This document shows, piece after piece, positions 1 through 64,000 of a stretch of 64,000 bases of DNA. The position numbers and the translations under genes were made by a program. The DNA lies in NCBI GenBank assembly GCA_949752745.1, contig OX457028.1:5117488-5181487 (forward strand), read 5' to 3'. Position 1 is the stretch's first letter; each line of letters begins with the position of its first letter. Under the pieces are notes generated by a model, which had not been told where the DNA came from, did not search any database, and saw nothing but the letters and a program-made list of their open reading frames with translations. This stretch comes from Protula sp. h YS-2021. Lineage: Eukaryota; Annelida; Polychaeta; Sabellida; Serpulidae.

Positions 1-9
1 TCCATACTT

Positions 10-612
10 AACTCAGGCTGCGTTTCTTTCTGACTCAAATAACGTCTTTATACATTCTTCAAAAATTTAGACGTTTTTTTCTGGATTATAAATTTCTGCA
101 GAATGTATAAATCGTATTTGACTTCCAGGTAAACGAAAGCATGCTCGGGCTAAATAAAAATGGCCGCTGAAAACATTTGAGACATGAATTTTTAATTCTG
201 AAATAAAAATTTTGCATGATATTTATGAATTAAAGACAAAAGTGTCTCTTTGTGTAGTTTTGTTGTAAGTTCTGGTTAAAACATGACGTTAAGTGATGTT
301 AAATGATGATTAGTTCAAGCCTGGGTAAGATTTCTTATTTTCGCTCAGTTTCGTCCTAAAACAGCCCGTTGACAAACCCCATTTGCCTGTTGTATAACTC
401 ACATCATTGTCAGAACAAGGGAGATCAATACTAGGACCATGTCACTGCTTGAATCACCCCCGAAAAAGTGGCAAAGGCATCAACATAGTTTCGTCAGCCA
501 TGTTTATTCTTCAAAAATTTATAATGGTGTTTCTTTGTGCAGAATTCTTCAAAAAATTATAATGTATTCTGTAGAAAAATATACGTCAGAAAGAAACGCG
601 GTCTGATAACGC
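10..612. repeat. possible short inverted-repeat element
   Basis: The motif gcgtttctttctgac near position 17 recurs inverted near 583-600 (gtcagaaagaaacgc). Both are followed inward by A/T-rich text with similar words (cattctt, gaagaattctg, tgcagaat). This would fit a decayed MITE-like element of about 590 bp. No target duplication is evident and no coding sequence is seen inside. Weakly supported. Confidence 0.3.
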
Positions 613-1440
613 CTTACTCCAAATCAATGAAATTGGCTTATTTTCTTTGAATATATTTATTTCAGGCATAAAAACGCACACTTTTTATGTTTTTCCTATA
701 CCAACTTGGTAATTCTGGGACATGTTAACACTCGTTACACGACGGAACAAGCAATCAGTAGATAAGGGATTTCTTTATACATTATTGTTACAGTGAAACA
801 TAATATCTTGTTTTTAACCATGAATATGCCCTAATAAATGTACACGCATGTCTTTTACACATGGCATGTTTCATAACATTGCGTTTGCTCTATCTATGTT
901 GTGTCATCGCCCAGAAGTTCAATGTTACCTTTCGACCGATTTTACTTTGCTGCACTCGTACGAGTACGAGTTTTGCAAACCCTGGGTTTTCATGAAACTC
1001 ATATTATCGCTCACAATATTTCACTTAAAAATATATTGATTTCCATGCATGGCGTGAAACAATCAAACTCCTATATTATATAGTTTATTCCAATTCTATT
1101 TTTAAGAATTCGATTAACCTTTCGCAGATAAGAACATTTTTGCAGTAGCCTCGAATTAAATTCAGAGCCATTTTTCACACTTCGAGCGAGCTATGCGTAC
1201 TGCAGCTGTAAAATGTCCCGTGTTTGATGGTGATTGTTATGTTAAAGCTGTTGTGCTTACAGCCTGTGCAGAGTCGCGTCAAAACACTAAACTGTGACGA
1301 TCTTTGAATTTATACAGCTTTCTGCTGTCTCGCTCTACATAAACAACGAGAAAATTGTGTTACACCATGACTAAAGAAGACTAAAGAACAATCGTGGCTG
1401 ACATTTGACATTTTGTGATTTAAGGTCGTAAATAACCAAC
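613..1440. other. A/T-rich intergenic sequence, nothing recognised
   Basis: Short open frames at 848-1083 have no recognisable domain and overlap each other in two frames. I see no RNA gene or repeat here. Any 5' LTR of the retroelement relic that starts at 1441 should lie here, but I cannot recognise it. Confidence 0.5.
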
Positions 1441-1680
1441 TTAATAGGACGTTTTGAATCTTTTAATGAGATAGACGGCGGCTGGGAACTGTATAAGAAG
1501 TGTCTGGAGATGAATTATTTCAGCAGTGATGTTACAGTTGCGAAAAAAGTTGCAGTAGTCTGATAAGCGGGAAGAAGTACTCCTTAATACATTGATTCTG
1601 TTTCTCTGGAAAAGAAATCATCAACGAAGTTCGAGCAGCCGAGCACACTTCCGCAGGAGCAACATAGGTTTTACAAGAGC
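1441..1680 (+). pseudogene. gag fragment of a Ty3/gypsy relic (same family as the 17-22 kb element)
   Basis: Frame 1 from 1441 reads LIGRFESFNEIDGGWELYKK and continues about 20 residues until stops near 1561. It matches the gag start of the minus-strand element at 22.1 kb, which has LIGRLEPFDET..WELYKE. The same family's protease and RT remains lie at 7.33-8.56 kb on the same strand. This is therefore probably the 5' part of one element whose middle has been displaced by about 5 kb. Several stops make it non-functional. Confidence 0.6.
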
Positions 1681-3349
1681 CAGCAGCTATCATTCTAATT
1701 TATTTTACTTTTAGTTCTTGGTACACATTTCTTTTCAATTTTTTATTTTTAATTTCATATATTTATATGTGAAAAGCCACGTAGATATGCAATGTATAGC
1801 ATGATTCATTTGCATTTTTATTTACATCTGCAGCATTTAATTAAATATTTGTAACTTTTCTTGAGACATAAATACAAAAATAACGAAATCTAACGCACGT
1901 GACTATTATGATTATTGTTTTAAGAAAAATATCACAGAAAATACCACAGAAAATGAAATAGGTTAACATTAAAAAGCTCTATACAGCGGAAGTTGTCGAG
2001 TTCTATTGCGGCCTTATCTAGAACCGATCTAACGCTGTCATTCACTCAAGAAGCAACATGTACACTTCGGACCGACACCGAAGGGGGAGGTCCGTACACG
2101 CCCGTAGGCTGAAGGCAAAAAATAATATCGTACGCAATCAGAATGAGCTATTACTTTTATTATATGCCTACTTTAGCTTTTTTTATTTCGTTCTTTAAAA
2201 TTCTACCACGCACTATTTTTGCATTGAGTATGCTCAAATGGGGTGACGCGTAATCGGTACTGCTGTCAGCGAGCATTGATATTTGACTCGGTTTTTGCAC
2301 TTAAGAAAATAAATATTAAGTATTTATTTGCTACGTGTAATGATTATTTCTGACGTAATACCCCCTAGCCGCGGCATTATGTCAGTTATAGCTTTATTAA
2401 TTTCAAATCAATGCACACAAATCACGAAGGACGTGTGTAAAATTACCAACAATTTATACCTTTAAAATAATATTTACCTTCAAAAATGCCTTCTTTCTGT
2501 CATCAGTGATAATACACTTTAATTTATATGCTTAAACTCATGTGGTTTAAGAACTAACCTAACAAGCCCCCCCCCCCCCCCCCGCCTCTTAAACAAGTAT
2601 TTACTCCCTTTCGAACGTTCCTTCTTATTTTTGTCAGTTCAACGGAAGTAACTTATTTCAACTCAAATCGCGAAATGACAACGCAACAAATACACATATG
2701 GCGTAAATATATGACATTTGTAATTAGATGATGTTTCGTTTTCAGGCTGTGCTGTAAATATCGTCACAGTGATGACTCATTTATCAATTTTAAGGACGGT
2801 TGCAGTTGATTGTGACCCACTTTCTCTTCACTTTCAAGTCCTAAAACACGTGTTTTTTTGTTTTTTTGTTTTGTTTTTTTTTTTTTGTTTACTGTTTACA
2901 TCTGATCGCAATATGAATATGCTTATAGGGGGGCCACCATGCAATCTGGCCTGTAAAAACTGCATGTTAGTTTTTTTTCTATCATTTCTTTATACGCGGA
3001 CCTCTAGTAAATTTGAAGTAAAGATTCTAAATGCTATAGACATATAGACATAGAGACATATGTTCAATTCCCAGGGATTCTTGTGGACTGGAGAAGCTAA
3101 GTTGCAAAGTGTGGCTTACTGAAGTAGCCTCTGGTTGTCGTGTCACGGTAAATGACTTCCTTAATCTCAATAGCTTGCATAACTCTCGTATAACCATTTG
3201 ATAAATACTTTCCCTCAGTATATCTAACATCTACATCTAAAAAGACCTTCCTGAAGAATCAGTTTTTTCCAAGAAGCTGCAGGCTCAAAATGACAAATAT
3301 CTTGACACGAGGTTTTCCGCTTATTCTCAATTCATGTTAAAGTACAGCA
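1681..3349. other. A/T-rich intergenic sequence with poly-C tract
   Basis: No gene recognised. A run of about 17 C lies at 2567-2583 and a T-rich tract at 2851-2887. The 2769-3047 open frame is largely translated homopolymer. Confidence 0.5.
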
Positions 3350-6300
3350 TCATGCATCTTTGTCTGTCAATGTTATTCCTATGTCCAAGGAAAGAGATAA
3401 TTCCCCACCCTTGTCGATGGAAGGAGATAACATTCCTCCTCCTCCGCAGACTGTTCCATCTCTACATCTGTACATATTTCCTTGTAAAGCATCAATCTGC
3501 CGAGCTAACTGACCTGTTGCATCCTTAAATAATATAAAGTAACGTAGTGACGCATGGTCAGTATTAACAGTGAAGTGGTTTCCCAAAGGTGGCTTCTATA
3601 CTGCATGATGTGGTACGCAATTGCCAAAAGTTCTTTGACGACGAACAAGACCGTTTCTTTCGGCTTTTCTAAAACCCGTCGAGGAATATGCACTTATCAC
3701 GAGTTGCCCGTCTTGCATTCGGCCCAGATTACTCAGATACCTACAGCACTGCATTCAGTGTCTTCTGTTTACGCTCAATCTTTTCTTGGAACAGCCAAAA
3801 TCAGAGCTAAGAAAAGCTTGGATTTTAGAAGCTCGAATGCTCTCTCACAATCACCACTCCAAATAAACTAATGCTTAAGCCTAAAAGCTGCTGCTTTGAA
3901 ACGCAAAAATGAACGCTCAAGTCTATCCAAGATTTCCCACATTGTGCATGAAAGCTAGAATATCATCTACGTAGACCGTGTAAACATGCAAATGTAGCCC
4001 TTGTTATGCTCTTTCCATCATCCGTTAAAAACTACTAGGGGCATTGGTCAAGCTAGTAACTCATTACATTCCATTGGAAGAGTCCACTACGAGTGCAGAA
4101 AGCTGTTTTGGAACTGGATTCTTCTTATATTCCAACCTGGTAGTATCCGGACCCAAATACAGTAAACAGAAGTACTAAGCTCTAGCTAAGGCATCGATAG
4201 ACTGGTGAATAGGTGGTATAGAATGCGCATCTTTGATGGTAACCCCATTTATCTTCTAATAGTCACAACAAATTCTCAAGGAACTATCCTTTTTCCGTAC
4301 GCAAACGATAGGGTTTGACAAAGCAATCTCAGACAGAGAAATTATTCCTGGTTTTAACGAAATGGCTATTTGCCTCTCTACCATTTGATTCTGCCTCGGG
4401 GGTAGGATTTTGGACGTTGATTAATGGGATGCTCGGTCTTGGTAACAATTCCATGTTCTACCAAAAGAGTTTTTCCCACGTCATCCTTTCCACATGACAA
4501 AACATCCTGAAACTGTACCAGTTTCTGTCTCATGAGCTCTTTCGCTTCCTTTAAAAGATTTTCACAGGACTCTAAGATGTTCTGGAAGTTTCCAACCGCA
4601 AAACACCATTCTCAAAGTCTTGCCCATCTTAAGCTACTTGTCCAGTTCTGATGAATACTTCGGGTGTTAAATAGATGCAGTCCATCACCAAAACACAACA
4701 CATCAGGCTCTTCTGCAGGTTGAATACACGGAAAGACTGAGTCTTTTATCATTCATGACAACACAAGCACAGACAAGCAAACTGTGATCCATAAAAAATA
4801 ATGGGTTCGGCTTGACAGCATAGGCAAAGCCCTTTCTAATTTCCTTACTCGAGACTTTCCCGGAAGTATAACATCTTGCAGTGGTGGTTTTATGGATCCC
4901 CCAGCCGAATAAGCTTTTCTAGGTCACGGTCTCTCATTCAAAATCACACAAGAAACTTCCTGATTCAATGGGTCAACTCACCGTCCGTTGTATGTGGAAT
5001 ATCTAAGCATTAGCCAAGAAAGACATGCCAAGAATAATCTTGCCACATACATCTGCAACATGAAAATCAAACAACAGTCTTAAGTCATCAATTTGGAGAT
5101 CATATCTAGCTATACCAAAGCATCTTCTCAAATCTCCAGCAACCGATTTGATTCCAGAGTTAAGATTGATAAGAGATTTGTGTTAAGTAGATCACGTTTT
5201 AGATCTTCCTGAGCATGACACAACATCCAACCCTAATATCTATCATCATTGGCATTGGTTCATTTGCGATGGCACCAGCTAAACAAATTCCTTTGTTGGT
5301 CTTGTTCAAGAAGCTTGGGTCTATTTCACAGTATTGTAACACGGTTTTATCGTTGTTTTACTTACAGATATTGTTCAGTGTCTGCAACCCGCGTTCCGTC
5401 ATCATCAGTAGTGGACCATTTGGAGTTGGTAGAGTTTCGGCGTTTTAAACACTAGACCTTCCAAATGGGCCTGCGAGAGTCATGAGTCCCACATTCCGGA
5501 ACGCGGCGGCACAATCATGATGGTGACCAGTTCGCTTCCTGTCTTCTTAGCCATATCCAGTTTGATGTTCTCTCACAAGTGTCTTCACAGATTTTGATCA
5601 GTCTTTCCCTGTTGTTACCACCTATGCCGAGCATCTTGCTCATAGTCGGCATCGACTTTACAACAAAATATATGCATTCCGTTTCTATCAGTGTACACCA
5701 AGCTCTCCAACCTTTCCTCTCGCATTCAGTCCTTAATTCTTCATATCTGACATACTTGCAGTTTGCCAGCAATCAAATGTTGAATTTTACCAAAAAAGTG
5801 TAATTTTACACTTACGCTCAAGAGTATATTGCTTCAAACGGGCACTATCGTCCTCATTCTCTGAATCAGAGATTAATGCTCTAAACTCAAATTCAATTAA
5901 CGCAGGCATTTCAGAAGTTAATTTGACTTCCTCTCTTCCTTCTGGTCCTCATTCTGTGTCTCTCCCTTGCCCGCAGATGGAAACTGTTAAGAGTTTAAAG
6001 AAAACCTTTTAGGCATTCCCTTTTTAAATGAAAATTATTCCTTAGTTGAAACATTTATCTTCTTAGGATTCAGTTCCCTATGACTGGTTCTGTTTTCTGT
6101 CTTGGTATCTCGAGGCTTAATGATCTTGTTTTTAAAATAGTTTTCATTTCCTAAGCTTAATCTTGCGAGTCATCATCACCCTCATTATGACTTGGTCTTT
6201 TCTTATTAAGTGCTCCTGAATAGCAATTGCTGCCTCAGGCGATGCACGTAGATTGCCAAGCAGTTTCTGTTTTAAGCCATGATACTGTGTCAAATTTATG

Positions 6301-6650
6301 ACTGTTGCATCCAGTCAGGAACAGCTGGATATGCGATAGAAACCAGATATATTGGAAGCTGGCTTTGGAGTAGCGACTGGAAACGGTGACTGCTTTCACC
6401 AACGCCAAACCTCTAGTGTATGATTCTGAACAAAATGTTGAAGGATGTGGCATTAAGCTGACGTTCCATAGAAATTATGAACACCTTTGCTTCATCATAT
6501 AAGTTTAAAAGGAAGTGATATTTTCTTTCCTGTTCAGATCACCGATTGAGAGTTGCCTGCAAAAAGAGCCTTTTGAAATACTCATTGTATTTCCCATTAA
6601 AACATTGGTGCTTAATTTTTAATCATTCTGGTTATGCTAAGGAGTCTGAA
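3350..6650 (-). pseudogene. degenerate Ty3/gypsy retroelement, minus strand
   Basis: Read on the minus strand from high to low coordinates, the remains appear in LTR-element order. Gag-like text lies at about 6,640-6,240 (weak). A retropepsin C-half lies at about 5,190-4,970 (..KIILGMSFLA). Reverse transcriptase follows at about 4,335-3,900, with NPIVCVRKKDSSLRICCDY near 4,310-4,255 and the catalytic YVDD at about 3,958-3,986. RNase H lies at about 3,700-3,350, with the TDHASLRYF and GQLARQIDALQ motifs. Stops and frameshifts are frequent throughout. Flanking LTRs were not recognised. It sits between the gag and protease parts of the plus-strand relic, which suggests a nested insertion. Confidence 0.65.
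5515..5772 (-). pseudogene. fragment resembling the C-terminal tail of animal LINE-type polymerases
   Basis: The open frame contains KYVRYEELRTECERKGWRAW and, near its end, SNWIWLRRQEANWSPS. This pattern (K-Y-x-x-Y-E-E-L..C..K-G-W, later a W-x-W-x-R-R motif) is familiar from the region after the RT in many animal retroelement polyproteins. Only about 85 residues remain. It lies inside the minus-strand gypsy relic, so it may be a separate insertion. The family assignment is from memory and uncertain. Confidence 0.4.
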
Positions 6651-7329
6651 GTAGGTTCAATTGCAAGTCCTCTCTCTGAGAACTAGTATGCTTTGGCCCT
6701 GTTGTTGGAAAAATTGTTCTATTCTAACCCTCTAGTGCTCCTGGAATGTCCAGATAATTGCACTAGTCGTAAGAACTTTAGATTTGCGTTTTTCCGCCCG
6801 GCAAATTTTCAAAATTCCGCATTTTTTAAAAACTGAGTATCACTTTCCTATTTAAGGGATCACCGAGAGGAGAATTTCCCATTTAGGGCCTATTATATCA
6901 TTTTCAACTCCAAACTTTCCTCTCTTCTTACTTTCGCTTTCTTAAACTATTTATATGAGTAATTTTACCATAAAATTAAGCAATTTTTAGGTAAAAATTT
7001 CCAAAATTACGCTGGCACCAATGTTGTAATTTTAATAATGGTTTTGAGTAATTCAGCCGATTAATGGACCGATGCAGAACTACAACTGATCAGAGTTTGT
7101 TTACATCTCTAATCGTCTCTGTCCTTTATTTTACATTCCTTTGAGCATCGTCAAACAACAAGGTCAAACGCACACAATCCTAGAAGATTACCCGGCCGGA
7201 CAACGCCATAATGAGCATTGTGCAGTCGCATCAATCAAAGCAATTAATTAATGGCGAAACACAGGTTAATAAAGATAGACGCAAAAGCAATTTCTACATA
7301 ATTGCAGTCCTATTAATTTGTGGAAAATG

Positions 7330-8565
7330 AATCGTAATGGAGGTTGATACTGGTTAACAGAGCTTGTATTTATGCGTATTGCAGGGAGGTGGACCACATT
7401 ACTCTGCAGGAAATGGCTGAATTGAATCAAGCTAGGATGGAAAGAAATTAAGGCATTCCACCTGTCTGTTCCTTAAAAAATTCGACATACTGTTAGAAAA
7501 GTATGCAGTGTTTCTCAGTGACGGTTTCGACATTCGGCATCACAGTGAAGCTACACTTGAAAGAACAAGTAGCTTCAAATTTTAAAGATCTAACATATAA
7601 AGTCAACCAGGAAATAGACAACAATGTGGCGATAGAAACATTGACACCGATCGACTGAAATGATTGGGTGGCACCTGTAGTAACGATTTTGAAGATAAGG
7701 GTTCAATACGTGTATTTGGTGACTTTAATGTAACCGTAAATCACCAGCTGAATGTTGATTCCTGTCTACTTCCCACAAAAGAGAGTATGCCCACAGCTGT
7801 AGTTGATGTATAAAACAGTTTACGAAGCTTACTTTGTGGACCGCCTACCTGCAAATGACAGTGCATCTGTTTGGCAATGTGTAATGGATGAAGTGGTGCA
7901 AGGCACAGGTAATGTGCAATGTATTTTTGGATGATATAATGATAGTCGGAAGCGATGATGACAGACATTTGCATACTCACACGATTACAAGTTATTGGAT
8001 TAAAAGAGAAACCGAAATTTGAAAAGATTTTGAGTTCCCAGCTCATATTATAGCAAAGATGGCATCCAAATACCAGTTCCAAGGTTAAAGCAGTGACAGA
8101 AGGACCTGTACCAAATGACGTCACAGAATTGCAAAGCTGTGTAGCTTTGCTAAATTCTTACCACCGTTTCCAAAAAAAAAATGTTAACAGTCCTGTATCC
8201 GATGCACCTTGTTCTAAACATGGAAAAGAAATGGCATTGGTCAATGCAATCCGGGGACAAATTCATGAAAACAAAGGAAGTTATAACTTCAGATTCATTT
8301 CTTGTTCACTGCTGTCCAAAACGTCCCACAAAACTTCATCATCAAAGGGTATTCTCAGTGTGATGTTTCATGTGTATTCAGATGCAAAAGAGCAATCAGT
8401 TCGTTATGCAGCCCATTTAACTGTTCAGCTTATCAAAGACAGAGAAAAGTTATTCTCAGATCGATCGCGATGCATTGAATGTCAGTTCAATCTGGGCGCG
8501 TTTCCCGTTTCTGTTTTTAATTCAAAGCAAGAAATATTCACAGGCAAAGGTAGGATATTTTCTTA
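7330..8565 (+). pseudogene. protease-RT-RNase H remnant of a Ty3/gypsy relic
   Basis: The order and words match the 17-22 kb element. A retropepsin-like MEVDTG lies near 7,338. About 30 codons on is QGGGPHYSAG (cf. HGGGPPLFG). RT follows with GSIRVFGDFNVTVN near 7,705-7,750 and FLDDIMIVGSDDD near 7,928-7,970. An NSYHRF motif lies near 8,151, and RNase H debris containing SDAKEQS reaches about 8,560. Multiple stops and shifts are present. Compared with the better copy, about 80 codons are missing between the protease motif and the GGGP motif. Confidence 0.7.
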
Positions 8566-11500
8566 TCTGGATATAATTATAACAGACAATATAGAAAATC
8601 CATGAAAATGCCAAAACTGATGAATTAATTAGACTTCCACTGCCCAAAAAAATCCTTTTAAGTCGCCCCATAGATGTGGTATTCTACTGCCCATTCCTAG
8701 ATTATATTTGAGATTCATACAAGGAGATCGCAAACGCCACTTAAAAAGATTTCGAAATACAGCAAAAGGGCTGGCCTTTTTAGGTTTATCCGAAAAAGCA
8801 CGCAAAATTTTCAGTATTGCAAGATTGTTTATTCCATGGAAACAAAATTTTTGTTGTGAACAAAAATGTGGGAAAGTCTGATTGATTGATATAAGCTCAG
8901 TGGGCTCATACATTTCCTTATAAACAATGCAAGTTTGTGAAGGGTTTTGCTATTTTTACTGACAAGAAAACACGTGCATTTAGACCTGATCAGATATTTA
9001 TATTCTATGTATTGTTTTCTTACTTTCATGTGCATTGTACAATTAGAAGATGATGATATTCATTTTCCAGTTTAAATGAAATTACATTTGTCACATTTGC
9101 ACATGATTCGGGGCACACGTGATCTTTCATTTCATAACTCTAAACCCTCCAAGTTATTATTATTTAAGCACCTGCATTTTGACAGTGTTATCACTAAACC
9201 ACAGCGAAGGATTTGTAGGGGTATGTTTTGCTCGGGGCGACTTTAGACATTTTATGCAAGATTCATTTGCTTTCTTTCTCTGAAGATTTATTCAATCCAA
9301 AAGTAAAAACTCATAAGACCTTTTCTAAGGACTTGTCTTTGAGGTCTCAATGCGTTTTCCTTAAAGACAGAAAGTAAATAAACATTTTCTATTATGTGAG
9401 CGTATAGCTTATGACATTCCGCTCAAAACTGATCAAGAGTAATCGCATTCTTAAACAATTGCATTTATATATTTCTGTTTATCGAAGGAGTGTGCTACAT
9501 ATTCGTTACAGCAATAATACTGAAAGAAGTGAAAATAGTACCATTTGAAACATATCTTACATAATCAAATGGGTTTTTCCCAATCGAGCATAAAATGTCT
9601 CTAAGAAATTTATCTAAGAATTTAAAAGATTTATTCAAATATTTTTGCAAAAACAAGGGCCTTATCTTCACAGAAATTCATTACTTTATGTCACGCGAGG
9701 TCTTTAAATATGGGATCTACTCTCATATTTTCTTTTTTAGTCCGGAGATGATACCCAACCCCACCCATAGTACACTTTTATCCCTAATGAACTATCTTTT
9801 CAACATGATAAAAAATATCTATTCTTCTTTTCAAGTTTTCTAACCTTTCAACAATAGTAATAAAAAATTCGTTTTCTAATTCTTATAATTATTTTTAATG
9901 CCTATCAAATGCATTAATTTATAAGAAAACAAAAATCATGGATATCTTTTTAATTACTTTATCATCGAAAAATATGAAAGTATTTGGTAGCAATTGTTCT
10001 CGCCCCTTAAAAATTTTCCTTAATACCTGAATATGACTGTTTACTTATGCTGAATGAATAGACCTTAAGTGACTTTTCAATCTCTGAATGAACTCATTTT
10101 TCAGATAAAATTTTGGAAAGCCTTGCTGACGGATTTTTGTTAAGAACTGCTTTTTCATAGAAAAGTACAGTGAGTCTGAATATGAAAAAACATTTATTAC
10201 ATTTGTAGCCATTTAGAAATAAAATATGTGTCAGCATGTATTCTATTTCAAACATTTTGCACCTAAAATGTTACTGGTTGATTACTAATTGATTACTGGT
10301 ATTAATCAATTTAGATGGTTAATTCTCAGATATATCAGTGTATCAGTGAGATAAGGGTGTTTTAATCATCACAATGCAACGACGTAACAAAAGAACGTTA
10401 AATGCAATTTATCGATCTCTGTATCAATGCCAAAGTTCATTTGTCGGCACTTTTAACATGGTGAACATAGCCTTTTTGCCTTGTTCTAACAGGTACCGTT
10501 AATAAGGGTACCGTTGAGTTTTAATTTATGCCTAAATATTTAAAGCATTCTACAGCATCTAAAACTTAATCATTTTATGTATATATATATATATTTTTTT
10601 CTTGGCAACTTTATAACTTTGTATTTTTGGGGGTTTACTACAAGTTTCCACTGATGACAATATAGTTTCAGTCTATCTAAACCTAAAACTTTCTGTATTT
10701 TTCCAGTCTTTCAAGTGTTATTGCAATTTTTTCTGCATACAACATTAACAATTTGATGTAATTGTAAGCATGGTTTTGGTTAAACATGTTTATCGGGCGA
10801 CGCTATTTGAGGATAATAGAGAGAATGCAAATGAAATTGGAAAGATTTCTCACATACTTACAAATATAGCCAGTTGCTGCAAATTTTATATTTTAACTAC
10901 CGGCAATTTTTGGCCTTACTCTGTTGGATCTGTTTCTTAGAATTAAACATGGCTGTTGTCTATGGTTTCAGTACAATTCCGAAACAAATGAATAGCTTAC
11001 CATGGAAAGCGTTCAGTGGTGGTGCAGATTTTGTAAAAGAAATTTATTCAATATCTTATTCATTTTTTCGGTTAACGATTTACTTTAATAGTTCACTTCA
11101 CACTAGCATGTGTTTCTAAAGCAAGAGTAGCTGTGGATGTGTTGGCTTTAGGTGCATGTTTAGAACACTGTTCTAATCCCTACTTCTTAAACTTACATGA
11201 ATGAAATCATATGGAGCAGTTGGCAAGTAACAAAAACAAGAAAATAACAACCCTTTTAAGAAACGCAAATTATTGCAATAATTTGTTCTTTGTAATAGCG
11301 TCACAATCCATAGTAATAGCCTTTGACGAAATATGTAGAAAAAGATTTGTCCAATACTTAGTGTCTTAAGTTTTAGGTAACCATAGTTGACCGCCAGAAG
11401 CTAATTTACAAAAGCTAACTATGCAAACAAAAACGTTCTAAAATTAACTGTTGCATTTTACTTTTATTTGAAAATTTCTCTTGGTATTTTTTGAAAGACT

Positions 11501-13350
11501 AAAATACATCGACTGATTGGTGCAAAGTTAACTATGCAGTTAATTTTCATTGATACAGGGGTAGATGGAGTACATGCGTGATCTATTACATTACCCAATC
11601 TCTGTTAGTTCTGTTATAAATATAACACCTTTAGGGGCTAGATTTAAATTCATATCCTAAAGCTTCAAGAAACTTATTTTCAGAGAAATTATCGAAAGTA
11701 AGTTTTTATTAATATGTAAAAAGGCTTTCTGGGGACGCACGCCGATAGAGATCGAGTTGTTGAACCATCTTGCATAGGTATTTATCCTGCTGTTGTCAAC
11801 CAAAAGCCAATCATTGTCTCTATTATAGCCAAAACCCATGATACCGTGTCACAGACAAAAACTGCTACATGAAAATGAACTCCTATATGTACCCTTCCTT
11901 TTCAAGAAAAGGCACAAATAAGTGAACTGAAACTGACAGACTTGATTCCCTCTCCGTTTGTGTCATGTTTGGAAGTGGGGAGGGCGGAGGTATTTTGTCA
12001 TATTCAAATATGCGCTGTGGGGCCATATTACTCATGGATATTTACCAATGTCAATCAAACAGATTAACTTCAGATAAAATTGGGTTGCAATACCCTTAAC
12101 CTCATTTTTAAGGAAAATAAATATCTGAGATTCAGATGAAAAGCTGCAGTGCTTTCAGAGTCAAAAACAACTCTGATTGTTTTCTTTTAAATGAAATCAT
12201 TAAATAATGCCCATTTATCTAGCATCATTTTATCGGTTAAATTTAAGACAGTAACAGCTAGTCACAATTTGCATGTAAAAGACGCAGTGTACGAGGCTCG
12301 GGGACAATGCTTGTTCTGGCTCGTTACTTTCGATATTTCACGTATGAGTTCAAAAGTAGTTCTAAAATATTTCATTGTACCCTTGTTTTAATCTGTAGAT
12401 ATTAATATTTTACTATTTGTGTTAAAATTGACCACTACTTGTTTGGAAAAATAAAAAGAACATCAAGGGTAAATTGCAGCTATTTGAAAACACTCTAAGT
12501 AGACTATTTTCTTTACAGAACCTTTTTGGCGTGTGTGGTATGATAGAGTATTCAGACGAATGGTTACATTTTTTGTTTTCTTATCAGCATGTTTGTTTCG
12601 ATTTGCATAAATATTGGAATCATACTCGGCCAGCTAAAAAATGAAATTGGATCTGGAAAAGTCATCGATAAAAGCAGAGAGGTGAATGGAGAATGCTTTG
12701 CAAATGCTGAATTAAATCAAATAATTAAGTAGGTAATCAAGTTGATTAAAAATGCGCCCATCGTAAAGTCTAAGGCTAGAAGATATTAATGTGTCATCTG
12801 AAACAGCAAAAATATCCAAAATGTGTTTATGTTTGTGTGTTTGTTGATATATAATCTGAGTAAGACCACATGTATTCCCTAAACGAAGACGGGTCATCAA
12901 CATGGGAGTTTTCACTTTGTAATTTTAATTTGTGGCTTGCACTTGATACTGATGGCATACTTGGGGAATTTCTTGAGAAATCCTTAACCATCCTTGCTAA
13001 CTGGACCTATAAACAGTGCATGTGTGGATTGAGTGACCTTTGACAGCAGCCAGAGCTACTATCGTTTCAAACCTGATTAGCTGCGTTATTTATTCAAAGC
13101 GGTAGCTAGTTTTTTAAATTAAATCTTATTGATTTCACCCTCAGTGTCCTGGATTGTTACAAGCCCATACTGTGGAATGGGGATTTAAGATCCATAAAAT
13201 ATAACAGGCTCTCGTTATTCTAAGTGGTTTGTATCTTTTGGACTTTGTTTACCTTCAATGTTATTCCTAAGCAGAGCTATGTTAAACTTTCAGCTTGTGA
13301 TTCAATGTGTGCTCTGTTTCATTTGTCGCAATGTGTTATTTGTACATTCT
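8566..13350. other. A/T-rich intergenic DNA, no gene recognised
   Basis: No open frame here exceeds about 95 codons or shows a known domain. I see no RNA gene, clear tandem repeat or element ends. A short TA run lies near 10,578-10,594. Confidence 0.5.
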
Positions 13351-13359
13351 ATTGGTATA

Positions 13360-13885
13360 TGCTTCCTACTGGCATTTCGCATTGGCGTTTTTTTAGTATT
13401 TTAGGGACTTTCGTTGTTTCTTCAGATTTAAGTTGTACTGAAAATATTGCTGTGAGATGAATGCATACATTAACCTACAGCTCATACGTCGAGGTATATC
13501 ATCAAACTCGGTATGTAAGTGTGGAAAAAAGTCCTATATTTTACATATTTGGACCAGTGTTGTAAAGAGACAACTTCTTGTTTACTGGCTGCTTGTCTAA
13601 GTCTAATCACGTGATACATAATAGTAGGTGCTCAAATGTGCTACTGTGGAAGGGCGGGTGTGGCTCATGACGTACTCATTCAAAATCATTCTCAGGCACA
13701 TATTTAAGAGGGCACTATATATGACAGGTATATCCTTCCTATGGGCATTTCGCAATGCTGAATATTTTTTTTTTGTATTTTAGAAAGTTTCGTTGTTTCT
13801 TCAGATTTAAGTTGTATTGAAAATATTGCTGTGAGCTGAATGAATACAATAACCTACAGTTGATAGTCGAGGTGTAGCATCAAAC
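13360..13885. repeat. direct duplication of about 160 bp
   Basis: The segment 13,360-13,520 recurs diverged at 13,728-13,885. Shared words include ggcatttcgca, tttcgttgtttcttcagatt, gaaaatattgctgtgag and cgaggt.at.atcaaact. The two copies lie about 367 bp apart in the same orientation. No coding capacity is apparent. Confidence 0.6.
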
Positions 13886-14477
13886 TTGGCACATAACCCA
13901 GGAAAACACAATAAACACAACCTAAAGACAGCAACGTAGCTGTGAATAACCGGACTTAAGAAGAGGATAAGACCTCGAACACTTGCAATGAGGGGCACCA
14001 GGACAGATTAATAAAAATGAGAAGGCAGCGGCGTAGCGTATACAAAATCAGCGCTGCTGTAGTATTAGCAGTATGTGTGGACCCCAGATGATGCAAGCAT
14101 CAAGATACATAACAACTGCATATTCTTCACCCGATCATGAACTGCTGCGGCAGAAGGAAAAACATCAAAAAAGTTAAATGAAGCTAATCTGAATTATTAA
14201 GACAAAGACGTTTACAGAAAACTTCTGAAATCACAAATTATTTGGAACTGTCACACACTAAAGAACCCTGGAAAGAGATAACCGGACGAGAGTCGGTCAC
14301 ACATATGCTCGAACGTGATGTGCAGAGCTTAGTAATGGTGTTAAATATGTCCAGTCCCTGACAGCATTAAAGGAAAAATAGAGATATACTGAATTAAAAT
14401 ACAACTTAATCACATAAAAGAGTGCCATTGACCTTGAAATTGGTTTGGCATTTGTATCAAATGTATTATTTTATAAT

Positions 14478-14530
14478 ATAATAATAATGATTATTATTAT
14501 TATTATAATTATTATAATTATTATATTTTA
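14478..14530. repeat. ATT/AAT microsatellite
   Basis: Imperfect (att)n/(aat)n run within A/T-rich sequence. Confidence 0.8.
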
Positions 14531-15019
14531 TTTCCGAAATCCTTTCAACACGATCGTGATAAGTTTGGAAATACTGGATATTAATACAGAGAGTCCAATT
14601 GGATGTTGGTTGTTGATGATAGGATAAACAGCAGCAAATCAAGTTTTATCCCGTAAAATTTATTTTATGAATCTTGATACCAATGTCAAAGACACTGAAG
14701 ACCCCATGGTAATTGCTTTATAGTCTAGAAACAGGTACTTTTTAACATTTAAAAAATTATTGACTTCTTTCATAGTATGTTTCTATCTTTGCGTTGTTCC
14801 GTGTTTCTGCATTAGACAAGAATCATGCCAGTAGTAAAAAGTTAAGATTTTCAGCCGCTACTTGCTTTAGGAATAGTTTATTACATAAACCAATAATTCA
14901 CATTTAGTAGATACTGTGCTTTGGGGATGTTAGTAATCTTTTCAACCTTGTTCCTTCTGTGTAATATATGTGTTTTGCACAAGATCAGTAGTTGGAAAAC
15001 AAGAGTTCTAAGCCACCTT

Positions 15020-15512
15020 GTGACGTCATAATAACGTCCCCCTCCCCCTCCTCCTCCCCTAATGGACGTAACCCTTACCCTAAAATCCACCGCACCTGTC
15101 AATCATCGTGACCTCATAGTCACGTGACCTGTCAATCATCATGACGTCATTGGCCACGTAACCCCCTCCTAGGAGGCGTAACCCTAACCCTAAACCCATA
15201 TGAGGAATGTTTTTCAGAACATTGTCCTTACGTCCTGTGTAGCTCACTGGGTCAAGCATAGGACTCATGGCCGAAAGATTGGTGGATCGAGCCCATCCAT
15301 GGGCGGCGTAACCCTAACCCTGTATGAGGACCCCCTAGGACATACCATGGGACCCCCTAGAGAGCAACCCTACTGCCATCTGTCTATCATACTATCACTC
15401 AGTCACTCATTCACTCATCACTCATTCACGCATTGTGTCATATTAAGTTAGGACCCCCAGGGCATACTATGTGAGGGAACCCCCTAGGCGGTGACCCTTC
15501 TACCACCTGTCT
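15020..15512 (+). repeat. composite SINE-type repeat R1, plus orientation
   Basis: About 490 bp that recurs inverted at 22,383-22,870. It contains ccctaaccctaaaccc-type words, a tRNA-like head at 15,234-15,308, an S-rich middle (ccccctagg) and a tail of tcactcattcactc repeats. It ends with ggtgacccttctaccacctg. The tail end is the uninterrupted version of the site into which the LTR element inserted near 17.29/22.38 kb. Confidence 0.65.
15234..15308 (+). repeat. tRNA-derived SINE head
   Basis: An A-box-like tgtagctcactgggtcaa and a B-box-like ggtggatcgagccc are spaced as in a tRNA gene, with cat at the anticodon region. Four related copies lie nearby. The arms do not fold perfectly and a long tail follows, so this is a SINE rather than a functional tRNA. 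Confidence 0.55.
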
Positions 15513-15649
15513 ATCATACCTTCACTTAGTCACTCACATTCACTCATTAACTCATTGTGGTGAACTATGTGAGGACCCCCTCTACTTGACACCCAGTCTA
15601 ACCATGGACCATAGTATATGAATATGCGACTATCACATCACTCTCAGAA

Positions 15650-15730
15650 GTGCTGTGTAGAGCAGTCGATATAGCATAGGACTCATAGGAACAACGTTTC
15701 TGGTTCGACCAAATCTATGGGCGACCCAAC
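15650..15730 (+). repeat. tRNA-derived SINE head, diverged
   Basis: Contains gtgtagagcagtcgatatag, cataggactcat and the B-box-like tctggttcgacc, followed by a T-rich tract. Same family as the copy at 15,234. Confidence 0.45.
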
Positions 15731-16059
15731 TTTTTTTTCCTTTTTTATGTGACAGGGGAAAAAGCACACACCATTCACAAGAACGTGAAGAACGTGTTTG
15801 AATGGCATGCACCATTCACAAGAGAGTGTTTGAATGACAAGCTCTCTGATAAACTCTCCATTCACAAGATGTGTTCGAATAGGAGGGCCAGCTCCCTCCA
15901 ATGAAAGACGTGATCAGCCCACATACCATGTAACGTCATGTGACTATGTGACTATGTGACATCATGTGACCTCATGTAACTATGTGACGTCATGTGACTA
16001 TGAGACGTCATGTGACTATGTGAGGAATATGTGAGGACACCTAGTCTGACCCTAAAGTA

Positions 16060-16283
16060 TGTAAGCATCAGATCATTCTCTAGATGTGCTCTGTAGTGCA
16101 ATCAGCAGAGCATAGAACTCATGGTCTGACCCATAGTCACAAGATTGGTGGTTCGAGTCCACCAATGGGCGGCGCAACTTTTTTTAATATATTTTAGTGA
16201 CCATATTTCTTTAACTATTTTCACTGGTAATATTTAATTAGTTATATTTCAGTGGTCCTATTACAGTAATCATATTACTGACA

Positions 16284-16332
<49 letters not shown>
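16060..16332 (+). repeat. left arm of a large inverted repeat (SINE head to CA microsatellite)
   Basis: The arm begins with a tRNA-like head (catagaactcatgg, then the B box ggtggttcgagtcc, to about 16,185). It continues through an A/T-rich body containing cagtggtcctattacagtaa and ends in (CA)n at 16,285-16,332. The reverse complement of the whole series lies at 16,825-17,060. Confidence 0.65.
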
Positions 16333-16333
<1 letters not shown>

Positions 16334-16339
16334 CGCAGC

Positions 16340-16440
16340 GTAGGAATAAGTACATCAAAGACCTCAGAGCGTGGGAACGAGCAATAAATTGGAGAACATC
16401 AAAGACCTCAGAGCGTGGGAACGATCAATAAATTTGGGAA
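16340..16440. repeat. two tandem copies of a ~45-bp sequence
   Basis: The sequence acatcaaagacctcagagcg, followed by tgggaacga.caataaatt, occurs twice back to back in the spacer of the inverted repeat. Confidence 0.7.
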
Positions 16441-16465
16441 TATAGTCTGATGTTATGTGTTATGC

Positions 16466-16770
16466 TATAGTAGTGGGAAAACGAGGGTTCTAAAGTTACT
16501 TCACCAAATTTAGTTTTTAAAAACAGATTATACATAAAATAAGCTCAGCATTTTACCATGCAACGTATTCAAACGCTCTGAAGTCATAGTAGTGGGAAAA
16601 CGAGGACTCTAAAGCACTTTAACAAATTTAGTTTTTGAAATCATATTATGTATAAAATAGGTTTTAGCATTTTACCATACTACTTATTCGAATACTCTGA
16701 GACCAGGGTAACGGGGAAATGAGGGTTCTAAAGCAACTTTAGCAAATTTATTTTTTGAAAACATATTGTG
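16466..16770. repeat. three tandem copies of a ~119-bp sequence
   Basis: Copies start near 16,467, 16,586 and 16,704. They share tagtgggaaaacgagggttc, tctaaag..actt, aatttagtttt and agcattttaccat. They form the loop of the large inverted repeat. Confidence 0.65.
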
Positions 16771-16824
16771 CCATGGTACGCGGGAAAATTTGAGATTTTT
16801 GCATTTTTGCACTTTATTTTTACG

Positions 16825-17060
16825 CTGTGTGTGTGTGGGGGGGTCAATAATATGATTACTGCAGTAGGACCACTGAAATATGGCCAATTAAATATCTACA
16901 GTGAAAATAGTTACAGAAATATGATTACTAAAATGTGTTCAAAAAAAAGTTGCGCCGCCCATGGGTGAGCTTGAACCACCAACTTGTGACTATGGTTCCG
17001 ACCATGAGTCCTATGCTCTACGGACTGCGTTACACAACACTTCTGGAGAATGATGTGGAA
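16825..17060 (-). repeat. right arm of the large inverted repeat (SINE, minus strand)
   Basis: A GT-rich run at 16,825-16,837 is followed by the complement of the left-arm body (gcagtaggaccactgaaata) and of the SINE head (cgcccatgggtgagcttgaa, tatgctctacggactgcg). Spacing matches the left arm at 16,060-16,332. Confidence 0.65.
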
Positions 17061-17288
17061 AACATTTAACATAAGGTTATAACTAAAAAAATGTCACTTA
17101 CCACAAATCTTTCACTTCCTCTCCATGTGCCTCCAACAACAGCAACAGTAACAATGGCACTTGTGCACACACAATATGCTTATAAAGGGCAGGCTGATGA
17201 ATCACGAAACTGGGGGTCCTCACATAGTATGACACAATGAGTGACTGAATGATGAGTGACTGAATGACTGAGTGAAGGTATGATCGAC

Positions 17289-17293
17289 AGATG
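17289..17293. repeat. target-site duplication, left copy (agatg)
   Basis: agatg immediately precedes the LTR. The same five bases follow the other LTR at 22,383-22,387, as expected for integrase-mediated insertion. Confidence 0.8.
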
Positions 17294-17407
17294 TGTTGTA
17301 TGCGTGAGGTGGCTACGTGGAAAAACTAATTGAAACTAAACAGACTCCAAGTTGCCGCCATGTCTTTATTTACAACCGGAAGTCACTGGCTACACATATA
17401 CACAACA
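17294..17407 (-). repeat. 3' LTR (element sense is minus)
   Basis: 114 bp, starting tgttgtatgcg and ending atacacaaca on the plus strand, so with tg..ca ends. It is nearly identical to 22,269-22,382; visible differences are aaaaactaatt versus aaacactaatt and gactcc versus gacgcc. On the element's own strand it carries an aataaa polyadenylation signal (tgtaaataaagacatgg). Confidence 0.85.
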
Positions 17408-18060
17408 TTACCCACGTACTGAAACAAGACTTACTGTGTAGATTACTGCTTAACTGTGCTTTAACTGCTATTTTGCTACCAGCATTCAGTTGAACACTTT
17501 ATCTGATTATCAAACAAAGAGATATAAAATTTATAAGTATACTAGACAGACTATATCAATTAAATTACCTGAAAATTGCGAAATTTTACTTCTTCAACCT
17601 TTTTTTCTTTACTCTATATTATCGCTATCACTGCGATTCGACGTTCTCTGATCATAAACTCGATCCATGAGTGTGACTTCGAGGATCACTTAACAGGCAT
17701 GGAAATGAAGCTCGAAGTAATTATAAAGGACAACGAATACGCAAAATAACTACTTCAGAGATATCTAAACCATAACCTTAAACTTGCCACTTAGTTCAGA
17801 TATATTATAAGCAATTAAATGCAAAAGATAAATCCAAAATTCTCTTCTCTTTATATTTACCGTACACAATTACAGCAGCTGAAATGTCGATTAACTGTAA
17901 AAATTTGTCAACATTACAGCAACGTTATCAGCACTTTAACTGAACTGCAACCAGCTATCAAATCAGCACCTGTACAACATTAAAAAAACATAAAACGTTA
18001 ATATTGGCTTAGAATAAATAAATAATAATTGAATAAAGCAAAATATCTTAATTGCACGAC
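17408..18060 (-). other. non-coding 3' region of the LTR element
   Basis: About 650 bp of A/T-rich sequence between the end of the integrase frame and the 3' LTR. No further protein was recognised, and no envelope-like frame. Confidence 0.5.
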
Positions 18061-18212
18061 ATTTAACTAAAAGTTAGTCCTCGAAACCGTACTTCGTTGG
18101 CGATCTTACAGAACGACCTGATCGCGATACACGACCATCGACACTTGAAATTTCAGTTTTTGCTTTAGCCGGTGAAACGGGGTGTGAAACATTGACAGAA
18201 GGCTCTGGAATT

Positions 18213-19300
18213 CTAACTGTCAGTTTTTCGGCTAGAAACAGCGGGTTTCTCTTTCGAAATCATGGTTTTACCAGATGTAGATGGCGCTATGCTACACGGA
18301 ATAGCTGCACGCTCTACTGTCGGGTTAGGTTCAGTGGGCTTGGGTAAAACAGTTGATGGTTGAGGGGTATTATCGCTCTTGATAGGTTTTTCTTCAACCG
18401 GGTGTTGTGAACAACGGATTTGGTCAACGTGTCTTCTCCAAATCGAATTGTCAACCAAAACTTCATACATTAACGTTCCGATTTTTTGCGAGATAACTGC
18501 AAATGTCCATTTTCCGTGCTTTTGTCGATAGTCCCTCACAAGCACTTCATCACCCACGCTAAAAGAACGGCGCTGAAATTCGTCTTTGGTGTTTACATTT
18601 CTGTAAACCATGTCGAGCAAACTGGGTTTTTCCAAATCCAGCATTGTTTTGATTTACGTCCTAGGAATAACAAGGATGGGGTCTCGTTAGTAGTTGCGTT
18701 TTTAGTTGATCGATACATGAGTAGAAATTTGGCTACTTTCTCGTGCATTGAACGAGGTTCGTGCTTCATCGATTTGAGACTAGATTTAAGACTCTGAACC
18801 ATACGTTCTGCTAAACCGTTTCGCGAGGCTTTAAAAGGACTCGTAGTTTTGTGAATAATTCCATGTAGTTTTAAGAATTTCTGGAAGGCTTCAGAATGGA
18901 AGGTTATACCATTGTCTGTACAGATAACATCACAAATTCCATAGGCGCTAAACAGTTCTTGAAGTACTTTGACAGTTTCCGGGGCAGTGATTTTTTCCAT
19001 GATCCGTACCTCTGGCCATCTGGAGTGTGCATCGACCATTATAATAAACATATGGCCTTGAAAAGGTCCTGCAAAATCAATGTGGATCCTTTTCCACGGC
19101 TGACTTAGCCATTCCCAGGGGTGCATTGTAGCTTTTGTTGGAGCTTTGCTTATCTCTAAGCAGCTCGAGCACATTTTAGCTTGTGTTTCGATATCTCTGT
19201 CGATATTGGGCTACCAAATGTACGATCTAGCCAATTTATTTCATTTTCACCATACCAGGATGGGCACTATGGAGTTCTTGCAGGAATGCTCTCTGGAACT
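18213..19300 (-). pseudogene. integrase region of the LTR element
   Basis: Read on the minus strand. A zinc-binding HHCC segment spans about 19,300-19,150 (..HSAHPGMVKMK, then ..CSSCLE across a frame break). The catalytic core spans about 19,110-18,690, with HIDFAGPF, the CTDNG aspartate and the NGLAERMVQSLK glutamate, so all three D,D,E residues are present. A C-terminal domain at about 18,640-18,400 (FSVGDEVLVRDYR) is followed by a proline/serine-rich tail. Frame changes lie near 19,240 and 18,640, so no intact protein is encoded. The enzyme family joins the cDNA copy to host DNA. Confidence 0.8.
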
Positions 19301-19398
19301 TTTCCGGAATAACCACTCTGTTTCCAATGAGCAGACACTCTTGTGAAATAGATAATTCTGATTCATGTGAATGATAAGGAGACAGATCTTCTTCAACT

Positions 19399-19950
19399 TT
19401 ACCGGGCCAGCCATTTCTTGTGAATTCGAAAACTCTTGACAATACCTGGTCTTTTTGACGTTACTTGGGCAATTTGTTTGAATGAAATCGGGAAGTTGTC
19501 GAGTAGGGCAGCGTAGAATATTGCTCTCTCCCCTGACGAATTTTTCTGGCTTACCGGAAGGGGTAGTCTACTTAACCCGTCAGCGTTGGCGTGTTCACTT
19601 GTCTTTCTGTATCCAATTTCATAATTATAGCCAGTAAGAAAAATGCCGTATCTTTGCATCCGCGAAGCCTTAGTTGTTGAAATACCTTTTTTGGGATTGA
19701 AGATCGAAACCAGAACTTTGCAGTCGGTAACTAGAGTAAATTTTTGGGCAAACAGGTACATGTTAAATTTCTTGATACTCCAAATGATGCTGAGGGCCTC
19801 TCGATCGATTTGAGAGTAATTTTGCTCAGCTTTTGACAATGTTCGGGATGCAAAACTAATGGGCGTTCGCTTCCATCTGGATAGATATGCGAAATAACTC
19901 CAGAAATACCTTTTGATGATGCGTCACAGTACAGTCGAAGCGGCAGTTTC
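19399..19950 (-). pseudogene. RNase H region of the LTR element
   Basis: LRLYCDASSKGISGVISHI near 19,940-19,880 holds the first catalytic aspartate. A frameshift near 19,840 separates it from NYSQIDREALSIIWSIKKF (the glutamate region), LVTDCKVLVSIF and the late motif HANADGLSRLP. Gene order and motifs are typical of Ty3/gypsy. The frame is broken. Confidence 0.8.
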
Positions 19951-19959
19951 GGATCATAA

Positions 19960-20860
19960 TGTGCTAAAACAAGATCAGATGTGATGAGATCCTTCGTTTT
20001 CTTAAAAGCTGTTTCCCATGAATCTGTCCATAGCCATTTCTGATTTTTGTGGAGCAGCTGGTGCAGTGGATGTAGTATCGTAGACAAGTTGGGTAGAAAG
20101 CGGTGGTAGTAGTTCACCAGGGCGACCCAGCTTCATAATTCAGAAACATTTCTTGGAGCTGGCGCATCTGTTACTGCCTTGACTTTCGAATCGGTCTTGT
20201 GGATTCCGTCTTTGTCAACGATGTGAGCACAAAATTCAATGGAATCTTTGAAAAACTCACACTTGTTTGGGTTGACTTTAAGGCCGTATTCTATTAATCG
20301 CTGAAAGACTTTCTCGAGGGTACAAAGGTGATCATCATCGTCTGAACCGGTGATTATCATATCGTCCAAAATACACTGCACGTTTTTTATACCTTTTAAA
20401 ACCTGTTCAATTGCGCGTTGCCAAATAGAAGCAGCTGGGAAAATACCATACGCCACCGCGATTGAAAACAAAAAGTCCTTTCTGTGTGTTGATGGTCAGG
20501 TATTTTCTCGATTCTTCGTCCACTACCATTTGAAGATACGCCGTTTTGAGGTCTATCTTTGAAAATTTCTCTCCACCTGCCAATGTTGCTAACATGCTCT
20601 CAATAGTAGGCAATGGGTACGAGTCAACATTGAGCTGTGGGTTGACAGTGACCTTAAAATCGCCACATATCCTGACAGAATTGGGACAATGGGTGCAGCC
20701 CAATCACTCCACTCTACCGGTGATAGGATCCCTTTTCTCACCATGTTGTCCAGCTCCTTGTCGACCTTGCCCCTCATTGCCAACGGAACTTGTCTGGGTT
20801 TGCAAAATTTAGGGGTAACTCCTTCTTTGAGATGTAACTTCGCAGTTATCCGTTTTAGCT
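19960..20860 (-). pseudogene. reverse transcriptase region of the LTR element
   Basis: The segments in order are WSDWAAPIVP (near 20,715), VRICGDFKVTVNPQLNVDSY (near 20,670-20,615), FSKIDLKTAYLQ (near 20,560), and the catalytic loop CILDDMIITG near 20,345-20,375. The connection segment then has NYYHRFLP near 20,110. Ty3-type enzymes usually have an aromatic residue two before the DD pair; here it is isoleucine. Frame changes lie near 20,700 and 20,460, and a stop lies at about 20,130. Confidence 0.8.
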
Positions 20861-22141
20861 CACCCAGTTCTTTGCCGAAACACTCACTATGCTTTTCCAG
20901 AAGACGGTCTAATTTCTTCTTACCTCGAGCCATCCGTATTGACTTGATTTCGTGCCAGTAGTATTTGATGTGTCGGATCCAATCTCTACCGAATAAAGGT
21001 GGACCTCCCCCGTGAAGAATGTACAGCCGCAAACGATGTTTCTTACCTTCGCGTTCCACCAGAACATTCACGTACCCCTCTGGCCTTACACATTCTCCAG
21101 TATAGGTTTTTAACACAACAGTTGTTTTCCGCAGCCGTAATTCACCAAGATGGCGCTGATAATCCCTTTTCGATATTATTGAAAGCGCAGATCTTGTATC
21201 AAGCTCCATTTTGATCATTTTACCGTTTATTTTAGGACTGATCGTAATGGACGCACATTTCTTCTCGCTATTGTTGTTTACATCGCAAACAACTTCCGTA
21301 TAGCCGAGATCTGAACAGGAAGTGCTGTCGCCATTCGAATCTTCACTATCAGTGGTCACTTCATCGTCATCAACATAAAAAACTTTCTTCTTTGGCTTTC
21401 GCTTCTTAAACTGGTCTGTCCCGGTCTTTTTGCTCTCGGAAGATGACTTACCGGATTTCTTCATCTTGCATCTTCTCTTAATGTGGCCTTTCTTACCGCA
21501 ATTGTGACATTTCTCGTCCTTAAAACGGCAATCCTCGGGATCATGACCATTCTTGCCACACCTGAAGCAACAATTTCTAGTGGTCCTCTGCAACTTGTTA
21601 ACATTTGCCGATGCTCCCTGGATTTCCGATACATCCTTCATGGCCATTTCCATGGCAATTGCTATCTCTTTAGCCTTCTGGTAGGTTAAATTCTTCTCTG
21701 ACAACAATCTTTTCAGGAGATTTTCGTTCTTTATCCCACAAACCAGCGGATCTCTGAGGTGCTCTGCCAGACGCTCACCGAACTCACAATACTCAGTCAG
21801 CTTTTGGAGGACACCCACGTAATCTGTCACCGACTGACCCGTCTGTTGCTGACGCTTGTAGAACCGGTATCTCTCTGCTAGCACGTTGGGCTTTGGGCTG
21901 AGATGTTCTTGTAGCAACTCACCAATTTGCTCGAACGTCTTTGTTGATGGCTTGTTAGGTGAACACAGGCTATCTAGCAAGGAATAGGTCTTTCCGCCAA
22001 TCAGACTAAGAGTTACAGCAACTTTTTTGTCGTCGGCTACGTCGTTGGCAATGAATACTGCTCTAACCTCTCCTTGTACAGCTCCCAGTCACCAGCAGTC
22101 TCGTCGAAGGGCTCCAATCGTCCGATCAGTGATGCCATCAT
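20860..22141 (-). pseudogene. gag-protease region of the LTR element
   Basis: A start codon at 22,141 (minus) opens gag (LIGRLEPFDETAGDWELYKE). A frameshift near 22,045 separates it from the long frame that begins at 21,980 and runs into RT. That frame holds two CCHC zinc knuckles at about 21,572-21,473 (CFRCGKNGHDPEDC and CHNCGKKGHIKRRC) and a lysine- and acid-rich linker. The retropepsin site near 21,209-21,183 reads LDTRSA instead of the usual LDTGSA. Loss of that glycine would disable the protease even without the frameshifts. Confidence 0.8.
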
Positions 22142-22268
22142 TCAGAAGTCACTTCAGCAAACACTCACTTTTCCGTTATCTTCGGTACTTTCCTAGGGTC
22201 TTTCTTCTCCACCAGATCCTCATAACCTCTTCGAACCGACGCAACACAATCCCATCCTCGTCGCCATT

Positions 22269-22382
22269 TGTTGTATGCGTGAGGTGGCTACGTGGAAACA
22301 CTAATTGAAACTAAACAGACGCCAAGTTGCCGCCATGTCTTTATTTACAACCGGAAGTCACTGGCTACACATATACACAACA
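22269..22382 (-). repeat. 5' LTR (element sense is minus)
   Basis: 114-bp partner of 17,294-17,407, followed by the agatg duplication at 22,383-22,387. It is unusually short for an LTR. On the minus strand it would hold the promoter. Confidence 0.85.
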
Positions 22383-22870
22383 AGATGGTAGAAGGGTCAC
22401 CGCCTAGGGGTTCCCTCACATAGTATGCCCTAGGGGAGTCTTCAACTAGTATGGCACAATGAGTGAATGAGTGATGAGTGAATGAGTGACTGAGTGATGG
22501 TATGATAGACAGATGTAGTAGGATTGCTGCCTGAGGGGTCCCATGGTATGTCCTGGGGGGATGATCCTCATATAGGGTTAGGGTTATACCGCCCATGGAT
22601 GGGCTCGAACCACCAATCTTCCGGCCATGAGTCCTATGCTTGACCGACTGAGCTACACATTACGTAAGGATAATGTTCTGGAAAACATTCCTCATATAGG
22701 TTTAGGATTAAGGTTACGTCTCCTAGGGGGGTCACGTGACTGATGACATCATGATGATTGACAGATCACGCGACTGATAACGTCACGATGATTGACAGGT
22801 GTGGTGGATATTAGGTTTAGGGTTAGGGTTACGCCTCCTAGGGGGGAGGGGGAACGTCATTATGACGTCA
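22383..22870 (-). repeat. composite SINE-type repeat R1, minus orientation
   Basis: Inverted counterpart of 15,020-15,512, with a tRNA-like head at 22,590-22,665. It carries the tcactcattcactc tail (complement at 22,455-22,495) and the ccctaaccctaaacc words. Its continuation beyond the LTR insertion is at 17,215-17,293. Confidence 0.65.
22590..22665 (-). repeat. tRNA-derived SINE head, best preserved copy
   Basis: On the minus strand it reads tgtagctcagtcggtcaagc (A box) then ggtggttcgagccc (B box), with cat at the anticodon position. Both internal promoter boxes are close to consensus. It is embedded in R1, so I call it a SINE head and not a working tRNA gene. Confidence 0.6.
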
Positions 22871-23416
22871 TTGCAAATATAACAGTTGAATTATATAAAC
22901 TATGTAATACTAAATAATAGTTGAGTACAATTCGCATGGAATGCATAATATTTTGATAGCATTGATTGCTCTCAATTTCAGTTGATTTAAAGTCAATAAT
23001 TTCTTAAGCATTACGAATTGTCAGTTATAAATGTTAGTAAATATAATATTTAAATTTGTTTGATTTATTATTGTTATTTGATCTGTTGTCTCTTGTATTG
23101 TGCTTATTCTCTTTCCTTGGTGGTAGTAAGTGGTGGCTGATGTTGTTTTCATTCGCTATTTCTTCGAAGAACTTTTTGCATATATGATATCTCCTCTGTT
23201 CAAGTGTTTTGAGCTTAAATGACGATAGCGCGTCTTCATAAGTAAAAAGAAGTTAAACAAATCTGTAAATGTAAAATGGAGAAAACCATGTAGGCCTATT
23301 AATAAAAGCCGACGAAAACATTTTAAAGAAAATTGCCCAAAAGAATATTCTTAAATATCTGTGTTATTTTCTTCTGCATTCTTTATAATATTAATGAAAA
23401 AAATACTACAGTTAAG
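22871..23416. other. A/T-rich intergenic sequence
   Basis: No gene, RNA or repeat recognised. Confidence 0.5.
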
Positions 23417-24780
23417 CGTATATTTATTTTATTTATTTATTTATTTTATTTTATTTGCGGACTCTCAAAAAAACATGAATAATGAGTTCCATAGAAAAAA
23501 GAAAAAAAACGATGATACGTGAGTATCAATAGAATCTACAGGTTTACATTAATATACAGACAATTGAACCAGAATTTTCGAATTCTCGACCTATACAATA
23601 ATATGCTATTCAAAATGCTATGTGTGATACAGTTGTCTGAGAGTTCGAGCCGACATATAAATCTGTAGATATATTTCCTGATAACAGCTAAACAACACTG
23701 AACATTTAGAAGAGTACATATCAAGCTGGAGCTTTCATACTTAGAAACCCCAGCGAACCGTTTACAAATATTATGATAAGCGGTGTTAAATCTGTTCATA
23801 GTGTATGCTTTAAAATTCCACCATAAGTGTGAGCAGTAAAAAGAAGGGCAATAGGATTTGAACAATGTCATTTTGACATCTAATGAACACATCGAGAACT
23901 TTCTCAATAAAGTGTTACCTTGCACGTACAATTTACGTCTTTGTCTTTCAATGTCTACATCATCACTTAGATCGTTACTTATAATACATCCAAGATATTT
24001 GTACTGATTAACAACAGTCAAAGGCTTTCCGCACAGTAAAAAGGTTGGAATATGTACAAATTTTAAAGATTTCGATCTAATAATCATGATGACACTTTTC
24101 TTGCTGTTGAAGATTATATCGTGTTCAATACCGTATTGTTCACAGATGCGTAACAGACTGTTGAGACCTTTGACAGACGGAGCGATCACAACCAAGTCAT
24201 CAGCATAAAAAATATGATTAATGCAATTTTTAGCAATGAGGCACCCAACTTGACAGGTACACAAAACAATAGAGAGATCATCACAATTAATATTTAAAAA
24301 ATAAGATGATAGTATGCCACCTTGGCGAACACCATTTGAGACATTGAATTTTACGGAGAACACAGAGCCCCAACATACAGACATTTGCTGATTACGATAC
24401 CAATACACAGTTATTCGAATATTGTAGTCTGGTATTTTTCGGTCCTTTAGCTTTTTGAATAGAACACTATGATTAACCCTGTCAAAGGCTTTACTTGCGT
24501 CAAGAAAACATAGAAATATACTGCTGTTCAACGACTTGTAGAGATCAATTATTTCTTTCAAAACATAGATACACTGATCTGTAGCGTGTTTCTTCTTAAA
24601 CCCAAATTTATTACTTGTAGTATGTAGCTTATCCTCAATACGGAGCAGTATAATTTTTTCAACAACTTTACTAATTATGCTGGCTAAAGCAATCGGTCTG
24701 TAGTTCTCTATTGAGGAGACTGATTTTGTTTTGTCCTTGATAACTGGTATGAGAGCAATGTCAAGCATAGAGACAGGCAG
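23417..24780 (-). mobile_element. 5'-truncated LINE (non-LTR retrotransposon)
   Basis: A 410-codon frame (24,768-23,536, minus) encodes a non-LTR reverse transcriptase. Motifs in order are YRPIALASIISKVVEKIIL, FLDASKAFDRVNH, SNGVRQGGILSSYFLNI and the catalytic FYADDLVVIAPS. An FNSKKS motif and a C-terminal cysteine-rich stretch follow. The core has no internal stop, so the copy may be fairly young. The endonuclease and any ORF1 are missing, as expected for 5' truncation. On the minus strand an (aaat)n tail at about 23,455-23,419 follows the frame. The LINE clade was not determined. Confidence 0.8.
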
Positions 24781-25137
24781 ATGTCCGTGAGAAAAACAAC
24801 ATACAAATTTTGCATTTTAAAAATACTGAGAATAAAAATTAATTTTTAGTTGGCTCTCAAAATGAAATAAAGCTTTTTATATTGCAAATGATATTTGAGT
24901 TACACACTATTTTAACCGCAGCTGATTAAAAGCCTATCAATCACAGAATCAAGTTATGATTGGTGACATACTAGATTTTTTTGTTTTGAAACGGAATTTC
25001 GCACGACAATGAACAGTATCATTTTAAACAAATGGCGGCATAAACAAGCCAAAACGAGTTGTTTTTGTAGCATTCAGCTACAGTTGATTGTGATTATTGA
25101 GCGTTAGTCACGTTTTGTGAACAAAATTGTTCACAGA

Positions 25138-25150
25138 ATGTCCCAAAACA
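25138..25150 (+). CDS. WDR90: WDR90 exon 1 (candidate start exon)
   Basis: ATGTCCCAAAACA followed by the donor gtaaga. It ends in phase 1, which exon 2 requires (it begins TG), giving M-S-Q-N-M-W-Q-H-P. Family members start with a few residues before the WQHP motif, so a tiny coding start exon is expected. It is chosen on phase, donor strength and position only. Another short upstream exon could be the real one. Confidence 0.45.
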
Positions 25151-28100
25151 GTAAGATTTATGATGTTTCTTTTATTGGGGGTTATTTATTGAGTATGTTG
25201 CTGTTAATTTGCTTGTAGCTCCAGGTAATCCCATCCCTACTTAATTCTATAGTGAGTCCAGTGTATTCTGACTAACAAAAGTAAGTGGGTCATCTAAACT
25301 AAACCATTGAGCCGCAATCATATACTCTGTGTCTTGAAATTCAAATACGTTATATTTTTAAGAAGCTTGATATCTTACTTCCTTACAAACCATGTGCGTA
25401 ACGAATGGCAAAAAGACGGCGTCAAAAAAAAAAAAAAAAAAAAAAAAGAGCTGATTGCCATTTTGTTACTGGTAAAGGTGTAGTTTGGGGGACTTAATTT
25501 TTTCCTGCCATGTAAGGTTTTACATACGTAACATTTACAAAATAGTCCCCAGTGACCCTAGTCCCATCACCACTCCTGTACCCAGAGTAGGTGGGAGTCA
25601 CCTGGGACTGCTGACAATATAAATGAAAACAATATTAAATACGGATTTAAAAATAGTTGGCTACAGCTTAAAATTTACATAAAAATATTGAGCGATAATA
25701 CATAGTCATATAAATGATATATTTTATATTCAATATTTTCAGTAACATTAAAGAAAATTTGCAGTTATATAAAAACTAAATTACATTAAAAGAACATTTA
25801 TCATCAGTATGTAAGTATTTGTTTCATAAAAAATATTTATTTCCAAAAAAATGTAGCCACATTTTTGTGACCCTTGTTTATGTTCGATAAATTATTTAGA
25901 TATAGAACATCTCTATTGTAAGAAAAATGTTTTAAATATGCTATATAAACATTTTGTGGCGAAATCGTATTATATATAAACCAAATCAAAGTTCAGACTG
26001 CGCATGCTCAAACTAGAGTCCTGTCAGTTTTTATGGGAGTAAAAATTAAAAGATTGCAAAAGTTCAGTTTTCTCAAAAGTTTGACACACCGAGTCGTTAA
26101 ATTTCTATATGATGTAGAAAAAATGAATTTGTGACATTATTTAAAAGCGTTTATAGCTCAAATCCCGCGGTTTATTAAGCGCAAAGTGATTTTGCTGTTT
26201 TTCCCATTGACTTCTATATATTGACTGATTAGCTGTTTTTTCCTCTCCCCTCAGAGACAAAACTGTTTATAAAATGATTTTGGCTGCAAAAAAAATTGGG
26301 TCCGTTAAATTACACCTTTACCTCCTTTACCACAAGAGATATCAACTTCATTTTGCAGTTTGTGGTATATACCAGAGTATTGGGCTAAAAAAATTTCTGC
26401 TACGTTTCTATCACAATCTTGGGTTCTTGATTTCGGATCTGTTTCTCATAAAACGTTCCTTTTAAAAGGCAGCGTTTCTTTAAGTTATTAAATAGAAATA
26501 TTTCATGTAACGAAAATTGAAATTTCTGGATAAACCTTTTTCCGGGACAGTGGAAAATACTGACAGCAAAAAGAGAAAAAGTGGCTGAAATAGGAAAAAA
26601 TGGACTACCGAAATCTACCTAACACATCTGTTGTTAACTTTGTAATTTTGCCTCCAACTGAATGTGGTGAATTTGACATGCAACATACAAACACACACAC
26701 TGAGGTATTGATCAATAGTTCTTAATTAAAATAATATTTCAGGGATGATTTTACCCAATAAAATGGCTTGCAATCCTCACCAATTGAAAAAAAAAACATG
26801 CGACATTTTAAAAAATCACCTGCTCTTTCATTGGCTTATCGTGCGTGTGGATTACTCAGGGAATTTGTGGTTAGTTAATTGATATATTTATTTTCGATTA
26901 CAGCACCACAATGTCGTCACTGATATGTAGCGCTTTTATAATAATTGTTGTTTTATTTACCTCAAAACTGGTTGTGTGGTGGATAAATGATATCCCTGAG
27001 TAAGTTGTCCGAAGTGATGCTAATCTGTAAGAGAGTGGCATAATAAAATAAAACTTATGTTCACATAACTTAATTTTATTTGAAAATGCAATTCTTAGAA
27101 GAGCCGTTCATTTTGAATGTTGTTATCACGCACCTTAGTTCTGCTCGCTTTCTGTGATATTGTAAAAGTAGAAATTGTCGATTTGGCCGAGAATGGTGAA
27201 AGTCTTAATATTCTCTGGCTTTCAGGTTTTATTTTCACGGGAATTTATTTTTTTACCTTGCTAAAAAGAAAAGTACACCAGCCGCACAGTTTATCGTCAT
27301 TATAACACAAATTCACAGAATTGTGCCTCAAATAAATCAATAAATTTGGCACAAAAAATCTTTTTTTTTTTGTTTTTTTTTTTTTACACTTTCATTTCAG
27401 TGTGGCAGCACCCCTAACGGTGCAGTGGTGCTTGTGTAACTTGGTTAACGTTGTTTATTTTCCAGTGTGGCAGCACCCCTATGTGAATACACGTAAGCAT
27501 TTATGCCATTTTGGTACTAACGGTGTAGTGGTGCTCACGTAACTTGGTTTATTTTCCAGTGTGGCAGCATCCCTATGTGAACACATGTAAGCATTTATGC
27601 CATTTTGGTACTAACGGTGTAGTGGTGCTCACGTAACTTGGTTTATTTTTCAGTGTGGCAGCACCCCTGTGTGAACACATGTAAGCATTTATGCCATTTT
27701 GGTACTAACGGTGTAGTGGTGCTCACGTAACTTGGTTTATTTTCCAGTGTGGCAGCATCCCTATGTGAACACATGTAAGCATTTATGCCATTTTGGTACT
27801 AACGGTGTAGTGGTGCTCACGTAACTTGGTTTATTTTTCAGTGTGGCAGCACCCCTGTGTGAACACATGTAAGCATTTATGCCATTTTGGTACTAACGGT
27901 GTAGTGGTGCTCACGTAACTTGGTTTATTTTCCAGTGTGGCAGCATCCCTATGTGAACACATGTAAGCATTTATGCCATTTTGGTACTAACGGTGTAGTG
28001 GTGCTCACGTAACTTGGTTTATTTTTCAGTGTGGCAGCACCCCTGTGTGAACACATGTAAGCATTTATGCCATTTTGGTACTAACGGTGTAGTGGTGCTC

Positions 28101-31100
28101 ACGTAACTTGGTTTATTTTCCAGTGTGGCAGCATCCCTATGTGAATACACGTAAGCATTTATGCCATTTTGGTACTAACGGTGTAGTGGTGCTCACGTAA
28201 CTTGGTTTATTTTCCAGTGTGGCAGCACCCCTATGTGAATACATTCAAGCACTTCCAAATTCACGAATGGAAGAAAGCGTCAAAGGAGGGAGAAGTCGTC
28301 TCCTGTATGGTAATCAATCGTTTTCCGCTCTCCGCTTGGCTCCGCCCCCACCTTGGCCGCCTGGCTCCCCACCGTACCCTTGCCCCCCCCCCTGTCTGCC
28401 CCCCCCCCCAGCCCGTCCATCTCCTCCCCCCGGCCCCTGTCCGCCTGCTGCCGCCCCCCTCCCCCGGCCCCTCTCCCTCTAGCCCCCTCTCCGCCTGGCT
28501 GTCCACGTACTCCAGTCCGTCTACCTCCTTCCCCCCGGCCCCTGTCCGCCTGCTGCTCCCTCCCCCTGGGCTCCTGTGCCTCTAGCTGCCTCCTAGCCTC
28601 GGCCTGCCCCTGAACCCTGTCCGCCTGGCTTTTCCTTCTCCCCCCCCCGATTCTGTCCGGCTATCTATCCCTCACCCTCCCTCCCTCCCCCCCCCCCCCC
28701 CATGTTCCCAACTTGCTATACAATGTGTTTTTTGGTCATCTACTTCCTCTGTGTGTCGAATACGACCTGTCTTTTACGGACTCCAACCTCTTCCTTTTTT
28801 TCTCTGCGCAGTCCCGTAAGAGCTGGGATTCCCAGTTTAATTCAGGCTGTGAATTTTAGTCTGCCGCTGTTCATGTCTAAAATATTGACGTAACTCTCTG
28901 CTGTAGCTAGTAAATAGTGTCACGACAATGAAGCGATAGATTTGTGCATTTATCTTGTGTAAGTCGCACGCAAGATTTTTAATTTCCAAATTTTTTGTTT
29001 GTAAACAAGTCCAGTCGGTCACGTGAAATTTAAAGTGCTCGGTACCTAGAAAAAAGGTTCCATGTAAACAATAAGTTAAACATGTTATTTAAAAAGTTGG
29101 ACAAGTAACTTCGCGCCTGAGATTGTTTTAGGTGAGTGTTAGATGCTAATGTCCTACATTGTTTGTAGCATTATTCACTTAACTTTTATGAACTGAACTA
29201 ATTCCAGGACCGCACGTGTAAATGCACAGTGTACAAGATCAGCGGCTCGATACCAGCGGGGAACTATATACAGCTACCAAAGACCACATCACAGTCACTT
29301 GGCCTGACGGGTCGCTTTATGTACTTACTCTTCAAAGCAGTACCTTCCAAGTACTTTGTGGTACACATAGATGTCGCCACTGACGATGGACTTATCGTGA
29401 GAATCTCGTTTTCGAATCTGTTCAAGGAGTTCAAGGGCACGTCGACGTGGCTTCAGTTTCCGTTCGTGTGTCACGCGGCTAAGGGAAGCATTAGTGATAA
29501 AACGGGCGCGACTAGTCGCGGTAAGCACAACATTAGTGATAAAACGGGTGCGGCTAGTCGCGATAAGCACAGCATTAGTGATAAAACGGGTGCGGCTAGT
29601 CGCGGTAAGCACAGCATTAGTGATAAAACGGGTGCGACTAGTCGCGGCAAGCACAACATTAGTGATAAAACGGGTGCGGCTAGTCGCGGTAAGCACAACA
29701 TTAGCGATAAAACGAGCTCGACTACTCGCGGTAAGCACAGCATTAGCGATAAAACGGGTGCGACTAGTCGCGGTAAGCACAACATTAGTGATAAAACGGG
29801 CGCGACTAGTCGCGGTAAGCACAACATTAGTGATAAAACGGGCGCGACTAGTCGCGGTAAGCACAACAGTGATAAAACGGGTGCGACTAGTCGCGGTAAG
29901 CACATCATTAGCGATAAAACGGGTGCGGCTAGTCACGGTAAGCACAGCATTAGTGATAAAACGAGCGTGGCTAGTCGCGGTAAGCACAGCATTAGTGATA
30001 AAACGGGTGCGGCTAGTCGTGGTAAGCACAGTATTATTGATAAAACGGGTGCGGCTAGTCACGGTAAGCTCAAATTACCGATAAAACGGGTGCGGCTAGT
30101 CACGGTAAGCACAGAATTAGCGAGAAAACGGGTGCGGCTAGTCGCGGTAAGCACAGCATTAGAGATAAAACGGGTGCGGCTAGTCACGGTAAGCACAGCA
30201 TTAGTGATAAAACGAGCGTGGCTAGTCGCGGTAAGCACAGCATTAGTGATAAAACGGGTGCGGCTAGTCGTGGTAAGCACAGTATTATTGATAAAACGGG
30301 TGCGGCTAGTCACGGTAAGCTCAAATTACCGATAAAACGGGTGCGGCTAGTCACGGTAAGCACAGAATTAGCGAGAAAACAGGTGCGGCTAGTCGCGGTA
30401 AGCACAGCATTAGTGATAAAACGGGCGCGACTAGTCACGGTAAACACAACTTTAGCGATAAAACGGGTGCGACTAGTCGCGGTAAGCACAGCATAAGTGA
30501 TAAAACGGGTGCGGCTAGTCAAGGTAAGTACAGCATTAGTGATAAAACGGGTGCGGCTACTCACTTTAAGCACAGCATTAGCGATAAAACGGGCGCAGCT
30601 AGTCGCGGTAAGCACAGCATTTGTGATAAAACGGGTGCGGCTAGTCAAGGTAAGTACAGCATTAGTGATAAAACGGATGCGGCTAGTCACAGTAAGCACA
30701 GTATTAGCAAAAAACGGTGCGGCTAGTCGCGGTAAGCATAACATTATCGACAAAACAGGCGCGGCTAGTCACGGTAAGCACGGTATTAGCAAAAAAAAAC
30801 GTGCGCGGCTAGCCGCGGTAAGCACAGCATTAGCGAAGAAAACCGGCGGGACTAGGCGCAAAGTTTACACACGTGTTTTGCGTGCGATATCGAATAGACA
30901 TTTGGTATTTCTCCTGAGGTTACTGGGTAAGTGTAGATTGTAGTTAAAACTTATTTAAAGTGGGGCCTAAAAAACTCATGGAAATATGTTCCGTATTAGC
31001 AGTATCGCGAGGAAAATTAAGCCGAGTTTTCTTCAAAGATATAGAATAATGACGTTTTGAAAAGTCGTTACCAGGGCTTTACATTAACTACTGCCCGACC

Positions 31101-34100
31101 TGCCGGGGCAGGTAAAATCTCTCGATTGGACTGGCAGCTACAGGGGCTATCCTCCCCGACCGAGGCTGGCTTCCTGGTGGGGAATGTGGGTGGAAGGATG
31201 TTAGGGGGAGGGGAGGGGAAGGGAGAGATGACGAAGGTTAAAAGAAAACCCACTGATATGGTCACGTTTTCGAAAACATGAAGAATGAAAGCTGTTATTC
31301 AAGCATAATTTAATTTTAAATGATTTCAGTTTCGGGCTACTTATAGGTGATTGTAAATTGCGGGGTGGGGGGTGGGGGGTGAGGTCAGAGTTCGAAATGG
31401 GTGAGGGGTGGGGCTTGACGGTCGGGCAGGCAGATCTCTTAACTTAAAAAAAAATATTATTAACGTGATAATTATTTCCGCACCAGATCACGCTGGTCCC
31501 GCGCCGCTGAACACGCGCTGGACAGCCCTCTGCCTCGATTTCCGCGCCATCCTCTCCCTCTACCTGAACCGGCACTACGCGTACATCAAGAGCGTGCGGC
31601 TATGTGCCAACATGGTGGTGAAGAACATCTTCACGAGCGACACGGAATACGAACCAGGTATCGTGTGTGACTTCCTCATGCCCCCCACCCCGCCCCCCCC
31701 CCCCACCCCACCCCTCGCCCAGTCCCAGTTTTAGCACCGGAGTAGGGTTATAGGGGTTTGGGTGTTGTCCATCTTCCCGTCCATCGTCGGCTGTTATTCC
31801 CACTCTGACAGTCCGACTACTCCTATATTTTGGTATGCAGATGACCTATCATATTGGGTAGAGGCACGCTATTTGTATTTTTAACCTTGACCCAATTTCA
31901 AGGTCACAGTGGCGACCATCTTGGAATCCGATGGCTTATTATTTAATGACATTACATATACTGACCACACAGTAGAATAACTGGTGTTTATGGGCAACTG
32001 AGGCTCAAAACTATAGTAGGGCAGAGAAATGACTGTAATCAGCGCGTCAGGAAGGCATGCAATTTATTATCTGTTACAGCAATACATAGCTTTCGTATTC
32101 GAGATTTTTTTGCGGTGTTTGGGTTGGGGGGGGGGCGAAATTATTTCTCATTTTGACATGTCTTTTATTCTTTTCTTCATTTATGTGTTATAGTTATTGT
32201 TATTATTTTAGCAGTAGACAAAGCTAAGTACTTTCTATCAATTTTTGCGTAGTTTGGTATTCGTTGTTGGTATTTATTTTTCCTGCAGGTCTGTCATTTG
32301 ACAAAGTGAAGAAAGCAGGCATGAAGCTGGACGGTGTCGCCCCCATGCCCCGCGAGATGGCGTTTCCGCTCTCCAAGACCCAAGTCTGGCATGACCTCTA
32401 TGATCACATTAGGTGAGAACATTTGTTTTGAAATTTGAAATTCAAAAACTTTAATATCATCCGGATTGTGTAGGGTTAGGGTTGTTTCTGTCTAAGAGAA
32501 AAGAAAAAAGAGAGAACACAATTTGAAAGAAAAAATGTTTATACGGAAATATGTCAGAAATAACTACACAAATATACAGGAAAAAAAAATTTAAAAAAAT
32601 GGAATAGTAAAAAATTATAAACAGAAACGTGTCAGTTATTTTTAAAAGTAATACGATCTTCATGAAATTATTGAAAATCAGTCTTATTTTCACCATAATA
32701 ATATGAGTTGAATTATAATTGCACAGTGAACAAATTGGGGGCCTGAAATGCTTTTGTATTTATTCCATTTATTATTTTATTATTTTTTGTTTAGATTCCC
32801 CAGTGAAACAACGAAGAAGCCATTTGATTCTGTGCAGTACACAAAGACGGACAGTCAGCCAGAGCTCAGAAAAACAAGTACGTGTGTGCATTGAAATTCG
32901 AACTCAAAAGTTATGGCTAAAAAATCAGTGTTATTCTAATATTAAGCGTGAAGGAGCCGGTTTGGTGTTCCTACAAAAAAAGCACAAGCCCTTTGACATT
33001 AGAATTTGGCTTTTCGTTTTTTAGCCCAGCTTACGGTACACGTAAGCTGGGGTATTCCTATCGGTTTGCGGCTGGCGTCCGTTAGTTAGTTAGTTAGTTA
33101 GTTAGTTCGCTGTAAACTTTGTTTCAAAATGCATCTCCTCCTACAATTTTGATTCGATGTCATTTATTTTTGGTGTGAGGCATCCCTAAGGGGTCGTGCA
33201 TACGGCTTGTGCTTTTCTAGTCGATCGGGATATTTTTGAATTTTTGGCGAATTTTTAAAGAAAAAAATTAAAAATGTATCTCCTCCTACATTTTTGACCC
33301 GATGTCATTTATTTTTGGTATGAGGCACCCCTAAAGGGTCGTGCATACGGCTTGTGCTTTTTTAGTCGATCGGACAATTTTTGTATTTTTGGGGATTTTT
33401 TTAAGCAAAAATTTTGAAAAAAATGCATCTACTCCTACAATTTTGATTCGATGTCATTTATTTTTGGTGTGAGGATTGCCTAAGCGGTCGTGCATACGGC
33501 TTGTGCTTTTTTACTCGATCGGGTTATTTTTGAATTTTTGGGGATTTTTTAAAGAAATTTTAAAATGTATCTCCTCTTACATTTCTGACCCGATGTCATT
33601 TATTTTTGGTATGAGGCACCCCTAAAGGGTCGTGCATACGGCTTATGCTTTTTTAGTTTGTATTATTGGGGAATTTTTTAAGCAAAAATTTCGAAAATAA
33701 TTCAAAATGCATCTACCCCTACAATTTTGATTCGATGTCATCTATTCTTGGTGTGAGTGCATACGGCTTGTGCTTTTTAGTCGATCGGGCAATTTTTTTT
33801 TTTTTTTTAGGCATCCCTAAGGGGTTGAGAATACGACTTGCGCTTTTTAGTCGATCCGACAATTTCTGTATATTTTGGGAATTTTTGAAGAAAAACTTCA
33901 AAATGCATTTCCTCCTACAGTTTTTATCCGATTTCATTTATTTTTGCTATGAGGCATCCTTAGGTAGGTCTCGCATACGGCTTGTGCTATTTGACTCGAC
34001 TTGGGAATTTTTGATTTCGGGGGGAATTTTTGATGAAAATACCTCAAAATGCATTTTCTCCTGCAGTTTTGATCAAACATCATTTATTTTGTGGCTGAGG

Positions 34101-37100
34101 CATGCTTAGGGTGTCGTGAATATGGCCTGTCTTTTTCAGTCGATGAGAGAATTTTCGAAGAAAAAAATTCAAAATGCATTTCCTCCTACAGTTTGTATCA
34201 GATTTCATTTATTTTCGATATGAGCCGTCTCTAGGGGGTCATGCATACAGCTTGTGCTTTTTGAGTGAATTGGAAAACTTTTGAATTTTTTTGGGAATTT
34301 TTGTAAAAAAAAATTAAACGAATCTCCTCCTACAGCACATAAACGCAAGCTAAATGAACTTGCACAGTAGTTAGATTTAAACACCGCACATCGACGCAAG
34401 TTAAATAAACATTCGCAGTAGTCCAAATTAAGCACTCCGCATCGATGCAAGTTAAATAAACATGCGCATTGGTCCGAAATGTGAACTGCGCATCGACGAA
34501 GGATAAATAAAGATGCAAACTGGTCCAAAATAAGCAACGCGCATCAACGCAGGTTAAATAAACATGCGCACTGGTCCGAAAAAAGAACTACGCTTCGACG
34601 TAAGTTGAATAGACATGCGCAGTGGTCTGAAATGCGAACAGCGCATCAACGCAGCCTAAAGAAACATGCGCACTGGTCCGAAATGCGAACCGTACATCGA
34701 GGCAAATTAAATAAGCATGCGCAGTGGTCCAAAATGCGAACCGCGCATCAACGCATGTTAAATAAATATGCGCACTGGTCTGAAATGAGAACCACGCGTC
34801 AACGCAAGTTAAATAAACATGGGCACTGGCCTGAAATGCGAACCGCGCATCGACGGAAGTTAAATAAACATGCGCACTTGTCCGAAAAAAAGGACCACGC
34901 ATCGACGCAAGTTGAATAAACATGCGCAGTGGTCTGAAATGAGAACCGCGCATCAACGCAAGTTAAATAAACATGCGCAGTGGTCCGAAGAAAGAACCAT
35001 GAATCGACGCAAGTTGAATAGACATAAGAGTCGGGCATCGACGGGACTTAAATAAACATGCGTTCTGGTCCGAAACGCAAATCGCGCGTCAACGCAAGTT
35101 AAATGAACCTGCTCACTTGTCCCAAAATGCGAACTGCGCATCAACGCAACCTAAAGAAACACGTATTTTGGTCCGAAATGCGAACCGGATATCAACGCAT
35201 ATTAAATAAACATGCACACTGGTCCGAATTGCGAAACGCACATAAGCGTAAGTTAAATAAACATTTGCACCGGTCCAAAATCATCAACACAAGTTAAATA
35301 AATATGCGCAGTGGTCCAAAATGCGAACCACGCATCAACACAAGTTAAAAAAAACATGCGCGCTGGTTCGAAATGCGAACTGCTCATTAACGCAACTTAA
35401 ATAACATGCGCACTATTCAAAATAAGAACTGCGCATCAACGCAACTTAAATAAACATGCGCACTGGTCCAGAATAAGAACCGCGCATCAACTCAAGAAAT
35501 ATGCGCATTGGCCTGAAATAAGAACCGCGCATCGACGCACGTTAATTAAACTTACGCAGTGGTTCGAAATGCGAACCACGCGCCAACGTAAGTTAAAATA
35601 AACATTTGCACTGATCTAAAATAAGCACCGCGCATCAACGCAAGTTAAATAAACATGCGCACTTCTCCGAAATTCGAACCGCGCATCAACGCAAGTTAAA
35701 TAAACGTGCGCAGTGGTTCGAAATGCGAACCACGCTCCAACGCAAGTTAAATAAACATTTGCACTGGTCCAAAATAAGCACTGCGCATTAACGCAAGTTA
35801 AATAAACATGCGCACTGGTCCGAAATTCGAAACGCGCATTAACGCAAGTTAAATAAACATGCGTAATGATCCGATATTCGAACTGCTCATCAGCGCAAGT
35901 TAAATAAACATGCGCACTTCTCCGAAATTCGAACCGCGCATCAACGCAAGTTAAATAAACGTGCGCAGTGGTCCGAAATGCGAACCACGCTCCAACGCAA
36001 GTTCAGTAAACATTTGCACTGGTCCAAAATAAGCACTGCGCATCAACGCAAGTTAAATAAACGTGCGCAGTGGTTCGAAATGCGAACCACGCTCCAACGC
36101 AAGTTAAATAAAAATTTGCACTGGTCCAAAATAAGCACTGCGCATCAACGCAAGTTAAATAAACATGCGCACTGGTCCGAAATTCAAACCGCGCATTAAC
36201 GCAAGTTAAATAAACACGCGTAAAGATCCGAAATTCGAACTGCTCATCAGCGCAAGTTAAATAAACATGCGCACTTCTCCGAAATTCGAACCGCGCATCA
36301 ACGCAAGTTAAATAAACGTGCGCAGTGGTTCGAAATGCGAACCACGCTCAAACGCAAGTTAAATAAACATTTGCACTGGTCCAAAATAAGCACTGCGCAT
36401 CAACGCAAGTTAAATAAACATGCACACTGGTCCGAAATGCAAACCGCGCACCAACGCAAGTTAAATAAACATATGCACACGTCCAAAATAAGCACCGTGC
36501 ATCAACGCAAGTTAAATAAACATGCAAACTGGTCCGAAATGCGAACCGCGCATCAAGGCAACCTATCGAAACTTGTGCACTTGTCCAAAATAAGTACCGC
36601 TCATCAACGCAAGTACAATAAACATGCGTATTGGTCTGGAATAAGAATCGCGCATCGACGCAAGGTAAATAAACATGCGCACTGATCCGAAATAAGAACC
36701 GCACATCAACACAAGGTAAATAAACATGCGCAATGATCCGAAATACGAACCGCCTATCAACACAATGTAAATAAAGATGCGCATTGATCCGAAATGCGAA
36801 CCGCACATCAACACAAGGTAAATAAACATGCGCACTGATCCGAAATAAGAACCGCACATTCACAAAGGGTGAAAAAAACATGGGCGCTCGTCAGAAATGC
36901 GAACCGCACATCAACGCAAGTTAAATAAACATGTGCACTGTTCCAAAATGAGAGCCGCGCATTAACGCAAGTTAAATAAACATGTGTAATGATCCGAAAT
37001 TCGAACGGCTCATCAGCGCAAGTTAAATAAACATGCGCACTTCTCCGAAATTCGAACCGCGCATCAACGCAAGTTAAATAAACGTGCGCAGTGGTCCGAA

Positions 37101-39195
37101 ATGCGAATCACGTTCCAACGCAAGTTAAATAAACATTCTCACTGGTCCAAAATAAGCACTGCGCATCAACGCAAGTTAAATAAACATGCACACTGGTCCA
37201 AAATGCAAACCGCGCACCAACGCAAGTTAAATAAACATATGCACACGTCCAAAATAAGCACCGTGCATCAACGCAAGTTAAATAAACATCAAACTGGTCC
37301 GAAATGCGAACCGCGCATCAAGGCAACCTATGGAAACTTGTGCACTTGTCCAAAATAAGTACCGCTCATCAACGCAAGTACAATAAACATGCGTATTGGT
37401 CTGGAATAAGAATCGCGCATCGACGCAAGGTAAATAAACATGCGCACTGATCCGAAATAAGAACCGCACATCAACACAAGGTAAATAAACATGCGCACTG
37501 ATCCGAAATACGAACCGCCCATCAACACAATGTAAATAGAGATGCGCATTGATCCGAAATGCGAACCGCACATCAACACAAGGTAAATAAACATGCGCAC
37601 TGATCCGAAATAAGAACCGCACATTCACAAAAGGTGAAAAAAAACATGGGCGCTCGTCAGAAATGCGAACCGCACATCAACGCAAGTTAAATAAACATGT
37701 GCACTGTTCCAAAATGAGAGTCGCGCATTAACGCAAGTTAAATAAACATGCGTAATGATCCGAAATTCGAACTGCTCATCAGCGCAAGTTAAATAAACAT
37801 GCGCACTTCTCCGAAATTCGAACCGCGCATCAACGCAAGTTAAATAAACGTGCGCAGTGGTTCGAAATGCGAACCACGCTCAAACGCAAGTTAAATAAAC
37901 ATTTGCACTGGTCCAAAATAAGCACTGCGCATCAACGCAAGTTAAATAAACATGCACACTGGTCCAAAATGCAAACCGCGCACCAACGCAACTTAAATAA
38001 ACATATGCACATGTCCAAAATAAGCACCGTGCATCAACGCAAGTTAAATAAACATGCAAACTGGTCCGAAATGCGAATCGCGCATCAAGGCAACCTATGG
38101 AAACTTGTGCACTTGTCCAAAATAAGTACCGCTCATCAACGCAGGTACAATAAACATGCGTATTGGTCTGGAATAAGAATCGCGCATCGACGCAAGGTAA
38201 ATAAACATGCGCACTGATCCGAAATAAGAACCGCACATTCACAAAAGGTGAAAAAAAAACATGGGCGCTCGTCAGAAATGCGAACCGCACATCAACGCAA
38301 GTTAAATAAACATGTGCACTGTTCCAAAATGAGAGCCGCGCATCTACGCAAAATTAAAGAAACATGCGCACTTGTCTGAATAAGAACCGCGCATCAAGGC
38401 AAGTTACATAAATATGCGCACTGGTCCGAAATGCGAGCGTTGTTTGAAGGTATCTATGGCAGACTATCCAGTCTACCAGAGATACAAAAAAATCTGTTTC
38501 CCATTTTTCTGGGAAAGAAATCTTTGTATGCATTTATCGGTCTATGTTCTGGTCCGGTGCTAAATTAATTACTGGGCTAGCTCTTTGCCGTCTCATCTTT
38601 TCAAGCCCAATTTTTCAGGAAAATTCCCTTGCTCATGCACGCTGGAATTGGTCTTATTGCTTTTCGTAAGCTGGGACTTTGTCCTTGGACAAACTTGTTT
38701 CTTTTTTGTTACCGTAAGCTGCTGTACGTGTACGTTTGTTTGACCTACTTTCAGGGATGGACAGCAGCAAGGAGCCACGGCGTGTGACGTCACGCGTGGT
38801 CGATGTGAGCGGCAAACCCGTGCCAAACCGCGTGTCCGTGATCGACGCCGTCACCAGCAACCAACTTGTGAGTGGTTGGGAATTCCCTTGTTTTATTTAT
38901 TTATGACCTTTATGTGTTATAGGAAATCGCTTTTACAGTCGTTTTCATCAGCCCGCAACCGGGACTATAGACGCGGGACGGGGACTATAGGATTGCGTGT
39001 TGTCCGTCCGTCCATTACCGGCTGTCTGTTGCTCCAAACCGTGATAATCCGTTTCTTGTTATATTTGGTATATAGAAGACCTATCATACTGGATAGGTGA
39101 CGTTATTTTTATTTTGACTTCACCCAATTTTAAGGGCACAATGGCCGCAATCTTGGGCATTCAATTCCGGTTGGGGGCTTGATTGTTAACCTGTG

Positions 39196-39272
<77 letters not shown>

Positions 39273-42200
39273 TTTATTTATTTTTTGTTATTTACCTATT
39301 TTTTTAAACTTTTTTTTGCAGCCGTTCAAGAGGAGAGACGTGGTCAAAGAGTTACCTCGCGTGGGCGTGGATGCTGAAGGCGCTCCCATTGGCTCATCCT
39401 CTCATGACGTCAGCAGTCACGTGTACGCGCATCCCACGCATGCGCCCAGCAAGTCTCTGGTAGATGTCGCCACAAGCAGGATAGCCGAGGCTCCCCCTGG
39501 CGATAAAAGCACTGATTTTACGGTAAAGAAAACGAATGATGTCTCGGATTAATTCTGGCGGGATGTGGCTCAAATTATGACTGTCGCATGTACATTTTTT
39601 TTCATTTTATTCTTAAAGGCAGCTGTAGTCGTTTGACCTCGAGTGATTTTACTCCTGTTATTTGCGGCCTCTTGGTGACGATGTTAAATATCCTCGATTT
39701 TCTAAAATAAGGAATTATTTACTATTGAGTTATAGAGAATCGTCTCAAGTTGACGTGTATTTTTTTTTTTTTTTTTTGGTTTGAAACATGACCTTGTGTT
39801 TGCATATATATGACCATTTTACGTGCATGTTCATGACCATTTTACTTGCGTGTTCATGACCATTTTACGTGCATGTTCATGACCATTTTACTTGCATGTT
39901 CATGACCATTTTACGTGCGTGTTTACTTATTCCAGAGTTTGGTACCGGACCCCATCCTGAAATTACGCAGAATTGTTGGTTTTGGAGGGAATTCCACGCG
40001 TGACGTAAGCTTTTGAATGTCTTCATGAAAACACCCAATTTCATTCCATATTTGGAAGTTTTCTCGTCGTTACATTGACTGTTAAGAGCAGCAAAAGAAA
40101 AAAGGAAAAAAAAAAAAGAAAGAAATAGAAAAACCAGTACAGAAACGAGATGCTTATGAATGCAGGTGAAATTTACTAAACACAAAGCAATCTAAGATAT
40201 TGATCAGAAAGATACTGAATGCAGCATGGTTTGTTGAAGGCGCTGTGGACGAAGAACTGCACGATGGTGGTCTACCCATGCCACGCGGTCGTCGTGGCCA
40301 TGCAAGTGAGCAACGGCCACCAAGCCTTCTTCATAGGCCACACGGACAAGGTACGAGTCATGGCCACTCTATGCCGCCGTACGCCATGTACCAGCCATGG
40401 CCACTATATGCCGCCGTACGCCGTGTACCAGCCATGGCCACTATATGCCGCCGTACGCCATGTACCAGCCATGGCCACTATATGCCGCCGTACGCCGTGT
40501 ACCAGCCATGGCCACTATATGCCGCCGTACGCCATGTACCCGCAATGGCCACTATATGCCGCCGTACGCCATGTACCAGCCATGGCCACTATATGCCGCC
40601 GTACGCCATGTACCAGCCATGGCCGTTATATGCCGCCGTACGCCATGTACCCGCCATGGCCACTATATGCCACCTTACGCAATGTACCAGCCATGGCCAC
40701 TATATGCCGCCGCACGCCATGTACCAGCCATGGCCGTTATATGCCGCCGTACGCCATGTACCAGCCATGGCCACTATATGCCGCCGTACGCCATGTACCC
40801 GCCATTGCCACTCTATGCCACCGTACGCCATGTACCCGCCATGTCCACTATATGCCGCCGTACGCCATGTACCAGCCATGGCCACTATATGCCGCCGTAC
40901 GCCATGTACCAGCCATGGCCATTATATGCCGCCGTACGCCATGTACCCGCCATGTCCACTATATGCCGCCGTACGCCATGTACCAGCCATGGCCACTATA
41001 TGCCGCCGTACGCCATGTACCAGCCATGGCCACTCTATGCCACCGTACGCCATGTACCAGCCATGTCTACTATATGCCGCCGTACGCCATGTACCAGCCA
41101 TGGCCACTATATGCCGCCGTACGCTATGTACCAGCCATGGCCACTATATGCCGCCGTACGCCATGTACCAGCCATGTCCACTATATGCCGCCGTACGCCA
41201 TGCTGTCTCTGTCAAAACAAGCAAAAATCCACACTTGTTTGGTCAACTCGACCCACAACCAACTCAGCCCACAACCAACTCGGTCCTTTGCCAACTCGGC
41301 CCACAACCAACTCGTCCTCTTACCAACTCCGCCCACAGCCAGCTCGGACCAGTTTAAGTGACGGAAAGAAAAAAGTGTGGAGAAATGTCACTCTTGTGAC
41401 CTGTGTTTTACTCGAATTAAAAAAAAGGCTTCTGTGTCATTGAGATAAGCTGCTATCGATACCACGTGAAGGTATTGTATGCCTATTTTAATGTGAGTTT
41501 CACAACCCAGTTTTAGATCTGATTTCCGTAATTTTAACCATGGCAAACCCGGACTTAGATGTGTGAAATTCACCCATAGTCTTCATCCCTCAATTTCGGG
41601 ATGTATGTTGTTTTTCGTGAGGTTTAGTCAAGCCCGGAGACGTGCCTTTTGTATGCTTTGCAGATCTCGTGTATAGCCCTTAACGGCAGCAGTACGCTGG
41701 TGGCGTCGGGGCAGGGAGGGCCGCAGAGCGTGGTGCGCGTGTGGGATTTCAACTCCCGACAGTGTCTCGCTATGTTCAAAACTCACGCCCACTCCCTCCA
41801 TTCTCTCAGGTGAGTATCGAGTTCACACCCACTCCGTGCATTCTCTCAGGTCGATATCGAGTTCACGCCCACTCCCTGCATTCTCTCAGGTTAGTATCGA
41901 GTTCACACCCACTCCCTGCATTCTCTCAGGTTAGTATCGAGTTCACACCCACTCCCTGCATTCTCTCAGGTTAGTATCGAGTTCACACCCACTCCCTGCA
42001 TTCTCTCAGGTTGGTATCGAGTTCACACCCACTCCCTGCATTCTCTGAGGTTAGTATCGCGTTCACACCCACTCCCTCCATTCTCTCAGGTTAGTATCGA
42101 GTTCACACCCACTCCCTGCATTTTCTGAGGTAAGTATCGCGTTCACACCCACTCCCTGCATTCTATCAGGTCGGTGTCGAGTACACGCCCACTGCCTGCG

Positions 42201-45200
42201 CTGTCTCAGGGGAGTATTGAGTTCACTCCGACTCGCTGCATTCTCTCAGTTGAGCATCGAGTTCACACCCACTCCCTGCATTCTCTCAGGTTGGTATCGA
42301 GTTCACACCCACTCCCTGCATTCTCTGAGGTTAGTATCGCGTTCACACCCACTCCCTCCATTCTCTCAGGTTAGTATCGAGTTCACACCCACTCCCTGCA
42401 TTTTCTGAGGTAAGTATCGCGTTCACACCCACTCCCTGCATTCTCTCAGGTCGGTGTCGAGTACACGCCCACTGCCTGCGCTCTCTCAGGCGAGTATTGA
42501 GTTCACTCCGACTCGCTGCATTCTCTCAGTTGAGCATCGAGTTCACCCCCACTTTCTGCATTCTGTCAGGTGAGTATCGAGTTCACTCCGACTCGCTGCA
42601 TTCTCTCAGGTGAGTATCGAGTTCACTCCCACTCCCTGCATTCTCTCTGGTGAGTATCGAGTTCACTCCCACTCGCTGCATTCTCTCAGGTCAATATCGA
42701 GTTCACACCCACTCCCTGCATTCTGTCAGGTTAGTATCGAGTTCACTCCCACTCCCTGCATTCTCTTAGGTTAGTATCGAGTTCACACCCACTCCCTGCA
42801 TTCTTTCATGTTAGTATCGCGTTCACACCCACTCCCTGCATTCTCTCAGGTTAGTATCGAGTTCACACCCACTCCCTGCATTCTCTCAGGTTAGTATCGA
42901 GTTCACACCAACTCCCTGCATTCTCTCAGCTTAGTATCGAGTTCACACCCACTCCCTGCATTCTCTCAGGTGAGCATCGAGTTCACACCCACTCCCTGCA
43001 TTCTCTCAGGTTAGTATCGAGTACACTCCTACTCCCTGCATGCTCTCAGATCAATATCGAGTTCACACCCACTCCCTGCATTCTCTCAGGTTAGTATCGA
43101 GTTCACACCCACTCCCAGCATTCTCTCAGGTGAGCATCGAGTTCACACCCACTCCCTGCATTCTCTCAGGTTAGTATCGAGTACACTCCTACTCCCTGCA
43201 TTCTCTCAGGTCAGTATCGAGTTCACACCCACTCGCTGCATTCTCTTAGGTGAGTATCGAATTCACTCCGACTCACTGCATTCTCTCAGGTTGGTATCGA
43301 GTTCACGCCCACTGCCTGCGCTCTCTCAGGTTAGTATCGAGTACACTCCTACTCCCTGCATTCTCTCAGATCAATATCGAGTTCACTCCCACTCCCTGCA
43401 TTCTCTCAGGTTAGTATCGAGTTCACACCCACTCCCAGCATTCTCTCAGGTGAGCATCGAGTTCACACCCACTCCCTGCATTCTCTCAGGTTAGTTTTGA
43501 GTTCACGCCCACTCCCTGCATTCTCTCAGGTTAGTTTTGAGTTCACGCCCACTCCCAGCATTCTCTCAGGTGAGCATCGAGTTCACACCCACTCCCAGCA
43601 TTCTCTCAGGTTAGTTTCGAGTTCACACCCACTCCCAGCATTCTCTCAGGTGAGCATCGAGTTCACACCCACTCCCTGCATTCTCTCAGGTTAGTATCGA
43701 GTACACTCCTACTCCCTGCATTCTCTCAGATCAATATCGAGTTCACTCCCACTCCCTGCATTCTCTCAGGTTAGTATCGAGTTCACACCCACTCCCAGCA
43801 TTCTCTCAGGTGAGCATCGAGTTCACACCCACTCCCTGCATTCTCTCAGGTTAGTATCGAGTTCACGCCCACTCCCTGCATTCTCTCAGGTTAGTATTGA
43901 GTTCACACCCACTCCCTGCATTCTCTCAGGTTAGTATCGAGTTCACACCCAGTCAGTCAATCAGTCACTTTTATGTGACACAAGCAAAGACATCTTGCCG
44001 AATATTTAATATCTTCTCTATAAAGGCAAATAAGGTCCGAAGCTAGTTCAAATGTCCTCCAAAAAAGGGTGACGTTGGCACGCTGGTCCAGTAAGCCCTG
44101 GCTGGGGCTGGTGAGTTGGGGGGGGGGGGGCGCGGGGTGGGGGGTGTGATAGGGTGGTGACGGTTAGCTCATTTGGTTAGAGCGTTCCTCAACTACTCTT
44201 AACATCCTGGTGTGATGAAACGTTTTGACCCCCAAACAAATCGATCCCCCGGTCGATTTGTTTTAAAACAAACAGACCCCCCGGTCGATTTGTTTTGGAA
44301 AAGCCCGCCATAACAAACAGACCTCCCCTATAATAAAATGACCCCCTCCAAATAATCATGTTTAAATATAAAATGGAAGTAAAAATGGTGCATATGGTTT
44401 TTAAATACTATTTTAAGCATTTTCTACCTCTTGATGTAGAAAATTATTATTTTGAGCCTTTGAAATGCCATTATTGAGCTTGGACAGATTTTTGTATGCT
44501 AGTGGTGTTGGAAGTGTTTCCGTGTTTGAAAATGTAGATGTTAGTTGCTCAATAAATTGTTATTCATGGATATAGTTTTTATTTCAATTAAAGAAACTAA
44601 TAAGGTGGCCATATGTGGAAATAAATAAAGCAATCAACAAAAAATAAGAGGGTTAAAACATTTCAGGGGGGGGGGGGGGGGTTCTGTTTGTTTTAGAACA
44701 AATCGACCGGGGGGTCTGTTTGTCTTAAAACAAATCGACCGGGGGGGGGGGGTCGATTTATTTTGGGGGTCAAAACGTTTCCTTACACCGGGCTCGAATC
44801 CTGCTCGGGATGGTGAGCGTGGAGCGGGGGGGGGGGGGGAGGGGAGGGAGGGGTGTGATTCGAATCCGGATCGAGGTGGGGAGCGGGGGGGGGGAGCGAC
44901 GGCCTTGACCTTCCGCACCGATTGCCTGAGCTATGCCAATGCAATGCGTTAGATCACCCATCACACAATTTTAAGTTATCGCCCGTTCAGTCTTTTAACC
45001 AATCTGAGAAAAAAAGTTCAAGTGTCATTTTAGCATTTTGAATCGAGCAGTCTTCAATTCACTGACATGAAGACGAATTGTAACAGCACAGGCATCACGC
45101 CCCCACCCCATGTGGGCGGAGGGGGGGGGGACCTTGAGAGTATGCCTACTACTTTCTGTTCCGTGCATGGCGTAAGAGGCGACTAATCGTGTTCGTATTT

Positions 45201-48200
45201 GGTCAATATACTGATGTTTGACTTAAAATAAATCAGCAAATGCTTTTCTACATGGCTGGCATTTTAATTATAAATATTTGTTACATCCATCGACTTTTGC
45301 GTTCTGGCCAACAGTGAAAAATTTAACTCAGAAACTGGACAATGAGATTGCAGCATTTACCAAAATTCATGGCGAATCAGATCGCATCATTCTCCCAATT
45401 TATGATCAGTAAGATTGCAGCATTTGCGCAGTTCGTGAACAGTGAGATTGCAGCGTTTAACCAATTCATGTCCAATGAAATTGCAGCATTTATCCAATTC
45501 ATGGCCAATGAGATTGCAGCATTTACCTAATTCACGGCCAATCAGATTGCAGCATTTACCCAGTTCACGGCCAATCAGATTGCAGCATTTACCCAGTTCA
45601 TGGCCAATCAGATTGCAGCATTTACCCAATTTTATGGCCTATCAGATGGCACGTTTACCCAATTCATGGCCAATAAGATTGCAGCATTTACCAAACTCAC
45701 GCCCAAACAGATTGCCTAATTCGTGAAACAATTGGCATTAATCTGGCTGGTATTTTGAATGTTTCATGAGTTCGGTGAACCCGAGGAAAGACACAGAAGA
45801 AAACAGTCAATCTTCGCTCTTTCCACGCCCGACTTCACTGTTTTTTAGCCCAGCTTACGTTACACGTAAGCTGGGGTATTCCTATCGGTTTGCGGTGGCG
45901 TCCGTTAGTTAGTTAGTTAGTTGTTTATTTAGTAAACTTTGTTTCAAAATGCATCTCCTCCTACAATTTTGATCCGATGTCATTTATTTTTGGTGTGAGG
46001 CATCCCTAAGGGGTCATGCATACGGCTTGTGCTTTTCTAGTCGATCGGGTGATTTTTGAATTTTTGGCGAATTTTTGAAGAAAAAATTTTAAAATGTATC
46101 TCCTTCTACATTTTTGATCCGATGTCATTTATTTTTGGTGCGAGGCATCCCTAAGAAGTCGCGCATACGGCTTGTGCTTTTCTAGTCGATCGGATAATTT
46201 TTGAATTTTTGGGGAATTTTTGAAGAACCAATTTTAAAATGTATCCCCTCTTGCATTTTTTACCCGATGTCATTTATTTTTGGTATGAGGTACCCCTAAG
46301 GAGTCACGCATACGGCTTGTGCTTTTTTAGTCGATCGAACAGTTTTTGTATTTTTGGGGAATTTTTGAAGCAAAAATCTCGAAAATAATTTAAAATGCAT
46401 CTACTCCTACAATTTTGAGTCGATGTCGTTTATTTTTTGTATGAGGCATCCCTAAGCGGTCATGCATACGGCTTGTGCTTTTTTAGTTGATCGGGTAATT
46501 TTTGAATTTTTGGCGAATTTTTGAAGAAAAAATTTTAAAATGTATCTCCTTCTACATTTTTAATCCGATGTCATTTATTTTTGGTGCGAGGCATCCCTAA
46601 GAAGTCGCGCATACGGCTTGTGCTTTTCTAGTCGATCGGATAATTTTTGAATTTTTGGGGAATTTTTGAAGAACCAATTTTAAAATGTATCCCCTCTTGC
46701 ATTTTTTACCCGATGTCATTTATTTTTGGTATGAGGTACCCCTAAGGAGTCACGCATACGGCTTGTGCTTTTTTAGTCGATCGAACAGTTTTTGTATTTT
46801 TGGGGAATTTTTGAAGCAAAAATCTCGAAAATAATTCAAAATGCATCTACTCCTACAATTTTGAGTCGATGTCGTTTATTTTTTGTATGAGGCATCCCTA
46901 AGCGGTCATGCATACGGCTTGAGCTTTTTTAGTTGATCGGGTAATTTTTGAATTTTTGGCGAATTTTTGAAGAAAAAATTTTAAAATGTATCTCCTTCTA
47001 CATTTTTAATCCGATGTCATTTTTTTTTTGTGCGAGGCATCCCTAAGAAGTCGCGCATACGGCTTGTGCTTTTCTAGTCGATCGGATAATTTATGAATTT
47101 TTGGGGAATTTTTGAAGAACAAATTTTAAAATGTATCCCCTCTTGCATTTTTTACCCGATGTCATTTATTTTTGGTATGAGGTACCCCTAAAGAGTCACG
47201 CATACGGCTTGTGCTTTTTTAGTCGATCGAACAGTTTTTGTATTTTTGGGGAATTTTTGAAGCAAAAATCTCGAAAATAATTCAAAATGCATCTACTCCT
47301 ACAATTTTGAGTCGAGGTCGTTTATTTTTTGTACGAGACATCCCTAAGCGGTCATGCATACGGTTTGTGCTTTTTTAGTCGATCGGGTGATTTTTGAATT
47401 TTTGGTGAATTTTTGAAGAACAAATTTTAAAATGTATCCACTCTTGCATTTTTTACCCGATGTCATTTATTTTTGGTATGAGGCACCCCTAAAGGGTCGT
47501 GCATATGACTTGTACTTTTTAGTCGATCGGGTGATTTTTGAATTTTTGGCGAATTTTTGAAGAAAAAATTTTAAAATGTATCCCCTCTTGCATTTTTTAC
47601 CCGATGTCATTTATTTTTTGCATGAGGCACCCCTTAAGGGTCGTGCATACCTCTTGTGCTTTTTTAGTGGATCGGACAATTTTTGTATTTTTAGGGATTT
47701 TTTTAAAGAAAAAACTTCAAAGTGCATTTCCCCCTACAGTTTTGAACCGATTTCATTTATTTTTGTTATGAGGCATCCTTAGGTGGGTCGGGCATACGGC
47801 TTGTGCTGTTTGACTCGACTTGGGAATTTTTGACTTTGGGGGGAATTTTCGATGAAAATACCTCAAAATGCATCTTCCCCTACAGTTTTGATCAAACATC
47901 ATTTATTTTGGGGCTGAGGCATGCTTAGGTGTCGTGAATACGGCCTGTACTTTTTGAGTCGATTAGGGAATTTTTTTGGGAATTTTTGAAAAAATTCAAA
48001 ATGCATTTCCTCCTACAGTTTTTATCAGATTTCATTTAGTTTTGATATGATCCGTCTGTAGGGGATCTCTAGTGAATTGGAAGACTTTTGAATTTTTTTC
48101 GGAATTTTTGAAAAAAAAATTAAATGAATCTCCTACAGCACGTAAACGCAAGTTATGATGAACTTGCACAATAGTCAGATTTAACAACCGGACATCGACG

Positions 48201-51200
48201 CAAGTTACATAACATGCGCAGTAGCCCAAAATAAGCACTGCGCATCGATGCAAGTTACATAGACGTGCGCATTGGTCCGAAATGTGAACCGCGCATCGAC
48301 GGAAGACAAATAAACATGCGAACTGGTCCAAAATAAGCACCGCGCATTAACGCAAGTTAAATAAACATGCGCACGGGTCCGAAAAAATGAACCACGCATC
48401 GACACAAGTTGAATAGACATGCGCAGTGGTCCGAAATGCGAACCGCGTATCAACGCAACCCAAAGAAACATGCGCACTGGTCCGAAATGCGAACCACACA
48501 TCGAGACAAGTTAAATAAACATACACGGTTGTCCGAAATGCGAACCGCATATCAACGCAAGTTAAATAAACATGTGCACTTGGTCCAAAATAAGCACCGC
48601 GCATCAACACAAAGTTAAATAAATATCCGCACTGGTCCGAAAAAAGAACCACGCATCAACGCAACCCTAAGAAACATGCGCAGTGGTCTGAAATGAGAAC
48701 CACGCATCAACACAAGTTAAATATACATTCGCAATGGCCCGGCATGCGAACTGCGCATCGACGGAAGTTAAATAAACATGCGAACTGGTCCAAAATAAGC
48801 ACCGCACATCAACGCAAGTTTAACAAACATGCGCACTTGTCCAAAAAAAAAAGAACCATGCATCGACACAAGTTGAATAGACATGCGCAGTGGTCCGAAA
48901 TGAGAACCGCGCATCAACGCAAGTTAAGCAAACATACGCAGTGATTCGAAGAAAGAACCACGAATCGACACAAGTTGAATAGACATACGAGTCGGGCATC
49001 GACGGGACTTAAATAAACATGCATACTGGTCCGAAATGCAAATCGCGTGTCAACGCAAGTTAAATGAACCTGCGCACTGGTCCGAAATGCGAACCGCACA
49101 TCAGCGCAAGTTAAATAAACATTTGCACTGGTCCAAAATAATTACCGTGCATCAACACAAGTTAAATAAATATGCGTACTGGTCCAAAATGCGAACCACG
49201 CATCAACACAAGTTAAATAAACATGCGCACTGGTGGAAAATGCGACCCACTCATTAACGCAAGCTAAATAAACCAACACACTGGTCAGAAATGGGAACCG
49301 AGCGTTAATGCAAGTTAAAAATAAACCTCATTTCGCTAACGGAATATTAAACACTTGACAAAAATTAAAATGCCAAAATAATTCCTTCAGTGGGTTATTT
49401 CTTGAATAATATTTTGCAAACAACACAGCTTGAATATGTCTTATAAGCCGAGAAGTGTTTGGTGTTTGTTGACTTAAGGTTTTATTGACTGATCAGGCAT
49501 ACGCCGTGTTATCTATTTACGCAGTGAGAGCTCACACAAAGCTGAGCAACTGTGTGTTCTGTGCTATGCCTGAAATGCTTCGCATTTACTTGCAAAAAAT
49601 ACACTCTTTCACATGGCAAGAAATCCGATCACTGTCAAGAAAAAAGATACCAACGGCTGGTCGCACAAATTAAAAAACCCGTTGCAAGCCAGAGGCTTGT
49701 TAAGTGTTAAAAACATGCGCACTGGTCCGAAATGCAACCGCACATCAACACAAGCTAAATAAGCAAGCACACTGGACCAAAATAAGCACCGTACATCAAC
49801 GCAAGTTAAGTAAACATGCGCACTGGTTCGAAATGCGAACTATGCATTAACGCAACTTAAATAACATGCGCACTATTCAAAATAAGAACTACGCATCAAC
49901 ACAACTTAAATAAACATGTGCACTGGTCCAGAATAAGAACCGCGCATCAACTCAAGTTAAAGAAATATGCGCATTGGCTTGAAATAAGAACCGCGCATCG
50001 ACGCACGTTAAATAAATATTTGCACTGGTCCAAAATAAGCACCGCGCATCAACGCAAGTAAAATAAACATGCGCACTTGTCCGAAATTCGAAGCACGCAT
50101 CAACGCAAGTTAAATAAACCTTGGTAATGGTCCAAAATTCGAACTGCTCATCAACGCAAGTTGAATAAACATGCGCACTGGTCCGACATGCAAACCGCGC
50201 ACCAACGCAAGTTAAATAAACATATGTACAGGTCCAAAATAAGCACCCTGCATCGACGCAAGTTAAATAAACATGCAAACTGGTCCGAAATGCGAACCGC
50301 GCATCAAGGCAACCCAAGGAAACTTGTGCACTTGTCCAAAATAAGTACTCTCATCAACGCAAGTAAAATAAACATGTGCATTGGTCTGGAATAAGAACCG
50401 CACATCGACGCAAAATTAAAAAAAAATGCGCACTGGTCTGAAATAAGAACCGCACATCAACACAAGGGGAACAAACTTGCCTACTGATCCGAAATAAGAA
50501 CCCCACATCAACACAAGGTAAATAAACATGGGCACTGATCCGAAATAAGAACCGCTCATCAGCAAAAGGTAAATAAACATGCGTGCTGGTCCGAAATGCG
50601 AACCGCGCATCAACGCAAGTTAAATAAACATGCGCACTGTTCCAAAATGAGAGCCACGTAGCAACGCAAATTAAATAAACATGCGCACTTGTCTGAATAA
50701 GAACCGCACATTGAAGCAAGTTTCATAAATATGCGCACAGGTCCGAAATGCGAGCGTTGTTCGAAGGTATCTATGGCAGACTATCCAGTCTTACAGAGAT
50801 ACAAAAATCTGTTTCCCATTTTTCTTGGAAACAAATCTTTGTATGTATTTATCGGTCTATGTTCTGGTCCGGTGCTAAATTAATTATTGAGCTAGCCTTT
50901 CCAAATTTTCAGGGAAATTCCCTTGCTCATGCACGCTGGAATCGGTCTTATTGCTTTTCGTAAGCTGGGACTTTGTCCTTGGACAAACTTGTCTTGCATA
51001 TTAAAAGACGTCACCAAGTGCTAAGCAGTGTCGGTTGAAAATTTCATATGCCAATTAAAAATACACCATCATCCCTCCCCACGCCTCCATCACAGCCATC
51101 CCGCCTCCCTCATCGCACCTACTATTATTTCTTATCTGAAAACTCGGATATCTCGAAGTAAATACGACAGTGCCGACAACATCGAGATCACGAGGTTCCA

Positions 51201-54200
51201 GTACGTATTTAAAGCCCCCCCCCCCCCCGGAAGGATAACTTATCACGCGGTAGACTGCGCTTTGAAAATCAGATAAATTAGACAGTTATTAAGATTGGAC
51301 ACATTTCTTTGGTTTATGAATAATTTAGTCTTTGAAATAACTTTTTGAAAATTCAATTTTTTTTTTGAAACTATAGTTTGTACAAAGAAGCTATCCCATT
51401 CTACAAATATTTTGAAACCATTAAATGGCGTCATATTTGCCCGTTGCAGCATGTCGCACAGTGGAGGCGTGTTGTGTGGTGTAGGCAAGGACAACCACGG
51501 CAAAAACGTAAGTAACCCTGACACTCTCCTCCTCATATAACAGTCTCAGACAACCACGGCTAAAACGTGAGTAACCCTGACACCCCCTCCTCATATAACA
51601 GTCTCAGACAACCACGGCTAAAACGTGAGTAACCCTGACACTCCCTCCTCATGTAACAGCCCGAGACAACCACGGCAGAAACGTGAGTAACCCTGACACT
51701 CTCCTCCTCATATAACAGTCTCAGACAACCACGGCTAAAACGTGAGTAACCCTGACACTCTCTTCCCTCATATAACAGCCCCAGACAACCACGGCAGAAA
51801 CGTGAGTAACCCTGACACCCCTCCTTATATAACAGTCTCAGACAACCACGGCTAAAACGTGAGTAACCCTGACACCCCCTCCTTATGTAACAGCCCCAGA
51901 CAACCACGGCAGAAACGCGAGTAACCCTGACACCCCCATCCCGATAGAACAGCCCCAGACAAGCACGGCAAAATCGTCAGTAACCCTAACACCTCCCGCT
52001 ATATCACAGCACCAGACAACTACGGCGGTGACGTGACTAACCCTCACATCTCCCTCCCCACCCCCCACCCCACATCACAACACTAGACAGTCATGGGTCA
52101 CCCCCCCCCCCCCCCCTCTCCATGCATCACAGCACCAGACAAATACGGCAGAAACGTGAGTAACGCTAATACCCCCCCCCCGACATCACAACAATAGACA
52201 GCCACTTCAAAAACAGAACTAGCCCTAACACCCCCCCCCCCCCTCTACATCAAAGCACCAGTCAGCCAACCACGGCAAACGCGTGAGTAACCCTAACACC
52301 CCCACCCCCCCCCTTCCTCTGCCCCCGGCATAACAGCACCAGACAACCACGGGCGCAGTGTGTCCGTGTTCATTTTATAAGGGATATTAATTAAAACATG
52401 CGAGACTGTGGACCGATCCGAAAAACCCTCCCGCAGCCTGTAGCTAGAGCTGAAACGGATCCAAAGAACAGTACACGTGTACACGAGGGCTTAGGCTCCG
52501 TGTATACGGAACTACACGAACAATATAACACATAACACTACGGTTACTAAACAAAGGCAGTAAAATGTTTATGCTGAATCACCAATGGCTGTTTTTGTCA
52601 GTTATCTGCACTCAGAGGTTTTCGTTCAAAAATAAGAACAAGAACGTTTTTTCTGTCATGTTTGTTTTTGTTTTTTTTAAATTTAATGAAATGCTTAATG
52701 CATGAGTACACCGTAAGAAGATACCGTGTCCATAGCGTGTACCGTGTAGTTACAATACACGCTGTGAAAGACAGTGCGCAGGATCAATAATTACACGGGG
52801 AGGGGCGAGCTGTTATTATACAGCGCCACAGTCACTGAGCATCACATTGGTTTTGTTTGCCTCAGGGCTCACGAAGCAGTTCGTGTATCGTGTAATGGGT
52901 TTTGGATCCGTGTAATGGCAAGACACGACACGGTACCGTGTACACGAGGATCCGCTTTCAGCTCTACCTGTAGCACTGGTAGCACGAGCCTGAACCACAC
53001 GAGTGGGCCCTCCAGCAACCTGTAGCTCTGGCCGAACGAGCGCCAACAGTGCGCAAGGCTAAGGGAGGGTTTTTGGACAAGTCGTAACGCGAGTTTCAGT
53101 CAGTTTGTTGTTTGTTTTTTTTTATTGCATGATTTTAATATGAAATTGGCGGGGATATACTTTATTTTATTTTTTTTTTCAAGATGGTGGTGATTTGGAA
53201 CACACGTAATGTGAAGCAAGGCGGTCAAGTGAACGTCGTTGCCAAGGCGCACACGGATGTGGACATTGTGCGCATGCGCATCGCCTTCTTTGACGACACC
53301 AGGTGGGTGTGTGTTTCTCGAGCTGTTAGAAGCTTTTTGCGTACTAGTGTATGCAATAATAATAGTAATTGTTTATTCCGCACAGCGAATATATGCGATC
53401 GACCGCGTGTCGGTCTGTCGGTCGGTCTGTCATCAAGAGCTTGTTAACACGATAACTTAAAAACTCCTGCAAGGATTTTCATGAAACTTGGTATGTAGCT
53501 TCTATGGGAACAAACACAGATTGGTATTGTAAATGGGCCAGGTTCGTCCAAGGAAAATGGACCAGCTCTTGATTGATTAGTGATGGCCGCGTTTAACTGA
53601 TGGGGGGCCTGTGATCGCGGAAAAAAAATATCAAAGCAATCGGTGAGATGACGGTGAGATGACGGTGTACAGACTGGTCTAATTCCCAACGTACAGGTGA
53701 TAAAAATATGAAATTATGGAAATGGGAAATGTAGGCATGCAAGGGAAAGCTTTATGAGCGTAAGAGTTAGGTGCTGTGATAAAGGACGCTGTGATAGAAG
53801 ACATTGTGGTAGAGGACGTTGTGATAGAGGACGTTGTGATAGAGGACGTTGTGATGGAGGATGCAGTGAAAAACGTGTTGCAGATGTGTTTTGTTTTGGT
53901 CCTTACTTCATATCAAAGCATTAGCTTACCTCAAAGGGCGGCCACATGGACGACATTAGCAAGTGTTGTGATGTGGGGAGGGGGTGAAGAGCGCAACATG
54001 GCTGACACTGACTAGTGTTGTGATGTGGAAGGTGGGAGGGGGCAGGGGGAGGGGGGAGGGGGGGAGGGGGTAAGGGCGGCTACAGGGACGCCATTGTTGG
54101 CGTGTTGCAGAATGGTGTCGTGCGGCCGCGACAACGTGCGTCTGTGGCGGGTGAAGGACGGACAGCTGAGGTCGGCGCCCGTCAATCTGGGCGAGTACCA

Positions 54201-57200
54201 CCTGATGGAGTTCACTGATTGCTGCTTCGAGGCCGGCTACGAGGCCACGAAAGACCCCCTCGACAGGCTTGTGTGAGTGCCCCCCCTCCCACCCTGTCAC
54301 CCCTACCTCCCTCACAATCTGCCCCCTTTCACACTACCCCCTAACTCTCCCTCACCCCCCCCCCCGCCCTTACACACCCCCTCACTCCTAACCCCCCCCT
54401 CCGACCACCCCTTCACACGCCACCATCCCCCTCCCAAACTGCTCACTCTCGGTTGCCATGCAGTCATTACATGGGAGAGGCTTAATGTAACCCTGAACTT
54501 AAGAATTTAAATAAGGAAGATTTTAAACTGTTTTATAGTTTTAATTTTGAAATGTTAAAAAAAGAATACGTCGTTAATGCAAAGAAGCTACTTTCGGTAA
54601 AACTCTGTTTTCAGTTTTTTTCAAATAGTAATAATAATAAGGATAAAAATAATTAAAATAATATAAAATATCAATAATGGTAATGATAATAAACAGTTGT
54701 GATTACGCAAAGAAACAAAACTGTTGGCAGTTACACGTGCAGTCGCGCTGGTCACGTGTTCGAGATTGACTACAGGAAAGTGGCCATCAGTCACGTGCGC
54801 AGGCTCATGCCCACACAGCCCAAAGCGAAAGAAAAGCAGCACTTCAATTCAGGTGAGATCTGAGTGACTATGCTCTCATGCCCACGCATCCCAAAGTGAA
54901 AGAAAAGCAGCACTTCCATTCAGGTGAGATCTGAGTGACCATGTGCTTATCTCACCTTCTTTCTTAGAACGGTGTTATTATATAAGTTGCAAAAATCCTG
55001 TCTCTACAAACCAGTTGATAATTTTTTTTCGTAACTTTCCCGAATTCCGGAAATTTTGAGGTAAGAAGGGTCTTCCATGAAATATCGAAACTTTAAAGAG
55101 GGGTTTGGGAGGGGGCAGGCTGTCTCAGTATACTGGCCCATAAGTTGTAAGCTTTATCTCGTACTGTAATATTATATATATTGATAAATAGTTTTAAAGT
55201 TTTAAAAAATGGCTATTTTAGGCTTTTGTCCTCAGGAAGCAAGCCTCAGATCTTCCTTACCACATCATTTCTCCGTCATATTTTCTTTTTCTTTTTTTTT
55301 TTCGATCGCTCCAGAATTATGTCTGGACAACACACACCTTAGTCAGGGTTCGCGCTGGGTTCTCAGGGAAGTGAGCCAAAAAGGGAAAGTGTGACTCAGT
55401 TGGGTCCAGAAAAACTCGGTGGGTTCCGAAAAAGTGAGTCATTTCGTAAAAAAATGCCCAAAAAGTGGACAAAAACCCCGCCAACGCGAACCCTGATTAG
55501 GGATAGCTTTTTTCCTCCCAAGCAAGTAAATTTATATCACGTAAAAGAGTACCTTTTATTTATTTTTATTTATTTATTTATTTTTCGCTTGGTACAACAG
55601 GAGGCGGCATATCTATAAATAGCATGACGGTGAACGAGGCGTTTTGCGCCACCGGCTCGGACGACGGCTACCTGAGGCTGTGGCCCCTGGATTTCAAGCA
55701 CGTGTATCTGGAGGCGGAGCACGAGGGTCCCGTGACCGCCGTGGATATCTCCGGGGACGGCATGAAAATCCTCGCCGGAACGTGTACGGTACGTGTACGG
55801 AATGTGTACGGTACGTGTACGGTATAGGTACTGTGGTATACGGTACGTGTATGGAACGTGTACGGTACGTGTATGGACGTGTACAATACGTGTACGGAAC
55901 GTGTCCGGTACGTGTACGATACGTGTGTGGACGTGTACGATACGTGTACGGAACGTGTCCGGTACGTGTACGGTACGTGTGTGGACGTGTACGATACGTG
56001 TACGGAAAGTGTCCGGTGGGGCATCCGGTGGGGCATCCGTCGTCTGTATGTGCGTACGTAGCCTTTACTGAAAACGTTTCTTTACCCACAGTTTTGATCG
56101 GAATGCTTGAACCAAAGTGTCCACCAATCAGGGAAATCAGGGAAAAATTAGGGTAGTTTTTTTTTTTTCAAGATAAAAAATCATGGAAAAAAAAGGGAAT
56201 TTGTTTTTTTGTCAATCAGGGATAATCAAGGATTAGTGATGCTGAACTAAACTGTTATTAATCATTTTATTTTATTCTCTATCTGAATTAATTTTGTATA
56301 ATGCATTTCAGTGGCTATTGGTTACGTCTAGTGTTTCATAAGTATGATTTACATGTAGCAGATAGGACGTGTACTACTTCTAAATATACTGAGCATTACA
56401 CACTGCATATATATAGTGTGTATAATAACAACAGAAAATCAGGAAAATCAGGGAAAAATCAGGGAATTTGGAAAAGACTTAAAGCCGGACACCATGATTT
56501 TGTATGGCTATTCGTTTTATAGTTCCCTCTTGCCATAAATACTACTTGTTAATGTGAGACATTAATTTCGTTTGTGGATTATCCTAGGGTCTTTCCCCTA
56601 TCTAGCCGAATTCAGCTTATTTTAAAAAAACTTTTTTTTGGCAATCCTCCAAAAATTGACATAATGTCTGCTTTGGAAAAGTTTTGCAAAATAGATCTTC
56701 TGAATTTAGTCAGATTTTATTATTTTATGAGAGGTGCAAGGTTTTTGTAGATTCTGAAGATTCTCCACCGAATGGGAAAAATTTCGGGCTTTGAAAAATT
56801 GTTATTAACCTGTCCTGTAATGTCTGTTACATCTTGGGGATCCTTTTGCATGTAGCTTCTATGGGTAGTATCAAGGATCGGTATTGTAAATGGGTTAGGT
56901 TGGCCCACGGAAAATGAACCAAATAGACTTAAAAAATTTCAGCTCTTGATTGACTGTTGATGGCCGTGTTTAACTGATGGGGGGGGGGGGGGGTGTCTGT
57001 GGGGAATATGTGGACTATGTACACTGCTCTAGTTTGTAATGTCTGCTGATTCCTGAGGATCGTTTTGATACTGGATTTACCTAATCTCAGCTGGTCACAA
57101 TGTCCCTGGACATTCTAGTTTATGTGCCATGAGGATCTCCCCTTTACGCACGTCCTGTTGACGTTTGCTGGGAGCGTTGTGTGTGTGTTGCCAGGGCAAC

Positions 57201-57595
57201 GTGGGCATCCTGGACATCGCGACGCGCGGTTACACGACCGTCATGCGCTCGCACACGAGCCGCATCCTGTCGCTCAGTCTGGATCCGCTGCGACGTCACA
57301 TGGCCACCGTGTCGGACGACCACACGATCCGGGTGTGGGACCTGGATACCATGCAGCAGGTGCCCGCTCAGCCTGCTTCAAATAAACAAAAAAGATAACA
57401 ACTAAAGAAACATCTGATTCCAGATGAAAACAGGAGATTAGTAAAGATTATGTCAGAGTGTTAATTTAGTCTGTTACCTGAACATCCTAATTCAATGTTA
57501 AGTTTTCTGTTAATTTACTGAAAGTTGGAATATAATAATAATAATAATAATAATAACAATAATAATAATAATAATTACTATTATTATTCCAACTT

Positions 57596-57672
<77 letters not shown>

Positions 57673-59264
57673 GCTGTTATTGTTATTGTTTATTTGTTTA
57701 TCGACTTGCCTGCTTGTCGGCGCGGGCAGCTGTACGACTTTAGCGCGCCTAAGGAGTGCCCGTTAGCCATCCACTTCCACCCGCGCCAGCAGATGTTCGC
57801 GTGCGGCTTTGAGTCGGGCTCCGTGCGCGTCTTTAACGTGGCCAACACGAGTATGCTGGCCGAACACAAGTACGTTCTGGCTGTTTTCTACAAGCACCCC
57901 GCCGTTAAGTGTGCTAGTTAAAGGACATATCCAAAAATAGACCAAAATCACCTGTGGTTAAGTGTGCTAGTTGAAGGACATATGCAAAAATAGACCAAAA
58001 TCACGTGCGGTTGAGCGTCCTAGTTAAAGGACATATCCAAAAATAGACCAAAATCACGTGCGGTTGAGCGTGCTAGTTGAAGGACATATCCAAAAAATAG
58101 ACCGAAATCACCTGCGGTTAAATGTGCTAGTTGAAGGACATATCCAGAAATAGACCAAATCTAAACCGAAAAAAATAATAGTAAATAATGATAGATAAAA
58201 ATAGAATAAAAATAGAAAAACAAGATTTTTTTTTTTTACCAGAAGAAATAATATACATTCCGAAATGTTATTTCAGGGGATAAATTGAAGAGAGAGAGAG
58301 ATCGATCGCTGTGCCATTTGCTGCGGGATTGATATGGTGGTGGTTGTTTTCTTGCAGACAGCACCGCGGCAAGGTGACGGGCCTGTGCTACTCGCCGCAC
58401 GGCGACTACCTCTACAGCTCCGGCTCGCTGGGTACTCTAGTACTCTACGACTGTACTGACGACAAGTACCGGCTTGTGCGGGTACTTGCCAACACGGTGG
58501 CGCGCAATGAACGGTACGGGCCGGACGCACTGACCGTCAGCCCGGACGGACGCTTCTTGGCCTTTGTGGGGCCGACGGAGTTCACGGTCAGCGTGGTGGA
58601 CGCGAAGTGCCTGGACGAGGTATGTCTGCTACGTCACTGATGACGTGTGTGTACGACGTCACTGGGCGAGATATGTGTGCTACGCCACTGATGACGTGTG
58701 TGTACGACGTCACTGGACGAGGTATGTGTGCTACGTCACTGATGACGTGTGTGTACTACGTCACTGGGCGCGATATGTGTGCTACGTCACTGATGACGTG
58801 TGTGTACGACGTCACTGGACGAGGTGTGTGTACTACGTCACTGGACGAGGGGTGTGTACTACGTCACTGGACGAGGTATGTATGCTACGTCACTGGGCGA
58901 GGTATGTGTGCTGCGTCATTGATGACGTGTGTGTACTACGTCACTGGGCGAGGTATGTGTGCTACGTCATTGGTGACGTGTGTGTACTTCGTCACTGGAC
59001 GAGGTACGTGTGCTACGTCACTGATGACGTGTGTGTGCTACGTCACTGGGCGAGATATGTGTGGTACGTCACTGATGACGTGTGTGTACTACGTCACTGG
59101 GCGAGATATTCAGCGTGCTACGTCACTGAAGGGTACCATCTCCTTGTCGGTACTGAAACAATGTAACCCGCTAAGAGTCCGCCGTGTGGTTGAACAAATC
59201 GTATAACTCACCAACGGAAATTTTTTTTGACAGACCCAACTCATGTTTATCTTATTATGTCCTG

Positions 59265-59296
<32 letters not shown>

Positions 59297-62200
59297 CATT
59301 ATTGTTATTATTATTATTGTTGTTGTTGTTGTTGTTTCTGAAATTTGTAAAATCTTCCTCACAAGCCATTGTCACGTGACAGGTGATGCGGATCGACGTG
59401 ACGTCACTGAGCGCGGATACGTCACGCACGTGCCTGGACACAGCCGCGCGCGTGCGGTACACGCCGGCGTCCGTCAAGCAGCTTCTAGTCACCACAGCCA
59501 GCAACAAACTCCTCAAATTCGACGCTCGCAGCGGCAAGATACTCACCGAGGTGCGCGCCGCCATTTTGTTTCTTCTCTCTGTGACGTCATGGAGCGCAGT
59601 TGCTCCCTGTTTAATTCATGAAAAACACATTTCGTATGTTATGCATATCAATTTTTATCTGTTTCTATTTAAAATTTGAGAATGATGAATTAAAACAATG
59701 GCATATGAAAAAGAAAAAAAAAAGCAAAAACAAAAATAAAACAAAAAAAAATGCTTGGGAAAAATAACACCTTTCTTGGCTCTTCTCGGTCCCCCGCGTA
59801 CTGTCTAAGTGACAGAACGGCTGATCCGGCTATGTTCCGCCCAGTTTTAATCATGCTGCCTGGAAAGTGCGGGCGGTGCTTTGGCATTGGGTCGCTTTGT
59901 GATCATTTAGTGATCATTTTGTGATCATTTTGTTCATTTTGTGATCATTTTGTCCATTTTGTGATCATTTTGTGATCATTTTGTCGCGGACCTTGGTGGA
60001 CCTTTTCTTTTTGTATTGTATTTTTTTTTCAATTAATTATTATTATTTTATTTTTTTGCAGATAGAGCATATTCACAGAAATGGCTGCACGGCCCTGGAC
60101 GTGTCACGTGACGGCCGTTACCTGGCAACGAGCGGGGACAAGGTCATCAAAATATGGGACTACCATATGCGCCTCGATATGAATTTCCAGGTGAGTCACA
60201 CCCTCAAGTCATTTTCTTTATATGTGAAATGTTAGCAGAGGCAAAAAAATAAACAAATAAAAATAATTAAATGACTAAATGAATTCGAGTGGAAACAATA
60301 ACAATCGTTAAGACATAAAGAATAATTTTGTGGTGTTCGCATGCTTGTTAGCCCCCAATCGGGGCATCAGACCCCGGAGTAGGGGGGGGGGGCGGGTATG
60401 GGTTTGTGTGTTGTCCCTCCATGGTCGGGTGGTGACCGTGCTGTCTACGATGGCTTGTGTAATCGTGGGCACCGTGCTGGCTGTGGTCAAGGGGTGGGGG
60501 GGGGGGGGGCGGAGGATGACCGTGCTCTCGGCTGGCACCGTGCTGGCTCTGGGGGGAGGGGGGCGGCTATACTCTCTACGATGGCTTGAGGGATCGTGGG
60601 CACCGTGCTGGCTGTGGTGGCGGGGGGGGGGGGGGGATGGGAGGGGACTGTGCTGCCTGCGATGGTTGGAATGATCGTGGGCCCCGTATTCATGTTATTA
60701 CAGGTCTTCATAGGGCACGCGGACTCCGCGTCCCGCGTCATATTTGTCGTGGCACCACCGTGCTAGCTCTGGGAGGGGGGAGGGGTGTAGTGGCGGGGGG
60801 GGGGGGGGGGGAGGGGGACTGTATTCTCTACGATGATCGTGGGCCCGTATGCATGTTATTACAGGTCTTCATCGGGCACGCGGAATCCGTGTCCCGTGTC
60901 ATATTTGCACCTGACGACCTCAGCTTCATCAGCACTGGCGAGGCCATATTTATCTGGGATTTTCTCGCTCATAAGGCTGATCGACCCAAACTAGAGTGAG
61001 TTCTGTGTTTTATGAGGAATAAGTAACTTATTTAATGCTTAGAAAGGCGTACAGAACATACTGCTTACAATTCTAACACAAACGACATTATTTCCACTCA
61101 AGTTGTGATTTTTTGTGTATTCTTTCAGATTCTTTACATTTTATGGTAAAAGGCGAAAGGTTTGAGAAATTTTCTTTTCCTTGGGGAAAATATCGTTTAC
61201 TTCTTTATTTATCAAATTATTTTTTTTCTGTTAGTGTTCCTTTTTTTAAATTTTGTGAAGGGGTGTGGCAGTGATGCATTTAAACTGATACTTGAAGTAA
61301 GTTATTATTTTTAGAAACATAATATTTGAGAAAGAGTAAACTTTGTTGTTCGCTTACAGGGGAAGAACCACGGCTATGAGTTACTACACAGGAGAAGGTA
61401 AGTCTTTGCATTCGCGGGAGAAGGTAAGTCTTTGCATTCGCAGGAGAAGGTAAGTCTGTGCCTTCGCAGGACGAGGTAAGTCTGTGCCTTCACAGGAGAA
61501 GGTAAGTCTGTGCCTTCGCAGGAGAAGGTAAGTCTGTGCATTCGCCGGAGAAGGTAAGTCTTTGCATTCGTAGGAGAAGGTAAGTCTGTACCTTCACAGG
61601 AGAAGGTAAGTCTGTGCCTTCGCAGGAGAAGGTAAGTCTTTGCATTCGCAGGAGAAGGTAAGTCTTTGCATTCGTAGGAGAAGGTAAGTCTGTACCTTCA
61701 CAGGAGAAGGTAAGTCTGTGCCTTCATGGGAGAAGGTAAGTCTGTGCCTTCACAGGAGAAGGTAAGTCTGTGCCTTCATGGGAGAAGGTAAGTCTGTGCC
61801 TTCGCAGGAGAAGGTAAGTCTGTGCCTTCGCAGGAGAAGGTAAGTCTGTGCCTTCGCAGAAGGAAAGTCTGTGCCTTCGCAGGAGAAGGTAAGTCTGTGC
61901 CTTCGCAGGAGAAGGTAAGTCTGTGCCTTCGCAGGAGAAGGTAAGTCTGTGCCTTCGCAGGAGAAGGTAAGTCTGTGCCTTCGCAGGACTCGGTAAGTCT
62001 GTACCTTCGCAGGAGAAGGTAAGTCTGTACCTTCGCAGGAGAAGGTAAGTCTGTACCTTCGCAGGAGAAGGTAAGTCTGTACCTTCAGAGGAGAAGGTAA
62101 GTCTGTACCTTCGCAGGAGAAGGTAAGTCTGTACCTTCGCAGGAGAAGGTAAGTCTGTACCTTCAGAGGAGAAGGCAAGTCTGTACCTTCACAGGAGAAG

Positions 62201-62975
62201 GTAAGTCTATGTCTTCGCTTGAATAATTCCCATGATGTGAAAAAAAAGAACCTTTGTGTCGTAAGAAGGTTTCACGTCTTTCCTTGAGAAGGTCCCGGTA
62301 TTGACTGCGAGCGGTACGGCTGAAGGTGAGGCTAACCTCTAGGCAGTCCAGGATATTGGTCTGTGGCATGGCATAACCTGTAACTCGAAACCGAAACTAC
62401 AAGTTTTAAATATGTAGTTTCAAGACAATAACATTAAGTCTCGGAATCTCACGATTCAGTCACGGAGTCTCCCGACTCGATCACGGAGTCTCCCGATTCG
62501 GTCACGGAGTCTCCCGATTCATCATGTAGTCTCTCGATTCGATCACGGAGTCTCCCGATTCAGTCAGGGAGTCTCTCGATTCGGTCACGGAGTCTCCCAA
62601 TTCAGTCATGGAGTCTCCTGATTCAGTTACTGAGTCATCCAATTCATTATGTAAATTATGTAAAATTTAGTGGTAACAGCGCATTTGTGTTTTATTTGCA
62701 GCTGAGATTATGACGTAAGCATTTTAGGTAATGCAGTACCTCATCCCCTCTTCCCCGCCTGCCTTTTTCAGAAGAGCTGTACGAGCCTTACAGCGCCCCT
62801 GGCGGCCGTCAGAGCGGCGACGATCGGGAGATGTGTAACGGAGACGGACTGCCCGACACGCCCAGGAAGAGCGTGCCCAGGCCACTGAGCTACGCGCCGA
62901 GCGCGCCCAACCCACGCCAGCATGATCCCGGCGTGTCCATAGCGGATATCAGCAACATCGAGAGAGTCACAAACG
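25138..62975 (+). CDS. WDR90: WDR90/POC16 orthologue, 24 exons, 3' end beyond window
   Basis: The exons join with consistent splice phases into about 1,107 codons. Residues ~5-265 form a CFAP20/DUF667-type domain (WQHPYVNTFKHFQIHEWKK, NYIQLPKTTSQSLGLTGRF, ISFSNLFKEF). A linker of about 130 residues follows, then WD40 blades from ~residue 393 (GHTDK, VRVWDF, VRLWRV, LRLWPLDF, IRVWDLDT, IKIWDY, IFIWDF). Domain order and many stretches match the animal WDR90 family; the human protein is about 1,750 residues, so roughly the last third lies outside. WDR90/POC16 is known as a centriole-wall protein, using its CFAP20-like domain on microtubules and helping recruit the inner scaffold. The introns are loaded with splice-junction-derived tandem repeats. 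No promoter was identified. Orthology rests on remembered family sequence, not on a search. Confidence 0.9.
25151..27398. other. intron 1, unique part
   Basis: A/T-rich, with an A tract at about 25,423-25,447 and T tracts near 27,361-27,386. No other gene was recognised. Small open frames at 26,274 and 27,117 lack domains. Confidence 0.5.
27399..28217 (+). repeat. 94-bp tandem array copying the exon 2 acceptor
   Basis: Copies of cagtgtggcagca start at 27,463, 27,557, 27,651, 27,745, 27,839, 27,933, 28,027, 28,121 and 28,215 (the last is the real exon), each exactly 94 bp apart. A shortened copy lies at 27,399. Each unit carries a T-rich tract ending in cag, then 27 nt that could encode WQHPYVNT, then gtaagc. 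In the real exon the gtaagc has become tcaagc. Copies 2-7 alternate between two variants (catccctatg and cacccctgtg), so the recent unit of expansion was 188 bp. Confidence 0.9.
28218..28309 (+). CDS. WDR90: WDR90 exon 2
   Basis: Acceptor tttattttccag, donor gtaatc. Begins in phase 1 and ends in phase 0. Encodes WQHPYVNTFKHFQIHEWKK and on to VVSCM, the start of the CFAP20-like domain. It is the terminal copy of the 94-bp array. Confidence 0.88.
28330..28705. repeat. pyrimidine-rich (C/CT) low-complexity tract in intron 2
   Basis: Dense runs of C with ct interruptions and repeated gtccgcctg words. It gives proline-rich open frames in several frames, none a credible gene. Confidence 0.8.
29208..29520 (+). 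CDS. WDR90: WDR90 exon 3
   Basis: Acceptor attccag, donor gtaagc at 29,521. Encodes the core of the CFAP20-like domain: CTVYKISGSIPAGNYIQLPK, SLGLTGRF, YFVVHIDVATDDGLIVRISF, NLFKEF and WLQFPFV. Ends in phase 1, matching exon 4. The last ~14 codons (SISDKTGATSRG) are already the first unit of the 42-bp array. Later copies of the donor keep the same phase, so the true 3' end is ambiguous by multiples of 42 nt. Confidence 0.85.
29484..30860 (+). repeat. 42-bp tandem array spanning the exon 3 donor
   Basis: About 32 units of gcattagtgataaaacgggt + gcggctagtcgcggtaagca + ca. Most units keep cgcg|gtaagc, a good donor. Because 42 is a multiple of 3, the exon frame stays open through the first ~14 units. 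A 252-bp block (six units) is itself duplicated (29,947-30,198 and 30,199-30,450), identifiable by the variants acgagcgtgg, gtattattg and gctcaaattaccg. Confidence 0.9.
30861..31486. other. rest of intron 3
   Basis: Includes a G-rich stretch at 31,186-31,420. No gene or known repeat. Confidence 0.5.
31487..31657 (+). CDS. WDR90: WDR90 exon 4
   Basis: Acceptor caccag, donor gtatcg, phase 1 to phase 1. Encodes LNTRWTALCLDFRAILSLYL and IKSVRLCANMVVKNIFTSDT, the later part of the CFAP20-like domain, closely resembling the matching region of animal WDR90. Confidence 0.9.
31725..31940 (+). repeat. dispersed repeat family C, copy 1
   Basis: Shares gtgttgtcc, cggctgt, gacctatcatattgg and gaccatctt with a copy at 38,955-39,170. 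A third, partial copy lies at 60,345-60,440 (ggtttgtgtgttgtcc). Non-coding. Confidence 0.5.
32289..32412 (+). CDS. WDR90: WDR90 exon 5
   Basis: Acceptor tcctgcag, donor gtgaga. Begins in phase 1 and ends in phase 2. Encodes MPREMAFPLSKTQVWHDLYD, a conserved stretch near the end of the CFAP20-like region. Confidence 0.9.
32795..32877 (+). CDS. WDR90: WDR90 exon 6
   Basis: Acceptor tttgtttag, donor gtacgt. Begins in phase 2 and ends in phase 1. Encodes FPSETTKKPFDSVQYTKTDS, the exit of the N-terminal domain. The 5.9-kb intron that follows is nearly filled by element A. Confidence 0.85.
33120..34330 (+). repeat. ~147-bp tandem array in element A
   Basis: About eight units carrying aaaatgcatctcctcctaca, gatgtcatttatttttggt, gcatacggcttgtgctttt and tagtcgatcgg. 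The rightmost units are more diverged. Confidence 0.85.
34331..38435 (+). repeat. 51-bp tandem array in element A (~80 units)
   Basis: Unit: caagttaaataaacatgcgc + actggtccgaaatgcgaacc + gcgcatcaacg. Since 51 is divisible by 3, translated units give repetitive open frames on both strands; these are not genes. A higher-order block of about 765 bp (15 units) repeats: the variant tgggcgctcgtcag occurs at 36,881, 37,647 and 38,262, the last interval being three units shorter. Confidence 0.9.
38755..38867 (+). CDS. WDR90: WDR90 exon 7
   Basis: Acceptor ctactttcag, donor gtgagt. Begins in phase 1 and ends in phase 0. Encodes SSKEPRRVTSRVVDVSGKPV and VSVIDAVTSNQL, a linker between the N-terminal domain and the WD40 region. 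It starts only about 56 bp after the end of element A. Less conserved, so the call rests mainly on frame and splice sites. Confidence 0.75.
38955..39170 (+). repeat. dispersed repeat family C, copy 2
   Basis: See 31,725-31,940. Shared words are gtgttgtccgtccgtccatt, gacctatcatactggatagg and cacaatggccgcaatctt. Confidence 0.5.
39199..39270. repeat. (TTA)n microsatellite
   Basis: About 24 units in intron 7, just upstream of the exon 8 acceptor. Confidence 0.9.
39322..39522 (+). CDS. WDR90: WDR90 exon 8
   Basis: Acceptor ttttttgcag, donor gtaaag, phase 0 to 0 (67 codons). Encodes a basic then serine/histidine-rich linker (PFKRRDVVKELPRVGVDAEG ..). Probably disordered. Confidence 0.78.
39811..39925 (+). 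repeat. 23-bp minisatellite before exon 9
   Basis: Five units of tgaccattttacgtgcatgt + tca, ending about 10 bp before the exon 9 acceptor. The unit does not include exon sequence. Confidence 0.85.
39936..40004 (+). CDS. WDR90: WDR90 exon 9
   Basis: Acceptor ttattccag, donor gtaagc, phase 0 to 0. Encodes PDPILKLRRIVGFGGNSTRD, the conserved entry into the WD40 region of WDR90 proteins. Confidence 0.9.
40240..40350 (+). CDS. WDR90: WDR90 exon 10
   Basis: Acceptor tttgttgaag, donor gtacga, 37 codons in phase 0. Encodes TMVVYPCHAVVVAM and QAFFIGHTDK, the first WD40 blade. The following minisatellite starts at the donor itself. Confidence 0.88.
40351..41200 (+). repeat. 37-bp tandem array starting at the exon 10 donor
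   Basis: The donor segment gtacgagtcatggccactct + atgccgcc is followed by about 22 units of gtacgccatgtaccagccat + ggccactatatgccgcc. Each unit restarts with gtacg, like the donor. The unit length is 1 mod 3 and stop-free in all plus frames, so three overlapping frames of about 350-385 codons result. These are a by-product of the repeat, not proteins. Confidence 0.9.
41664..41809 (+). CDS. WDR90: WDR90 exon 11
   Basis: Acceptor tatgctttgcag, donor gtgagt. Begins in phase 0 and ends in phase 2. Encodes ISCIALNGSSTLVASGQGG and VVRVWDFNSRQCLAMFKTH, a WD40 blade with its WD dipeptide. Its last ~35 nt and donor seed the 40-bp array. Confidence 0.9.
41774..43950 (+). repeat. 40-bp tandem array spanning the exon 11 donor (~54 units)
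   Basis: Unit: gttcacacccactccctgca + ttctctcaggttagtatcga. The first unit is the real exon end plus gtgagtatcga. Nearly every copy keeps ctcag|gttagt or ctcag|gtgagt, so dozens of decoy donors follow the true one. Subfamilies (actcccagca, gtacactcct, agatcaatat) recur in order, showing block duplications. Confidence 0.92.
44090..44160. repeat. G-rich tract
   Basis: Runs of G in intron 11, adjoining the tRNA-like head at 44,160. Confidence 0.7.
44160..44820 (+). repeat. tRNA-like SINE head interrupted by an inverted-repeat element
   Basis: A-box-like ggttagctcatttggttaga lies at 44,162-44,181, and B-box-like gggctcgaatcc starts at 44,790. Removing 44,209-44,789 brings them to normal tRNA spacing. 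Confidence 0.55.
44209..44789. mobile_element. inverted-repeat (MITE-like) element, 581 bp
   Basis: Ends ggtgtgatgaaacgttttga (left) and, complemented, ggtgtaaggaaacgttttga (right) continue as long imperfect inverted repeats (gacccccaaa, aaatcgacc, gtctgtttgtt). The centre is A/T-rich and non-coding. A clear target duplication was not found. Confidence 0.6.
44860..44945 (-). repeat. second tRNA-like SINE head, minus strand
   Basis: On the minus strand, tggcatagctcaggcaatcg (A box) is followed, after a C-rich insert, by ggattcgaatcaca (B box). It faces the head at 44,160. Confidence 0.4.
45100..45210. repeat. fragment with a SINE-tail-like motif
   Basis: Contains catggcgtaagaggcgacta, a phrase I associate with dispersed repeats of molluscan genomes. 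This is from memory and weak. Confidence 0.3.
45336..45722 (+). repeat. 33-bp minisatellite
   Basis: About 11 units of agattgcagcatttacccaa + ttcatggccaatc. The unit is a multiple of 3, so it is open in frames on both strands (IAAFTQFMANE on plus). Intronic and between two mobile elements; not a gene. Confidence 0.85.
45950..48120 (+). repeat. ~147-bp tandem array in element B with 445-bp higher-order repeat
   Basis: About 14 units. The phrase aatgtatctccttctacatt recurs near 46,094, 46,539 and 46,985, about 445 bp apart, so blocks of three units were duplicated. Confidence 0.85.
48130..50745 (+). repeat. 51-bp tandem array in element B
   Basis: Same unit as in element A, about 43 copies in two blocks (48,130-49,320 and 49,710-50,745). 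Confidence 0.88.
49347..49710. mobile_element. small insertion with TTAA-flanked inverted ends
   Basis: Left ttaa|acacttgacaa at 49,347. The right end, complemented, reads ttaa|cacttaacaagcc (to 49,710). About 360 bp, non-coding apart from a 62-codon frame without a known domain. It splits the 51-bp array. Flanking ttaa on both sides suggests a piggyBac-like target, but the ends are not the typical ccc. Confidence 0.4.
51450..51507 (+). CDS. WDR90: WDR90 exon 12
   Basis: Acceptor cccgttgcag, donor gtaagt. Begins in phase 2 and ends in phase 0. Encodes MSHSGGVLCGVGKDNHGKN, matching the family's GVGKD(H/N)HG stretch. Its 3' end seeds the array that follows. Confidence 0.88.
51490..52350 (+). 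repeat. 58-60-bp tandem array spanning the exon 12 donor
   Basis: About 15 units beginning gacaaccacggctaaaacgt + gagtaaccctgacac and ending in ..tataacagtctca. Starts include 51,490, 51,550, 51,608, 51,666, 51,725, 51,785, 51,842 and 51,900. Each of the first units carries both an acag and a gtgagt. Units after about 51,950 decay and gain long C runs. Confidence 0.88.
52415..53085. mobile_element. possible inverted-repeat element
   Basis: Left ccgatccgaaaaaccctccc is mirrored by gggagggtttttggacaagt at about 53,066. The inner words agctgaaacggatcc and ggatccgctttcagct are also inverted. Many acacgtgtacacg-type palindromes lie between. Non-coding. Confidence 0.4.
53184..53302 (+). CDS. WDR90: WDR90 exon 13
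   Basis: Acceptor tttttcaag, donor gtgggt. Begins in phase 0 and ends in phase 2. Encodes MVVIWNTRNV, then VNVVAKAHTDVDIVRMRIAF and FDDTR, the end of one WD40 blade and the start of the next. Confidence 0.9.
53370..53700 (+). repeat. dispersed repeat family B, copy 1
   Basis: Shares atgtagcttctatggg, cggtattgtaaatggg, cagctcttgattga and gatggccg.gtttaactgat with 56,800-57,030, same orientation. Confidence 0.6.
53775..53870 (+). repeat. 15-bp minisatellite
   Basis: About six units of gtgatagaggacgtt in intron 13. Confidence 0.75.
54111..54272 (+). CDS. WDR90: WDR90 exon 14
   Basis: Acceptor gcgtgttgcag, donor gtgagt. Begins in phase 2 and ends in phase 2. Encodes MVSCGRDNVRLWRVKDGQLR and VNLGEYHLMEFTDCCFEAGY, with the LW of a WD40 blade and the conserved LGEYH..FTD stretch. 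Confidence 0.92.
54731..54852 (+). CDS. WDR90: WDR90 exon 15
   Basis: Acceptor ctgttggcag, donor gtgaga. Begins in phase 2 and ends in phase 1. Encodes YTCSRAGHVFEIDYRKVAIS and HVRRLMPTQP, then a lysine-rich stretch (KAKEKQ). Its last ~49 nt plus the donor are duplicated immediately downstream. Confidence 0.9.
54804..54945 (+). repeat. 71-bp tandem duplication of the exon 15 donor region
   Basis: ctcatgcccac..ccaaag.gaaagaaaagcagcactt, then c.attcag|gtgagatctg, starts at 54,804 and again at 54,875. Two copies only, about 95% alike by eye. The second copy has no acceptor of its own. Confidence 0.9.
55601..55788 (+). CDS. WDR90: WDR90 exon 16
   Basis: Acceptor ttggtacaacag, donor gtacgt. Begins in phase 1 and ends in phase 0. 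Encodes GSDDGYLRLWPLDFKHVYLE and AEHEGPVTAVDISGDGMKIL, two WD40 strand sets with the hallmark LRLWPLDF of WDR90. Confidence 0.93.
55781..56025 (+). repeat. tandem array of the exon 16 donor (gtacg-rich)
   Basis: The exon end cgtgtacg|gtacgt is reiterated as 11-12-bp units (gtacgtgtacgg). These merge into a 54-bp higher-order unit (gtgtggacgtgtacgatacg ..) repeated about three times. Confidence 0.85.
56800..57030 (+). repeat. dispersed repeat family B, copy 2
   Basis: See 53,370-53,700. Ends in a G run at 56,980-56,993. Confidence 0.6.
57195..57359 (+). CDS. WDR90: WDR90 exon 17
   Basis: Acceptor gtgttgccag, donor gtgccc (weak), 55 codons in phase 0. Encodes GNVGILDIATRGYTTVMRSH, then ATVSDDHTIRVWDLDTMQQ, a full WD40 blade. 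Confidence 0.92.
57521..57671. repeat. (AAT)n/(ATT)n microsatellite with hairpin arms
   Basis: gaaagttggaata precedes (ata)n, and its complement ccaactttc follows the first (att) run at about 57,588-57,597. A further (att)n run extends to 57,671. Confidence 0.85.
57730..57869 (+). CDS. WDR90: WDR90 exon 18
   Basis: Acceptor gcgcgggcag, donor gtacgt. Begins in phase 0 and ends in phase 2. Encodes LYDFSAPKECPLAIHFHPRQ and FACGFESGSVRVFNVANTSM, a WD40 blade. Confidence 0.92.
57905..58160 (+). repeat. 53-bp tandem array in intron 18
   Basis: About 4.5 units of agtgtgctagttgaaggaca + tatccaaaaatagaccaaaa + tcacgtgcggtta. It begins about 35 bp after the donor, and the unit lacks exon sequence. 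Confidence 0.85.
58358..58619 (+). CDS. WDR90: WDR90 exon 19
   Basis: Acceptor ttttcttgcag, donor gtatgt. Begins in phase 2 and ends in phase 0. Largest WD40 exon: GKVTGLCYSPHGDYLYSSGS, LVLYD, then LTVSPDGRFLAFVGPTEFTV and ending CLDE. Confidence 0.93.
58611..59115 (+). repeat. 51-bp tandem array spanning the exon 19 donor
   Basis: About 10 units. ctggacgag|gtatgt (exon end plus donor) recurs as ctgggcgagatatg at 58,662 and ctggacgaggtatgtgtg at 58,713, with the variants continuing to 59,115. Each unit has two related halves around tacgtcactg. Confidence 0.88.
59266..59335. repeat. (ATT)n/(GTT)n microsatellite
   Basis: Imperfect trinucleotide run in intron 19. Confidence 0.85.
59383..59550 (+). 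CDS. WDR90: WDR90 exon 20
   Basis: Acceptor tcacgtgacag, donor gtgcgc, 56 codons in phase 0. Encodes VMRIDVTSLSADTSRTCLDT and QLLVTTASNKLLKFDARSGK, a WD40 blade with the TASNKLLKFD motif. Confidence 0.9.
59900..59985 (+). repeat. ~11-bp minisatellite
   Basis: gtgatcatttt and gttcatttt units upstream of the exon 21 acceptor. Confidence 0.75.
60062..60190 (+). CDS. WDR90: WDR90 exon 21
   Basis: Acceptor tttttttgcag, donor gtgagt, 43 codons in phase 0. Encodes CTALDVSRDGRYLATSGDKV and IKIWDY, a WD40 blade. Confidence 0.92.
60440..60864 (+). repeat. imperfect G-rich repeats with a duplicated exon 22 acceptor
   Basis: Three to four units share ctacgatggctt, gatcgtgggcaccgtgctgg and G runs. The last two include gttattacag|gtcttcat.gggcacgcgga, at 60,704 and again as the real exon start at 60,865, 161 bp apart. 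The first copy loses similarity after about 45 nt (tcatatttg). Confidence 0.8.
60865..60995 (+). CDS. WDR90: WDR90 exon 22
   Basis: Acceptor atgttattacag, donor gtgagt. Begins in phase 0 and ends in phase 2. Encodes VFIGHAESVSRVIFAPDDLS and AIFIWDFLAH, closing this set of WD40 blades. Confidence 0.92.
61360..61397 (+). CDS. WDR90: WDR90 exon 23
   Basis: 38 nt. Acceptor tcgcttacag, donor gtaagt. Begins in phase 2 and ends in phase 1. Encodes GRTTAMSYYTGE. Small and of low complexity, but both splice sites and the phases fit its neighbours. Confidence 0.75.
61391..62205 (+). repeat. 26-bp tandem array spanning the exon 23 donor (~31 units)
   Basis: Unit: ggagaaggtaagtctgtgcc + ttcgca. The first copy is the real exon end (gagaag|gtaagt). 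Almost every unit keeps the consensus donor ag|gtaagt, and also a pyrimidine-plus-cag directly before gagaag. Confidence 0.93.
62440..62645 (+). repeat. 21-bp minisatellite
   Basis: About 9-10 units of cacggagtctcccgattcgg + t in intron 23. Confidence 0.85.
62772..62975 (+). CDS. WDR90: WDR90 exon 24 (last in window)
   Basis: Acceptor gcctttttcag, donor gtacgg. Begins in phase 1 and ends in phase 1. Encodes an acidic/proline-rich linker (EELYEPYSAPGGRQSGDDRE .. DTPRKSVPRPLSYAPSAPNP .. VSIADISNIERV) between WD40 modules. The next exon must lie beyond 64,000 or was not recognised. Confidence 0.82.
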
Positions 62976-63810
62976 GTACGGCACAGCCAGTCGTTAGCAA
63001 AGCTTGTAAAATGCAGGTGCCCCTCTTGATGTTAGAGTCCGATTTATATCAAAGGGAACGGTTGTTTCTTTTTTTTTTTTCTTTTTTTTTTTTTGTTATA
63101 AGCTTAGGATGCACGCGTCATCGGACTGTTAAGAGTTGGCTTCTGGTGAGTTCCGGCCTCTTTGTGACGTCATCCACCCGCTCCTCTACATGCTTTTTCT
63201 GCCGACGTCACTTGCTTTGTAAAATCGAACCCTTTTCCGGCAATCACGACACCATATTGTGGGTCAGACAATAAACAGCAATGATAGAAGCTAAGAAAGG
63301 AAAACAAACTATTTCTGTTGAACGTATCGAACTTGCGTGTTAAAATATCAGTTCAATAAAAAAAAAAAAAAAAAGAAATGGTTCTACCGCGAAGTATTCA
63401 CGTAATGAGAATTAGTCCCCGGTATCGGTGTCAGTTGGAGAAATTAATTATTGACTTAATTATTAATTATTGATTGTATATTTTGTTGGTATACTTGACT
63501 CACAAAAATGTCGCCTGTCTCTCCCTTTTACGACACCCAGCATGAAACACTTCGACCAATCCAGGCAGGTTACAGTGACGTCATACGCCACTGCCATTAT
63601 GAAACGCTTTTCTACGCATAGCTCACACAGTGTGACCATGTGCATGGTCAGCTGTCTGGCGCGCGTCAGCTGTGTACGAGCGCATTGTGCATGCTCTCCT
63701 CCGGGCGTGTTGTAGCTCCGGATGACGAGATTGGTCGAATGTTGGATTGCCTGTCAGGCTGATAAGAACGTTATTTCCACGATAATAATAGATTAATAAA
63801 TCCAGTAATA
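62976..63810. other. start of intron 24
   Basis: T tract at 63,068-63,092 and A tract at 63,358-63,375. No further WDR90 exon or other gene recognised. Confidence 0.5.
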
Positions 63811-63858
63811 AGTGAGTGAGTGAGTGAGTGAGTGAGTGAGCGAGTGAGTGAGTGAGTG
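63811..63858. repeat. (GTGA)n microsatellite
   Basis: About 12 units with one cgag interruption. Confidence 0.95.
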
Positions 63859-63907
63859 AAAGTTCAAATATGGTGTAAATATAACCAAGATGGAAGTAAG
63901 AATTAAA

Positions 63908-63998
63908 GAAATCACGCAATTAGGGGTATTCTGGATCAAATAATACCCGACGATGGAGGGTATTATTATCCAGAATACCCGCACCCAAGTGATTTCTT
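63908..63998. repeat. foldback (hairpin) sequence
   Basis: agaaatcac..gggtattctggat.aataataccc, then a short loop (gacgatgga), then gggtattattatccagaata and ccc..gtgatttct. The arms are about 38 bp, nearly perfect, and close to the window edge. Confidence 0.8.
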
Positions 63999-64000
63999 TC

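Follow-up and report, generated by a model that had tools for sequence, protein, structure and literature searches.

Tandem arrays at ten splice junctions of a WDR90 gene in Lophotrochozoa

The WDR90 gene and its neighbourhood

The window, i.e., the whole stretch of 64,000 nucleotides analysed here, carries exons 2–24 of a WDR90 gene together with the intervening introns (Table 1). These exons encode 1102 aa in a single, stop-free open frame, and all 22 complete introns are of the GT-AG type. The gene extends beyond the window edge, and a search for exon 1 did not find it. In a Pfam analysis of a 1098-aa version of the model, the second propeller of WDR90/POC16 is recognised at 6.8e-146, and a CFA20 domain is present at the N-terminus. 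The protein search yielded 762 proteins with E ≤0.001 among 7,993 scored candidates; the best 120 of at least 762 were listed, and the closest homolog among these matches is 66% identical over 100% of the query. Solved structures matching residues 1–493 are general WD40 and ciliary proteins only, and scans for tRNAs and Rfam families found nothing.

To place the host, an 18-row WDR90 tree was built, in which the window sequence falls inside the lophotrochozoan group (support 100/99), where it groups with two further rows (98/97) and not with the annelid, nemerteans and molluscs that were sampled. A quick tree of 35 rows agrees with this placement. The B. floridae WDR90 protein is 55% identical and ranks 23rd among the matches listed, and a clade uniting the window sequence with Branchiostoma is rejected (p-AU 0.00166). 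None of the 120 WDR90 matches listed is a brachiopod, phoronid or bryozoan by name.

Mobile elements lie inside and outside the gene. Introns 6 and 11 of WDR90 each harbour one copy of a 5.2–5.7 kb element (33016–38698 and 45840–50992), whose ends are 82–84% identical between copies; each copy contains arrays of ~145 bp and ~51 bp, and a palindrome lies at the left end. The element is probably a transposon of the non-autonomous type that carries minisatellites inside it. On the minus strand, 18213–22088 and 23536–24816 contain broken Ty3/gypsy-type pieces with integrase, RNase H and reverse transcriptase (a zinc knuckle falls just below the cut-off), as well as a separate, probably LINE-like, reverse transcriptase frame. 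The best matches of the Ty3/gypsy fragment are 43–44% identical over the query.

Table 1. Coordinates of the WDR90 gene and of the arrays at its splice junctions
Feature	Position in window	Strand	Unit and copies	Remarks
WDR90 gene, exons 2–24 and intervening introns	28218..62975	+		one open frame, Pfam, homologs
E2 acceptor array	27401..28254	+	94-bp unit; 9 extra acceptor copies, the first one degraded	last copy (exon start 28218) fits the protein
E3 donor array	29474..30859	+	42-bp unit, ~32 copies	true donor after 29520
E10 array	40351..41202	+	37-bp unit, 23 copies	begins on donor GT (40351); no exonic part
E11 donor array	41783..43954	+	40-bp unit, 54 copies	true donor after 41809
E12 donor array	51490..52313	+	57–60 bp unit, ~13 copies	decays towards 3' end; true donor after 51507
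E15 donor duplication	54804..54943	+	71-bp unit, 2 copies	true donor after 54852
E16 donor array	55776..56017	+	11-bp unit	true donor after 55788
E19 donor array	58603..59129	+	51-bp unit, ~10 copies	true donor after 58619
E22 acceptor duplication	60683..60907	+	copies 161 bp apart	upstream copy 60704, true exon start 60865; outer limits are the ungapped reach
E23 donor array	61384..62218	+	26-bp unit, ~32 copies	true donor after 61397

Arrays and splice sites at the exon edges

Tandem repeats occupy 10 of the 46 junctions of WDR90; nine of these arrays carry the splice site inside the repeat unit, whereas the E10 array only adjoins it. When an 18-base donor probe (9 exonic and 9 intronic bases, ≤4 mismatches) was run against the intron following each of the 23 donors, it recurred at seven of them, with 31 matches at E3, 53 at E11, 10 at E12, 1 at E15, 16 at E16, 10 at E19 and 30 at E23, and gave no match at the other 16, including E10. 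A 24-base acceptor probe (12+12, ≤5 mismatches) recurred at two of the 23 acceptors (9 matches at E2 and 1 at E22), with no match at the remaining 21. TRF, the junction probes and self-BLAST are concordant for the arrays at donors E3, E11, E12, E15, E16, E19 and E23 and at acceptor E2. The E10 array, which escapes the donor probe because it begins on the GT, is detected by TRF and self-BLAST; the extra E22 acceptor copy, a single one that aligns gap-free over 21 + 43 nt, is detected by the probe and listed by neither TRF nor the self-BLAST filter. The arrays reach into the exons by 32 nt (E3), 27 nt (E11), 49 nt (E15), 13 nt (E16), 9 nt (E19), 7 nt (E23), 26 nt (E2) and 43 nt (E22), and the exonic repeat of E12, read by eye, is the 18-nt exon end, with a first spacing of 59 rather than 58. 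Collectively, the splice-junction arrays in WDR90 are confirmed as real, and all ten that the original prediction had listed are present where it placed them.

Homologous proteins indicate which copy joins the exon. At nine of the ten array edges (all but E2), no homolog checked contains an insertion of unit length, and it is therefore the exon-proximal site that agrees with the homologs; gaps within 6 residues of these nine junctions occur in 7 of 72 checks against eight homologs, and each comprises 1–3 residues. At the E2 acceptor, the last copy encodes WQHPYVN, resembling the start of several homologs. Reading past the true donor meets a stop within 1–53 nt in six of the eight donor arrays, and in E11, E12, E15 and E19 this stop precedes the first inner donor; the frame stays open for 812 nt in E3 and for 1,008 nt in E10 with its 37-bp unit. 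The 42-bp unit of E3 is in frame, yet a coding reading of this array is rejected, because changes are not concentrated on third positions (29, 45 and 52 at codon positions 1, 2 and 3) and the spacings include 39, 40, 41 and 44.

The inner copies largely preserve their splice signals, with GT retained in 125 of 153 later donor copies, as would be expected if the arrays were kept for a splicing role, e.g., as decoys, kinetic traps or a splice-site reserve. Among the columns of each unit, the donor window ranks 3/26 in conservation in E23 (1 being the most conserved), a point in favour of such a role, as is the presence in the E2 and E23 units of acceptor-like sites within the range of real ones, that of E2 being its own acceptor. 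However, the donor window ranks 21/42 in E3, 39/40 in E11, 18/59 in E12, 46/51 in E19 and 11/11 in E16, so that donor columns show no consistent conservation above the rest of the unit and are the lowest or near the lowest in E11, E16 and E19, which, E23 excepted, is consistent with drift and speaks against a shared function. In addition, in 7 of 9 units no acceptor-like site scores as high as even the weakest of 21 real acceptors, and for the same reason a micro-exon or ratchet-site reading is not general. We therefore regard retention for a splicing role as quite improbable.

Donor strength does not distinguish the true site in every array. The true donor of E11 scores 10.7, and 51 of its 53 later donors score lower (median 7.2), whereas 26 of 31 later donors in E3 and 27 of 31 in E23 equal or exceed the first. 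The true site is thus not always the stronger one, and accurate splicing would have to depend on position.

Two local features of the units are recorded here. The inner E2 acceptor copies (27480–28160) carry, as read by eye, a GTAAGC 27 nt past the acceptor, which the true exon 2 lacks; judging by these letters, an inner copy could form a 27-nt micro-exon. The exonic part of the E11 unit ends in a pyrimidine-rich CAG right before the GT, resembling a recursive splice point, and this arrangement is repeated 54 times where the longest intron (9,640 nt) begins, with an acceptor score below the real range.

Tandem duplication of coding AG|GT segments is a known route of intron gain according to the available text of PMC4974935, and the accessible part of PMC3087553 proposes it for amphioxus as well, so the array-bearing introns might themselves have arisen in this manner, with the repeats as remains. 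Against this scenario, none of the eight donor arrays extends as far as the acceptor, all of them stopping 253–7,495 nt short of it. Moreover, the acceptors of these introns never repeat into the intron, and the introns minus their arrays are of ordinary size, like the others. Such an origin is accordingly very improbable.

Placement, birth and growth of the arrays

Self-BLAST over 27.0–64.0 kb detects 19 clusters, five of which lie in the two copies of the transposon-like element and were excluded before counting. Among the 14 remaining tandem clusters, eight span a junction, E10 adjoins one, and five lie off junctions; E22 is left out of this count because the detector missed it. The eight spanning clusters compare with 1.85 expected from uniform seeds (P 9.2e-5), 2.33 from GC-matched seeds (P 3.8e-4) and 1.73 from random placement of each cluster in its own intron (P 2.5e-5), the last null using the 1098-aa exon model with the start of intron 1 assumed at 26000. 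Upon removal of E15 and E16, 6 of 12 clusters span a junction, with P values of 2.2e-3 and 5.6e-3 in the seed nulls. All of these P values refer to one gene and are optimistic, because it was picked post hoc for the pattern. The nine junction arrays, which total 7,815 bp, are longer than the five others, which total 1,247 bp (array length, Mann–Whitney P 0.021). Non-random placement at junctions, as originally claimed, is thus borne out in WDR90.

Two off-junction arrays lie close to exons: the 3' end of one (39787–39923) is 12 nt before exon 9, and the other (57901–58159) begins ~32 nt past the exon 18 donor. In the first 27 kb of the window, TRF (period ≥10, ≥50 bp) reports four arrays, the largest of 301 bp; no gene was identified there, making this region an unfair control.

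An account without any junction bias would have tandem duplications arise anywhere and be tolerated outside exon interiors, WDR90 being a lucky draw noticed for its pattern. The post hoc choice of a single gene, the existence of off-junction arrays, the rise of the expectation to 2.33 with GC matching and the P value of only 5.6e-3 in the smaller set all speak for it. On the other hand, GC matching accounts for only part of the excess, the count of 8 of 14 stands against 1.7–2.3 expected in all three nulls, and E10 and E22 come in addition to the eight. We consider this account unlikely, while giving it some weight. The placement instead suggests that array birth or growth is favoured at junctions. 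The original prediction had also suggested that selection may tolerate arrays as long as one of their edges retains a functional splice site. This suggestion holds in part, as the exon-proximal copy fits the homologs and the donor columns lack consistent constraint; however, tolerance alone would put most arrays in intron interiors and does not predict an excess over them, leaving the junction bias unexplained.

In a unit-against-unit BLAST of eight units (E16 and E22 excluded), different units match each other at chance level only. The units are hence unrelated and the births independent, as had been predicted. Within arrays, copies are most alike two units apart in E2 and six units apart in E3, and shared rare variants recur as blocks, at intervals of ~251 bp in E3 and 280 bp in E11. 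This pattern fits duplication of multi-unit blocks, which may have proceeded via unequal exchange or replication slippage, two routes that sequence alone cannot separate. Hairpin-driven slippage is not supported as a general cause: the fold z-scores of nine junction units range from −2.5 (E3) to +1.8 and those of five off-junction units from −1.8 to +0.5, without a shared trend. By inspection, array donors resemble other donors in donor-proximal GC, intron phase and donor sequence.

Repeat arrays are error-prone in assembly, and one amphioxus mirage was misassembled in the draft genome, as the available text of PMC3087553 relates; an assembler could likewise have created or inflated the present arrays. 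Unlike duplicated reads, however, their copies diverge, with a mean pairwise identity of 0.80–0.93 in seven arrays and a difference of ~7% between the two E15 copies. An artefact is therefore extremely improbable as the origin of the arrays, although their copy numbers remain unproven.

Relation to amphioxus mirages

Repeats of this kind are described as “mirages” in amphioxus globin and Adh3 genes, where, according to the part of PMC3087553 at hand, they span either boundary of the exon, with units of 10–72 bp in Adh3 and of 150–160 bp in globins (BflGb6, BflGb9), are spliced regularly as assessed by RT-PCR, and show length and somatic instability. The accessible text of PMC3902484 adds a PGBD5 mirage and cites troponin C. 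As far as these sources go, the WDR90 arrays share with amphioxus mirages a unit spanning the exon–intron boundary (7 of 23 donors and 2 of 23 acceptors) and intronic copies that carry splice signals. They differ in affecting ten edges of one gene, with up to 54 copies. Regular splicing is shown in amphioxus, whereas here the choice of junction is predicted from protein homology in one assembled sequence; the host there is a cephalochordate, whereas the WDR90 host lies in Lophotrochozoa. We treat the cephalochordate host as the known range of mirages and not as part of the definition of the structure. On the portions of these papers available, the WDR90 structure is of the mirage type already described in amphioxus and not a new kind; what is new is a host within Lophotrochozoa and the unusually high density of the arrays.

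Other systems are related less closely. Tandem repeats at exon–intron borders of human genes in segmental duplications (~30-bp units, ~4 times) give rise to new introns and to alternative splicing in paralogs of recent origin, as stated in the available part of PMC2812944; minisatellites sit at exon–intron borders in both cases, but in WDR90 the borders that fit the homologs are unchanged. In intron gain by tandem duplication (PMC4974935, in the text available), splice signals are duplicated as they are here, but the WDR90 repeats do not supply both intron ends. C. elegans intronic minisatellites are the subject of PMC4039745, whose accessible portion does not mention junction-spanning arrays. 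Among the open-licence papers listed in literature searches, none was seen to report minisatellites that span splice junctions in a lophotrochozoan, subscription papers being mostly outside this scope.

Taken together, the best explanation, to which we assign a probability of about 60%, is that mirage-type minisatellites were born across or at exon edges and grew by duplication, while selection kept the exon-joined copy. About ten independent short tandem duplications would have arisen across or at exon edges of WDR90 and then expanded through further duplication, partly of several-unit blocks. The exon-joined copy, which leads each donor array and closes each acceptor array, would be held by selection on both protein and splicing, whereas the remaining copies would be removed with the intron and drift. 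The spliceosome would be expected to use the exon-proximal site despite up to 53 similar sites downstream; this course of splicing and the neutrality of the inner copies are what we infer from the homologs and the donor columns. Counting against this explanation are the single gene chosen post hoc, the weaker P values once E15 and E16 are removed, the 5 of 14 clusters off junctions, the possible use of inner splice sites, with strong later donors in E3 and E23, and the conserved E23 donor columns, which a function could also explain.

A broader and more tentative proposal, possible though in our view doubtful, is that exon edges serve as nurseries of minisatellites throughout the animals. Junction-spanning arrays would recur in Lophotrochozoa as in cephalochordates, since duplications seeded at an edge would arise or expand more easily while retaining one intact copy anchored to the exon. 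Donor arrays would outnumber acceptor arrays because, with donors chosen on a first-come basis, later donor copies are ignored, whereas acceptor copies lying upstream compete. The split of eight donor to two acceptor arrays would suit such a first-come donor rule, but it is not significant (one-sided binomial 0.055).

The WDR90 arrays extend a little-known peculiarity of amphioxus to another major branch of the animals, and their density in one gene makes the cause testable. They offer a natural test of how the spliceosome chooses one donor among up to 54 similar ones, and of exon edges as hot spots of tandem duplication.
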